A DNA stretch of 64,000 bases from Liolophura sinensis (taxonomy: Eukaryota > Mollusca > Polyplacophora > Chitonida > Chitonidae). The notes under the pieces are model-generated. The model was not told the DNA's origin, made no database searches, and was given only the letters and a program-made list of their open reading frames with translations. How positions within the stretch are numbered: the first letter of the stretch is position 1; each line of letters opens with the position of its first letter. Of the stretch, positions 1 to 64,000 are shown piece after piece. The stretch spans positions 24,835,764 to 24,899,763 of the forward strand of contig NC_088306.1 of the NCBI RefSeq assembly GCF_032854445.1, in the 5' to 3' direction. The position numbers were made by a program, and so were the translations under genes.

Positions 1-170
1 ATTATGTAATCTGTTACAGATGTTCACATAGTTTTGTGTATGAGTGTTATCACATCTCAATGTGAGGTTCGATGTGTTTGAGTTGCCATGGTTGTGTACA
101 TATTCTTGATAAGTGACAAGGACTCGTGAGCGCCCCCCACCCCCCACCCCCCTGAATTTCATACATTTTA

Positions 171-410
171 TTTATTTATTTATTTGATTGGTGTTTTACG
201 CCGTACTCAAGAATGTTTCACTTATACGACGACGGCCAGCATTATGGTGGGAGGATCATACACTGTGCGTGGGAAGGTCTGCCAGCAACATGCGGATGGT
301 CGTGGGTTTCCCCCGGGCTCTGCCCAGTTTCCTGCCACCATAATGCTGGCCGCCGTCGTATAAGTCAAATATTCTTGAGTACGTCGTAAAACACCAATCA
401 AATAAACAAA
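171..410. repeat. Palindromic SINE-tail element (left arm)
   Basis: Both ends carry the same roughly 80-bp SINE 3' end in opposite orientation: it starts with gattggtgttttacgccgta on the left and ends with its reverse complement (..acaccaatcaaataaa) on the right. The centre holds SINE body sequence. Two tail-to-tail SINE copies or a fold-back derivative would explain it. Confidence 0.7.
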
Positions 411-775
411 TTACTAAAAGATGTGTTTACAACTGAAACACATTCCTTTCGCCAAAAAAAATGTAGACATTTTGACATAAAGAATGTAGGTCTTTATTGC
501 ATGAGGCCCAAAACAATCCGCATGGATCATTGAGTTCAACTTAAAATTAATTAATACAATGCCATCAAGTACCATGTATACTGAACTTGTCGAAGATTTT
601 CAAGCATGGTGGTAAGATAGTCAGCTGGGGGGAGAAAGATGAATGTGAAAATAGCTTATCAATGGTGTATGTTTGGAATCATTTGGAATGACTGACCCTG
701 ACCCTGGCTAATCATGATCATCGTCTTATAAGTAAAATATTTTTGATTAATGAGCGACTGAAAATGAATTAAAAT

Positions 776-885
776 AAATGATTATACTCCCGATGTGATT
801 AGCATTCCGAATGCATGAGAAAACAACATAAATGACTATACTCCCGATGTGTTTAGCATTCCGAATGCATGAGAATACAACACCA
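776..885. repeat. Two-copy tandem duplication of about 54 bp
   Basis: The words actcccgatgtg and tagcattccgaatgcatgag occur twice in the same order, about 54 bp apart. Confidence 0.75.
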
Positions 886-1910
886 CATCATCGACAAGCA
901 TCTGTGCTTGTGTCTGGGTCAGTTAATAGCCTTCGTAGGGTCACTGGCATGGGTAAAGCACAATTGCACAGGTGTTCTGAAAAGCGCATCTGCATATTTA
1001 TTAAATTCCACTCACATTCTGGCTAGGAAGTATAATTCAGCATAGTTACCGTCAAGCTCTTGTAAACAGCATAAGTACTTGGAAAACTTAGACGTGTTAT
1101 GAGTTTGAATGATCGCTGTCGTGTTGACATAAGGTAAAATGTAGAGAGATTTTTGATAGAATTGAATACACGTCATTATACACAAAGGTAAGGAATGGGA
1201 AAATGGAAGACTTTGACAGGTTGAACTATGAGGTCCAATCGCAGCAGAAACACATCGTTTTCTGCTGTAGAGCTACAGTGCTTGCGTACTACGTAAGTGT
1301 ATTTTGACGACTCATTATAGCATCACGTACCACAGGAGAGAACAGGAGGCGTGCATAGCTTTGGACCTCTTGTTACAGAGCGGTAAAAGTCTCCCTTTAA
1401 ATACTCTGTAAACCCGTCTTAAAGACATTTTATATTATACTAAATCATGATGCTAATAACCCAATCTTGAGAGCCTGTTCGTCAAGCAATTCAGTAAAAT
1501 GTTCAACCATATACCAATTTTGTTTAAAATGGTGCTTTGGCGAATAATACACAACGCTTGTCGACTCACTCAAATGTGTCAGATGCAACAGTAACCAGTG
1601 CATGGGATATTGTGATGATGAACACAGGACGCATGTTGTAATAAAGATGATTTCTTATTGATGATTCATTTAATATCAGTTAGATTATGTGTTACTAGAT
1701 TCCACTGTGTCTGTTGATCGATCAGTGTTCCAGATGCACTAGTTTAAACTTGAACACATTGGGTGAACGCTTTGGCACTTGTTCATGCACATTCACATTT
1801 TATTTTCACAAAATAAAATTTTCTTGTGGAAATGTGCTTAAGTCAAGTTTTTGTGGGGATTGTATACTGTGGTTGATGTTTAACATAAAGTAATAGGAAT
1901 ACGTGTACAT

Positions 1911-2185
1911 ATTTATTTATTTATTTGATTGATGTTTTACGCCACATTAAAGGCTATGTCACTTATACGACGGTGACCAGCATTATATGGGGGAGGAAAC
2001 CGGGCAGAGCTCGGGGGAACCCACTACCATCCGCAGGTTTCCGACAGACCTTCCCACGCACATCTTTTAAATGGTCTGATCCTCCCACCAAAATGGTGGC
2101 CGTCGCCGTATGAGTGAAATATTTTTGAGTATGGCGTAAAACACCAATCAAAAAAATACATAAATAAATAAATTAATAAATAAAG
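1911..2185. repeat. Palindromic SINE-tail element (right arm)
   Basis: This has the same structure as the block at 171-410, read in the opposite direction: SINE tails pointing outward at both ends around SINE body sequence. It is more diverged, with the tail reading cacattaaaggctatgtcac on its left side. Confidence 0.65.
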
Positions 2186-2695
2186 TGTATAAAATTCAGG
2201 GGGGGGGGTTAGTGAAGGTGGGGGGGGGGGCGCTTACGGGTCCTTGTCACTTGTCAAGAAGATGTACACTACCACGGCAATCATTTTAGAATCACCGGTG
2301 TTCATTAAGCATTTGACTTAATAAGGAAAGGGTTTAATGTGGTATTTTACTCACTGGTTCACCCATCCTATGCACATGAAGATATATACGTACACAGTTA
2401 AACACTTACGAATCGTGTATCATCGTGCACAGCCTTATATCATTGCTACATCAGTGGGACGTAAGTGCACCACGAGCTACATCCTGTTCACGCCACAAGC
2501 ACACAGTCATCTAGAAATCTGCGGGTATCCACAACTACACGTTCAGGTTTGTACAGTACGCTGTATTTTGCTTGCGGCAAGATAAGTTTGGCTTCAATAA
2601 TAATGACTGGCTTTGTTCTCAGAGATCAACAACTCTCGAATTAATCTTTCTATTTCTGGAAAATGTATAAGGTTTCTTTTTCATTTTTTTTCTAG

Positions 2696-2752
2696 AGAGA
2701 CATGGCGAGGAAAGAGGTAGAAAAATGTCTGGAATGGCTCCAGGACCAAAAG
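2696..2752 (+). CDS. Plakin exon 1 of those visible (residues 1-19)
   Basis: It reads RDMARKEVEKCLEWLQDQK, the start of a spectrin-like helix. The acceptor follows tttttttctag and the donor is aag/gtagga. Phase 0 at both ends. Confidence 0.8.
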
Positions 2753-5700
2753 GTAGGATAGAGTTATCTCCCGTTATTTAGAAGCCCACACCACCATTTA
2801 GTTTCGTCCAGGCTACTGGTTAAAACTATTTGGGTATGGCCTGTCCAGAAATTCATCAACCAACAGTCAGTCCACTCGAACTAAGTTAACTTTGGTTAAG
2901 TTAAACATTGCTATAGCAATATTCACTTCGGTGGCCTAATGGCTAGAGCAACGGAACAGGTCTTCTTTGCCTTGTGTCAGTATATATAACTGGTTGAGGT
3001 GTCATGTCTGGTGTCTTTGGTATGATACTTCAGAACTTTGGCGGAACTTGTCCCTGCCGTAGAAGACACCATATATGTACACACACCTAGTGACTCTTCG
3101 TCGTCATATGACTGAAAATTCAAATGAGTGAAATGACTTATATCAAACGATACCACCAACAAAAACCTCAAATTAGTCAGTCTTTCTTATTCTGTGTTAT
3201 TTCAATGTTTAGAACTACACATGCACGTCTTCATTCATTTCACTTATTCATGTGTTTGATGCCTTACATCGCACTCAAGAATATTTCACTTATACGACGG
3301 CGACTAGCATTTCGATAGGAGGAAACCACGACCATCTGTACTAATGAATATTGCATTTATTCGACGGCGGCCAGTACGCTACTACGAGAAAACCGTTCAC
3401 AGCCCGGGGGGGGGGGGAATCATGACCATCCGCAGGTTGGTGCCAGGTCTTCCCATGCTCCACCAGTGAGGATGAACTCACAGCGATAGTACTGGTGAAA
3501 GGCTGCTGTCATTGGCAGACTTACCACCAGGACACTACTGCTTACCCTTGTTTTACCTGACAGTAACGGGTACTTTTCTCTTAGCATCTTATCATTGAGC
3601 TGTAGCTTTGTGCACGGGGACGCACTGCCTTGGTTATAACAACAAGACATTTCACTTTATCGCATAGCATCAGCTATGTATTAATGTATTAGTGTTGTTC
3701 TACTGTATTAGAGTAGCAGTGTATTCTTTGTCTAATATTACCACCTCTTCTCCTTTCCGTAGACTGTACGTACGGTTTAAGATGCCTATCATTATAATAA
3801 AAGACTTACAGCATAGGGTGTAAAACCAGAAAATCAAAAATTACGTGATTAGTGATAAATGGTCAAACGTAACCAGTGAAATAGCCCTCTTATCTAGACA
3901 GAGATAATAATATGCCCACTCCAAACAATATATGTTCCAGATTTTGCATCTAATATTAGTTCTGCTTTGTGTTATGTTAGACGGGTTTGGAAACAGACCA
4001 GTTCGGTTGCAATAAGGCATCCGTCCAGGACGCAGCGTCCAAGCACAGATCCCGTCAGAAGATGATCCGAGATTACGGACGAGATGTCGACAGAGTTGTC
4101 CGATTGAAGGTAAACTCACCTGTACTTTTAGACAGGTGTCAACCCGCTTCTGTCTCTAACAACTGACGTTAAGTGTACAAAAAATATATAGCTTACCGTT
4201 TTCTGAAATAACAAAATTTACTCATTGCACAGTTAGCGTGAGTGTTCATGTAGAGACATCTACACACCAATAGGAATGTCCAAGAAAATATAAAAAAAAT
4301 CCCCTTTTTCCGCTATTTCCTACTGAAAAAGATAATCCGAGTCTGGGATGAGCATATACGACATGCCTTCAGATTCTGTAAAATGTAATACATGAATGGG
4401 ATAAGATTGCTATATTTGGTGAAAATGTGATGTTTCGTTTTGCAGGACTCTGATTGTGCGGACATCGTCAAACCTGTAGGAGCGGCGTATGAATCTCTGA
4501 GGGTAATGCCATCAAATCGTAATCTGTTGCTTTGTCCCAAATCTAAGACAACCCGCTGAATATATTCTGAAAAAATGGTTAGGATTGCTCATGAAATAGC
4601 CACGACTGACTCATAAGTAAGATCAACGTCGCTTTTGTAACTGTACATTTTGAACAATTGCACCCATGTTGGTTTGTGTTTAAGTGTTTATTTCTTAAAA
4701 ATGACACGTGGCAATAGGTTAGGTCCAGTGTTTTACATTCTTTTTAATAATTTGTCAATAAATATGATAAAGCAGATCAAGCTGATTTCTTGGAAATTAG
4801 TAAAAGTTCTTAATGAAGAGTTGAAAACGGTTAAAAGTGATTCATTTAAAAAAAAAAAGTGTTTTACTTTTATTTCATCATGTTTGTTTTCTCGTTTTCC
4901 AGGCGATGTCTTCAAAACGATCTTCCTGTCTTGAAGTACTTACACAAATCGCTAACCTGGAAGACTTTGCAGGTGTAAGTTTGTCTTTATAGTTAATGGA
5001 AATTGGCTTTGAAACGGATCCCTGTCTACATGTGTATACGAACTGTTAATATATCACATGATTATTATAGCTAAAATGCTAAAACTTATTACCTTGAATA
5101 ATATAAGTTATACCGAAGCTATCGAAAGAATGCAACAATGAAGTTTGATCTATAAGTCAGCTTTCACCATTCCTTGGCCCATTTATATCTATTGTGCCGA
5201 AATAGATAATCTGGACCAGCCCATCTGGACGTTCCAGCCAATGTGGACATTCCCAGCTAATATGGCCGTATATATGTCAATTAACTTTCGTAGGTCAGTG
5301 CACGAGTTCTTTTAAGAGCGTGCTGCCAGCATTCAATTTGATTTTCAATGATTGTTTTCCCAATAGGATCATTTTTGGATAATACCACATTTATTACCTT
5401 CGGCGTTATTACCCTTTCACTTTCAGTCGGCGGCAGCGGAGTTCACTGCCAGAGCTGTTCATTTGTCCAACTGCACCGAAAACAACAAAGAAAAGGCGCC
5501 TTCTCAAAGCAATGAGACTCTTGCCAAGACTGCTCAGGTATGTTGAAAGGTAGCAACGCCTGCACCTGTATTTGGTGTTAAGTTTAGCCTTACTCTTCTC
5601 AAAATAATTTAGGACGTAGCTCAGGGAATAACGTGCGCGACTCCAAACCATGAAGCAGACGATCCACTGGTGACCATAAATTGTCGACGAATCTCGCGTG

Positions 5701-8700
5701 GTTTTTTGCGCTCTCTTACGTACGTTGAAAACCATATGCCTTCCACCTGTACGACGTGCACGTCTACGCCACAACTAAGGAAGTTCACCAGTAACGTGCC
5801 AAAGATTTACGGTATAACTCTGGCATTCAGGTTTCCTCGCCCATAAAACTGACCGTCGCGTTGTTAAGTGAAACATTGTTGAGCATGGGGCTATTATAAA
5901 CAAGAATCAATCAGTTAATCTAAACAATATCTCTCTCACTAGAACAATCAGGTTAATGGATTGTGGAATCCAGGCCTGAAGAAACCATCTCCCTGATCAG
6001 ATATTCAACATTAATTCTATACCCTTCAGTTATAGGGACAGTTAACTTCACACAGAACGTTGTTGATTTCAGATGAATTACTCTTACATTTAATACTTGA
6101 AACTCAGATCTAAAATTTCCGCATATTTTCAGAGGATGGAAGAAGAGCAAAAGAAGAACGTGTAACTGTGTTAAAAATGATTTTAATTGACCTTTTTATA
6201 TGACCTTTTCTTAAGAACGTAACTCACCTAAAATTGCCGTCGGAGTATATGCCCAATTCTTTTTGCCTTTCTCCATACTGATGACGACTTGATTATGTCG
6301 TCGAATTTCGTGTGTAAAATTCAATTGAAGTTGTTTGCATTTGTCTTTTTTATTTACAGAAATGCATCGTTGCCGTGAGAGATAACTGGCGGTGGATTCA
6401 ACAGTCGATGAAATGTGCTGAGGTGCATCTAAAACACGCAGCCAATTATCAAGAGGTAACGATTTTAGTGCATCTAAAACGTGCAGCCAATTACCAAGAG
6501 CTAACGTTTTCAGTGCATCTAAAACACACAGCCATTTATCATGAGATATAAAATCTTCAATGCGTGGAAGATTCTTTGATCCGACTCTCATTGTAAAAAT
6601 ACGCCAAAATCTCCTGTGCTACATTGATAATATACTGGAAGTGGTTGGTGTATCAGGCAATTAAAAGGAAGAAAACATTATGCGCCAAAGTTACGTTCCA
6701 CGGTAATGTCTTAAAGCAGCACGCGACAGTTTCTTCTCATGCACAAATGCATGTGTGCCAAAACAAAAGAAATTCATATATGTAGGAGAAGTTTCACGTG
6801 GTAAATTTGCTTTCGTTCAAAGAAGGAAACGTATTATTATACGCCGTTCAGCCATTTTCAGCCATGTAACACATGAGAAAGTCAGAATGTCAGCAATCTT
6901 AGAAAACACAACTCAAGCTCATTCAGCGATGACAATCGTCAAAAGTGGAGGTTCATCTCACCACCAGGTGTCACACCATTTGTAACTTTTAGAAGATGGT
7001 ATATATACGTGTTGAAATAACATATTATCTCATTTAGCCGCAATAAAGAACTGAACATGAACCCACTTTCCATTTTAATACATCCTCCCTAATCCGAGCC
7101 ACAATACCCACTAACGAACCATTATTTGTTGAAAAACTCATATAGTTCAGAACTTTTCCGTGTAATTTACATAGACAAATATGCTAACTGATTATTGAAC
7201 TCTCGTTTGTCCAGTTTTTCCACGAGGTTGACGAATGTGAACACTGGATGAACACCACTCTCAGCCGCATCCACTTGTCCTTTGACCGTTCCAATCTCCA
7301 AGGCGACCGTGCTGATGCACGGGACATGATGAAAGAGATCAAGGTAAAGGGAGATAATTTGCTGATGTTGAGGTCGGGGCCTGAAACCTACGCTGATGAA
7401 GTAATCTGCAAATTTCTGAATGAAAGCTTCAAATCTTTTTACAATCTGCCGATGTTTTAACGAATTTTGTTTTTATTTATGTACCTAGAGGTTTCACGAC
7501 CTTTTCTAGATTTTATATATTGATGCTGTGGTCACAAAAATAGGCTGACAGCGTGATCAAAGTTTTCATTAGCCATTTCCAACATTGTTTTAACTTGTCG
7601 ACGTGGCCTTTCCAGGGTTTAATGAACCTGTATATATTTAATTATGGCCGTACTCATCATTTTCGGAATGGTAGTCAAATTTCGTTATGAAAAGATATAT
7701 GGATACATTTCAAATACATTCTCTCTTTGGTTTACATATAAAAAAACACTTAATATGTCCAATGATACTTTATTTTCACTTTCACTTGACTGTACAGTGT
7801 ATTATTCTACAAAATTTTTCCTTGTAACAAACATGTTCATTTCAATTTACGCTACTGAATCTCAGTCGTTAATTCAATGAACAGGTGGTAAAATCCCAGG
7901 TTAATCACAGAACTTGCGAGCCACAGGCTGCATTTGTAACAGAACCCTGTGTTTGATTCGCACATTTCAGGACGTCCTTTTGGCCTACCTCCAATGGCAG
8001 AGTCGGGTGGACAATCTGTTCGACAAGAGCAAAGACGTGGTTCCTCTTCCCGCCAGAACAAAACCCCTACAAGATCCCCGGCCTGTCGTGGCTCTAGCGG
8101 ACTACAAAGGAGATAAGGTGAGAGTCTTCAGCGAAGCACTTTGATACTTCTTGAAGTAGCCCCAAAACTCTGTTAAAAGTATCTTATCTGAGTTTAGTAA
8201 GTAGATCACAATGGGCATTTTAATGTCAGAAACCCGTTGATCTGTTAAAGTGCGCATTTATTTTCATCTTAAATATCGGGACAAAAAACCCTGAATTACT
8301 TTGGCACAATTAGTCTGTGTGTTTCTGGCCATGTGGATTTAATTGTCTTTGACATCATATCAGTTGTACTGTTACTTAAAAAGAATAACTTTACCATTTC
8401 TGAAAACAGTACTGGGAAATAGTGCTCTTTTTGAACGTTCTTTCATCAATTTCCTTTGTGTGTATTTCTCATTAAAACGAAAGTAATTACAGCTTGAAAG
8501 CCATGAGGCAACTAATAAGTAAATTAGATACAGGCTTTTAACTCGTGTTTGTAGAAGAGTTGGCTATGTGCTCAGTCCTCGACTTGCCCTTACTGATACT
8601 TTTGTTTTTTCCAGTTTGAAATGTTCGATGGTGAAACATTGACACTTGTGAACAACAGAGATATGCTAACATGGAGGGTAAGTTTTCAGGAAAGATTTTT

Positions 8701-11700
8701 AGCAATAATTTGTCATAATTTATTTAAATAAGTTTTGACAATGTTTCATTTCGTAAGCGTCTCCATACATCATCGGCAGGAACAATGACAGACTTTATGA
8801 ACTCACAGAATTTAAGAACTCATCATCGATGTAGTCATTGTCATCGACGTTATCTGTCTCACATCCTCCTCCTCGACATCCTCCTCATCATCATACAATC
8901 CCATCTTCATCAGTATTGGAGAGAGTGTGGATTCCTCTCATCGTCATTATCATCACCATTGTTATCATCATGATATACATCTTCATCACCGTCTTCCTCT
9001 TCGCCTCCACACAGGCCTAATCGTCATTGTCAACTGCATCTCCTCATTTTGTCATCATCGTCATTTATGATCACCATTTTTTCAGGTCTTCACAATTATC
9101 TTCCTAAGTGTTATATCTGAATAATCGTCAGCATCTTTCTTTCGTCATCATTTTATTCGTCACCGTAATATTTTTGTTAGGTGAGGAATGACAGAGGTCA
9201 GGAAGGTGAGGTCCCGTCTGTATGTCTTCTTATCCCGGGGCCCTACGGCCAGGCTGTCGACGCCGCTGTCAGGTAAGATGGCTAACCAGTAACTCAAACC
9301 CGCTACCTTTATTACCCGGTAATTAAGGACACATTTGTTTCATAAAATGTTTGGAATTTCAAGTCATTCTTAAGGCTATTTAAACTCTACCACTTGGCTC
9401 AGGCAGGTGAATAAAGTTAACCTGATATCACCGGATGAATGTTTGTGACAAATACCCTGACGTTGTGAGACAACTGCATTCGAATATGTCACGTCACTAT
9501 CCAAAGTCTTTTGATGCGTTAAATCGCCATATCGTGTTTTTGTTTTTATATGCCAACCCGAAAGGTGTAAAACAATAGGCTGTTGTTGCAATGGAGAGCT
9601 GCATCAAGCCCGTTCTATTTATCATCACCATACTTTGAACATCCCTTGATGGGTTCCGCGGTTGTCCCGTTTAGGTTCATTCCCGAGACTTTAAACCCGC
9701 CAAACTTGGTATTTCCCCGGTTTGGCTGTCGGCTTAAGGTGACACGCCAAGTACTGATCCGCCATGTAGTGGTCAGCCAGATGTCAACTCACTGAAACCG
9801 CTTGGAGCGTCGGGTCTGAAGTCATAGGCATGGCGCTTCACTGAGTTAGCACTATACAATCAGCCGGCATTGCAATCGGTCTGCTACAAGTATTCCCTCA
9901 ATAAAAAAAGAAATTATTGTTGTAATTAATTTTAAACCTCAACTTATCCCGCTGAAATTCCTCATCAGGGGAACATAACCATGGAAAGGGAGATAATCAA
10001 TTCGATAGACTGTAGACGATACTTTGATGCAGTACATTTCTCTATGTATACTTCTTTCCCTCATCAGACTTCGACTGCAGCTTCTTGCCATGTGGACGAC
10101 GAGCTTGAAGAGACTGGGGTATCAGATGATAGCCTTTATGAACCTGGTCTTCCGTGACTGGAATGATGACGAGGTATGTTTGATTCTTTTGAAAGAAGGG
10201 TCGTCAATCACGTAACTAGATGTATGTTTCTTTACATACGATATGTTTTTATTTCCAGCTTATTATCTCTGGGAGTATTTCATTGAATAAGACGTTTAAC
10301 GAGTAAAATAGTTCAATTGTGCCTCAAAGTTTTCAATAATTGAATTGGCAAGTATACCATTCCAAATATTAAGGATTAGTGACTTATGTTTTAATGCTTC
10401 TTTGAGGTGATTGATCGAAGACTGTATGAATGTAATAAATCATCTATACTGAGAAACATTTCCCCCCCTTGTTAATTGCGTGCCGTGCAGATGGATAAGC
10501 GAAAGGTAGGCTGATAACTGTTTCGTGATCTGAATGTCGTATTTTTGATTGGTTTCCCATTTTTTTGTTGTTTTTATTTTAACTTGAGGTGTATGGTTGT
10601 CTGTGGCTTTTATATGTGTACAAGTAACAGTTTTTGGTAATTTTTTAAATTTTATGTTTGATGAATGAAGACCCATTTAAAAGCCTTGCATGGTTTTTGT
10701 GTCCATGGGCAAGACAATTTTGATTGAAAAAATGTAATTGGTCTAAGTTATTGAGATGTCCATAAATTTATAAAAAAAATAAAAGTCATTATCGTTTATT
10801 TAAATCGATCTTAAATGTGTACATTAATTACTCTACAGTTGGGTTTACTGTTTTTATATCACAGCAAAGTTTTACTGTAATTATTTCCGGGTATGCATTT
10901 GATTGGTTGGTATTTTTTGTCGGTTTTTGTTGTTGTTGTTGTTGTTGCTTTCAACGTGTAATTATGGTTACTGATTTTTTTATAAGTTAGTGTTTAACAT
11001 TTGTCTTCACGGATATTTCTATCTATTCTTCGCTGTATGTTGACCAAAATGAAAGTTGTCAAAGTTTGTCGTCCGTTACTTATTGCTTACCATTAACAAA
11101 CTATCGATTATGACAGTCGATGACATTAGCTTTACTGTAAGCGAAATATCAGACAATGACTCACAAAGGTTATTTGTGAATAAAGACATATTAAGTAAGG
11201 TTGAAAAGGTATTGCTTTTGTCTAATGTTCCATGTTAACAAACTTGTATTAAATGTCGGTAATGCAATACTAATGAAATAATGCTAAAATGACATTTTCG
11301 CCCCCTTTCTCCAAGGACTGAAATCCACATGCTATACAAACGGTAGATAAATTCAACAAAACTAATTTTTAAATGCACAACTAAATCTTTGAAATGATAT
11401 TTATTGCATATCATGAACATTATTTCGTCGCTGATTTACCAAGGCTGGAAGACAGTTACATTACGCCTTTCACTATATGTCACGTAAATATGGAAAACTG
11501 GGAGGCATATTGGACGAACAGTAAAATATTGATTTTGTCGTTAGACTTTCGGTAATAAATAATTATTTAAACATTAAAAGTCTAAACGTGTCGTATTTTT
11601 TTAGTTCATGTACGTTCATTTTTTGAATGGGATAAAATCTTGACTAAAGGAGACGACAGGAATATTGTCCATGGTATTGGGCACAACATGCGCATGCCCA

Positions 11701-14425
11701 TAGACCCCTAGCTCGCTGCAGGCGACCGTCAAATACAATATATCGCCTCTGGCTATAAAAGTTTATGCGACGTAACGATTCTTAAATCCACACGTGGTTT
11801 TCAGATTACCGCATTTACCATGCAGTGTGTACTTGTAGTAGGCCACTCACGTAGTGAATTATTAAAATTGTAAATTTTTTTCATACGTGCAAACAAATTA
11901 TATATAATATATTGGTATAATATGTCAGGTATAATATGCATTATTTTGTCAGGCAAAAAATAATATATTTGTTTCTGTTATAGATCCAAAGCTTACAAGG
12001 AATTCCAGCCACAACAAAGGCAGAGTTATTGGACGTGTTACAGAAAATCGAAGACGATCTTTCCAAACACTGGAGCGAGTATCCGGACTTCCTGGAACTC
12101 CAAGAACGCATTCTGCGCCTGCGCATGATTCTAGAGGAAGCCAGCAGTGAAGGGCAGCCAGGTACGCAACCAGTGATATTCTGGTCAAGTGAAATGGACA
12201 GTATTTTCACTGAACAATCAATGAAGATTATATAAATAAGCACGACTTCAGTGTCTGTAGAAACTTCTTTCCCGTGTCTTTCCACATTCTACACGGCATG
12301 CCATACGATAAATTCAAACCAATTCGAAAAAATATTTAACACATAAATAGTTTAATTCTAGCGTTATTCTTGCTTCTTCCAGACAAGGAGTTGATAGACA
12401 CCGTTGTGATCCAGATCAAACTTCTGCGGGATCTGCTGAATAAGTATAAAGTAAGTGGAATTATATCAAAATCTGTATGCTTTACACACAAACACTTTAT
12501 ATGTATTTACTTCTTCCTATAGGCGATGGCAATTATGTTCTATATTCCATGTTAAACAGCAAAAGAGATCCTGGATAATTTTTCCTGATTTCCCAGTAAA
12601 TGAGGTAACACATCAGTGCTGTGCAAATAATTTGTGAAATACTCCTTAAAATATATTGAATGAGTTGAGTAATGAAAACACGTGTAAGGAAGTTTTGGTA
12701 ACAGTTTCAGTTTGCTCCACAGGAAACTACAAACAAAGTTGCGGTAAAAATTTGATCTCTCTTTATATGTTAAAAATACATGACATAACATCTCCAGATT
12801 TCGTGGAATTCAGGATTGATGATATTCAGGTGTGGTGGAATTCAGTATTGGATTGTACCAGTCCTGAACAATCCCTCGAAATATGATTTCCACAGATATC
12901 ATTTATTACTGTGGATTTTCCCATGGAATTTAGTAGAATTTGTGCACGGTCTTAAAACCCCACATTTCACCATTTGCTGATCATAAGCTTAACTACCACA
13001 TGTGCCTAACTTTTATAGGATTTCTGGGCATACTGGGAAACGTACAAGGCCCTGGTGGAGACGTTGCGGGAGCCTAAGTACATCTTGATTGCTGACCAGT
13101 GGGACAAGCTGAAATACGTCACTACGGCCCATTTTGTCAAGTAAGTACCCATTCGGACCACACCTAAGTTATATGACGTCACATCACACTCTTCATAAGG
13201 TTAGCCTTTGTCAACGGGACATTTTGAAAATAATTATTTGTTCTCAAATCGTCTTTGATGAACCACATTTAGGCTCATTCTATGAAAATAGGTCTTGGAA
13301 TTTAATAAGGACACATTACAAATTAATCTTGTCAAACAGAACACAATAGATGAAAAGTTTACAGAAAATGATCAAGTTCTTTTAACTCTCTTTTTCTGTC
13401 TTGTTACCGTTGTAGACTTTCCTAGTTCATTTTCACCATTTTTGTTATCTTTCCGCAGATTCTGGGATACAGATCTGAAGCTCGACGCGATACCGCATCT
13501 AGATAAGATATCTAAGGTCGATGGCGCCTCCATCACTCTTAACGAAACTCCACGCTCAGACATGAAGACTGAGGAAAGTATCTCTCTGTCACGACAAGAG
13601 GAGATCGCCGAGACGGACCAGATCACGAAGTCGTATGAAGAGGAGAGACGGACATTCCAGATCACTGCCGTCAAGGATCCCAGAGATGGTAAGGAGTTGT
13701 CCTTCCAGCGCGCCGTGATGATGGGCATTGTGGATCAAGCTCAAGGGCGTTACATCAACCCGGACAGCGGAGAAACCATCACACTGGCGGATGCCATGAA
13801 CGAAGGAAAGATTACCGTCGAGTTCACGTCCAGACAGAAGATTAAGCAGGAAAAATCCGCCATCGGCCTAATCACGATCAAGACCCGCCAAGAGACCCGC
13901 CCGTTCAACATCGTCGGCGTCATAGACCCGGAAACCGACCGCACGATTTCCCTGACGGAAGCGGTCAAGAAGGGAATCTACGACGACCATAGAGGCGTCT
14001 ACACTGGAGAGCACGGCGAGGAGATGTCCGTCGTCGATGCCATCGAAAGCGGCTGTGTCCTTGTGGAGTACAAAGGCGAGGGTGTCACTCATTCCGACGT
14101 AGTGTCTAAAACGTACGCCATCAACTCCGTGGTGGACCAGAAGCGGAAGACCAAGGTATCCTTCACGGACGCCATTGCTCTCGGGATTCTCGACAGAACT
14201 ACAGGGGCCTACATCAACAACATCACGGGGGACAGAGTTTACGTGGGGGAAGCTATCAAACGGGGGTTCATCAAGGCTAGAATCATCAACAACCCGAAAA
14301 GTTTAGATATTGACCCAGAAAATAAAATCGTCGTAGAGAGAATTCAAAATGTCAAGAATAAGCTACTGAAGTCCATGAACGCCGTGCGTGCTTTCCAAAT
14401 GGCCGCCAAAAATGCCAAAAAATAA
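2696..14425 (+). CDS. Plakin-family cytolinker, 3' part of gene (15 exons)
   Basis: Exons: 2696-2752, 4002-4109, 4446-4502, 4903-4974, 5427-5537, 6360-6455, 7215-7343, 7971-8117, 8615-8677, 9181-9272, 10068-10173, 11984-12161, 12383-12450, 13019-13140, 13459-14425. Phases agree at every junction and give 790 residues to the stop. Residues 1-470 are plakin-domain spectrin repeats, with an SH3 at about 235-305 (PRPVVALADYKGD.. through EGEVPSV). The hallmark NWRWIQQSMKCAEVHLKHAA lies in exon 6. Residues about 533-742 hold three plectin-type repeats (LSFQRAVMMGIVD, ISLTEAVKKGIYD, VSFTDAIALGILD). Plakins link intermediate filaments, actin or microtubules to junctions. No actin-binding CH domains are visible, so the 5' end lies outside the window or in unseen exons. 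No coiled-coil or spectrin rod separates the plakin domain from the repeats. Confidence 0.88.
2927..3145 (+). repeat. SINE family B copy, shortened
   Basis: It begins with tRNA-like ggtggcctaatggctagagc, skips part of the body, then reads ggtgtcatgtctggtgtctt and ends in the family tail catatgactgaaaattcaaa. Confidence 0.75.
3235..3510 (-). repeat. SINE family A fragments
   Basis: Two broken pieces of tail and body (actcaagaatatttcactta; gaccatccgcaggttggtgc) with a G-run between them, in a plakin intron. Confidence 0.65.
4002..4109 (+). CDS. Plakin exon 2 (residues 20-55)
   Basis: It reads ..NKASVQDAASKHRSRQKMI.. ending DRVVRLK before gtaaac. The acceptor is uncertain: cag at 3999-4001 is used here, but aag at 4012-4014 keeps the same frame. 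Confidence 0.65.
4446..4502 (+). CDS. Plakin exon 3 (residues 56-74)
   Basis: It reads DSDCADIVKPVGAAYESLR between ttttgcag and gtaatg. Phase 0 at both ends. Confidence 0.75.
4903..4974 (+). CDS. Plakin exon 4 (residues 75-98)
   Basis: It reads AMSSKRSSCLEVLTQIANLE.. after ttttccag. The donor GGT/gtaagt is chosen because it keeps phase 0 with the next exon. Confidence 0.75.
5427..5537 (+). CDS. Plakin exon 5 (residues 99-135)
   Basis: It reads SAAAEFTARAVHLSN.. ending ETLAKTAQ, between ctttcag and gtatgt. Confidence 0.75.
6360..6455 (+). CDS. Plakin exon 6 (residues 136-167)
   Basis: It encodes the plakin hallmark helix (CI..RNW.W...). The last 33 bp and the donor belong to a 45-bp unit repeated twice more in the following intron. 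Confidence 0.9.
6423..6550 (+). repeat. 45-bp tandem repeat across a 5' splice site
   Basis: Units start at 6423, 6468 and 6513. The first spans the end of exon 6 and its donor (gag/gtaac). In the second the donor reads gagctaac, and in the third the match fades after ccatttatcatgaga. The unit is 15 codons long. Confidence 0.85.
7215..7343 (+). CDS. Plakin exon 7 (residues 168-210)
   Basis: It reads FFHEVDECEHWMNTTLSRIH.. ending DMMKEIK. It continues the spectrin repeat that leads into the SH3. Confidence 0.88.
7971..8117 (+). CDS. Plakin exon 8: helix and start of SH3 (residues 211-259)
   Basis: DVLLAYLQWQSRVDNLFDKS is followed by VPLPARTKP..PRPVVALADYKGDK, the ALxDY motif of the SH3 that is embedded in the plakin domain. 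Confidence 0.92.
8615..8677 (+). CDS. Plakin exon 9: SH3 centre (residues 260-280)
   Basis: It reads FEMFDGETLTLVNNRDMLTW R, the SH3 RT/n-Src part (GETLTLVNN, then the Trp of the domain). Confidence 0.9.
8815..9165. repeat. Low-complexity (ATC)-rich tract
   Basis: Imperfect cat/atc/tcc triplets fill most of this intron. The open frames through it are products of the repeat. Confidence 0.7.
9181..9272 (+). CDS. Plakin exon 10: SH3 end (residues 281-311)
   Basis: It reads VRNDRGQEGEVPSVCLLIPG.., the G-x-x-VPS strand that closes the SH3. It ends in phase 2. Confidence 0.9.
10068..10173 (+). CDS. Plakin exon 11 (residues 311-346)
   Basis: It reads LRLQLLAMWTTSLKRLGYQM.. ending RDWNDDE. The first base completes an Arg codon from exon 10. 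Confidence 0.88.
10927..10948. repeat. (GTT)n microsatellite
   Basis: About seven uninterrupted gtt triplets lie in an intron. Confidence 0.9.
11984..12161 (+). CDS. Plakin exon 12 (residues 347-406)
   Basis: It reads IQSLQGIPATTKAELLDVLQ.. with the helical DDLSKHWSEYPDFLELQERI. It ends in phase 1. Confidence 0.88.
12383..12450 (+). CDS. Plakin exon 13 (residues 406-428)
   Basis: It reads DKELIDTVVIQIKLLRDLLN KYK, a helical spectrin segment before gtaagt. Confidence 0.85.
13019..13140 (+). CDS. Plakin exon 14 (residues 429-469)
   Basis: It reads DFWAYWETYKALVETLREPK.. ending TTAHFVK. It ends in phase 2, before gtaagt. Confidence 0.88.
13459..14425 (+). CDS. Plakin terminal exon with three plectin-type repeats
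   Basis: Residues 469-790. The exon starts after ctttccgcag and completes a Lys codon. A short linker (LDAIPHLDKISKVDG) and a charged stretch precede three repeats of about 60-70 residues, each with a DP/DQ turn followed by (V/I)S(F)..A...GI.D. The stop TAA is at 14423-14425, after a basic tail (NAVRAFQMAAKNAKK). The open frame continues upstream to 13295 without a splice signal, so the 5' boundary is set by the acceptor. Confidence 0.9.
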
Positions 14426-15190
14426 TATCGAATTGTAATATTTTGTACATTGTTATCAGAATCTCCCTGTATTTTCATCACAATTAATGGAAACTTAGTA
14501 ATATTTTGGAGAAAACCAAAACATTTAGCAAGTTTAAATATACATTGGTTTGTGCTGGTTTACACAGAATATCATCACGGCAGTCCGAATTTCATTACAA
14601 GTCACCCTTCGTTTCTCGATTTCAGCTGATTGCCCTACATGTATTACCAGTACATTTAATTTTTCAGAATAATCCTTCAAAAACGCTTTATAATTCAAAC
14701 ATTACCGAGTTGTATGTCATGTATAGATGTATTTTGTAAAAAGAATCAAAATACGATATTTTAATGTCAAAGTAATAGCATTCACTCGGAACGATACTTC
14801 TAGGTGTGATAAATTTATGGTGCAACTTTGCATACTATGTGAATTGCAATGTCTGCTATTTTAATACACTGCACCAATGTGGAAGATTCTAATGTTTGTG
14901 CACAAAATGAACACAGATGAAAAGGTATCTGCCTGTAGGTCAAGTTTTATTTCGAACTGTATATGCATGTATATATGCATGTATATACATGAATACATGG
15001 AATATACATGGATATACATGTATATGTAACAAATATCTTTCCTGTATTGACCAGTAAAGATCTTGGAATGTGAATGATTTTCTTCATAACTTATTGTTTA
15101 ATATGTCGTTGTACCTGTTTATAAGGATGTCCTAAAATATGAGTATATAAAACAAAAAGAGGAAATAAATGTTACTGACTCACCATTATT
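14426..15190 (+). other. Probable 3' UTR of the plakin gene
   Basis: AT-rich sequence after the stop, with a canonical AATAAA at 15164-15169 followed by a T-rich stretch. No spectrin-like exon follows before the next gene. Confidence 0.5.
14958..15030. repeat. Alternating atgcatgtatatacatg tract
   Basis: Short self-complementary words (tatatgcatgtatatacatg, tatacatgtatatg) are stacked inside the plakin 3' UTR. Confidence 0.6.
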
Positions 15191-16269
15191 TTCCTTTCTG
15201 TTTTTCAAAGTTATTAATTCTAAGTAATGTCGTCATCTGTCAGAGAATATGTTTTACTGACTTCTTGTAAAAATTAGCCCAAATTTGCAATAGCTATGAC
15301 TCGAGCCAGAGTCTGTCAACGAGCGAGCCCTGTTACTTGCATCGATTTACAATCTGTGCCATTTAGTTTAGTAGGAGGAGGAGAGCACCCTGAAAGTTTA
15401 AAGGGCTACATGTGTATGGGCGATAACTCAGGCATAAATGTTCCTAGGCTGTACGTTTAATTTGTTACAGAAGTTGAACAGGACTTAATCCAGTAAGGAT
15501 ATTGCTGCATTAACCAACAGGAAAACAAGTTGCCTTGCAATGTATTTTATTCACTGTGTAGGCAAAGAGGGTAGACACATTTAAGTTAGAATAAAGACAG
15601 TGCATGACTTGTATTGAATTCTTACAGTGTAAGCAGCATGTGCTTGTCATTGATTATTTTCATTGCCGTCTTCACGGTCTTGGAATAGATACTAGCTTCG
15701 GTATTCCTCTGTAGATAGCTCCACTTCAGAATATTGGTACAATTCGTCAATATAAGTTATTACCACACATGCAAGATGTGCAGTCCATTTACACTTAAAA
15801 TCTTTGATGTCACCTTGTGATAATCGAGTAGATAGCGAAAGTAGATACTTCAGCAAAAAGCTATGATGGATTCTTTGAGTCTAACATAAATTTTGAATCC
15901 ACTGATAATTAAATATGTATATTGTATGTGACATGGCATAAGATCCTCCTGCTGTAGCGGTACTTCTGTTTTTAAACCACCACCATGAGACTCGTAACAT
16001 AACATGACCTGTGAAAATATGGGGCTACGGGGACTATGAGGTGGGGATGGACTTTAAACTAGTTCACAGCTGGATAATAAAACGCATGGAAACCAAGGAT
16101 CTGCCAAATGTACTTTGATTATCGAACTTATAAAACATAGGCCTAAATGTTATTACCGCCATAGTATTGTAAATGGTAATTTAACCATGAGTACCAGAGG
16201 TACTTTAACACATAGAATACCTTGTAAAGATAAAATGGTAAAAGAAAAGGACATTTAATGATGTACTAG

Positions 16270-16415
16270 GCCTGGTATACAAGGATACTCACTAATACAT
16301 TAAAACCTGTCATCAAACAATTTTATACAAGAATATTCACTAATGTAATAAAACATGTGCTGAAACAATGATAAAAAACAGTTTATTCACTAATGCTTTA
16401 AAACATGTACTGTTG
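16270..16415. repeat. Imperfect tandem repeat, about 50 bp, three copies
   Basis: The word tcactaat followed by a-rich sequence and aaaac(c/a)tgt recurs at about 16289, 16336 and 16387. Confidence 0.65.
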
Positions 16416-16425
16416 ACGTTGAAGC

Positions 16426-16492
16426 GCTAGCCATGGCTAGCCGGGAACCTTCGACCACCAGGGGGCGCTAGTATTCTGATTTACATGGCGGC
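16426..16492 (+). promoter_or_regulatory. Candidate CTCF-like and YY1-like sites beside a palindrome
   Basis: A perfect 16-bp palindrome (gctagccatggctagc, 16426-16441) is followed by ccaccagggggcgct (16455-16469), which fits the animal CTCF core consensus CCASYAGRKGGCRS. An atggcggc (16485-16492) follows, resembling the YY1 core. The spacing and the position between two genes suggest an insulator or promoter. Function is inferred from motifs only. Confidence 0.35.
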
Positions 16493-17139
16493 AAGGCGAG
16501 AGACGGGGTTCGTTAGTTGATAGGCTCTGCTCAAGCCCCTTGATCAGTGAATAGCCAACGTATAATGTAATATCTAAAAACCTTTAATGGTTCACCGAAC
16601 GACCTAAAAACAGAATTGTCGCAGTCAAATACCTGTTCAACTATCGCTTTTGTTTTGTTCATTTTTTTGGAAAGTGGTTCACGTTGTTCACTAAAGGAAT
16701 TTTATTTATTTGATGTGCGTTTAGTGAATAAAGGGAGGTAATCAGTCCACATTTATTGCACCCAATATGCCTCACGGACACCAAATATACCGATTCGAAG
16801 CAAAGGTATGGTTCCTATGGCATTGCAAGCCGAAAAAAAGACAAAACAACCCATAACTATCTATTTTTGACAGAAGCAAACGTTAGAAAGATGGAAAAGG
16901 CATTTTACTGGAGTGGAGTATCAACGCGATGTTGATTACAGCCGTGCTGAAGGGCACTGAAGCAGTATTCGCTGCAGGAGTAGTACAGAATTGTACATTG
17001 CACATACGTCATAACATTGTGACCTGGAGTTATAGACTGCACTGCAAAACGGACAATATTCTTGCTTGGAAAGAGAACCGAAATGAAAGCAGAAACGAGA
17101 CAGACGACTAGTGAACCTCACAGCATATGTATATGTATT

Positions 17140-17290
17140 TGTACGTACGTGGGAAGGTTCTGTCAGAGTCCAGAGGATGGCCATGAATTTCCCGCAGACT
17201 CTGTCCGGTTTTTTCCCATGCACCATATTGCTGTTGTTGTAGTGAAATATTCTTGAGTATGGTGTAAAACACCAATCAAATAAACAAAGA
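17140..17290 (+). repeat. SINE family A fragment, 3' half
   Basis: Diverged body (cgtgggaaggttctg.., cccatgcaccatattgctg) plus an intact tail ending gtgtaaaacaccaatcaaat. Confidence 0.7.
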
Positions 17291-17639
17291 AATAAATTTA
17301 TTTGTTAGCATGTACAAACATCGCCGGTACACAGAGACTGCAGTAACGATTAAGGAAGGTATACGTAACGGTATCAACGAATGGCATTAACGATTTCAAG
17401 TCCGATTACATTTTTATGCATTTAAATCACAAAATCAGAATGAAATCCTAACTAGGGTAAACTGTCAAGAAGCCGTATTTCGTTGGTTACGTGTGATCAT
17501 TTGCTAACTGTCACACTCTCTTCGCTGCTCTTGGTTTACCCTCATGTTATAGGAAATTTCTTCATTAACTTGTCAAAAGGCGGCAGATAATGTCCAGACT
17601 ACTCACCGCAATCGTAAAACTGAATATATTGATTGCACG

Positions 17640-17885
17640 ATTATGTATTTACTTGATTGGGGTTTTTCACCGTACTCAAAAATAGTTCAGTTATAAGACT
17701 ATTATGGGGGTAATAATACCGGGCAGAGCCAGAGGGAAACACACATCATCCGCATGTTGCTGGTAGACATTCCCACCTATACGACCAGCCTAAGCTGGAC
17801 TTGAACCCACAGCGACCGCAATGATGAAAGGCTCCTGGTTCACTGTGCTGCAATAGCACGATAACCACTATGCCACAAAGGCCCT
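17640..17885 (-). repeat. SINE family A copy, near full length
   Basis: It runs tail first on this strand (gattggggtttttcaccgta), through ggacttgaacccacagcgac (box B region), to a degraded head ending at tgccacaaaggccc. Confidence 0.75.
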
Positions 17886-18364
17886 CATCGATCGATTGAT
17901 CGAGGGCATAATATACTACTAATATACCAATATGCCGTAGATGCACGTGTACCAGGCATAATGTATACCAGATACACCATTGATCTACTAATGAAAAGCA
18001 CATGGTCAACTTTCAGATAACACAATTTCACCCTGGGCTGTCCAGTAAAATAGCTTCCTGGGTATCTTCTTACCTAAATTAACCTACACACAACAATGTT
18101 TTCACACACTTTGCAAAGGCCAATTAGCAAACACTAAATATAAATGTCAGTCAAATACAAAAAGACAGAAAACATGTTATATAGGTGACATACCCAAAGC
18201 GCTGATACCTTAATTAACAAAGACAGACTTTATGCAACAAAAGTTTAAATTGGTTTTATCTGACAGTTATACTGAGCTTTTCGCTCTCCTGGCCTCCACT
18301 GAAGTAGAAAAAAAACATCGATTTTGGAAAACAGGAAAACATCTTACCATTTACAAGGTTTACC

Positions 18365-18438
18365 AAAACCTGCAGATGGTTGTGGGTTTCCCCGGGGTTC
18401 TGCCCGGTTTTCTCCTACCATAATGCTGGCCGCCATCT
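18365..18438 (+). repeat. SINE family A body fragment
   Basis: The body sequence cagatggttgtgggtttccc through ccataatgctggccgcc is kept. Head and tail are missing. Confidence 0.7.
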
Positions 18439-18666
18439 CCTCCCCCCACTAAGACAATCATATCTTTCATTAATCCTACAGTTTATTTCTAACGCGGACT
18501 TCAAATTAGAGAAATAATACGTATGACATTGTCCTTCAAATGAAACGATATTTTTCTCTTATGGAAATTTCAATTTCAGTCTGAAGTCCCAATTATAATG
18601 GTTGCACTGTATCAGTGCGTAAGTGTTGCAAATAAATGATATTTGGTCGTTTTGACACTGTATATA

Positions 18667-18694
18667 AACTACCAGGCAAAAGAAAGGTTTCACC
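18667..18694 (+). repeat. Left terminal inverted repeat of the Tc1 element
   Basis: It starts aactaccaggcaaaagaaag directly after TA. It pairs with 20192-20219, with one mismatch (accagg against actagg). Confidence 0.92.
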
Positions 18695-19068
18695 CACTTC
18701 TTGAGCCCATAAAACAAAAACAAAGGCAGATATAAGAATTAAGAAGATTGGTTTATAAACAGGAATCATTGTGAAATATTCTCTCAAAAAGGCTTTGAAA
18801 TATTGGCATTCAATTGATCACAAAACACAATGAAAGAGACAAGGGGTCAGAAGAAAAAATTACACAAATGTAAAGTTAACTGGCAAGTGCATGTAAAGTC
18901 ACAGTATCCACAGAAATGAAGGACTACAGTCATCAGTAGCGAGTGTGGCCACCCTGGGCATCATTGCAAGCAAGCACACGCCTCCGCATTGACGTCGTCA
19001 GTCGCCGGATGACGTCAACAGGGATAACGTTCCATAGGTTTAACAGATCTTGCTGAAGTTCCTGTTGG

Positions 19069-20031
19069 TTAGTTTGAAGGAGGCACCAGCTGTCTCAAAC
19101 GGCGGTCAAGGTGATCCCAGAGATGCTCATTGGGGTTCATGTCTGGTGAGTTGGCTGGCCAGGGCAACACGATGACGTTTGCGGTCTCGAGGTAGTCTGT
19201 AACAATGCGGGCAGTGTGAGGTCTTGCGTTGTCGTGTTGCAAGATCGATCCACTTGGCTGTCGTTGGAGGAAAGGAACGACGACAGGTCTCAGTACCTCA
19301 TCAACGTATCGCTGGCCAGACGGATTACCCCGCACAATAACCAGCTGCGTCTTCATTTGGTCACAAATCCCTCCCCAAACCATGACGCCTCCGCCTCCAA
19401 ACGGATAAACCTCTCTTACGCAGTTTGGCGCGAGACGCTCGCCTCTTCAACGGAAAACTCGAACTCTGCCATCGTTCCTGAATAGACAGAACCTGTTCTC
19501 GTCTGTAAACAGCACTCTCGCAAAGTCACGTCGCTGCCACCGACGTACAATACGTGCCCATCGCAATCTGCGTTGACGGTGTAAAAGGGTCAAGGCCATC
19601 CCACGGAAGGGGCGGTAAGGTCGTAAACCAGCTGAACGAAGACGACGCAGTGTTGTTCTGGGGCTGATGACATGGCCTAGTGCCGTCGCCGCTGTTGACG
19701 TCGCCGTGACGAATCGGTTTCGGAGGTGAATCTGCCGGATGTAGCGATCTTCAGCCGCAGTTGTTACCCTGGGTCTTCCCGATCTTGGTCTGTGTTGGGT
19801 CTGGCCTGTATGCTAATAGCGTATCAACAACCTCCTGATGGTGGTTTGGCTGCAGTTGAACGTTCTTGCAATGTGACGTTGCGAGACTGCCATGGTGGAC
19901 ACACCGATGGCCTGGTCTCGTTGCGCTTGCGTAAGTCTTGGCATACTGTTGGTGTTTTTTCGGTCACTGAATGTCTGCTCTTTCGAGCAAGAGTATTTAT
20001 GCAACATTACCGCACGTGCATCACGAGTCAT
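19069..20031 (-). pseudogene. Tc1-type transposase with two premature stops
   Basis: One continuous frame of 321 codons including the final stop runs from the ATG at 20029-20031 to 19069, interrupted by TAG (19813-19815) and TGA (19447-19449). The N-terminal part has the helix-turn-helix typical of the family (TQAQRDQAIGV.., QRHIARTFNCSQTTIRRLL). The catalytic triad is present: the D of LFTDENRF, the D of HDNARPHT, and the E of NPNEHLWDHL, with 34 residues between the second D and the E (DD34E). An alternative start is the Met of MPRLTQAQRD. The enzyme would cut and paste the element at TA sites. As it stands, no full-length protein can be made without readthrough. Confidence 0.9.
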
Positions 20032-20191
20032 GCCTCAAAAGGACGTTTTGCATGTGGTCGCAATTTCACAATTCCAATTGCTGCGTTCGTGACGATGCGT
20101 TGTGGTAGAGGGAACGATGCAGTCATACACTAAGTCCTGCTTAGAATTAAACCCGGAACCGCGCTTTTACTTTTTTTATGACAAAAAATAC

Positions 20192-20219
20192 GGTGAAACC
20201 TTTCTTTTGCCTAGTAGTT
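20192..20219 (-). repeat. Right terminal inverted repeat of the Tc1 element
   Basis: Its reverse complement matches 18667-18694 at 27 of 28 positions. TA follows at 20220-20221. Confidence 0.92.
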
Positions 20220-20477
20220 TAGAAGATGGATTACAATCTACCTTTATCCAAGTCAATAAAACTGGTTCAGTGACGCATTCTGCATTTATTTCTCTCTGCT
20301 TGTCAATATCTGTGATCGTAAAACGGTACGATATGGAAGGATATATTTCAAAAGCATATGTCTACATATCAAGTTGTTTTTACAACACCACCACTCCCAT
20401 CCCATACGCCTACATAGGTTAGTCTTGGAACAAATCGGAGAAAAGGAAAAATCTATGTGTTCAAACAAACATTCGTT

Positions 20478-20640
20478 TACCAGCCGTCAAACAAGCAGGA
20501 CGTTCCAGGTCAATAATCACAAGGCCAATTCACAAAACGACGTTTCACACAATACCACTAATAAAGTACTAAGAAAATACATAAGTACGAAATTAGGAGG
20601 AAATCGTTCAAAGAGAAGCAGATAACAGTTTTAGTAAGAC
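20478..20640 (+). repeat. Diverged direct repeat, copy 1
   Basis: Shares ordered words with 22818-22982: cgtcaa, gttccaggtca.taatc, caagg.caat, cacac, ataaagta, cattcaaag/gttcaaagagaagcag, aacagttt. Confidence 0.65.
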
Positions 20641-22817
20641 ACAAGGTATGCTCAATGAATTATACAGTGATCTTCTTAATACACAATGCACATATTCACG
20701 AAGTCATATTCACATCAACGTTACTGGGTCAACAGCGCTCACAGGGTCGTTGGAGATTTGTCTTCACGATTGTGGCAAACCACCTATGAGTCACTGCGGA
20801 AAGATAATCTGTTGCTTGCCAAATGTCAGTTCTTTACTCCGGGCTCCTCTTCTCGAAAAGCATTTTTGAGTGTGGCGCTTACCACTAACCAAAATAAATT
20901 TTTAACAGGTCGCCTCAGAATAATATTCCGTTTGTCTAGTCCATGGATGATCGCACAGGCGTTTGACTGGGAAGTGGATCTGTGAGAATGTACACATTAG
21001 GTGCGATGCATGATAAATGCGGTAATCAACCTCACAATTTGGTATGCTAAATCTCTACATGGAAAGCTGTATCGATTATAGGGTTTGTGTTAAGCCGACA
21101 ACAAAAATACAAAGACGAAATCAAAACACTGGACAATACCACAGTTATTTATTTAAGCACTTCAACCCCACTATATCCTGGGATATACGTGATTTATATA
21201 CCCCTCAATCAAACAATAACAATTATACCGACGCGCTAAAAGTTCTTTGTCTATACTGCAGTGACAGGTAACGCGACATAAGTTATTAACTGAATGGTTG
21301 ATAAACGTTTTAGACTGGCACACAACTATTAGCGAATTAAAAGTTGAAAAAGGATCTAATCACGCTGACGCTCAAACAAGACTTAGCAGATAAACACGTT
21401 TTTGTTAAAATCAGATTAGCAATATATTTTATAATAATATGCAAATATTTGTAAATGAAAATTGTCATAATGCGTGCGTACGTGTTTGCATGATCATACC
21501 TGTTTGAAAGAAGTTCTGGCGGTTAAGGCGTCCGGAGAAGGCGGAACAGCACAGATTAGTTGACTATTGCATGGTAATATATAGAGTTTGTATTAGGCCT
21601 GTAGAGGAATTCGAGACGATAATTTTTAGCTGATGGATATAGTGCCCGTTGGACTTTCTGTCGCTTATGGTGAAGATAAGATACACAGGTGAGTGTTTAA
21701 CAACTGACTGCTGGATGGTAATATGGCCTATGCTTTTATATTAGGAATTTCCAAGGGATACTCCTTAGTCAAATTGGTGATTTTGATGGAGGGTCCGTCT
21801 GTTTCAGCGATGTGTTATGGACTGAACAAACGAATTTAATTCTTTTCTGTTTACAATCATTTAGCACAGCTTGCCGTCACCTTGGGAGCCCCTACATTCA
21901 AAACACTAACCTGGTAATTTTAGCAGAAAGTCTTCAGTCTGAGTGTTGCTGAATAATCTGTTCCTGTTGCAACGACTTATTCTGTTAAATATAACACACA
22001 TACATGTAGTCTATTAATTGAACATGAAGATTCTGTTAGGCTAACAGAACATTATACAGAATATGACACAGCATTATGTCATAACGACAGAGTACATTCT
22101 AGCAGTACTATAAAGGTGAAAGAATATATACTAAATATTATAATATAATAATTAAAAATAATATAACATGTGTGATAAAGTTGTATAAAGATTTAAGTGA
22201 AAGCAATCACTTTTTTGCTTAAATGAAAGACGAGTCAAAATTTTAGGGACATTTAACTCTTCCGGATAATGATCAGTTGTGCGTCTTTGAGGACATTTAC
22301 CGAAAACACATTATGCACTCATCCGCGACGCTCATTCCTCTTGTTTTTATTGAGCTAATTATTTAGTCAATAATACCAGACTGTGTGTATCTTATTGATA
22401 CAACAAACACGAGATGGTGAAGTCCAGTTGGTCAACATTAATATCCAGGCCTCGGTATCATGAAGCGATCTTAGATTTAAGTCAAAATTTCAAATGACTT
22501 TAAAATTGTTGTATTTTATGTAATAAGGTCAAAATATTGCTCGACAAGATAAATTCTGCGTAAGTTATTGTGTAACAAATTCCACCTAAAATAATGGAAA
22601 GGAACATACCAAATTTGATGACTGAAATTTGGATTTAAGTCTAATATCGCTTCGTGATCCCGGGGTCAGGTTGATACGGAAAGCTTTGAACAATCGGAGG
22701 ATTTCATTAAGATTTGGTGAACTGGAGGAGCAGCTTACATAACATACCAACAACACTGACATACATACCAGAGATAGAGCACTCGAATTTATGAATCTAT
22801 GTGTCGAAAAGACATTC

Positions 22818-22982
22818 GCACAGCAGTCGTCAACCAATAAGGAAGTTCCAGGTCAGTAATCCCAAGGACAATGCCCAAAGTAACGTATAACACACACCAT
22901 CAAAGATCTAAGACAGTAAATAAAGTACGAAAAAAGGACTTACTCATTCAAAGAAAAGCAGTCAACAGTTTTCATTGATGTT
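22818..22982 (+). repeat. Diverged direct repeat, copy 2
   Basis: Second copy of the block at 20478-20640, lying about 530 bp upstream of the receptor start codon. Confidence 0.65.
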
Positions 22983-23508
22983 AGGAAGACGTCATTATGG
23001 CTTGACAGAATTCTTTAAGTTCGATCGATTTTCAATAGCACGCACAGGCCTCTGATAACATACTGAGTCTTCAGTGATAGGGCTTCGGTCAATGAAAACG
23101 TATTTCCCATGAGATAGCAGGGCATCATGTTTATTATTAATTGACTTGCCATAATGTATTATCTGTTCAGATGTAAATACCTGTCTGTATAAGTCACTAT
23201 TTGCAAAGGATGGCGCGTGCAGATATGTGTCAGTTTCACAGTAACCATCAGATGTTTTGTGAACTTTGGAGACCAGATAGCAGAAAAACGTTTTACAATT
23301 ACAGTGGTCACGAAGCAAGGACAATGAAGGAAAGAGCATAAAACAGAAATTAAAATGTTATCACTTCGTCTTACAGGTTTGCTATAGTGTGCATAAGCCC
23401 CAGCTGCTGATGTCCGGAACGCTTGCGAAGAGGATGGTTTATCTTCAGGGTGCACGTCCACCAAAACCAGTTCAGTGCTGAACATTTCCAGGTATCAACA
23501 CTTTAAAC

Positions 23509-26190
23509 ATGTTGCTTGTCAGTGCAATTGTCCATCTGATCGTGCTCAGTAAAATGTGTGGATCTTCATCTCTAATCAACTTAACGCAACGCTCGGGTAA
23601 AATCGAAACACCTGGGTACCCGTTGATTTACGGTAACAATTTACATCTTACTTGGACAATCAACAGTTCGACCCCCATGCGATTCTTACTCACTATGGTT
23701 TTCTTCGATATCGAAAACTCTGTGGGTTGTAAAAATGATCGTCTAGAAGTCAGGGTACATCCGGGTAGTCCGGGATGTATCCTTCCACCTGTCGTGTGCG
23801 GAAGAATGAATGGTTTCCCGACAACATGGAATACGGTTTCCTACGGCGTGCAAATCGATTTCAAGTCGGACACGTCTGTGACGAATCGAGGATTCAACAT
23901 GGAGTACGAAACCCAAGACGTCGAAAGCAATGAGCTTTGTAACCTCATGCGAAAAGGAGACAGTTTCTGCGGCACAATTTACAGTGAGTACCTGGGGGAT
24001 GGAGCAAGATACCCAGTAAATTTGAACTGTTCATGGGAAATAACGTCGAACGTTAGCCGAGAGCTACACGTTCAAATCAGCAAGTTCAACTTGGAATTTT
24101 TTGGAGAATCCTGCGAAGAAGATCATCTGAGCATTTACACAAAGAGTGATGAAGAAAACAATCACCTGGGAACGTTTTGCGGAAGGAGAGATCCGTGGGA
24201 GATTCTAGTCAATGGTTCTAACTCTATCCTACTGAGGTTGATTACCGATGAAGGGGATAACCTTGGCGGATTTCGCATCGAATATTTCAGCGCCGTCTCA
24301 AAGGCTGACGAGATTTTCTCTGATTCTGCGCAGCTACGCATCAAAGGGAGACAAAAGGGGATGCTTCACGTGCCAATAGCCTGGACGCACTTACGTGAGC
24401 AGAAAGCCGTGCTTCGTTGGCAACTTCAAGCCGATCATGGTTTCACTATCAGGCTCAGCGGCCGATTTCGATCACCCAACCGTAGTGGTGTATTCGTAAC
24501 AGTGTACGACGCCCCGACTGACAGCTACGACGACGACAAGAAAGAATACCACCTCACGTCGGGAGACTCCTTCAGTAAACAGTCATCGGGATTCCACTTG
24601 GTTGTCAAGGCCATTTTTAATCTGACATCGGAGATGAAGCATCTTAACATGACCTACAGCACAGCGAACTACCTTTTATCAAACGATATTCACATTCGCT
24701 ACCTAAACAAAGGTGACTACACGTTCGCCAACAGACCTAAAGTAACATTTAAATGCTGTGTTTATCATCAATTAGTCACGCTCCCAGATAAAACGATCGC
24801 ATTTAACCTCAAAGAAAACGGTGTATTCGGGGCTCTTCCAAATGACGGAAGCTGTTCTACCGCTGGAGTGGTTGTATTTGACGGAGGTTTTGCCCCATCC
24901 CAGACCATTGGCCCCGTTTGTGATACAATACCAAACAGGGTCTACGAAACATTTCATAATTTCGTCAGTATGTCCTCTACCATTTTCGTATTTGTCTACG
25001 GCTATTCTAATACACCTGCTTTGATGAATTCCCAGTACAAACTAGAAGCATGGCCGACAGCTTGTGCAGCCAAGCATGTGACAAGAGCTTTTTTATCCTT
25101 GCCTACCTCCCACTTTCCCATGGAAGGAAGTGATGACAGCAATCTCACCTCTATTTCGATTGAAACATCTCATACAAAAGTTCAAAGCCAGGCCATTCTC
25201 GTGCCAGTGAAGATTCGCATTAGTTCCGTATACGACCCCGAAGGCTGCTTCCTAGTGTTTGTCCATCCGTTAGAAAACTCTGAGCCTCCCATTGAAATCA
25301 CTGACGAAGGTCAAAACATAACGGCTACTTTGTGCCAGAAGTGGCCCATTAAAACGGAACCGTACGAGAAGTCGGAAGAGACGCTTCCAGTCGCATGGTC
25401 AAAATTTTCTCAGCAGTGGTCTTGTAGTGTTAGCGAAAATTCCACGGATGTTGAAGGAACCGTGTACAGAACAGAAGGGAACGCCAACGCCACGTGGTCA
25501 CAGCGTCTTGTTCTCTTCAGACGAGGAGACGTAGACACTCATCTTTGTGGCGAGGCTCCTCGGTGTGTGGACAAGAATAAGCCTCAGATGCTGCTTTCCC
25601 CGTGCGGAATCATATCTCATTCGGGCCCAGAATGCACTTGGATCCTTCACGACTCCTCAGATGTGAGGCCTCATTACTGGATTGTCCATATTTTGTCAGT
25701 GTCGCCGACACAGAATGAAAATTGTTCCATAACCACAGAAGAACTCATCCGCGATGGAGAAACACCGATAAAGACAAGGTTTAGCTGCTCTGATCTCGTT
25801 TCGAATCGCCAGATAAGCTACCAAACAATGGAGCTGTACAGCTCTCTTGTAATATCCAACACGCATACGAATGCTTTAAAAATCAGATTTAGTAAAACAT
25901 TTGTGTCTCCCTTTATTCTTGGTGAAGAACATTTAACAGGAACCAACAAATCTTGTCCGGAAAATAGTACGTATTTTGAAAGCTTCTGTTATGCGTTTCA
26001 CCGTCAGAAGGGAAACTTAACATGGACTTACGCTGAAGAGGCATGCAAAATGAAAAATGGTCACTTAGTGTCCATAACGAGACGTCAGGAGCTAGATTTT
26101 CTTAAGCGTCAGTTGGGATCACACTGGAGTTATGATTTATTTCAGCCACCGTTTGGATACATATTTGTCGGACTGAGCGATTTAAACAGG
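23509..26190 (+). CDS. Receptor exon 1: signal peptide, CUB domains, lectin start
   Basis: 894 codons. The ATG opens a hydrophobic leader (LLVSAIVHLIVLS). The donor is aacagg/gtaaga after GLSDLNR, in the middle of a C-type lectin domain. The frame runs on 14 codons into the intron before a stop. Confidence 0.9.
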
Positions 26191-29100
26191 GTAAGATATT
26201 TCAGTTTATTCACTGATGTATTGTACTGCTGATAACATTAACATTTTATCTTTAGGTGAAGGTAAGTTTTATAGTAAGAGACGCGGAATCGGGTCAAAAC
26301 AGGAACCAATGTAGCAGTTTCCGGACAGCATAGTAGGCCTACGAAAAAATGAGATTTGTGACAAATCTGCGTTAAATACACTGCATGTTTCTAAAAGTCT
26401 TAATTTGATTTATTTTTTAAGCCGCACTCAAGGATATAACAGGTATTAAGAGCTTAAATAACAACCTTAGTGCTTACACACTTCCAGATGAAATGATACT
26501 ATTGGCAGTTTAATGAGGGAACTAGAAATAAAAACTGTCAAAATGTTAATATTCCCCTAAGAGTGTAATAATCATACATCTCTGATAATGGAGCTTTTGA
26601 GCATTGTTGGAAATACTAGGAGAGAAATCTTGATAAATAAGTAATTTGGTTTTATTATTTATTTATTTGGTTGGTGTTTTTCGCCGTACTCAAGAATATT
26701 TCACTTATAAGACGGCGGCCAGAATTATGCTGGGTGGAAACCGGGCACAACCCGGGGGAAACCAACGACCGTCCGCAGGTTGCTGACAGTCTAGTCATAT
26801 TATGAATAAATTGTGCGTTAGTAATGAAATTTAAGCAGCGTATGGTTAGTTAATAGCATATCTCGCATAAATACATTGGCATTACATAAATCGTAGGCGT
26901 GAGACCAGAGAGTACATATGTATCGAGAGCACCTCTAAGTGATGATTTTAAGGTGTGGGGGGGCCTCCGTGGCTCAGTTGGTTAGCGCGCTAGCGCAGCG
27001 CAATGACCCAAGAGCCTCTCACCAATGCGGTCGCTGTGAGTTGAAGTCCAGCTCATGCTGGCTTCCTCTCCGGCCGCACGTGAGAAGGTCTGTCCGTAAC
27101 CTGCGGATGGTCGTCGGTTTCCCCCGGGGCTATGCCCGGGTTCCCCCCACCATAATGCTGGCCGCCGTCGTATAAGTGAAATATTCTTGATTACGGCGTA
27201 AAACACCAAGCAACTAAATCAATAATAAATGTTTTCGTGTGTGTGTGTGCCTTCCAACGGTTTCTTTATTTCGGTTCTTGCGTACTTATTTCCTATGTGA
27301 CCATAACTTATTGCAAATGTCTTCAGGCATTTTAACGTGAAAGCCTGCGAGTAATTTGTGAACAAAAATTTTAAACGATTTGCCGATCTAAGCCATTGAT
27401 ATTTCTGTCATCCTTACAAACTTTTATTGTCACGCATTCCACATCTTCTGTTCTTAAGAACATCCTTCCAAGAAAGTATTTTGCCTGTCTTATCTTTGTC
27501 TCAAGACAAATTGTTGAAAGACAAAAAAACTGTAATAATAAATCTACGCATTATTCTTAAACATAGTATCCAGGGCATGCCCAAACCATTCGACATGGTG
27601 GCCGGTTTGGTTTCTGAATCATTTTGTACCAACTACGGGTAAGCTTTCTACTCCTGAATGTACATGTGTGTATCATGAATGCGCTCCCTATTTTGCAGTC
27701 TGGTGTATATCGGTGGCAAGATGGCAACCCGTTGTCTGTGGCGGACTGGTATCATCCCTGGGACCTTAATCACAACATCTTGCCTTTCCACCCAGCATTA
27801 CCATTAACTCGTCAACAGTCCCAGCCTGTGGCGGACAAAAACAAACGCTGTGTAGCAATGGCTGTTGGCAATGTGCACTTTTCCACAAATTGGGCCAAGA
27901 TCCCTTGTTTAAGGCCTTACGAAAACCCGTCGTATATTTGCAAATGGCCTGCAATTCAAGAAAATACAACAGGGGACAGTAAGCCTGCAAGTAACTCGGA
28001 CACATTAAGAGAAGATCTCACAACGGCTTTCTCTAACATTCATCGCTTGAACAAGGCTAACGAGGACTCTATGACGAATGAACTGTTCGTATGCCCGAAA
28101 CAATGGACATATATTGGTGAGCAATGCTATAGTTTGCTGTCTGAAGACATTCCGTTAGACGCGAATTTACCTGTCTGGAAGGCTAGACAGCTGTGCGATC
28201 AAATGGGTGGAGAACTTGCTCTTGCAGAAATCTTGTTACCAGAAACTCTTCTGTACCATTTGGAACTGTGGGGAATTGGGCAAGGAGATGGAAACATATG
28301 GGTCCGAACAAAGGATGAAAAACCAGGCTGCACGTCTTTTTCCGCCTTACTACAGGGACGAGTGGCACTTCCATCTGAAAAGGCGGCGTCTAACTGTGCT
28401 CTAGACGAAGGTCGAACTCAGTTTGTTCTTTGCGAAACGAATCCAGATGTCCTGAACATGACGTGTCAGGAGCATCAGTTCATGTGCCAAGACGGAACGT
28501 GTTTACCTGACATCCGCGTCTGCGATGGTCAGCCAGACTGTCTTGACGGAAGCGACGAGGAACTGTGCCGTGAGCATCAAGACGATTTCTTTTTCGCCTG
28601 CGAGGACGGTAATGTGATTTCGATTTCTGATGTTTGCGACTTTTGGCCAGACTGCAGTGACGAAAGTGATGAGATCGGCTGCCAACACAGAGCATGTGGT
28701 CCACAGGAATTTTCGTGTGGAAATCAGCAGTGCATTCCTATAGAGCAGAAATGTGATTTTGTGGCGAACTGTCGAGACGCATCCGATGAAGATCGCTGTG
28801 ACTGGGGTGTGGACAGTTGCAAAGGTTTCGCATGCCCCGATGCGACGTGTTTGCCTCTAAGCAGAGTGACGGATTTAGTAGCAGACTGTCCGGACGGCAG
28901 CGAAGCCGACGAATACTCAGGTGACCATCTTCGCTTGACTTTTCCTGAACATAGCGAGGAAAGTGGGATTGACCATATAAACAATAAGGCATGGTGCCCC
29001 GGGACCATGCTGTACAGAAGATGCCACCGTGATCGCGTCACCTGCTTTCATCGAGCAAACGTCTGTGTGTATGACCAAAATGAACATGGGGACATATTAC

Positions 29101-30947
29101 ATTGCCGTGACGGAATTCACTTGGAAAACTGTGAAGACTACAAGTGTCCAAATCACTTCAAATGTCCTAAATCATACTGTATTCCTTGGCACAAAGTCTG
29201 CGATGGGCAAGTGGATTGTATCGATGGAGCAGACGAAAGCAAATGCCATCTCACCTCCTGCCCCGGTCGACTGCGATGCAAAGACTCGCATCAATGCATA
29301 ACCAGGGAGCAAATGTGTGATGGTAGATTCCACTGTAGAGGATCATGGACCGATGAACGGTTCTGTGACCTGCTTCGGTGGACGTGTCCACAAGGATGTC
29401 GTTGCCAGGGATACGGAGTCGACTGTAACCAAGGTGGTGTCACGAGCATCCCTGACAATCTTCTCGCCAATACAAGAGTCCTGCAACTCGACAGAAATGA
29501 CGTACAGTTGACGATTTCTTCCTTTAACAAGACGCCTTATCTTCTTGTTCTGCGTCTCGCGAGGAACAACATTTCTTACGTTCCGATGGGATCATTTTCC
29601 AGTCTTCTAAATTTGCGAATCCTGGATCTGAGATTCAATGTCATCAAGTCGTTGTACGCAGACATGTTTCATGGTCTTATCAGCTTGAGGTCTCTACTAC
29701 TCCAGGGTAATCCGTTGCGTATTCTACCGCCTCGGTCTTTTGTGGGCCTGAACACAGTAAATTTGCTGAACCTCAGCGGGCTTGGTATTAACAGAATCGA
29801 CAGAGGCGCATTCGTTGGCCTTCAAAGTTTAGAACACCTTGATATATCTAACAATGATTTAGCTGTTTTAGAACCTGGATTTGTTCCGCATTCTATAAAC
29901 CTGATTTCAATAAGCTTAACAGGGAATGGTTTGGACGATACGCCTGCCGAAACGTTCGCCAAGATTGTAGCAAAGAAAGTGTGGACGGACTCCTTCAAGT
30001 TTTGTTGTCTTGTCAATCCGAACTCTGTCGATGAATGCGTCCCAAACGCTGACGTTGTTTCGTCCTGTAAAGACCTCCTCTCTACCGTAATACTCAGGAG
30101 TTTTGTTTGGTTCTTGGGCGTGGCATGCACAGTTGGCAACATTATTGTGTTTATTTGGCGAATCCGCTCTGGATGTGACAGCAGATCGTCCGTGTACGTC
30201 ATACACCTTGCCACCTCTGACGCCTTAATGGGTCTGTATTTAATCATTTTGGCCTCCACTGACACTTTTTATAGAGGGAACTACATCTTGCACGACACAG
30301 AATGGCGCCGTGGAGCCGGCTGCCAATTTCTGGGCGTACTCACGACAGTTTCATGTCAAATGTCAATGTTCACTTTGTTTGCCTTGGCTTGGGATCGCTA
30401 TTTCGCCGTAATGTCTCCACTTTCCTACCAGTTGCGTTCGACGCGTCACGTTTGGATGATATCCGGAGGACTTTGGTGTGTCTCTTTCCTCATAGCTCTC
30501 GTACCTGTCGTCGTACCAAGCCTCAAAGAATTCTATGGAAAGAATGCGTTGTGCATGCCTTTCATTTTCACGGATTCTAAAAGTGCAGGATGGGAATACG
30601 CGACAGCCATCTTTGTTGGATTAAACGGCCTTTGCATTGTTATTATGATAGCTCTTTACGGCGCCATATACTGCCGCGTCCGAGAGTCGCAAATGGACAT
30701 GGGAAGAAATGACAGATCAGATCTCGTCGTTGCTAAGCGACTGTCTTTGGTCCTCCTTACAAATATCATCTCGTGGATCCCGCTCATCATGGCCAACGTC
30801 ATCAGCCTAGCAACCGTTCCGCTCACGCGAGACATGGCAACCATGCTGACGGGGGTGTTACTCCCATTGAATCCTGCCATCAACCCGTACCTGTACACGT
30901 TCAGCTCTTGCGTAAGGCGGAACTCTGGGAATTTCAAAACAACTTAG
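23509..30947 (+). CDS. GRL101-like receptor: CUB, C-type lectin, LDLa, LRR and 7TM
   Basis: Two exons, 23509-26190 and 27699-30947, join in phase 0 inside a C-type lectin domain and give 1976 residues to the stop. Order: signal peptide (about 1-17); CUB 1 (17-134); CUB 2 (144-258); a beta-rich region with further CUB-like Cys (to about 800); lectin domain 1 (816-975); lectin domain 2 (1026-1139); six LDL-receptor class A modules (1150-1450); LRR N-cap CPQGCRC and about seven leucine-rich repeats (1456-1665); a rhodopsin-type 7TM bundle from about 1690, with DRYFAV at 1793 and NPAINPY at 1952. LDLa plus LRR plus 7TM is the plan of Lymnaea GRL101 and the relaxin-receptor LGRs. The ligand is unknown. 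The coding tail ends abruptly after NPxxY (see the feature at 30908). Confidence 0.9.
26650..26790 (-). repeat. SINE family A fragment
   Basis: Tail (ttggttggtgtttttcgccg) and body up to ccgcaggttgctgacagtct are kept. The tRNA head is missing. Confidence 0.8.
26958..27225 (+). repeat. SINE family A, full length
   Basis: tRNA-like head ggcctccgtggctcagttgg with box A (tggctcagttggttagc) and a box-B-like gagttgaagtcc, then body (ctggcttcctctccggcc.. ccataatgctggccgccgtc) and tail gaaatattcttgattacggc. Confidence 0.9.
27699..30947 (+). CDS. Receptor exon 2: lectin end, LDLa, LRR, 7TM
   Basis: 1082 codons plus stop. It starts SGVYRWQDGNPLSVADW, completing lectin domain 1. The LDLa modules keep the CDG..DC.DGSDE calcium-site pattern, weakest in the fourth (CPDGSEADE) and the sixth. 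The stop at 30945-30947 falls only 13 residues after the YLYTF of TM7. Confidence 0.92.
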   Translation, partial: SGVYRWQDGNPLSVADWYHPWDLNHNILPFHPALPLTRQQSQPVADKNKRCVAMAVGNVHFSTNWAKIPCLRPYENPSYICKWPAIQENTTGDSKPASNSDTLREDLTTAFSNIHRLNKANEDSMTNELFVCPKQWTYIGEQCYSLLSEDIPLDANLPVWKARQLCDQMGGELALAEILLPETLLYHLELWGIGQGDGNIWVRTKDEKPGCTSFSALLQGRVALPSEKAASNCALDEGRTQFVLCETNPDVLNMTCQEHQFMCQDGTCLPDIRVCDGQPDCLDGSDEELCREHQDDFFFACEDGNVISISDVCDFWPDCSDESDEIGCQHRACGPQEFSCGNQQCIPIEQKCDFVANCRDASDEDRCDWGVDSCKGFACPDATCLPLSRVTDLVADCPDGSEADEYSGDHLRLTFPEHSEESGIDHINNKAWCPGTMLYRRCHRDRVTCFHRANVCVYDQNEHGDILHCRDGIHLENCEDYKCPNHFKCPKSYCIPWHKVCDGQVDCIDGADESKCHLTSCPGRLRCKDSHQCITREQMCDGRFHCRGSWTDERFCDLLRWTCPQGCRCQGYGVDCNQGGVTSIPDNLLANTRVLQLDRNDVQLTISSFNKTPYLLVLRLARNNISYVPMGSFSSLLNLRILDLRFNVIKSLYADMFHGLISLRSLLLQGNPLRILPPRSFVGLNTVNLLNLSGLGINRIDRGAFVGLQSLEHLDISNNDLAVLEPGFVPHSINLISISLTGNGLDDTPAETFAKIVAKKVWTDSFKFCCLVNPNSVDECVPNADVVSSCKDLLSTVILRSFVWFLGVACTVGNIIVFIWRIRSGCDSRSSVYVIHLATSDALMGLYLIILASTDTFYRGNYILHDTEWRRGAGCQFLGVLTTVSCQMSMFTLFALAWDRYFAVMSPLSYQLRSTRHVWMISGGLWCVSFLIALVPVVVPSLKEFYGKNALCMPFIFTDSKSAGWEYATAIFVGLNGLCIVIMIALYGAIYCRVRESQMDMGRNDRSDLVVAKRLSLVLLTNIISWIPLIMANVISLATVPLTRDMATMLTGVLLPLNPAINPYLYTFSSCVRRNSGNFKTT

Positions 30948-31138
30948 AACACGAAAAAAAGCCGACTGAGGTGAATGTAGCCAAAATCGCCTGTCAGAAA
31001 AACAACAACATGAACGATAATTTCCACACCACAGGTGAAATAGTATTAAAACAGCGAAAAGTTTTAGCGCATGCCAATAATATACAACGGCAGACAATGG
31101 CATCCAGTGTCTGGGACGCGGGATATTTTAGGCCTTTG
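30908..31138 (+). pseudogene. Out-of-frame remnant of the receptor cytoplasmic tail
   Basis: Directly after TM7, a second frame opens at 30908 reading LRKAELWEFQNNLEHEKKP.., a typical amphipathic helix 8 and polar tail. It stays open to a donor-like ttg/gtgagt at 31138. The main frame gives only CVRRNSGNFKTT before its stop. One base lost near 30906-30908 (or a sequencing error) would explain both observations. Confidence 0.6.
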
Positions 31139-31679
31139 GTGAGTGTTTCCATACATATAACCCTATTCATGCTTGCTCATTCAATGTCCGATTGGCATCT
31201 GGTGCCTGGGATGTGGTGAAATTTACGTCGTACTCAGCTCCTTAGAAGGTCAATACAAAAGCGCAAAGGTCAAAGGTCAAAGAGAATGTTAACTTACATT
31301 GGGACGTATTAAGAGGGTTAATTTTATGTTTCGTGGAACTTACAAACATTTCTAATAATCTCTCAAAAAATATAATTTACATTTACAGATGTGTGAGCAA
31401 ACACTCCAAAAGGCCATCAGTTATGCATTGACATAATATTGTATTTTTTGTTGACCCCATTGTATGTTGTGTTGGCCCTATTGTATGTGGCAGAATGGAT
31501 TGCTATGAACTATTGTAGTCTATATAAACAGATTTTGTAACATAAACCTGTGTCGCAGTAAAGGAATCTATTAAAGCATAACTGATAAAACAGAATACTA
31601 TCCACAAAGAACTTAATCAAGTAAGGCGGATACACCGCCATATTGACGTAAAACGCTTTAGGAGAGACCAAATCACTGT

Positions 31680-31760
31680 TCACTCCAAAAATATACTTGC
31701 AAAGCCACTGTTTCACATCAAAATCAATAAAAATGAAAGGCATGCACAACGCATTACACA
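31680..31760 (-). pseudogene. Inverted fragment resembling the receptor ECL2-TM5 region
   Basis: On the - strand it reads NALCMPFIFIDFDVKQW, against NALCMPFIFTDSKSAGW in the receptor. 31730-31755 is the exact reverse complement of 30543-30568 (26 bases). Similarity fades quickly on either side. It is probably a decayed piece of a receptor copy. Confidence 0.5.
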
Positions 31761-31911
31761 TTGCATGTGTATTATCACTAAAACACATGGGTTCCAATAA
31801 TTCTGTCGTTTTGCATTAACCAAAGGATCACACACTTCACAACCAGTCACATTTTACATTCTTTTGAAACGGGTGAACATCAATGGCATGTGTGCAAAAA
31901 TCGCCAGCGAA

Positions 31912-31925
31912 TACCAGGGGGTGCT
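31912..31925 (+). promoter_or_regulatory. Weak CTCF-like match
   Basis: taccagggggtgct departs from the CTCF core at its first base and at tg in place of cg. It lies 3' of the receptor gene. Weak on its own. Confidence 0.15.
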
Positions 31926-32324
31926 AAATTAACTTCTTTGTGTATATGTTAAATTTAACAAATAATTCGATGGTAGAGTTTTAACAATTAAAAGTTTTCG
32001 GTTTTAAAACAAATATGTTGCTGATTTTATTAAATTACTATTGTGTGCAATTTTACATGGCGTCATTTTTTGGCTTTATTCGCAAAGACACCGTGCTTTA
32101 ACCTTTCTGCATTTGTCTTTTATATGTTTAACGCCCTACTTCTGATTGATTCACATACATGACAATTTGCGGTCAGCTTGGCGGCTTGAGAAAACCAGGA
32201 AATGCTTGAAGAAAATCTCCGCATCTAGCCAATTTTCATGTTTCCCGTTCGATCAGACTTGGGAGTTAAACCAAGAATCTAAAGGAAATGCTCAGCACCC
32301 ACTTGAATATTTATTCATCTGATT

Positions 32325-32432
32325 AGAGCTTCATGCCGTGTTCAAGACATTTCACTTATCGACGGAGGCCAGCATTATGGTAGGAGGAAACCTGACCAAG
32401 GCAGAGTGAAACCCATGACTATCCGCATATGA
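32325..32432 (-). repeat. SINE family A fragment
   Basis: Tail remnant (gccgtgttcaagacatttca) and body (ccagcattatggtaggagga) without a head. Confidence 0.65.
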
Positions 32433-32599
32433 AGAATTGTTTAAGGCCAGCTGGAATTTTGCGTACATGTACTAAACGTGTAAATATCGACCACCTCCTC
32501 CCATATGTATAACATTACATGAATGACTTTGATTGCTGTCTTCTTGACGTCTTACTCAAGAACATTTCACTTATACGATGATATGGGGGGGGGGGGGGG

Positions 32600-32860
32600 G
32601 GGCTCCGTGGCTCAGTTGGTTAGCGCGCTAGCATAGCGTAATGACCCAGGAGTCTCACAAATGCGGTCGCTGTGAGTTCAAGTCCAGCTCATGCTGGCTT
32701 CCTCTCCGGTCGTATGTGGGAAGGTCTGGCAGCAACCTGCGGATGGTCGTGGGTTTCCCCCGGGCTCTGCCCGGTTTCCACCCACAATAATGCTGGCCGC
32801 CGTCGTATAAGTGAAATATTTTTGAGTACGGCGTAAACACCAATCAAATAAATAAATAAC
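32600..32860 (+). repeat. SINE family A, full length, after a poly-G run
   Basis: Head ctccgtggctcagttggtta, box-B-like gagttcaagtcc, body, tail and an (aaat)n end. A run of about 19 G (32584-32602) precedes the head. Confidence 0.9.
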
Positions 32861-33224
32861 TTATACGATGACGGCCAGTATTGTAATCTTCCTTGTGGAA
32901 AAAAAAACACATTGCAAAAATAGTTTTGTAATGCCGTTTCTTTTATGGGTAGACACACGTAGATAGACTTGCTTCGTGATAAATACCGAATCAGACTCCA
33001 TTCCACACTCGCAAAGTAACAACTAAATTCTGCCACTCTTGGAAAGGTCGGTGATTTCCAATCCGATAAACTGATCTTTTAGGCGAAAAGTATTACACAT
33101 TGTGTGATATACCTAACAAAAATATAATTCTGCCTTCAGTGTAATATGTATAATGACATAGCTTTTCTTGGTATCTTGGTATCACTTTCAGGTAAGAGTT
33201 CGGTACTCAAGACAGGTTACCAGA

Positions 33225-33487
33225 ATAGATTTGTTTATTTATTTGATTGGTGTTTTATGCCGTGCTCATGAATATTTCATTTAAACGACGGCAGCCAGCA
33301 TTATGGTGGGAAGAAACCGGACAGAGACTGGGGGAAACACACGACCATCCGCAGGTTGCCGACGACCTTCCCACAGTGAGGTAACCAGCGTGACCTGGAC
33401 TTGAACTCACGGCGACCGCATTGGTGAGAGGCTCCGGGGTCATTACTATGCGCCCGCGAGCTAACCTAATGAGCCACGGAGGCCCCC
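33225..33487 (-). repeat. SINE family A, full length
   Basis: Reverse copy: (attt)n, gattggtgttttatgccgtg, body, gacttgaactcacggcgacc, and the head ending gagccacggaggcccc. Confidence 0.9.
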
Positions 33488-33771
33488 AACGAGAATAGAA
33501 CCCATGATAACATGTGCAAAGTTTTACTGTAGCAACGTTGTATAACGCGCTATTACCATGGTAACGCCTGTCTTCACTATATGCTGGCATGGACTTTTAA
33601 ACGCCATGCTCATGTAACAAGCGCATGGTAAAAAAACGTTGTCCCCGATCTTCTGAGAATGGTCCTAAAACTTTTGTACTAAACGCCGGGTCAATGCAAA
33701 CAGACTTGGATATCTACCTGGACTGCTATTGATTCCGAAGTCGTTTAGTTTTCCTCTGAGAATGACATTTA

Positions 33772-34032
33772 GGGGCCTCCGTGGCTCAGTCGGTTAGCGC
33801 GCTAGCGCAGCGTAATGACCCAGGAGTCTCGCACCAATGCGGTCGCTGTGAGTTCAAGTCCAGCTCATGCTGGCTTCCTATCCGGCCGTGCATGGGAAGG
33901 TATTCCAGCAACCTGCGGATGGTCGTGGGTTTCCCCAGGGCTCTGCCAGGTTTCCACCCACCAAAATGCTGGCCGTCGGCGTATAGGTGAAATATTTTTG
34001 AGTACGGCGTAAAACACCAATCAAATAAATAA
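33772..34032 (+). repeat. SINE family A, full length
   Basis: Forward copy with intact head (ggcctccgtggctcagtcgg), box-B-like motif, body, tail and aaataaat end. Confidence 0.9.
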
Positions 34033-35430
34033 AATCGGGTTGTCCCATATGTACCTCTCCTTCACATGCTTAACAAGATGACTTTGTGGTTTTTTAAATG
34101 CTGCATTATAAATATCACCACTAAAACAGCCTCATACTTCATTTACCGAGGTCCTCTGTGGAAATGTTCAAGTTTACCTAAGAGCTTTTTTAGCCAGTTT
34201 ACTTTGATTTTTGTTATTTGAAATCATGCATATTATTTATCATTCCACAAAAAAATAGAACAAACAACATGATCTAAGATTTCTCTTTTATAAATTTAAC
34301 AAAACATGAAAAAAAAATCATACATATGGAACCATTCAAACATAAACATGGCCTATCTGTACCAAACGTCAACAAACTGAAAGAATCCGTTAACACGTGC
34401 CAACCTTCCACTCCACCAGTGAAACCTTTGGCGGCTGACAAATTCTACATTTCCATTTACTCTTGTGTTTACTCTTCACAGAACACTTTTCACAAAACAA
34501 TTAACAAAGCTAAGTGAATACACATTGCGTATAACAGAAGAGCTTTTCCTGGCCCATAAACAATGCTAAAGTGAATACAATTTAGTATCCCTGATACAAG
34601 AAAAAACAGTTTTTATTACCAAGTCCACAATGCTAAGTGAATACACTTTATCGACAATAAAACACTTTTTACAAGCCAGCCAACACTGATCTTTAAGCTC
34701 ATGCATTATTACGAACCTTTCACTTATCCCTTTCACCGCATTCATTAACAAATCTGCCATCTCTCCATTCCAATGATCAGAGAATATAATTCCAGCTTCC
34801 ATCAACCCACAAAAGCTTGCAATTCCACGTATCAATGCCGGACCTTTCACAATAGTATAAACACTATTAAAAATGAACCCAACGTTTTTTTTGATTATTA
34901 TTTTCAATAATGTATATCAACAGCAATGATATAAAAATGTAAAACGATGCTTTAAAGCTGTAACCCGTTTATATAAAAATTTCAAACACAAAAAGGTTCA
35001 ACAAAACCAGTATAAAATCATCTCGTTAAACCACTCAAAAAAGTTAGAGAACAAAACGAAAGACAAAAATCTTCACCCATGATGATTATTATAAATCTTT
35101 GAGAGCTTAAAAGACATCAAGGCACAAGTCTCCTTCAAAGGTTTCATAGCGAAAATACTAAACACATTAAAGTTACCATGAACACGTGAAACGTGGTTTT
35201 AAACCGTAACAGAAAACAGAAAAACGATACCTGACCTAAAATATCGTAAATAAAGATGTAGGAGGACATCCTACTTGCAAATCTTTAAAATACACATTTC
35301 TGGACTAATCTCTCATAGTAGATACAGAATATATTAAACTGTGTAAATGACTTGACGGGGACTATTCTTCATGATGAAGAGCACGTTACATGCTCTTGAC
35401 TAGCTGCACATTTTTATCACACTAATAGCT

Positions 35431-35575
35431 TTATTCCTTCAGTTTGAAGAACTCTCTCAAGGGAGACAACATATGAGTTAACAACGGAACACTAGCAGCT
35501 TTTTCCAGCAAAGCAATTCTCTTGGACCGCGAGAGTTGTGGAACTTTGGTGTAGCCTTTTGGAAATCCCAGTTGT
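35431..35575 (-). CDS. DNMT3: DNMT3-like exon 21: C-terminus and stop
   Basis: It reads RQLGFPKGYTKVPQLSRSKR IALLEKAASVP.., matching VFGFP..YTDVS..ARQRLLGRSWSVPVI. It ends LREFFKLKE with TAA at 35431-35433, which overlaps an AATAAA. Confidence 0.92.
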
Positions 35576-38500
35576 CTGCAAGGAGAAAAAAAAATAACTT
35601 ACTAAAGTGTGCTTGAAGTTTGCCTTGGGGTTCAGTTTTGCTTCCAACATCTGGTTTGATTATATTGTTATGTCGAAGACACCAAACGCCACACTTTCTC
35701 AAGGCTATATTAAGTTTCAAACCAAAAATATACACCAACCGCAAGTGTCTCCCATACTGTAATTCTTCAACGTTTATGCATGTCTGCAAGCCGAGGTGTT
35801 TATTCAAGCCTATTCTGAAGGCATATCCTGTGTTGGCTGATAGAATTATATTTTTTGTGAAGCCCTGAAACTGGCCAATCCAACCAATGTAGTTTTGTCT
35901 CCAAAATTAAATTAAAAATGTGCATAAACTGCACTGAAAGTTGCTCTTTAACATACAAAAATGTTGAGGAATCAGGGTACACCATAACCTAGGTATTTCA
36001 CGATTATCCTTTTACAGCTTTTCATGATACATGCAAATTACAAAATAAAACAAAAATATTCCAAAATAAAACACTAATCCGTCATTTACATTGGTTCACA
36101 CTGTGAAAAAGGTTTGAAGAGGATGATGTTTAAATATAATGATAAGGGATCTATCGGGCATGAGAAGGTTCCCCAAAAATTTGGGTAATTTCAAGTTGTC
36201 ATGCTCAAATCAATTATTGTATGCCTATTCGCCAGAAAAGTTTCAAAAGATTTCGCCGCAAACAGATTATTCATCGTTAAATGTGGTACAGCGATTTCTT
36301 TTTTCACCTGAAAACACCCTGGATACGCCAAGCACCCATTAATGCCTAAGTTATGCTATTCCCTCTTTACAGTATACTGTAATTCTTCAACTATTCACAT
36401 GTTTGCAGGGTGTATATTGAAGCATATCCTGATGGCAATATTCTGTGTAGGCTCAAACTTTTTGTGAAGCTCTGGAATTGGCCAATCAAACCAATGTAGT
36501 TTTGTCTCCAAAATCAAATTACAAATGCGCACTAGTTGCACTGAAAGTCGCTCTTTCATTTCCAAAAAGGTTGAGGAATTGGGGTATCTGGTCAAGTGCC
36601 CCTGCCAGTAGTCCCATAGATGAGAAACCCACTTAGGCCCTATATTACAACCAAACAGCTAAGAATATCCCACCTTTCCAGATTCTCCACGTCGTCCACA
36701 TATTTAACTGTCTGTCTTGTCACCCCATCAGGCCCAGAATCTCTGCTTGACAACTGCTGAACACGTGTCAATATTTTGTCAATTATTTGGATGGTTTCAC
36801 CAATACACAAGAATATTTCACTGATCAATGTTCACATGGGCAGGAATACAGGCAAGGAAAACAGCAGACAAGGGGAGATGAAACAACACCCTGAGGGCAC
36901 ATACTGGGTACCTGACGGCACATATTGGGTACCTGATGGCACATATTGGGTACCTGACAGCACCTATTGGGTACCTGACGGAGGGTTGAAACTTGAGCCA
37001 CCATAATCAAACTGACAGCTTTGATGTGTAAAGTTTATTATTTAACTAATAGCGGTCACTGATTACAAGTATTACAAATCATATCAGAAACCAGTCTTAC
37101 CGTTTCCAGCAAACCCAAGGGGTGTCATACCAAAGACTTTAAAAATGGTACTTGCTGCTGCCTCGCTTTGTGCTAAGCAGTGAAAGGTTACAGCACACAA
37201 ACAAGACTGGTTGGCCTAGTGCCAGTGCAATGTGACTGGGTGGGGTGTCATGTCTGGTGCCTTCAGCATGATGCTTCAGTGGCAGCATGATGCTTCAGTG
37301 GCAGCATGAGACTTCAGTGGTGGCATGAACTCGCCCTGCCACAAAAAGACACAGTATATGTACACACACCTAATCAATGACCCCTCATCGTCATATGACT
37401 GGAAAATTGTTAAGTATGACGTCCAACCACAAGCATGTATACAGACATGTACATACATACCATTTCAGGCAGGGTAAAGGAATCTGTCCGTGCAGCTCTC
37501 CAGGTACTGAACACTTTACTGGTGTTGGGACTGTGAAAAAAAAACAAAACAATTTATTGTTTATTTTATTGGTGTTTTACGCCGTATTCAAGAATATTTC
37601 ATTTTTACTATGGCCGCCAGCATTACGAGAAAGTTCCTGGGGGAAACACACGACCATCTGCAGGATGCTGACAGACCTTCCCATGTATGGCCGGAGAGGA
37701 AGACACCCTGAGCTGGACATAAACTCACCTGAAAATGAATAAATTATTACGGCTTCAAGTCACTTTGGTAGTGTTTAAACCAGATCATCATGACATGCTC
37801 GTTGTAAAAACATGTAGTGGTAATACAAGTAAATGTAGTAGTTGTGCACGAATTCAGATCCAGTTCTCGACGGTGTAAGTAGCTTAAGGTAAGTAAGTTT
37901 CTGATAATAATTTGTATTTACTATAGTCTGCTTGTCAAGTATAGTCCATACAATACCAGAGTTTCCACTTCCTTTCTTGCTAAAGATAAAAATAGTCCAA
38001 CTGTGTCATTAAAAATGTTCGGCAGGATCACATTTACTGTAACACAAGGTGTCTGAAAAAATGTTCACAAATAGTCATTTAGCATACACAAAAGATGGAC
38101 AAAACCAAAGAGTTGAACGTTTGGGAACTTCAGAAGTTTCTGTAGGGCAGAGGCGTCGTTCGTGCCTCTGGAGCACGGCGAAACAAGTGATCGATAAATC
38201 AATGTCATCAAAGGTGGCCTAACATGTTTCATGAACTGGAACTCGAAACTCCCCTTAGCTTTCCTGATTACAACATGGAGGCATAATTTCAAAGCACATG
38301 CATATCTTGAACTTTGGAATCATGCAAACTGAAAGCATGTTACCCTTCTATCAGATAATTCACCACCATACACATGCAGAGTTACCTCCTCTTTTCAAAC
38401 TCACCGGTTGCGGCCTGGAATGTTTCCCCAAAAGTACTTCACACGATCAGGATAAGAAAACCATGAAGCGTTCATCAGTGATGGCGACACCTGGTGAAAT

Positions 38501-41500
38501 AATAATTATGGTCAGAATTGACCTGTTTCCTGCCACCATTAGGCTTCTTGCCGGTGTTTAAGTGAAGTAATTTCTTGAGTTTGGCCCAAATATCCAATCA
38601 GATAAATAAATGATTGACTGCTGGGTAATGCTGTACTGATGAATACATCAGCTGACCACTTCAATGGTACACTCGAGTGCCCCATTAAACCACCTACCAC
38701 TGGCTAGTTTAACTTTAATGATAAGCAGCTCTCGGAAATCTCGGAAATTTCCCATCCCCACGTTAGGATTTCATGCAGCTTTCATGTCCAAGTGATTTCA
38801 AAACAAGCTTTAATAACCACTTGGCCACAAAACACCACGAGCAAGGTTATGTGAATAATTCATTTATTTGATTGGTGTTGAACATTTCACTTATATGACA
38901 GTTGCCATCATTATGGTGGAAGAAAATGGGGCAAAGCTTGTGGGAACTCTTGGCCATTCGCAGGTTGGTGGCGAATGCATGCATGACCTGACAGGAGGCC
39001 AGCATTCGTTGCACTTGATCTCACAGCAACCGCCTTGGTAAGAGGTGGCTGTGCTGGCATGCTAACCACCTCTGCTCTTTTATTTGAAGTTGGTCCATTT
39101 TATTCATTAGATACTTGTACGCACCAACAGAAACTTAGTGCTGTTGGTTCGTTACCTTATATATAATACAGATTTTGATAACAGAAATCCATCCACTAAA
39201 CCCCCTTGTGGTGGAAAGGTTCTAATTTTCATTTGCCTTTAGCAGGAACTACATTCAGCCTACGTACCTCCAGGAAGGTAGAGATGTGTTCTCTGGCCAT
39301 GTTGACCATGGATGCATCGCTCTCGCACAGCCAAAACACATGCGTGGGAAGATTCTGTGTCAGACTCAGGTAGATACGTGCAAACTCCATCACACCTTCA
39401 CCATCCTCCGCTAAAAACATTCAACTTTAAGCTACTTCAGAAAACTTAAAACCTAAGCTTAATATGAAAAAAGATATTTTGTGGAGCAGGATAGTTTTCA
39501 AACTGGCCACATTAAATAAATACGACCCCAAAATCTGACAAATTTAAACCAGTTATATGACGGAAATTAAATATATTAACCAAGCCTAATTGAAGAAATT
39601 GTAGAATATTCAAAACTTAAGCACGGAAACAAAATTTCTTGAAGTTTTATCAAAATAGGGATATGTTTAGAGCAGTTATTACACTGAAACAAATGTTCAA
39701 TGAGATATAACTGACAGAAAACATTCAATATGCACAGTTTTTGAACAATCCTAATCAATCTCATACAACATAAACCTCCTGACAAAATTTTATCCAAACC
39801 AGCATCCGTTAATAATCAACATTATATGTGTCAGGGTTATTTGAGTGCAATAGCCAACTATAAACACACACTACATATTTAAACTTGTGCTCACACGGGG
39901 TGAGTACACAAGTATGTGGGTTGGGTCATCATTACATTATGGGTCATCATTAAATTATAGGACATCATTAAATTATAGGACATCATTAAATTATGGGTCA
40001 TGGGCATAACCATCTCTAAGGCCTCAAAAACAAAGGTAATTTGTTGATAATGTGACCGTAATTAAAACCGTTCTTCACCTGGCCAGCCACAAAAGAGAAA
40101 CGTTGTCCCTTTAAATGTATTACAGAAATTTGCCGTCTCACCTTGTAATATATTTTTTGGACCCTTGTGGTACAACGCCATGCTAAACAAAACTATTTAA
40201 GTGATAGCCACCAATTTTATGAGAGGAAGCCATGCATGGCGCTGGAGATAACCACTGACTTTTGGTAAGTTACCTTCACTTCCCTCGTGCACAAGAATCA
40301 AGACTTCAGGACATAAACTCAAACAGAAATTTGTACATCTACTCACCATACCATGCCTCCGTGTTGGGTGCGTCTCCGCAGAAGCACTGTGAGGGGGGAC
40401 AGCCCAGCACAAGATCTATACGCTTCAGGGAGCGCAGCTGTGAACGGAATACAAGGTCCATACACCTTTTTAAAAAATATTTTCAGGCCCAATTAAATTA
40501 CACTTTTTCTGGGCATTTATTGGAATGAATAATATACAATTCAAAACTGACCATATACCATCTGAGCTTTCAAACACTGATTATGCACACACAAACTGTA
40601 TCAATTTCAAACACACTGGAAACAAATTTTTGCAGAGCTGGTCAGTATACTATGTCCAGTAGCATTGTAGGCTGCTTCTGTGGTCTGTTTTAAAACCAAC
40701 TCAATGTACATGCGCCAAGTTGGTTCTCGATTTCAAGAACTGTTTACATGTTCTAGGCCCAACGTCTAAAATCCCTTACATAACCTCAGGCTTTTTATGG
40801 CCTGGAACTGTTACTTTAAAGGATACATGAAAAAGGTAGAGTATAAAATGAATAGTGGGGTTTTAAGGAACATGAAGAAAAGTATGAAAAAAAAAAAGAG
40901 ATTTTTTTTGGATGGTGGGCGGGGGTGGGTGGCGATGTTTGAGACATATTTTATATTTTCTAATTAACCCATCTAATGGCAGGGAATACTCCGAAATGAC
41001 TTCATCCGTGAATAAACTGGGAATGCCAGACTAACTTAGTGCCCCCAATTCAGCCCCCCCCCCCCCGCCCCCGAAACAAAGTTGTTTTGGCAGTTAGCTG
41101 CACTGTTGACGTCAACATAGACTGCGTAATTCCAGTCTGACCGATACGGCTTTACAATTGCAAAAAAAAAAAAACAGGGGGGAACCCATGATTGAAGCCT
41201 GCTGACAGTCCTTCCCACCTACACAGAAGTCAAATCTACAAGTACTTAATGAATATACCTGCTAAAGCTAAAACCATATCAATAAACCATACAGTAAATT
41301 CTGTCAAAAGGCCTGACAAACCTACCTTGTCAGTATGCAAGTCTTGCATGTCACCAAGCTGGGTGAGGCTGTCGCCATAGTTCCTTGCTCCAATAGCCAT
41401 GGACGCAGGATCAATCTCGCAGGCAAAATACTCCTCAACTTCAAATCCCAACTTGTCTAAGACCAGCATCCCTGAAATCATATGGTTATGAAATGGATCA

Positions 41501-44500
41501 GTTAAGGTCGGTGAAACACTATTTTTTTAGCAAACCACTGAAAATATTAACTCGTAGCTTTACTAGGTGTTGACAAAACCATTTATTATATTTATTTATT
41601 TGATTGGTGTTTATATGCTGTACTCAGGGAGGAAACCGGGCAGAGCCTCAGGGAAATCCACACCTATCCGCAGGTTGATGACAGACCTTCCAACTTACAA
41701 TCTGAGAAGAAACCTGACATTAGCTGGGCTTGAATTCAAAGCCATTGCACTGGTGAAAGGCTCTCGGGTCATGGTGCGGGTAGAACTGTTCAGAGTAACA
41801 CGCAAATTCAAGTTGTTCGGGTTCTCACGCGGGTAGACAGGTAAAATGCAGGACACCTCAGGACCCAAAAAACAATGTAACTTATTATTCCATTCCCACT
41901 ATTCAGTGTACCTGGGCTGGACATTTTTATGACATAACAAAGCCATACGCAGCTTTGGTTCTGAGGGCATCAGTAAACGCAGCCACTGTGCCATCTCATA
42001 CACCAGCCCTGCTTGAATAATTTTACTGGATTTTATAAAACTACAAGCTTTGTCTGTCCAATAGAAAAATTAGCAAATTTAACATTCTTTCCTTGGAATA
42101 TTATGAGAGAATGAAATTCAACATTAATGTCTAACATACTTTGTTACAATTAAATGTAACAAATCCTTTCATAGACACATGAATACCCTAAATGACCTAA
42201 AAATTCAACCACAAAGGAGCATTTTTGGAGGCAAATAAATGTAATGAGATATTACTTCCAGGGGGCTAAAACATACATTTTCCCAGTACGATATCATCCT
42301 ACCATTCAAATACTCTCAAAACACCTTTCTAAAATTAATAGAACTCCCAGAATCTGTAAAAATGAGCAACTTACTCATGAACATAATTTTAGGTCATTTA
42401 CGGACTTGGCATGACATGTACATAATTTGTTTGACATATACGTACAGGAGGTGGCTTACCTGTTGCGATCCGGTCACACAATGATAACACCCGTAGGGGC
42501 TTCCTCATTACGTTCAATGGCTTCTATAAATATTAAAAACATCCAACACATAAAGCAATGAAATCTTGCAGTTTATGGATTTTTCAATTTAATATCCTCG
42601 TTTTCACCTTGTTCTCGCCACGATATGGCTGAAATATTGCCGATGTGGCGTTAAGCCATAATCATTCATTCATTCATTCATTCATTCATTCAATATCCAG
42701 TGGTGCACAATCTAACAGGTGGAGGTAACTCGAGTGTCCAGGGTAAATGACTGGCCTGGGACAGGCTGCTATTGAACTTCCCAGGGTTTCCGCGAGAAAA
42801 TTAAGTTTGAGTCTGTTTGAGGCAGAGGGTTGGTGGTAGAGAAGTTATATGAGGGTGAAAAGGTGGTACACATGTACCCGCTTCAGTTTTGAGTTTTTTG
42901 ATAATTATCGATATTCTTAGTAAAACTCCTCTGTTGTATCACTACCTTCCGATGAGCAAGTCACGAAATTAAACGAAAATAGTGCCAAGACTTGAGCGTG
43001 GTAGGCAAAAGCCAGGTGAATTACATTCGCTGATGGCTTTGTGGTCTTGTGGACAATTTATATCTTACTCCATGGCCTATACGAGGGGCAATTCCTAGCC
43101 AAGAAACCAGCTTTGAACTTTTAAAGATGGGTAAGGTCTACATCACAGCCGAGAAGTTATCCATAGTTAAAAATGTATATGGGAGCAGAGCCTTCCACCG
43201 ACTTGCTCGGAGAACAAAAACACAAGAAAACACTAATGTGTCATCGGCAAAAGTCAATTGAATTACATTCTCCCACGGCTATACGTTGTCTTCTGGACAT
43301 TTTTTATCCCATTGCGTGGCATATATGAGGGGTAATTCCATATTATATCTCTCTTTTCGAGTCTTTCTTACAAATCTTACGTCTTCATTCAACATGTGCA
43401 GCTACATGTATGTTTTCCCGCGGAGTGCATGCACATTTGTGGTTGACGTTTTGGTGTTAAAAACAAACTTGCAGTCATAGCGTCAATTTCTTGTCATTTT
43501 AAAAGAATCTGGCACTTCATACTTCCACTTCATTCTACAATGAGCTTTCAAAACAATGCCGTTGTCCATTTTTGTATGCTGAGCTGTTCAATAGATTGAA
43601 ATACATAAATAACCTTGTGATATACCAGATGTCAAATTCTCAATACCAGACGTCAACGTGATTGACATACATATTTAGGTTGATCGGGCAAAAGACGTCA
43701 CGCGTTGAGTAGATCAAAACAGACCCTATTTTCCAGTACAAATACAGATACAATGTCATGATTGGGCACACACGTCATCCAGGGTAAGGATGGCAGCTGT
43801 CTCAGTGTATCAGTAAATATACACTGTAAGACTGGATCCTTAGACTGGATTTCGGGCTAGGCCATTCCATGAATCTCGCATTGACATGTTACATGTGGAG
43901 CGATTGTTTTCGTGCTATTCATGCACACCCATTATTGACCTTTCTGACCTATCAGGACACATGATCTCACACATCGAACATTGATTTCTTGTCACTTTTA
44001 GAAGCATTTTCAAAATTATTGACGTATGAAGAAGTCAGTCAAATAGACCATCCATTGGCCATATTTTCAGGCTACTATAGGCCTATGCATTCTAGCTATT
44101 ATGCTGGAGCACCATTAGTGCGGCATGCACTAGATCATAGGTCCTAGACACAACACCAAAAATAAACAATTTGACGAAATGCAGGAACGGGACTCGTCAA
44201 TGATGTAGCAGACACACAAGAGTTTGGGGAGTGTGCAGACTGGTTTGTTTGGGGCTTTAACTATTTATTACCATCAACACAACTATACAAGGATTCAAAT
44301 ATTTAGCTGGTGATTGAGAAGGCTTTATTTCACTTTTTGTACGTCTGAGGAGGGTAGCTTTTCCAGGTAAATGGGTCCGTTTACAAGACGAAAAACAGAC
44401 CTAGCTGTTTTCCCACAGCTTCCTGCTTCCCCACGTGACACACAGAATTTGCTACCATACTGGTGGAAGTATTCTACCGTACTGTAATTCTTCAACCATT

Positions 44501-47500
44501 TCACGTCTTTGCAAGGTATTTATTCAAGCATATTTTCAATGCATTATTCTGTGCTGACTGATAAAATTAAAGTTTTTGTATAGCCCTGAAACTGGCTAAT
44601 TCAGCCAGGTTTTGTCTCCAAAATCAAATTAAAAATATCCATAAAGTGATGGTTGCTCTTCCACATGCAAAAAGCTTGAAGAATTAGGGTACAAGTAAAT
44701 ACCTAATAAACTATGCAAATGGCCACATGAGTGAAGTCAACTGATTATACTTAGCTATACACCAAGATCTCATGAAAACTGGGAATCTAGAGATAGCTTG
44801 TCCGAGGCTGGGATTGAACCGGTGGCAAGTTGTTTACGAGGGGCACGTTACAATTTATTTATTTACTTTATTGGTGTTTTACGCTGTACTCAAGAATAGT
44901 TCAGTTATATGACAGCGGCCAGCATTATGGTGGGCGGAACCCGGGGGAAACCCATGACCATCCGCATGTTCTCATGTTACAAGACCTTGCTCCCATTACA
45001 TGTAGTTGGATCAACTACACATACGTAAACAATAAAACTTACTTGCCTTCTGCCCATATAATTAAATTCATTTATTTAACGGCGGCTAGAATTAAGATGA
45101 GAGAAAACAAGGGAGAGATCAACGTGAACACATAGAACACAAAGGGACCACCTGAAGGTTGCTGAAAGACCTTCTTAAAAACGACTGTAGTGGAAGCCAG
45201 CATGAGTTGGACTTGAACTTAAAACTATCCAAGAATTCATTGCAACAGAGCCTGAATGTGATACTCCTATCATTAGTTGATTTATCATTTGAGTATAAAT
45301 CTTGTGCAGTTGTCTATCGAACCGTCGAACTCTACTGACTCAAATGAAAGCAGAGCATTTATATATTCATCCATATATCGTGAGCAAACTTTTATTGTCA
45401 GAATGCAGCTTACCCTGAAGAATTCATTTTATTTCACTTCTCAAAATTGACAATCAAGTCAATACACTCATACTCTTTCCACCACCATTTTTTCATTCAA
45501 AGCAAAGCATGCAAATTATACTTTCCAACCCTGTACATTCCCCACCACCATTTTCTATATCAAGCCCTACTGTAATTCTTCTACTTTCTCACGCGTTTGC
45601 AAGGTGTTTATTCAGGCATATTTTGAAGGCATTATTTTGTGTAGACTGATAAAATTGTACTTCCTGTGAAGCCCTGAAATTGGCTAATCCAACCAATGTG
45701 GTTTTACTCCACAATCAATATTATGAATGTAAATAAACTGCACTGAAAGTTGCTCTTTCATATGTGAAAAGGTTGAGGAAATAGGATGCACATATTTTAC
45801 CTCCATATATATTCTCACATGGCCATTGTAAACAGGAGAACAAAGATGGTCGACATTCTCTTCCCAGTTTCTTTTCCCCTCCAGGAGCCCATGGGTGGAT
45901 CGGGAGTATGGAGCGCACATGAAGCACAACCAATCATCATTGGCATGAATCTGAAAAGATATAAATAATACCAAAAAGAGAGATTAAGTTTTATTTTGGG
46001 GGGGGAGGGGAGAGGATAATACCAATACAAATATACACAAAAGCAGTCTCTTTCATGGGTGGAGGAAACCAGAATAACTATCAACCATTGGTAAATTCCA
46101 AGGAAGAGTCAAGTGGCCTGTAAACTTCATGTAAGACAACACCAGCATATGGATGAGTGCTTATTGTCACCAAGAACCATGGATGCAGGTAATCTTGAAA
46201 ACTCCTTGCATGAGAATGGGTTTGAATCCACGTCATGATTGACCTAGTGCTTGTGTGGAAGGCATTGTGGTGCCATATCCCAGTCATGAAATAGGTAAAG
46301 GATATTGCACAGGGAAGGTTGAATGTCATGAATATTTTTAGAGTGAGAGGCGAAAATAATAACCCAAGAAACGTGAAGCTTCGAGTGGGTTATCATTTCC
46401 TTTCAAAAGAATTATACTGATGATATTTAACCTTCTATTTAGTATTTTTACTTTGACAATATTGTGATTTTGTGTATTTTAACAAGTTTCAGCAATGTTT
46501 TAGGCTGTCAACCTTCACAGACTTTTGTATATAAAGTGACGTCACACGCGACGTATTGTATGACATTGTGTCTTGTTGTGTGCCGTAAGAAATGTTAAAG
46601 TTGACTGAACTTGTGTTATGACATTATTCTGCTAAGCTCGTACTGGAACGTCATAAAACAAATGTTTCTTTGTGACCTCATGGTGTCAAAGTGTGTAATA
46701 ACAAGTGAATATTAAGTGATATCTAACTCTAGCCAGTGAGATATCACTTTTATCAGTGAAAGAAATCCTGACATTTCACCTTTATACAATAAAATCTTTT
46801 CAGGCTAGACATTCTTGTATACATGTACATGACATTCATAAGGTCAAAAGGGTGCGTCACTTAGCCGTGGATGTTAATTCATCACCACTTTATCTCAACA
46901 CTTGTCTCTAACCACTGTAATACTCTCTTCCTGTGACTGGTCAGAAAAATTATCTGTCCGATATTCCACTCACTTTTTGTAACATTCTCTCTCCAACCAG
47001 CGTCTTGATGCAAGGCTCACAGTACACCCTGAAATAACAAACACATACTTAGACCACAACATACTCATTCACCCTAAAGTTCATACTATAACTGTACTAA
47101 ACCATATGAAAGTTTTCATGGCGATTCTGATATGCAGCACATGGACATGGAACACTAACCAATTAATAATTAACACCAGATATTATAAGCGTGTACAATG
47201 TGTAAATGTATATCCAAGGGGCTTAACCCATGATATCAAAGGGCAAAAAATTCCATGGGCGCCTGTACTGGACACACAGGTATTGTCCCAGGAGGATTGT
47301 AGGAGGGGACAATTCATAGTGAATGACGTAGCCACATGTCTTTGTCGTAAGTTGTATCTTGTCTTGAGTCACTCTTTAAGAGAATACAGAACTACGGAAC
47401 CTTGAGCTTTGGAGTTCTTTTATGTTTTTAGCACAATGAACACAATGTATTAATGAATGTTCATTAAAATATGTAAGACTTTGTACTGGCAATTGGAAAG

Positions 47501-50500
47501 CATGCAGCTTGGCTGTTAAACTGCACCCCACACCCCTTTCTACCTAACAAAGAAGCACCCACCTTGCGCATGTTGGGCTACAACACACGATAACTTGCCC
47601 TCCATCACCACAAATGCTGCAATATACCTATTTTTCAGACAAAAAAAAAGACATGTAGATTACCCCATTTTTATTTAAGTTTCATGACTGTTTAAATTAA
47701 TCCTTACTAAAGAATTTCCTCTTTATGCACAAATGTAAGCGACCACACATCAAAACTAGGCATTCAGAGAATCCCACCAGCTGGACTGCTATAGCAGTCC
47801 ACTAGACAATGGAATCAGAATAAAGATAAAAGTTGTTAAGTGTTGTGGTGGGCAGTTTGTGCACAAAGTTGAGGCAGTTTTTTTTTGGTATGCAAATTGT
47901 GAACTGCATGCGGCAATCCGAGAACCATTCCAATGCTGCGAATGGCTGAGCAAATGTTGAGCTACGGTAGTAAAAAAACTTCATCGTGGGGTGTTCGAAT
48001 GCCAACTCTGTGGAGTGGTCTTTGAAATGCAAAACGCTTCCCATGACTGGCTATAGGTGTACTATGGGTGGCCACTGCAACCCTGTGATTGGTTGAGCAA
48101 ATACTCAGCTGACAACAGACACTGTCTGGGTGGATGGTTTAAAAATTCCGTCACAGTATAGGAAGGCACATGCATCAACTTGTGTCACAGGCTCCTAGTA
48201 CTAATACAGATGTGGAAAACTTTCTACAAATACTGTGTATACAAGATACATGTAAACTGGTATACACCAAGCTAAATCTGACACTCTACAAATCTGGTAA
48301 AGTAGCTAGAGAAAAAAAAAGCTTATCTAGATAAGTGATCGCGTAAGACAATGTAGCCCTACAAAAAAGGCTTGTAGAAAATCACAGAATAGAAGTCAAT
48401 CTGAATGTGTGTCCACAAGACAGGAAAATGGTGACAAATCTGTTAAAATCGCCAGAGGAACCCACTACCCTTCTTGTTCACGTATATGTTGGTTGGCTTA
48501 TATGTCGGAACGGTGGATCAGACAAGGTGATGTGCCGATGTAGGATCTAATCTCTACGAATGGCCGGCCGGATATGTAGGCATAACTGGCATAGGTTGCT
48601 GGCAGACCTTCCCACGTATGGCCAAAGAGGAAGTCAGCATGAGCTGGACTTGAACTCACAGCGACTGCATTGGTGAGAGACTCCTGGGTCATTACGCTGC
48701 TCTAGCGCGCTAACCAACTGAGCCACGGAGGCCCCCGTGCAGCACTTTTTAAATGTATTACTGTACTGCTTTAAATGAGACGCTAACATATGCTGAGAGC
48801 TCACAGTCACGTGTCTGTAACTGAGTGAGTGAGTGAGTGAGTGCTTGGGGTTTAACGTCATGCTCAACAATCTTTCCGTCATGTGACGACGAAGGAATCC
48901 TTAGTGTGTATGTCATGTACTTCCTTGTTGCAGGACGGATTTCCACCGCTCTTGTATCCAGTGCTGCTTCACTGAGATGACTTACTAAAGGCAAGTAAGC
49001 CGCCTCGCCCAAACCATTATACTGATACTGAACGCCAAGCGAGAAAGTAACAACTTCCTCTTTTAAAGTCTTAGGTGTGACTCGACCCAGGATTGATCCT
49101 GGATCTACAGCTCCCAAAGCTGACACTCTGTCTGTAACTGACAGCATAAAGCATTCATTGTCACATTGACCACTTATATACCTATTTCCAGTGACCTGCC
49201 CCTGAAAAAGCACATCTCTTACTGTTTGGGCGGGAATAATGCTTGATTGGCAACTCAGTCAGAATATATCAGGAAATTTTCTCACATGTTGGCGTGTACT
49301 GGGTTTGGGGAGCCAATGTGAGCTATGCTGCAATGTTATCATGTATTCAGATACAACAGATATGAATAGATAGAGGTGAGCTGGATCCTTGGACAGAGTT
49401 TTGTTTGTTCACTTTGTGTGACAAAAACAGGGTGCACATGTAGGCCTATTCACTTGTGCACGTATGGAAAGAATCACCTTTTTGAGTCTCACTGTTAGCT
49501 ACTGAAGAGGACCAGACTGGGCTGATGAGACAGAATGTCTGGCTTGCCCTAAATGAGGAGGGAGCAGTCCAGCTCATCAGATGTACAACACAGCTGTTCT
49601 AAAACCTACAGCTGTCCGTTCTGACTTTGAGCTCTTCCCTAGGCATGTGCATAAAAACTGTAGCCCTACATGAAACTTTTCTTCCTTAAAAAAATCGTAA
49701 ATCTGGCAAAGTCCATAAATCTCAAAACCAATAATGTCAGAAACCCTGTATACAAGAAATTGTTGCCCTGCATGGAGGCTTAATTTCTAGAGAACATGTT
49801 TACTATAGAAAACAAACTGAGGTTTTATGTAACTGGTAAATTGAAAGTCTATCAATTAAAATCATTAAAAAATATTCACAAAGCCTATAAAACTAAAACC
49901 AAAAAATCAGTTCAACCTTCCACCTTCCAGTAGGCCCTTTGCAGATGTACACAGGCGAAAAGAGATTTACAAAAAAAAAAAAAAAAAACACAAACAAAAC
50001 ATAACTTTTGCTGTAAGTTGCAGGGTCCACATGTTATTGCCATTAAGCAGGAGTTACAAAAAAAATGTATGATAGCCCAGTACAAAGCAGTTAAAAAAAA
50101 AAAAAGCTTAACCTTCCATCCGAGCATGCGAATTTATAAACCATACCTTAGACTAGAGAGCTGAACAAAAAACCACATCAGTCAATGATTGAGAGCCCAT
50201 TATACATATACAGGAGATAAAAGAAAAAGCTTAACCTTCACCCTGTCGTCGTACTATCTCCTTCATTCTGAACGCCATGTGAGGAACTAACAACTTTCTC
50301 TTTCATGGTCTTAGGTGTGAACCGATCCAGGATTGACCTTGGATCTACTGCCTCCCAAGGCGGACAATCTACCAACTGTGCTATCAGGGCCAGTCCCTAT
50401 TTTTTGAGAAATGTGCCTTATTTTGCCTCACGGGCTTATGCAGCACAGACAGAAAGATAGAACACAATTCATAACTAAGGTAATACCCTTTAGCCAATGG

Positions 50501-53500
50501 TGTAAAGAAAATATTTTGGAAACCTTAAAACATGCGCCCTTTGGGATCCATTCTCTACAGGTCTGTCCATGTAGGTAAATATGTGTATTAAGTTTTCATG
50601 AAATGGTTTTCAGTGCTAAATCCACTTCTTGTCAAGTGTCCAGTAACTGGACGCTGCCCTTCCCCAAACTGCTCTGTGCACAAGGACAAACAAAACAAGA
50701 AGAATATATACATGTATATGATCCAGCCCAGTCAAAATGAATAATGAATGTGAATACCTCTGGATCCCGTCTACAAGTCATCATTTACACAGGTAATCAC
50801 AGATCAGTTTTCTCTCACCTGAATACCATCCTCTCCTACAGAAAACAATGTCTCCACCAGCGCATCCTGGTAACAGAAGAAGAATTAAACATCTTACTTT
50901 AACAGAACAACTAAAGCATACCACAGATACCTACACAAATATACATGAGAGACATTTTAATACAATTTACAAGTAAACGCACATAAATAAGGCACTGGAC
51001 GGCATGTATATTTACATGCTAAATTGTTCTCATATACATGGCATATAAGTATGTATCAAAGTAGACAGACTTCTATGTATTTGTCATCTGGCTTTTATCA
51101 TATACTAGAAGTTTTCACTTATATATATATTTATATACATTAGTTAGGTCTAAGGTTGGATGAATCCATAATAAGAAACCCGGCGACACTTCGTCAAGAC
51201 TTGAAGTCATATTTGGTCCTTGGCGACAGTCAGGTTTATGGGAAGTGCTAGAAAACATCAATATAAATTGGTATCACAGAACAAATTTCAGTACACTAAT
51301 TCTTCAGCCTATTTGCATATGAAAGTGGAAGTTTCAGCGCAACTTATGCACACTTATAATTCGATTTTGAAGACAAAATTACATTGGTTGGATTGGCGAT
51401 TTTCAGGGCCTCATACAAAGTAAAATGTTATCAACCCACACAGAATAATGCCTTCAGAAAATTCTTGCAAACACGTTAAAAAAGAATTACAGTATAACTA
51501 CATTATTTATATTTGGGATTTTCACTTTCTGGGTAAAGCAGCAACTTTTTGCTGTTGACACCGCTGGAGGTTTTGAACCGACAACTTCAGCAAAGAACTA
51601 CATTTCTCCCTCAATTTTTGAGAAATATAAAGATATGTTTTACAGATATAAAGAACCATGTGAAAAAAAGAAACTAAATATTCCTGCTACAATTTCATGT
51701 ATATTGGTCAAAAAGAGCAGATCAGGTGTCCCAAAAATTGGAAGAATTAGGGTACGCCAACGTCTAGACCATTCGGCCAACAGGCCTCCACCTAAAACAG
51801 GAGGTTGTCGATGGGTAGAATAAAGAAAATACCAACTGGTATGCTAAATCTAAGCTTTCAATATGCTTCACCTTACAGTTCATGCATAGTCCACCTTTAA
51901 AAGCTGGGTGTTGAATGTCCACATCGGCCGTTTCATCAAAACACACCATACAAACATCTACAAAAAAATAATCATAAATGTATCAAATATAGCTGTCGGG
52001 GACTGCAATTCCAGGGATCTACTGTGTAAAGCTATAATGAGTACGAGAAAAAAAAAAAAAGTGTCCTGGATTTGAACTCAAGACTGCCAGTTGTGACTTA
52101 CAATGGGACTAGTACTATAGACCAACATAGAGATTATGTGGCTTTGATCTTCTGCTCATTTATTTATTGATTTATTTGATTGGTGTTTTACGCTTTACTC
52201 AAGAATATTTCTATTTGGACAGGAATAATTCTTTGAAATTCATAATCCTGAAGTCAAGGTGATCTAAGAAATATTACTGTTCAATGAAACTGTGGTTACA
52301 AAATTATGGTTAAGAATTGATCGTGTAAAGTTTAAGGGGTTTATCCCCGCCCCCCCAGGAGGTCTGTTCAATCCCCTGCTGGAAGTCTGATCCCCTGGTG
52401 ATCTGATCCACTAAAAACATTTATCTATTTGACTGAAATTTAATGCCCAAGAATGTTTTGTGATTAGTAATGTCAAGTTGAAAATCCATCTTCATCATTT
52501 GGTCCAATCTTGTTATGATTTTCCTGTACTTCAAAGCTTTCCAGTCATGTCAACATGACTTCAGCTGGAAAAATTGCTGGGGCTATTCACATTTTCCATA
52601 CATAAGATGATTTATCAAGTTTTATTTAAGAGTAAACCACTCCGTCGTTGACAACTTTATTCTGCCCGTAAAACAACAATTTAAACTTGCGTGGCCTTAC
52701 ATGTAAGACAATTAATTGGACAACTGTATTAATTAGCTCGTAGAGTCTGCCTCCATAAATTCTGTTCACTACCACAATCATAATACACAATGATTTGTAC
52801 AAGTTCAGAACCACAAAACCTTTTTCTGTTTTCTCACCTTCAAGGCGTACTGCTCCACTTCTAACCAATGCCAACTGATCTCCTGTGACAGAACAAATAA
52901 TTAAAATATATGTGTTCCATTGGCGTTAAATCTCTTTGACTGTTGTTGTATGTGGAACTTCAGAATAGTTCACCTCTACGACGACGGACAACATTATGCT
53001 GGGAGGTTATGGGGCAGAGCCCGGGGTAAATCCACGACCATCCGCAGGTTGCTGGCAAACTCACTGGTGTCAAATGCCAAACTAGAGACTGTGTCAAGAA
53101 TACGGAAACCCACGACCATCCGCAGGTTGCTGCCACACTCACCGGTGTTAAATGTCAAACTAGAGACTGTGTCAAGAATACGGAAACCCACGACCATCCG
53201 CAGGTTGCTGCCACACTCACCGGTGTTAAATGTCAAACTAGAGACTGTGTCAAGAATACGGAAACCCACGACCATCCGCAGGTTGTTGCCACACTCACCG
53301 GTGTTAAATGTCAAACTAGAGACTGTGTCAAGAATACGGAAACCCACGACCATCCACAGGTTGCTGCCACACTCACCGGTGTTAAATGTCAAACTAGAGA
53401 CTGTGTCAAGAATACGAAAACCCACGACCATCCGCAGGTTGCTGCCACACTCACCGGTGTTAAATGTCAAACTAGAGACTGTGTCAAGAATACAAAAACC

Positions 53501-56500
53501 CACGACCATCCGCATGTTGTTGCCACACTCACCGGTGTTAAATGTCAAACTAGAGACTGTGTCAAGAATACGGAAACCCACGACCATCCGCAGGTTGCTG
53601 CCACACTCACTGGTGTTAAATGCCAAACTAGAGACTGTGTCATGAATATGATCGTCTGGGTTTATGGATGGAGGGAACTGGACAGCTGTCATTCTCTTTT
53701 AGAAATCTGATTATTTAACTACTGATATTAAAACTGCTTATACTGAGCACGGGACATGTTTATGAAAAAAGCACCTACATGTACTAGCAACCAAAATTCC
53801 AGTCGAAATTTGTTGGTCTTGTCCTTTTGGTTGGGTGCATATAAAAGCAATATTCAGTTATTTTTCTGACTAGTGTTGCATATACCCTGCTCAATACTAA
53901 ACAATAACTTTAGCGAAAGTGGGGTTCGAACAAAGAGTTCTTAGAGCAATAAGTACATGAATATTGTCAAGAATCATCTACTTTTAATGATTTACCCGTC
54001 TCATTCTGGTTTGAGGTCTTTCCGTGATCTCCATGGTCCTCAATCCTCTTTGCCAGATACTTGAAAACGATCTGAGGAATGCTTCCAGCTTAAAATAATG
54101 AAGTTCATTTGCCGTATTTCATGTGAAGTTGGACAACTTTATAGTGGCACATTTTGCTTCACTCTTTTTGATTTATCCATGTTTAGACCAATTAAAAGGT
54201 TTTTTTTTTGTGAAGTTTCACAAATTTTGCATCAGATATACCCAAGTGCATTAATAGTATACTTCAAGGCCTCTATGTGCTACTGAATGTCCAGTTTTAC
54301 ATTCTGCATACCAAACTTTAGGTCAAACGCAGTAATTTAGAGAGAATATTTTCCCTGTATATATTTATTCATTATTTATTTGATTGGTGTCTTACTCAGG
54401 AATATTTTACTTATACGACGGCAGCAGGTATTATAGTGGGAGGAAACCGGGCACAGCCTAGGGGAAACCCATGACCATCCACAGGTTGCTGTCAGACCTT
54501 CCCATGTACGGCTGGAGAGGAAGCCAGCATGAGCTGGACTTGAACTCACAGTAATTGCATTGGTGAGAGGCTTCTGGATCATTACGCTGCACTAGCGCGC
54601 TAACCAACTGAGCCACCGAGGCCTCAAACAGTTCTAAAGGGCATATAAAAGGATAAGCAGCAATGGTTTAAATGATGTATTACTGTAAATGAGACGCTAA
54701 CATTTCCCGAGAGCTCACAGTAACGTGTCTGTAACTGACATGCGTGCCAGTGTGCTAACCAACTGAGCCACAGAGGCCCCGCCCTGTATTCAGGAGACTA
54801 TTATGGTGGTTTGTGGGAAATGCAGAGTGCCTGGACTAAACAATAGCCCTTTGGCCCGCTATATTGATATATTTTTCCATGCGGACCTACTAGAATTTAA
54901 TTCCCTTGGTGTAGAATCCCCAACAAATCCTGACAAGGCCCAGTGTAAGAACTTGTTCCCCTCTCGCTGCTCAGGCAGATCCACATCACACCGATCAGTA
55001 CAAATCTGAATATATATATATACAATATATATATGACAAAATCACTGACAATCCGCTGAATTTATTTATTTGATTGGTGTTTTACGCCGTACTCAAGAAT
55101 ATTTCAGTTATATGATGGCAGCCAGCATTATAGTGTGAGGAAAACGGGCAGAGCCTGAGGGGAAACCCACGACCATCCGCAGGTTGCTGAGGGACCTTCC
55201 CGCGTACAGCTGGAGAGGAAGACAGAATGAAACCTGACTTGACTTGAACTCACAGCGACTGCATTGGTAGGAGGCTCCTGGGTCATTATACTGTGCTAGT
55301 GTGCCAAACAACTGAGCCACGGAGGCCCCTCTCAGTGAATTAAGCAGGGCACTTTGACATGATGTGTCAATATCCATTGGGAACAGCTGTTCTGTGCAGC
55401 TGACTTCCGCTTATATAATCTACAAACTGTAAAAGTTTACAAAGTAACAGAAAAATGTGGTACAATAGTGATCATGTATTTACATGGATAATGAGTTTCA
55501 CCTCAAAAATTTTTAATTTGATCATGGGCCAATACCCTTAAATCCAGAGCCTCAGTTCCAACTTACATGTTCTGTCGGTATGTATCATGCTGCCTCACTG
55601 AAACAGTCTCCCAAAGAGAATGGACAGGACACCCTTCCTAGTGCTCATTGTGTACACCGACACCAGAACATGAGTACATATCTCATACTGAATGCCAAGC
55701 CAGAGAAGCACAAGCAATGTCAATTTTTAAAGAGACTACACAGTAATATCACCTAAACTAACTTCGCTTGGATTCCAGGACTTACCTGATCATATAAGGG
55801 TATCAATTTAGTCATCCAGCCACTAACAAGACCCTTAACTAGTGTGTATTTTATACCTTAATAGCTTCCAAAACACCATTTTGGTACATTTTTCCTTCCC
55901 TCTTCTGTTGGTACCGCTTTAGAAAATTCTCAACAAATGGTGATGTTTGAGATGAAGCAATCTGTGCAAATAATATAAAAAAAATACATGCAGTGCATTT
56001 TTCTTCATTGATTAATTTGATTGGTGTTTTATAACACTCAAGACTTTTCACTTTAATATATGGAAAGAGGGGCAAAGTTTGTGAAAAGATAAGTGCCCTA
56101 CTTAAAACTACAGCTGAAGTTGTAAGAGGTGCATTTAAAAAGGTAGCCTTTTTTTTTTCTTTGATTCGTATTTTTAGGTTTATACTGAAGTCCCATAATT
56201 TAAAAGAAATTGATCAGGTGAAGATTACTGGAACTCAATAATTGGACAAAACAAAATACCCTGCCTTTGTCAAGTAAACTACTGTATAGCTCGAAGGGTT
56301 TCCTTCCCTGCCTGTACTGGGATTTGAACTCAGATGACACATCCATGCTCAGCACTGACTACAAACTGAGTTAGTGAGAAATTTCCAGTAGCTACTGCTA
56401 TCATAAGTGCTGGGCCATCTTTTAAAATTGTTTGTTAGGTGTAGCTTGACTGTGGTCATGGAGCCTTCATTTAACTCTGACCAAAAATATAGGAATTTCA

Positions 56501-59500
56501 AATTTAAACAAATTACCATAAGGAACAAGACAAAAAATCTCAGTACAGAAAAAGTTGGACTCTCTGTCACAGGGTCGCTCATTAAGGTTTACGCCCAACT
56601 TACAAAACATGTTGTAAATCACTGCCTGGAGGGCTGCCTTTATTCCGTAACAATCAGTCCTTTGTGTAACATGTATGGTCTCCATTCTACATATAATACT
56701 GTATTTCACCTAAAATTTGGCATTTTGCAAGCAAAACATTTTGATTGATTCTGATAAATTCATACACTTTATAGGCCACTGGATGAGTTTTCTTCCTGAA
56801 GTTTGATTAATGTACGCCTAAGCAATGGCAACAAAAGTGTCATTTTTGGGAATTTGTACAAGCTTCAGGTGAAATACACTGAACTGCATTTACAGGGTAT
56901 TAAGGTACATGTACAAAGGCTTTTCTACCAATGCTAACTACCTTAGATATTTTATGGTCTCCGAACCAGAAAACCCAGCATTTCTCAGCAGCAGTAGGTT
57001 CTAATCCAAACTGAGTTCCATCAATCACGACCCCTGGCCAGACTGGACTATTGCGACTTAACCTACCCCAAACAAGACAGCCCAAGTCAACAGCAGTCTG
57101 AAAAAAAAACAACAAACAAACAAACATCGCATTTCAGACATTTATATTTACTGCTTTTTTTTGGTTAATCATATTATTTCTTTGATTAGCAAAAAAAAAC
57201 ATGCATTCCATTTCAGATAATTAAATGTAATTTTAGATGATAATTTTATTTCCTTGACTAGCATAAAAAACAAACATCGCATTTCAGACATTTATAACTA
57301 CAGCATTTTTTAGTTAATCATTTTATTTCTTTGACTAGCGAAAAAACATGCATCCCTTTTCAGATATTTATAATTAAATGTATTTTTAGTTGATAATTTT
57401 ATTTCTTTGACAAACATTCTGGAATCATGGCGACTATTCCAGCAGGAAACCACAATGACAGAGACTTTACAAGGAAACCAGGGTTGAATAATGAAGAGCA
57501 AACCAAGCAGGACAAGACCAGAGGAAACCTCACTGGCACAAGATGGAGGAAACCCTGCTGTTACAGACAGGGCCAAAACTTACAAGTGCTTTCAGGAAAC
57601 ACTTATATACCTATACAACGGTGGCCAGAATCACTGTGGGAGGAAAATGGGAAGAGCTTGACAGGGACACTCACGACCATCCACTGGTTGCTGAAAGACC
57701 TTCCCAAATACAACTGAAAAAAGAACACTTGGGAGAAAACTCTGCAGGTGAAGGTGTCACACACAGGAATAAACCTTGCAGGCATAATCTCAACGAAAAT
57801 ACCTATATAAAAAAAAAGAAACCCAAGAGAAACCAAAACTGGCATACAAAGGTGGAAACCATGTGAAAGTTGCGAAAGAGGGTATCTTCCAACAGTACCA
57901 TCCTGTACATCTGATGGGCAGACATCTTGATGAGGTAATGCCTCTGGGATAAATCGCTGATGGAAAACACTGAGGTTCTGTGCTAGCTCTGGACATTTTT
58001 TTCTTTCCTTTTTCCCATGTGGCAAAAATGGCCAAAATTTTTTTAGCCATTTTGACAATAATACTGTCATAACAAAGTTCATGATTTGAAACTTAAAGCA
58101 AAGCAGTGAATCAACCAAAAAGTATGTGTGGTCGGTGTGAGTTCCTACACCTCAGACTGGCTTCCTCTGCGGAGGTTTGTCTGCAGATGGCCGCAGATTT
58201 CCCCCAGATTGAGTACAGCGTGAAAAATCAGTCAAATAAATAATAAAATGTGAAGTTACTGTTCACAGCCTGTCTTCCCTATCCTCTCAGAAGAGCTTTA
58301 AGGCTACATAAGCTTTTCCCGCTCGGCGACCATGCATGGTTTCACAGTTGTAAAGGGGAACAACTCAAGACACACGCATATACATGTACATGTATGCAAA
58401 TCCACAAATAAAATCAGAGTCCTGACATACATGTAAGTTTGAATAAAAACGAAAATGTCTGAAACCAAACAAGATGATACTGCTTCGCCAAGGTGGTGGC
58501 GTTAACGAAACATAATTTCGCCAAACTGAAATAAAGTTCACAAAATACACAAAAGGAGATCGGTAGTGCTAGTACAGAGGTTGCAAGAATTCAGCTCTGT
58601 CTTTGTGGCTTCCTTCTGAGGGAAGCTACCTCAGGGAATGTCTGTGATTTCATTCTGTTCCCTCCAACCCATGAACTATTGTCAGAAAAGTTCTGGAGTT
58701 TAAATGCCCATCAAATGAAGGAATAAGATAATATGTCTGGCAAAGTATAATTCATTCTCACTTTTCTATAATTTGAATGTAATTAAAATTTTTACCTCTT
58801 GATTTTCCATAACTCCCTTCTTCTGTGATTTTGATATTTCCATTGCAGGTTGTAGTGACTCCATTGCATTTGACCTACTGGGTCTTTGGTCTATCCTATC
58901 ATCCACTGATGGAATGCCAAACTGACCAGTTTTCTTCCGTCTTTGTTGCAAACGATCTTTGCAGCCATTACTTCCTCTCTGAAAGAAAGAGACACATATT
59001 AAATGTTACGTTATAAGTAAATGGTTAACACTTGGGTTTAACGTTGTACTGACAAATTTTCAGTCACTTGACAACAAGGAGTCATTAGACGTGTGTACAT
59101 GTATACATTGTGTCTTCTTGTAGAGGGCGAGTCCATGCTGCCATCACTGCAGCATCGTGCCAAAGACACCAGACATGACACCCTACCCAGTCACATTATA
59201 TCGACACCGGGTCAACCAGTCCTGTTTCCTCGCTGTAAGCTCTCAGTGCTGAGCGCCAAGCAAGGCAGCAGCAGCAAGCACCATTTTTATAGCCTTTGGT
59301 ATGACCTGACCCAGATTTGATCCCGATGTCTCCCAACTTTCAGGCCAACACTCTAACCATTAGGCCACTTAAGCGGCACAAAGTTCACTGGTAGGTTAGT
59401 ACCAACTTTTCTATTGTTTATTCCAATACCTGATTACCGCCTGCTGTGTCACACCTTACCTGACCATAAAACAAGAAGCATATCAACCATTGACGGGAAA

Positions 59501-62500
59501 CAGGGTGTACTGGTGGTAGAAAAAGAGTACAGGAACATGTATCTACCATTTGCAATCAGAAAATGACGTATCCCCACAGACCTACCATAGTAAATAAGGT
59601 GCTATTCTGTTTTGAGGAATTTAGTCTGCCTACCAATCCATGAAACCACTTTTTTGCTAATGTTACATTCCATAATGTTTCACATTCTGTATTTCACCTG
59701 AAGTTTGGCCTCCAAAAAGCCACTTTCAGACGCAATAAAGGTTTATAGGGCCTTGCAAAAAATATTCTCAAGCTTACATTTAATTACAAATTTTTACCCC
59801 CTCATTTTTCATCGCCTTCCTTTTCTGTGACTTCTCTAGTCTTATTTCCGGTTGTAGGGACTGGATTGCATTTGAATGACAGGAACTTTGGTTTGTCCTG
59901 TTTTCTACCCTTGGAACACAAAACCGAACAGTCTTCTGAGGTCTTTGACGCAAACTGTATTCCCAGCCGTTACTTCCCCTCTGAAAGACAGACACATATG
60001 CTCAGGTGAGAAGATTAATTACAGGTATATGTACACACCCACAGTGAACAGGTACTAACATGATCGTTATTTTAATTCGACTGATTAATATCTATATGTA
60101 GAAAGGTAGACAGTCATGCACACTATTTGTGGAATTTGCCGCAATATTTTTGGAAAATGTTAGTGAGCATTTACAGTCTCAAAACTGAAGATTTTTCTGT
60201 AGATTTACATTTGTTTGAAAGGAGGCAGGGGCTCGTTGTTCAAAAAAGTATTAAGATTTATGCCAGGCTTAACTCTTAATACTGGTCTCAGACTAATACA
60301 AAACTAATGGCACTTCAGTCCAGACTAAGGATAATACCGGGGTTAATTGATAATACACTTTTGAACAACTGGACCCAGATGTTTATCCCCTTTGTATCCC
60401 TTCCAGCACAAACTCAGAGACCTGTTAACTGATCTGTACAGGTAGAGTTATGTAAGACAGGCGGAAAAACACATTAGCAAAAAAGTACACATTAACAATA
60501 GCTGCAACACTCCCAACACACAATTTCATGTCATCTTGCACACAGGCCCTGGGTAAAACCAATCCATGTAGGATGTCAAAAATTTGACCCACTAACAGTC
60601 TGAGCACCCAGCAGACAAGCACTGATCAAATAAATTAAAGGGGAGATTGTTTGGGCCTGAAATTTACTCACCATCTTTGTCACCTTGTCTGTAGAATCTA
60701 AGTGTGAATATGATCCTACCATACTTGACGAGGATTTTTCCTTTCCACTTTCCACAGAGGATTCCTCCCTTCCACACTCCAAAGAGGATTCCAGCAATCT
60801 GCAGTCCAAAGAGGGTTCCTCCCTTCCACACTCCAAAGAGGATTCCAGCAATCTGCAGTCCAAAGAGGGTTCCTCCCTTCCACACTCCAAAGAGGATTCC
60901 AGCAATCCACGTTCTAAAGAGGATTTCTGCAATCCACGTTCTAAAGAGGATTTCTGCAATCCACGTTCTAAGGAGGATTCCTCCCTTCCACACTCCAAAG
61001 AGGATTCCAGCAATCCACGTTCTAAAGAGGATTTCTCCCTTCCACACTCCAAAGAGGACTTCTGCAATCCACGTTCTAAAGAGGATTCCTCCCTTCCACA
61101 CTCCAAAGAGGATTCCTGCAATCCATGCTCCAAAGAGGATTTCTCCCTTCCACACTCCAAAGAGGATTCCTGCAATCCACGCTTCAAAGAGCATTTCGCC
61201 CTTCCACACTCCAAAGAGGATTCCAGCAATTCACACTCCAGAGAGGATTCCTCCCTTCCAAACTCCGAAGAGGACTTCTCCATTTCATGTTCCAAAGAGG
61301 ATTTCTCCACTCCATGCTCCAAAGAAGGTTCTGCTCTTCCACACTCCAAAAAGGATTCCTCTCTTCCTGAAGCGTCTAATTCCATAGCAACAGGAAAGGT
61401 GCTATATATGCTCAGCGAATCAACATCTGAGGGAGATTCTCCAGAGAGGTACACATCACTATTCCTGATGGAGTTTACAGAGTTACCTCCCTGAGAATGG
61501 AGATCTCCAGTTTGTTTCCACTCTTCAATTGTAATAGTCTGGTTTGGCAACCCATGATGTAATGATGACTTCGCACTTTGCAACTCACTGCTGGTAGCAA
61601 TGGCTTTTTCATAGTCAACTTGGTCTCTGCAGTTAACTCCCTGAGAAAAGAGCTCTTCTGCTTCGGATGACTCAGCAGGTTCTTCAGGCAGCTCAGCAAG
61701 GTTTGAGTCCGATCCACTGCTTTGACCTTTATCAGTTTCTCGAAGAGGCTGAAACATGCTAAATTCAACAAATTCATCCCCACCTTTTGACTGGCCAGCA
61801 AGAGATCTGTCAACAATGGCGGATACCATTTCCTCTGTTGGCCTGCTTCCAGATTTGGATCTAAAGGATGGTCCTTCAGCATGGATACTCTGAAGCATGT
61901 CCCGGACATTTGCAATCTTCGAAGTCAAAGAATTAAATTCACTGATAACCCTTTTCTGGCAACTAGAATCTTTGAGAAACTCTTCATAGATATCTCTGCA
62001 TACGTCCCTGCCAAAGTCAACCATTTTTGACACCGCAAGTAGCTTGATGGATGCCTTTGACTGAGCTTGAGTCTGCTCAAAACAAACATCTTTGTCAACA
62101 GCAGGAACCGTTGTGGTGCAGGGTACTGATTTTGTTGCTGTCTCACTCTGTCCATTTAGCCTGGCCATGTGCTTAGCTGTCTTTTTTGACTTAAAGTTTG
62201 CCATCCGTAAGTTTTTATCTCCTTCTGGAATAGTTGGTGAGAGAAAATTCACCTGATCTTCAAAACATTTGTTAATGGGGTGATCATCACCATTTGAAGG
62301 TGTCTGTTGCAACCTGCGCTTTCTGGAAAAGACTTCTACTACCTCATCTACTGCCTTATTCTGTGATCTTCTTGTCACTCTGGCCAATTCACCATGTTCT
62401 CCTTCCTCAAAATCTGGACTACTTTGACCTTCAAACTGCACTTCAAGGTCATTAGTTTCAAAATCTTCTTGCCAGTGTTCTGGGCAATTACACTTCTTTT

Positions 62501-63524
62501 TACTGAAACAAGGCAATAACTGAAGGCCTGGATTACAACCTTGAGAAAGTCCGCCTCCAGTGAACTTTGGATTCCCATCAAATTCGTTGTCATTCCGTGT
62601 CGTTTCATCTTCAAATAATGTGTCTCGACTGGTCTCATCACTTTCCGAAGCCAGACTGGTGCAAGGCGGACACGTCACAGGAGTACCATGGTAACAAGAA
62701 AATCTGTCTCTGGACCAGTTCAAACACAGTTTACAATGGCATTTGCTTTGCTTAAGCTCCTTGACCAACAGCAATCCTGGACTCTCAGCTGCTTCTGCTC
62801 TTCGTCTACAAAGCTTTTTCTGGTGTCTTCCGCTTGAAGAGGAACCAGTATTTTTCCTTGCACCAGACCCTGATTCTAAGGAGCAAAGATCTGCTACTTT
62901 TGACAAAACAAATCTTGAAGAACGAAATTCTGGGGATCCTTCCACAAGCACTGATGGTGATGTGCAATTGTCATCTGTTGGGCAATTTGAGGCAAACCCT
63001 GAGCTAGAAATTTCTGTCCGTGTGGGTGAAAGTAAGGCACAGTCAGTTAGATCGCTGGTTTCCCTAGATGGAGGAATTTCTGGGTTTGAAAATAGACCAG
63101 TTCCTCGTCTTGCCCTGAGGCCATATCTTGTAGGCAGATTAGTTGGATGTCGAGATGCACCCTGGAGCATTATTCTTGGCTTTGGCACCACTTCATTCCT
63201 TTGTCTTGTAAGCACGTAAGTAGAAAAGTTGTCATCTAAAATATCAACACATTGTCTGTCCTTTCTAATCCCAGATTCATGGCATGGGACTGCCAAAGTA
63301 GGTGAGCTTCCTGGTTCAAGCTCTTGTGCAAGAGGTCCTTCTTTATCAAACTTGGGCATTTCCTTTTCTTTCCAGCGGAAAGTCTTGCTGTTTCCATCCA
63401 TAGCCCTTCCTGACACTCTTAAGCTGGAACTTCCTCTCTGTTTACTCAAGCGCCCATGTGTTTCATGATGCAGGCTCCCCTGCACAACTGCCCGACTAAA
63501 GTTTTTCAATTTGGATTTGGACAT
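35431..63524 (-). CDS. DNMT3: DNMT3-like protein, PWWP-ADD-MTase, degenerate catalytic site
   Basis: There are 21 exons, each listed separately; they total 4944 nt with every junction phase agreeing and encode 1647 residues. Order: low-complexity N-terminus (1-951), duplicated 61-residue exons (952-1073), PWWP (1074-1160), linker, ADD zinc fingers (about 1244-1373) and a 274-residue C5-methyltransferase fold (1374-1647). DNMT3 enzymes methylate CpG de novo; ADD reads histone H3 unmodified at K4, and PWWP reads methylated H3K36. Here motif I reads LSLCDRIATG (family LSLFDGIATG), motif IV GCPPSQ (family GGSPCN, so the catalytic Cys position is Ser1459), motif VI CESD (family FENV), motif VIII RVK for RAR, and motif X EKAASVP for a GR-S-VP type. 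I infer a catalytically dead regulatory protein. The least certain junction is the exon 19 donor. Confidence 0.88.
35757..35977 (+). mobile_element. MITE copy 1 (TA-flanked, ctgtaattcttcaac ends)
   Basis: Begins ctgtaattcttcaac and ends gttgaggaatcaggg, flanked by TA on both sides. Non-coding and about 220 bp. Four further copies follow in this window. Confidence 0.82.
36377..36584 (+). mobile_element. MITE copy 2
   Basis: Same ends (ctgtaattcttcaac .. gttgaggaattgggg), TA-flanked, 208 bp. Confidence 0.82.
36674..36756 (-). CDS. DNMT3: DNMT3-like exon 20
   Basis: QLSSRDSGPDGVTRQTVKYV DDVENLE, aligned to TTRSNS..FPVF..EDILWCTEMER. The acceptor is tgttcag and the donor aag/gtggga. Confidence 0.85.
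36897..36980. repeat. 21-bp tandem repeat, four copies
   Basis: gcacatattgggtacctgac repeats four times with few changes, in the intron before DNMT3-like exon 20. Confidence 0.9.
37140..37430 (+). repeat. SINE family B copy with internal triplication
   Basis: Shares ggtgtcatgtctggtg, the cacagtatatgtacacacac stretch and catatgactg with the copies at 2927 and 59041. A 20-bp word (atgcttcagtggcagc..) is tandemly repeated inside it at 37268-37325. Confidence 0.75.
37555..37735 (-). repeat. SINE family A, partial
   Basis: Tail (attggtgttttacgccgtat) through body to gctggacataaactcacctg. Head missing. Confidence 0.8.
38101..38167 (-). CDS. DNMT3: DNMT3-like exon 19: target-recognition part
   Basis: RGTNDASALQKLLKFPNVQL FGF, aligned to the [20 protein letters not shown] region. 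The donor ttt/gtccat is weak and was chosen for phase only, so the 3' end may be wrong. Confidence 0.65.
38405..38490 (-). CDS. DNMT3: DNMT3-like exon 18: MTase motif VIII
   Basis: VSPSLMNASWFSYPDRVKYF WGNIPGRN, matching the HRARYFWGNLPGMNR region. Confidence 0.9.
38862..39078 (-). repeat. SINE family A, diverged
   Basis: The tail is shortened (gattggtgttgaacatttca). The body and a degraded head ending at ctaaccacctctg are present. Confidence 0.7.
39268..39410 (-). CDS. DNMT3: DNMT3-like exon 17: MTase motif VI
   Basis: It reads AEDGEGVMEFARIYLSLTQN.. with HVFWLCESDASMV in place of FFWLFENVVAMG. Glu1503 is kept; Asn and Val of ENV are changed. It ends STFLE. Confidence 0.92.
39935..40010. 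repeat. 18-bp tandem repeat, about four copies
   Basis: The word catcattaaattat(a/g)gg recurs with small changes. Confidence 0.85.
40347..40437 (-). CDS. DNMT3: DNMT3-like exon 16: MTase motif IV
   Basis: LRSLKRIDLVLGCPPSQCFC.. Aligned to DLVIGGSPCNDLS, the Pro is kept and the catalytic Cys position is Ser. Two Cys follow at +2 and +4, which does not restore the PC motif. Confidence 0.92.
41326..41471 (-). CDS. DNMT3: DNMT3-like exon 15: MTase motifs II-III
   Basis: It reads GMLVLDKLGFEVEEYFACEI DPASMAIG.. The acidic residue of motif II (ACEI) and GD..DL of motif III are kept. Confidence 0.92.
41582..41795 (-). repeat. SINE family A, internally deleted
   Basis: Tail gattggtgtttatatgctgt, body ggaggaaaccgggcagagcc, and box-B-like ggcttgaattcaaagcc. 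Confidence 0.75.
42460..42523 (-). CDS. DNMT3: DNMT3-like exon 14: MTase motif I
   Basis: KPLNVMRKPLRVLSLCDRIA T. The SAM-binding loop FDGIATG reads CDRIATG, placing Arg1391 where the family has Gly. Confidence 0.92.
42608..42696 (+). repeat. SINE tail of a fourth family with (ATTC)n end
   Basis: gatatggctgaaatattgcc gatgtggcgttaagcc, followed by seven to eight attc units. I recognise this 3' end from molluscan genomes (abalone and limpets). Confidence 0.7.
42985..43345 (+). repeat. Two-copy direct repeat of about 100 bp
   Basis: gcaaaagccaggtgaattacattc.. and gcaaaagtcaattgaattacattc.. each lead into a ggac(a)att..atgaggggtaattcc type sequence about 240 bp apart. Confidence 0.6.
44482..44689 (+). 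mobile_element. MITE copy 3
   Basis: ctgtaattcttcaac .. cttgaagaattaggg, TA-flanked, with the same internal sequence (gccctgaaactggc). Confidence 0.82.
44855..45255 (-). repeat. Two SINE family A pieces
   Basis: 44855-44965 has tail and body (ccagcattatggtgggcgga). 45065-45225 has another body with gttggacttgaacttaaaac. Confidence 0.65.
45570..45785 (+). mobile_element. MITE copy 4
   Basis: ctgtaattcttctac .. gttgaggaaatagga. The right flank no longer reads TA, so this copy is more diverged. Confidence 0.75.
45819..45950 (-). CDS. DNMT3: DNMT3-like exon 13: ADD end and linker
   Basis: It reads IHANDDWLCFMCAPYSRSTH GLLE.. with the last CxxC of ADD, then NWEENVDHLCS, matching the DWPSRLQMFF region before the catalytic domain. 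Confidence 0.9.
46974..47028 (-). CDS. DNMT3: DNMT3-like exon 12: ADD, PHD-like finger
   Basis: VYCEPCIKTLVGERMLQK, matching the CVECVDLLVG stretch of DNMT3A. Confidence 0.88.
47563..47627 (-). CDS. DNMT3: DNMT3-like exon 11: ADD, PHD-like finger
   Basis: VYCSICGDGGQVIVCCSPTC AR, with the first Cys ligands of the PHD-like finger. The acceptor is aaaatag; an internal ttgcag would put a stop in frame. Confidence 0.88.
48560..48738 (-). repeat. SINE family A, 5' half
   Basis: Body from ggttgctggcagaccttccc to an intact head ending aaccaactgagccacggagg. The tail is lost. Confidence 0.85.
48815..49205 (-). repeat. SINE family C with (GAGT)n end
   Basis: gagtgagtgagtgcttgggg tttaacgtcatgctc starts the reversed tail. 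The box-B-like ggatcaatcctgggtcgagt is near the other end. Confidence 0.8.
50255..50398 (-). repeat. SINE family C head fragment
   Basis: On the - strand: ctgatagcacagttggtagattgtcc (box A) then ggtcaatcctggatcggttc (box B). It is the best tRNA-like head of this family in the window. Confidence 0.8.
50819..50866 (-). CDS. DNMT3: DNMT3-like exon 10: ADD
   Basis: DALVETLFSVGEDGIQ, the segment that contacts the H3 tail in vertebrate ADD domains (YDDDGYQ there, VGEDGIQ here). Exactly 16 codons. Confidence 0.88.
51294..51492 (-). mobile_element. MITE copy 5, opposite orientation
   Basis: The same element reversed: ctaattcttcagcc .. aaaagaattacag, TA-flanked. An isolated end (gaagaattaggg) lies at about 51741-51755. 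Confidence 0.78.
51872..51957 (-). CDS. DNMT3: DNMT3-like exon 9: ADD, GATA-like finger
   Basis: It reads VCMVCFDETADVDIQHPAFK GGLCMNCK, with both CxxC pairs of the ADD GATA-like zinc finger and the HP.F.GGLC signature. Confidence 0.92.
52155..52215 (-). repeat. SINE family A tail fragment
   Basis: (attt)n followed by gattggtgttttacgctttactcaagaa; the rest is missing. Confidence 0.75.
52838..52882 (-). CDS. DNMT3: DNMT3-like exon 8: short linker into ADD
   Basis: DQLALVRSGAVRLE, 45 nt, phase 1 out. Joined to exon 9 it gives LEDVCMVC, like IEDICISC of DNMT3A. Confidence 0.7.
52965..53060 (-). repeat. SINE family A body fragment seeding a minisatellite
   Basis: tctacgacgacggacaacat through cgaccatccgcaggttgctg, running directly into the 78-bp tandem array. 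Confidence 0.8.
53028..53652. repeat. 78-bp minisatellite, eight copies
   Basis: The word cgaccatccgcagg starts at 53035 and recurs every 78 bp to 53581. Each unit is part SINE body and part unique sequence (ccggtgttaaatgtcaaact). The period is 26 codons, so both strands show long open frames that are artefacts. It lies between DNMT3-like exons 7 and 8. Confidence 0.95.
53996..54088 (-). CDS. DNMT3: DNMT3-like exon 7: linker
   Basis: It reads GSIPQIVFKYLAKRIEDHGD.. ending SNQNET. The acceptor attttaag is chosen for phase; a second acceptor 17 bases further in would not fit exon 6. Confidence 0.6.
54370..54625 (-). repeat. SINE family A, full length
   Basis: Reverse copy with tail, body, box-B-like sequence and a head ending aaccaactgagccaccgagg. 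A second head-only scrap is at 54745-54780. Confidence 0.88.
54891..55005 (-). CDS. DNMT3: DNMT3-like exon 6: post-PWWP linker
   Basis: It reads ICTDRCDVDLPEQREGNKFL.. with HWALSGF, matching the EWALGGF of vertebrate DNMT3A. The donor tcta/gtaggt is chosen for phase with exon 7; gtccgc four bases on would break the frame. Confidence 0.7.
55055..55330 (-). repeat. SINE family A, full length
   Basis: gattggtgttttacgccgta through gacttgaactcacagcgact to aacaactgagccacggaggc. Confidence 0.88.
55585..55735 (-). repeat. SINE body fragment, family B or C type
   Basis: tgcctcactgaaac.., tactgaatgccaagccagagaagc and a degraded continuation resemble the middle of the family C copy. Confidence 0.5.
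55857..55961 (-). CDS. DNMT3: DNMT3-like exon 5: PWWP, second part
   Basis: Residues 1126-1160: IASSQTSPFVENFLKRYQQK.. YQNGVLEAIK, the C-terminal helices of the DNMT3 PWWP. The acceptor is ttgcacag and the donor aag/gtataa. Confidence 0.85.
56942..57097 (-). CDS. DNMT3: DNMT3-like exon 4: PWWP, first part
   Basis: Residues 1074-1125: TAVDLGCLVWGRLSRNSPVW.. with the WPG of the PWWP core and CWVFWFGDHKISK. The first Trp of the usual WWPG reads Val here. Confidence 0.9.
57600..57725 (-). repeat. SINE family A body fragment, diverged
   Basis: acaacggtggccagaatcac and cgaccatccactggttgctg. No head or tail remains. Confidence 0.65.
58120..58250 (+). repeat. SINE family A, internally deleted
   Basis: ggtcggtgtgagttcctaca, a short body, then gagtacagcgtgaaaaatca gtcaaataaat. 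Confidence 0.65.
58796..58978 (-). CDS. DNMT3: DNMT3-like exon 3 (duplicated exon, copy B)
   Basis: 61 codons, phase 0 at both ends: RGSNGCKDRLQQRRKKTGQF.. ending GVMENQE. The splice-site flanks also match exon 2 (tgtgtct..tttcag before, gtaaaaattt after), so the duplicated block included intron sequence. Confidence 0.8.
59030..59375 (-). repeat. SINE family B, full length
   Basis: On the - strand: head gtggcctaatggttagagtg (box A), box B near gggatcaaatctgg, then gtgtcatgtctggtg, and a tail gtcagtacaacgttaaaccc. It lies between the two duplicated DNMT3-like exons. Confidence 0.8.
59798..59980 (-). CDS. DNMT3: DNMT3-like exon 2 (duplicated exon, copy A)
   Basis: 61 codons, phase 0 at both ends: RGSNGWEYSLRQRPQKTVRF.. 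ending KAMKNEG. It matches exon 3 at 28 of 61 residues without gaps. Function unknown; it is basic and polar. Confidence 0.8.
60672..63524 (-). CDS. DNMT3: DNMT3-like exon 1: long disordered N-terminus
   Basis: Residues 1-951, starting MSKSKLKNFSRAVVQ. It is Ser/Glu-rich with few hydrophobic clusters. It contains two Cys clusters (CHCKLC..C..CPPC near residue 260 and CFSKKKCNC near 340) that could bind metal, a basic SRKRR stretch, and about 23 copies of a 9-residue repeat near the end. The donor is ATG/gtgagt. Its link to the downstream DNMT3 exons is inferred from the phase-0 junction and from family architecture. Confidence 0.75.
60733..61360 (-). repeat. Coding 27-bp minisatellite, about 23 copies
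   Basis: Nine-residue units alternate between two types, SLECGREES and SLERGLQKS, giving a 54-bp higher-order period. Length changes stay in frame. Open frames on the opposite strand through this tract are by-products of the repeat. Confidence 0.9.
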
Positions 63525-64000
63525 TTTTCCAATAACTTTACAAGAATCTGAAAATCAAATTTAGTACATTTGTTAACAAAAGTAATCAAATTCAGAGAAT
63601 TTCTTGCCCACATCAAATATGCAAACTTAGGATGGATCAACTTGACCTGAACTTACATAAAATAAATCTCCTCACAAAATTTTTAATCAAATTGATTTAA
63701 TATTTGAAGTGGTTATTGCATTCAAAGCAAAAACAAATCAGAATCAAAAATAAGCAAAATTTAAGCAAATATTGGTTTAAGTTATAAACTTGATCTGCGT
63801 TGTTTCCATAAATAGCCATTCTACATATGGAACTTTTTAAAATTCATTGTAACATTAAAACTGACTGATATGAGTTAATTACAAAAAAACCTGTTCACAT
63901 CTCAACCAATTAAAATCAAGAAAACTATTAAATATGCACAGAGAAAGCCAATATACAAAATGCCTGGCAAGTTGTGGAGCAAATAAATGTTGAAATAACC
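63525..64000 (-). other. 5' flank of the DNMT3-like gene
   Basis: AT-rich sequence upstream of the chosen ATG. I see no TATA box or CpG-rich promoter, and no earlier in-frame exon can be identified, so this may be 5' UTR or intron. Confidence 0.35.

Follow-up and report, generated by a model that had tools for sequence, protein, structure and literature searches.

In mammals, DNMT3L and the inactive DNMT3B isoforms place or stimulate active DNMT3. DNMT3L has no PWWP domain, and DNMT3B3 and other inactive DNMT3B isoforms lend a dead methyltransferase (MTase) fold as an accessory to DNMT3A (PDB titles name DNMT3B3). In vertebrate DNMT3 the PWWP domain reads H3K36 methylation and the ADD domain reads unmethylated H3K4, as given in the excerpted text of PMC8821070. 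Invertebrate cases have also been described. According to extracts of PMC8016896 and PMC11963560, DNMT3.1 of Daphnia magna carries PWWP, ADD and an MTase without five of the six motifs, its authors compare it with DNMT3L, and its partner DNMT3.2 is motif-complete. For the pea aphid, extracts of PMC3335499 (see also PMC2826372) describe Dnmt3X as being without key residues and as a gene that 'may be a pseudogene'. The window, that is, the whole stretch of 64,000 nucleotides analysed here, is C12:24835764-24899763 (scaffold_8) of the assembly of Liolophura sinensis, a chiton name emended from L. japonica (PMC12441733). A first-pass annotation of this DNA had proposed a DNMT3L-like pseudoenzyme in an invertebrate and was aware of no described case. 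The proposal itself stands in that the gene looks like a pseudoenzyme by sequence and an intact partner is found in the genome, but the lack of a described case does not, given Daphnia DNMT3.1 (PMC8016896, PMC11963560) and pea aphid Dnmt3X (PMC3335499) as excerpted above.

Exon chain of the window gene

Spliced alignment was guided by DNMT3A, the scallop and abalone DNMT3 proteins, P0012 and P0001, and it placed a single DNMT3-type gene in the window, on the minus strand. From 57097 to 35431 its 18 exons encode PWWP, ADD and a DNMT3-type methyltransferase fold with 0 stops. With exon 1 added, the chain has 19 exons running from 63524 to 35431 and encodes 1525 aa with no internal stops, all of its junctions being GT-AG and in phase. 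The gene, strand and span that had been annotated are those recovered by this chain, and the annotated chain was rightly called open and in phase, although we find 19 exons and not 21. The marks of a pseudogene, whether stops, frameshifts or broken splice dinucleotides, are absent. The joined window protein scores 187 bits against the MTase profile, which excludes a chance resemblance. Between PWWP and ADD lie three linker exons, at 54891..55005 (HWALSGF, found with four guide proteins), 53996..54088 (GSIPQIVFKYLAKR, found with guide P0012, its boundary less certain) and 52838..52882 (DQLALVRSGAVRLE, its length of 45 equal to that in the paralogue on C1); these and all other exons of the gene are given in window positions and lie on the minus strand.

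The NCBI model P0001, named 'DNA (cytosine-5)-methyltransferase 3A-like [Liolophura sinensis]' and 441 aa long, can be read from the window without a mismatch, and from ADD to the end its exons are those of our chain. It differs in starting within ADD (51949), in a fifth exon that is 18 bases longer (to 45801) and in an additional 105-base exon. The latter (41949..42053) places 35 residues within motif I, has a weak donor, lies outside the 19-exon chain and, if real, would further disrupt SAM binding. As a reading of the genome sequence, expression apart, the exon chain is confirmed by P0001. A tblastn search of the window with 8 DNMT3s as queries gave no alternative exon with the PC motif at E<1; since the true motif IV exon, which has diverged, escaped the same search, this argues solely against a well conserved alternative exon.

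The first coding exon (60672..63524, 951 aa) probably belongs before the PWWP exons, and its membership is tentative. It lies inside a 982-aa ORF, its donor (ATG/GTGAGT) continues into the PWWP exon in phase 0, and it falls within the same CpG-poor block as the rest of the gene. Its C-terminus is of low complexity with 18-aa repeats. No Pfam family scores over cut-off in it, no homologue of it occurs among the 164 fetched homologues or upstream of the C1 DNMT3, and a genome search with its first 720 residues gives back only their own locus (E<=1). The 18-residue repeats are encoded by a 54-base tandem array at 60744-61367 (11.6 copies, 84% match). A 78-base tandem array (53028-53648, 8 copies, 96% match) lies in an intron of the gene, and intron fragments with a similar translation (ASVAQLVSAL...), for example near 54461-54667 and 48637-48900 on the minus strand, were seen by eye and are probably a dispersed repeat family. 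Elsewhere in the window, on the plus strand, two long ORFs at 23509-30947 carry two CUB domains, a C-type lectin, LDLa, LRR and a rhodopsin-type 7TM, and we take them to be a GRL101-like composite receptor. A 376-aa ORF at 13295-14425, also on the plus strand, matches a plectin repeat (2.3e-15) and probably represents a single exon from a plakin-type gene.

Catalytic site, histone readers and an intact paralogue

Of the 164 homologous proteins fetched, P0001 and P0012 were excluded and MAFFT was run on the remaining 162 together with DNMT3A and the window protein. The MTase profile was made from 161 homologues and DNMT3A, each with more than 200 residues in that part. The sample is uneven, as it was found via similarity to intact DNMT3s and many of its members are vertebrate. 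Residues follow the human numbering of DNMT3A. Motif I (42460..42523, by alignment) reads LSLCDRIATG where the family has FDGI[AG]TG, so that FDGIATG has become CDRIATG. The exon of motifs II-III (41326..41471, by alignment) retains E664 and D686. In motif IV (40347..40437) the profile alignment of LVLGCPPSQC turns the family GGSPCND into GCPPSQC and puts Ser at the catalytic Cys, a position that is Cys in 161 of 161 other DNMT3s. MAFFT offers an alternative with a two-residue insert, in which the Cys of PPSQC is aligned with the catalytic Cys, whereas the profile alignment is gapless through the next conserved Pro and gives Ser with high posterior. We prefer the profile alignment, by which Ser would replace the catalytic Cys, and the other losses are independent of this choice. 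Alignment likewise places motif VI at 39268..39410 (FWLCESDASM, with E756 retained, N757S and V758D) and motif VIII at 38405..38490 (RVKYFWGNIPG, with R792K; family RARYFWGN). The exon at 37461..37530, which is in the NCBI model, has weak homology and 70 bases against 79 in C1, and leads into a shortened target-recognition part. The remnant of the target-recognition exon follows at 36674..36753 with a weak acceptor and 80 bases against 119 in C1, without TTRTNSL. This part is barely alignable and its TTRxNSL loop is gone. Motifs IX-X and the stop lie at 35431..35575 (GFPKGY...LLEKAASVPLL, by alignment), where the family LLGRSWSVPV has become LLEKAASVPL.

Taken by residue, the window protein has C640, R642, C707, S710 and Q711 in place of the family residues F, G, G, C and N, and S757, D758, K792, E890 and A893 for N, V, R, G and W; D641, T645, G646, E664, D686, P709, E756 and R790 are retained. 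F640C, G642R, N757S, R792K and W893A are each found in 0 of 157-161 other DNMT3s. The first-pass annotation had listed Arg for Gly in the SAM loop, a motif VI keeping only the Glu of ENV (here ESD) and a changed motif X, all of which the alignments reproduce, as does the profile alignment for its Ser in motif IV, where MAFFT sets the following Cys. Motif VIII is changed as it said, but more mildly than it implied, and of its 'whole methyltransferase fold' the core holds and the target-recognition part does not. At E<=1, Pfam DNA_methylase (PF00145) gives no match to the joined protein or P0001, against 63.7 bits for the C1 paralogue. Among columns at least 95% conserved, the window protein keeps 44 of 79, the DNMT3L comparator chain 22, the C1 copy 77 and the median homologue 79, the lowest of the other homologues (58 of 79) being two spider sequences with a gap at motif VI. 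Of the 38 columns at least 99% conserved, the window protein keeps 24, the DNMT3L comparator chain 12 and C1 all 38. What distinguishes an active C5 DNA methyltransferase, namely the Cys (by the profile alignment), the SAM loop FxGxG, the motif X Trp, ENV, RxR and the recognition loop, is missing, and judged by sequence the window gene is a convincing pseudoenzyme.

The readers are retained. PWWP is encoded at 56942..57097 (LVWGRLSRNSPVWPGVV...WVFWFGDHKIS, from spliced alignment) and 55857..55961, whose length of 105 is that of the C1 paralogue. The ADD domain begins with the GATA-like finger at 51872..51957 and continues through 50819..50866 (spliced alignment), the PHD-type finger at 47563..47627, 46974..47028 (spliced alignment) and a C-terminal exon at 45819..45950, which the NCBI model extends to 45801. 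In the joined protein Pfam scores PWWP at 37.7 bits, the same as in C1, the GATA-like finger (PF17980) at 47.7 and the PHD-type finger (PF21255) at 45.6, all over the cut-offs, in agreement with the earlier statement that PWWP and both ADD parts are kept. Of the columns at least 90% conserved in the MAFFT alignment, 10 of 11 are retained in PWWP, 24 of 27 in ADD and 58 of 112 in the MTase. W306, W330 and D333 of PWWP are retained, with F303N and W305V. At the H3-contact positions of ADD, which resemble those of vertebrates only in part, D531 is retained, with D529G (G in 22 of 160 others) and E545Q (Q in 3 of 161). The reader roles of these PWWP and ADD residues are assumed by us. An AlphaFold model of P0001 (40 sequences) has a mean pLDDT of 75.7; the MTase core lies mostly at 80-94, and values drop below 50 just past motif IV (residues 254-270), over the recognition part and over the insert that is peculiar to the NCBI model. 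Its best PDB matches are chains of DNMT3A/DNMT3B complexes (E ~1e-30, TM ~0.5 for the whole model). The predicted model gives weak support for the fold, because its alignment consists mostly of active DNMT3s. C8:30866778-30866930 holds a further ADD/PHD-like exon that shares 39% identity with a stretch of P0001 (E 0.009) and perhaps belongs to another ADD protein.

When the whole genome was searched with abalone DNMT3 as the query, a second DNMT3 locus came up at C1:54811241-54828586, its exons matching the abalone protein at 41-57% identity. Assembled over 54811238-54828595, it gives 605 aa from PWWP onward, contains PWWP (Pfam) and has intact motifs (SLFDGIGTG, GGSPCND, FENV, RARYFWGN, TVTTKSNSL, LLGKSWSV), while its SAM-site residue D686 is Asn. 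The first-pass annotation had suggested looking in this genome for a second DNMT3 with its catalytic site intact, and one was found at C1:54811238-54828595 (38 of 38 columns), so that the inactive paralogue stands beside a DNMT3 that is intact by sequence. Eleven exon lengths (105, 45, 86, 48, 65, 55, 64, 146, 91, 143 and 86) are the same in both genes, so the window gene is a DNA-level duplicate, and an origin as a retrocopy is ruled out. An assembly duplicate was also considered and dropped, the two loci being ~38-43% identical. With P0001 as the query, the genome search gave, among the best candidates scored, DNMT3 exons at C12 and C1 and two weak matches elsewhere. No second DNMT3 of the species was seen among the protein-database matches listed (including the best 120 of 393). 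Missing from the listed proteins did not mean missing from the genome, and an earlier argument against a DNMT3L-like role was dropped for that reason. A gene on C13 with the motifs GGPPCQGFSGMNRF and ENVRN is a DNMT1, named from these motifs.

By its domain order (PWWP, ADD, C5-MTase) and its place in animal DNMT3 the window gene belongs to the DNMT3 family. In a tree of 24 proteins over all domains, the chiton copies are sisters (91/91, not starred) within protostome DNMT3 (100/100), and the readers alone also make them sisters (89/89, not starred). The MTase-only tree leaves them unjoined, with a joint clade not rejected (p-AU 0.413), and the position of the window copy, a long row, is unsure. 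The protostome clade holds the window gene at 100/99 to 100/100 across the trees. The vertebrate rows were DNMT3A, 3B and 3C, with DNMT3L left out. A DNMT3 phylogeny including molluscs, which had been asked of the locus, thus puts the gene sister to the C1 copy (91/91) in the protostome clade, and the branch separate from vertebrate DNMT3s that had been predicted is what the trees give, DNMT3L itself being outside the rows. Descent from vertebrate DNMT3L does not fit, as the gene lies outside the DNMT3A/3B clade, is sister to C1 and has PWWP. Most likely, going by these sequences, an old duplication of DNMT3 occurred within the chiton lineage and the window copy then lost catalysis. L. sinensis is reported to have undergone a partial genome duplication (excerpt of PMC12005716). 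P0012 (ENA) is a 721-aa DNMT3 fragment with two PWWP domains that ends at motif I, FNGIGTG (Asp to Asn); its grouping with the chiton copies was not shown, a three-member clade being not rejected (p-AU 0.326). As regards other molluscs, gastropods tend to lack DNMT3 according to the excerpted part of a review (PMC11050768); contrary to that tendency, DNMT3 proteins are named for the gastropods Haliotis, Gigantopelta and Patella, and for the cephalopod Acanthosepion, among the matches listed.

Candidate role, selection and alternative explanations

We consider it fairly probable that the window gene is a pseudoenzyme paralogue working as an accessory subunit of the intact DNMT3. DNMT3 would have duplicated in the lineage to L. 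sinensis; the C1 copy would have remained, as its sequence suggests, a normal de novo DNA methyltransferase, and the window copy would have lost catalysis (the Cys gone, the SAM pocket altered, the DNA-recognition part shortened) and retained the PWWP and ADD readers with the core of the methyltransferase fold. PWWP and ADD may dock the protein on nucleosomes that are H3K36-methylated and H3K4-unmethylated, as in vertebrate DNMT3, and the dead MTase fold may pair with the C1 DNMT3 and place or stimulate that enzyme. A helper role is probable because the active site is gone but the histone readers are kept, and the intact DNMT3 in the same genome makes a DNMT3L-like partnership possible. At the 'FF' contact of DNMT3A with DNMT3L, whose positions we take to include 732 and 772, the window protein keeps E733, R736 and F772 and has R729V, F732M, Y735A and R771T, a mixed picture that counts against the accessory role; a two-residue gap (730-731) stands directly before 732 in its alignment. 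The window copy has M732 and F772 and the C1 copy F732 and T772, with F732 present in 158 and F772 in 150 of the 161 others (lost in 3 and 11, gaps included). An aromatic FF contact could then be complete solely between unlike copies. An obligate mixed pair, in which C1 alone catalyses and the window copy supplies the other half of the interface, is quite unlikely, and the pattern could be a coincidence. Both Phe are absent in three homologues (Dreissena, Eretmocerus and Portunus), so the FF contact is not indispensable. If the mixed pair were true, it would be a division of labour like that of DNMT3A and DNMT3L, independently evolved, and its dead subunit may still be a reader of H3K36.

An accessory subunit is thus our preferred reading, and the explanation that competes best with it drops the partner: the protein may act as a chromatin reader and transcriptional regulator through PWWP and ADD, independently of the DNA-methylation partner, which is possible but on balance unlikely; the like has been put forward for Daphnia DNMT3.1 and for DNMT3 functions that need no catalysis. 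Its identity to six lophotrochozoan DNMT3s, relative to theirs, is 0.96 in ADD, 0.86 in PWWP and 0.67 in the MTase, so that the readers are the best conserved part, as this explanation would have it. The same ratios, like the end branches given below, also speak for the accessory subunit, as they place the loss in the enzyme part. Daphnia DNMT3.1 mutants, in the extracts of PMC8016896, have 2770 genes with changed expression in starvation, and catalysis-independent roles are discussed there. Such a partner-free reader does not account for an MTase part that has stayed open and non-neutral since the duplication and has kept some interface residues, nor for the intact DNMT3 that is present to pair with.

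The selection data bear on whether an accessory subunit or a gene that is dying, its function lost or nearly lost and its expression persisting for now, is being seen; the latter is very unlikely. Its end branch is long, at 3.3 against 0.63 for C1 in the MTase (1.29 against 0.79 in PWWP and ADD), and with the shortened recognition part, the odd exon and ADD-internal start of P0001 and the remark in the excerpted 2012 review (PMC3335499) that pea aphid Dnmt3X 'may be a pseudogene' it gives decay some weight. The chain is nevertheless open and in phase with intact splice dinucleotides, where neutral decay would give stops: when a scallop MTase was decayed neutrally to 0.7 identity in simulation, the mean was 5.4 stops and only 18 of 2000 copies had none. 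The dS between the window gene and C1 is saturated, and codon-position counts were therefore used in place of dN/dS. The second-codon-position difference from C1 is 0.41 (266 codons), or 0.36 with the recognition part removed (215 codons), lower than the 0.51 that one neutral branch alone predicts (Jukes-Cantor, equal branch times; z -3.1 and -4.3). The simulation and these counts exclude neutrality over the whole time since duplication, and a recent relaxation is compatible with both. Once-invariant MTase columns are kept no better than average, and columns of the active site, SAM and recognition (a list chosen by us) are kept in 12 of 31 cases against 49 of 83 elsewhere (Fisher p 0.06), so that, as there is no significant excess of active-site losses, selection may have relaxed across the MTase fold as a whole. 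The readers evolve at near the normal rate, and the gene body shows a long-lasting CpG depletion, both of which also speak against a dying gene.

In invertebrates, germline gene-body methylation of steadily transcribed genes usually leaves its mark as CpG depletion. The CpG o/e is 0.87 at window positions 1-35400 and 0.43 from 35401 on, with TpG and CpA rising in step. The best single change point is 35401 (200-base bins), and the stop codon ends at 35431. A Mann-Whitney test of 27 inside against 35 outside one-kilobase windows, treated as independent, gives p 1.2e-10, and the adjacent receptor ORFs have a CpG o/e of 0.94-1.01. The low-CpG block extends past the window to ~68.2 kb with a bump of 0.74-0.77 near 65-66 kb, which could mark the boundary between two genes, and then CpG o/e is ~1. 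It reaches ~4.7 kb upstream of exon 1, which suggests a transcript start outside the window. The C1 gene also lies inside a broad low-CpG region. The footprint says that the lineage methylates DNA and hints that the window gene has long been transcribed. That the protein is still an active enzyme, its catalytic Cys shifted (PPSQC) and its SAM pocket unusual, is highly improbable: MAFFT does pair the Cys that lies two residues further along with the catalytic one, and D641, E664, D686, E756 and R790 are retained, but the gapless profile alignment gives Ser with high posterior, G642R, N757S, R792K, W893A and the lost TTRxNSL loop all tell against it, and model confidence falls below 50 right after motif IV (P0001 residues 254-270).

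Comparison with described DNMT3 pseudoenzymes

A search of the literature found no publication on chiton DNMT3, a mention in the mollusc survey of Manner et al. 2021 being possible. The active DNMT3s of molluscs (Haliotis, Mizuhopecten and Patella), and the C1 copy, have the same PWWP-ADD-MTase order as the window gene, but their motifs are intact. Counting DNMT3 genes by name or domain match can mislead, as P0001 is named '3A-like' and the intact C1 copy is absent among the matches listed. Like the window gene, mammalian DNMT3L is an inactive paralogue with ADD and a degenerate MTase beside active DNMT3s. DNMT3L is without the target-recognition domain, whereas that of the window gene is shortened, and it has lost more of the MTase (22 against 44 of the 79 conserved columns), the window gene moreover lying outside the vertebrate DNMT3 clade. 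Inactive DNMT3B isoforms are splice forms of an active gene, in contrast to the window copy, which is a separate gene. Pea aphid Dnmt3X resembles the window gene as a second, divergent DNMT3 in which key residues are reportedly absent; it differs in being described as a possible pseudogene, and is likened here by description. Daphnia DNMT3.1 is, like the window gene, an invertebrate paralogue in which PWWP and ADD are joined to an MTase that has diverged and lost most catalytic motifs, and its genome too has a motif-complete DNMT3. It differs in being from a crustacean and is said to retain motif VI only (compared by description); its partner DNMT3.2 is without PWWP, whereas the chiton partner on C1 has it. 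Going by descriptions and not by sequences, we infer separate origins for Daphnia DNMT3.1 and the window gene. The chiton case is thus an addition to a thinly sampled known kind and not the first in invertebrates. Taken together, the mammal, Daphnia, aphid and chiton cases suggest that DNMT3 has repeatedly split into an enzyme and a dead reader-partner, and they let the purpose of the dead partner be probed through the interface and reader residues that survive independent catalytic losses.
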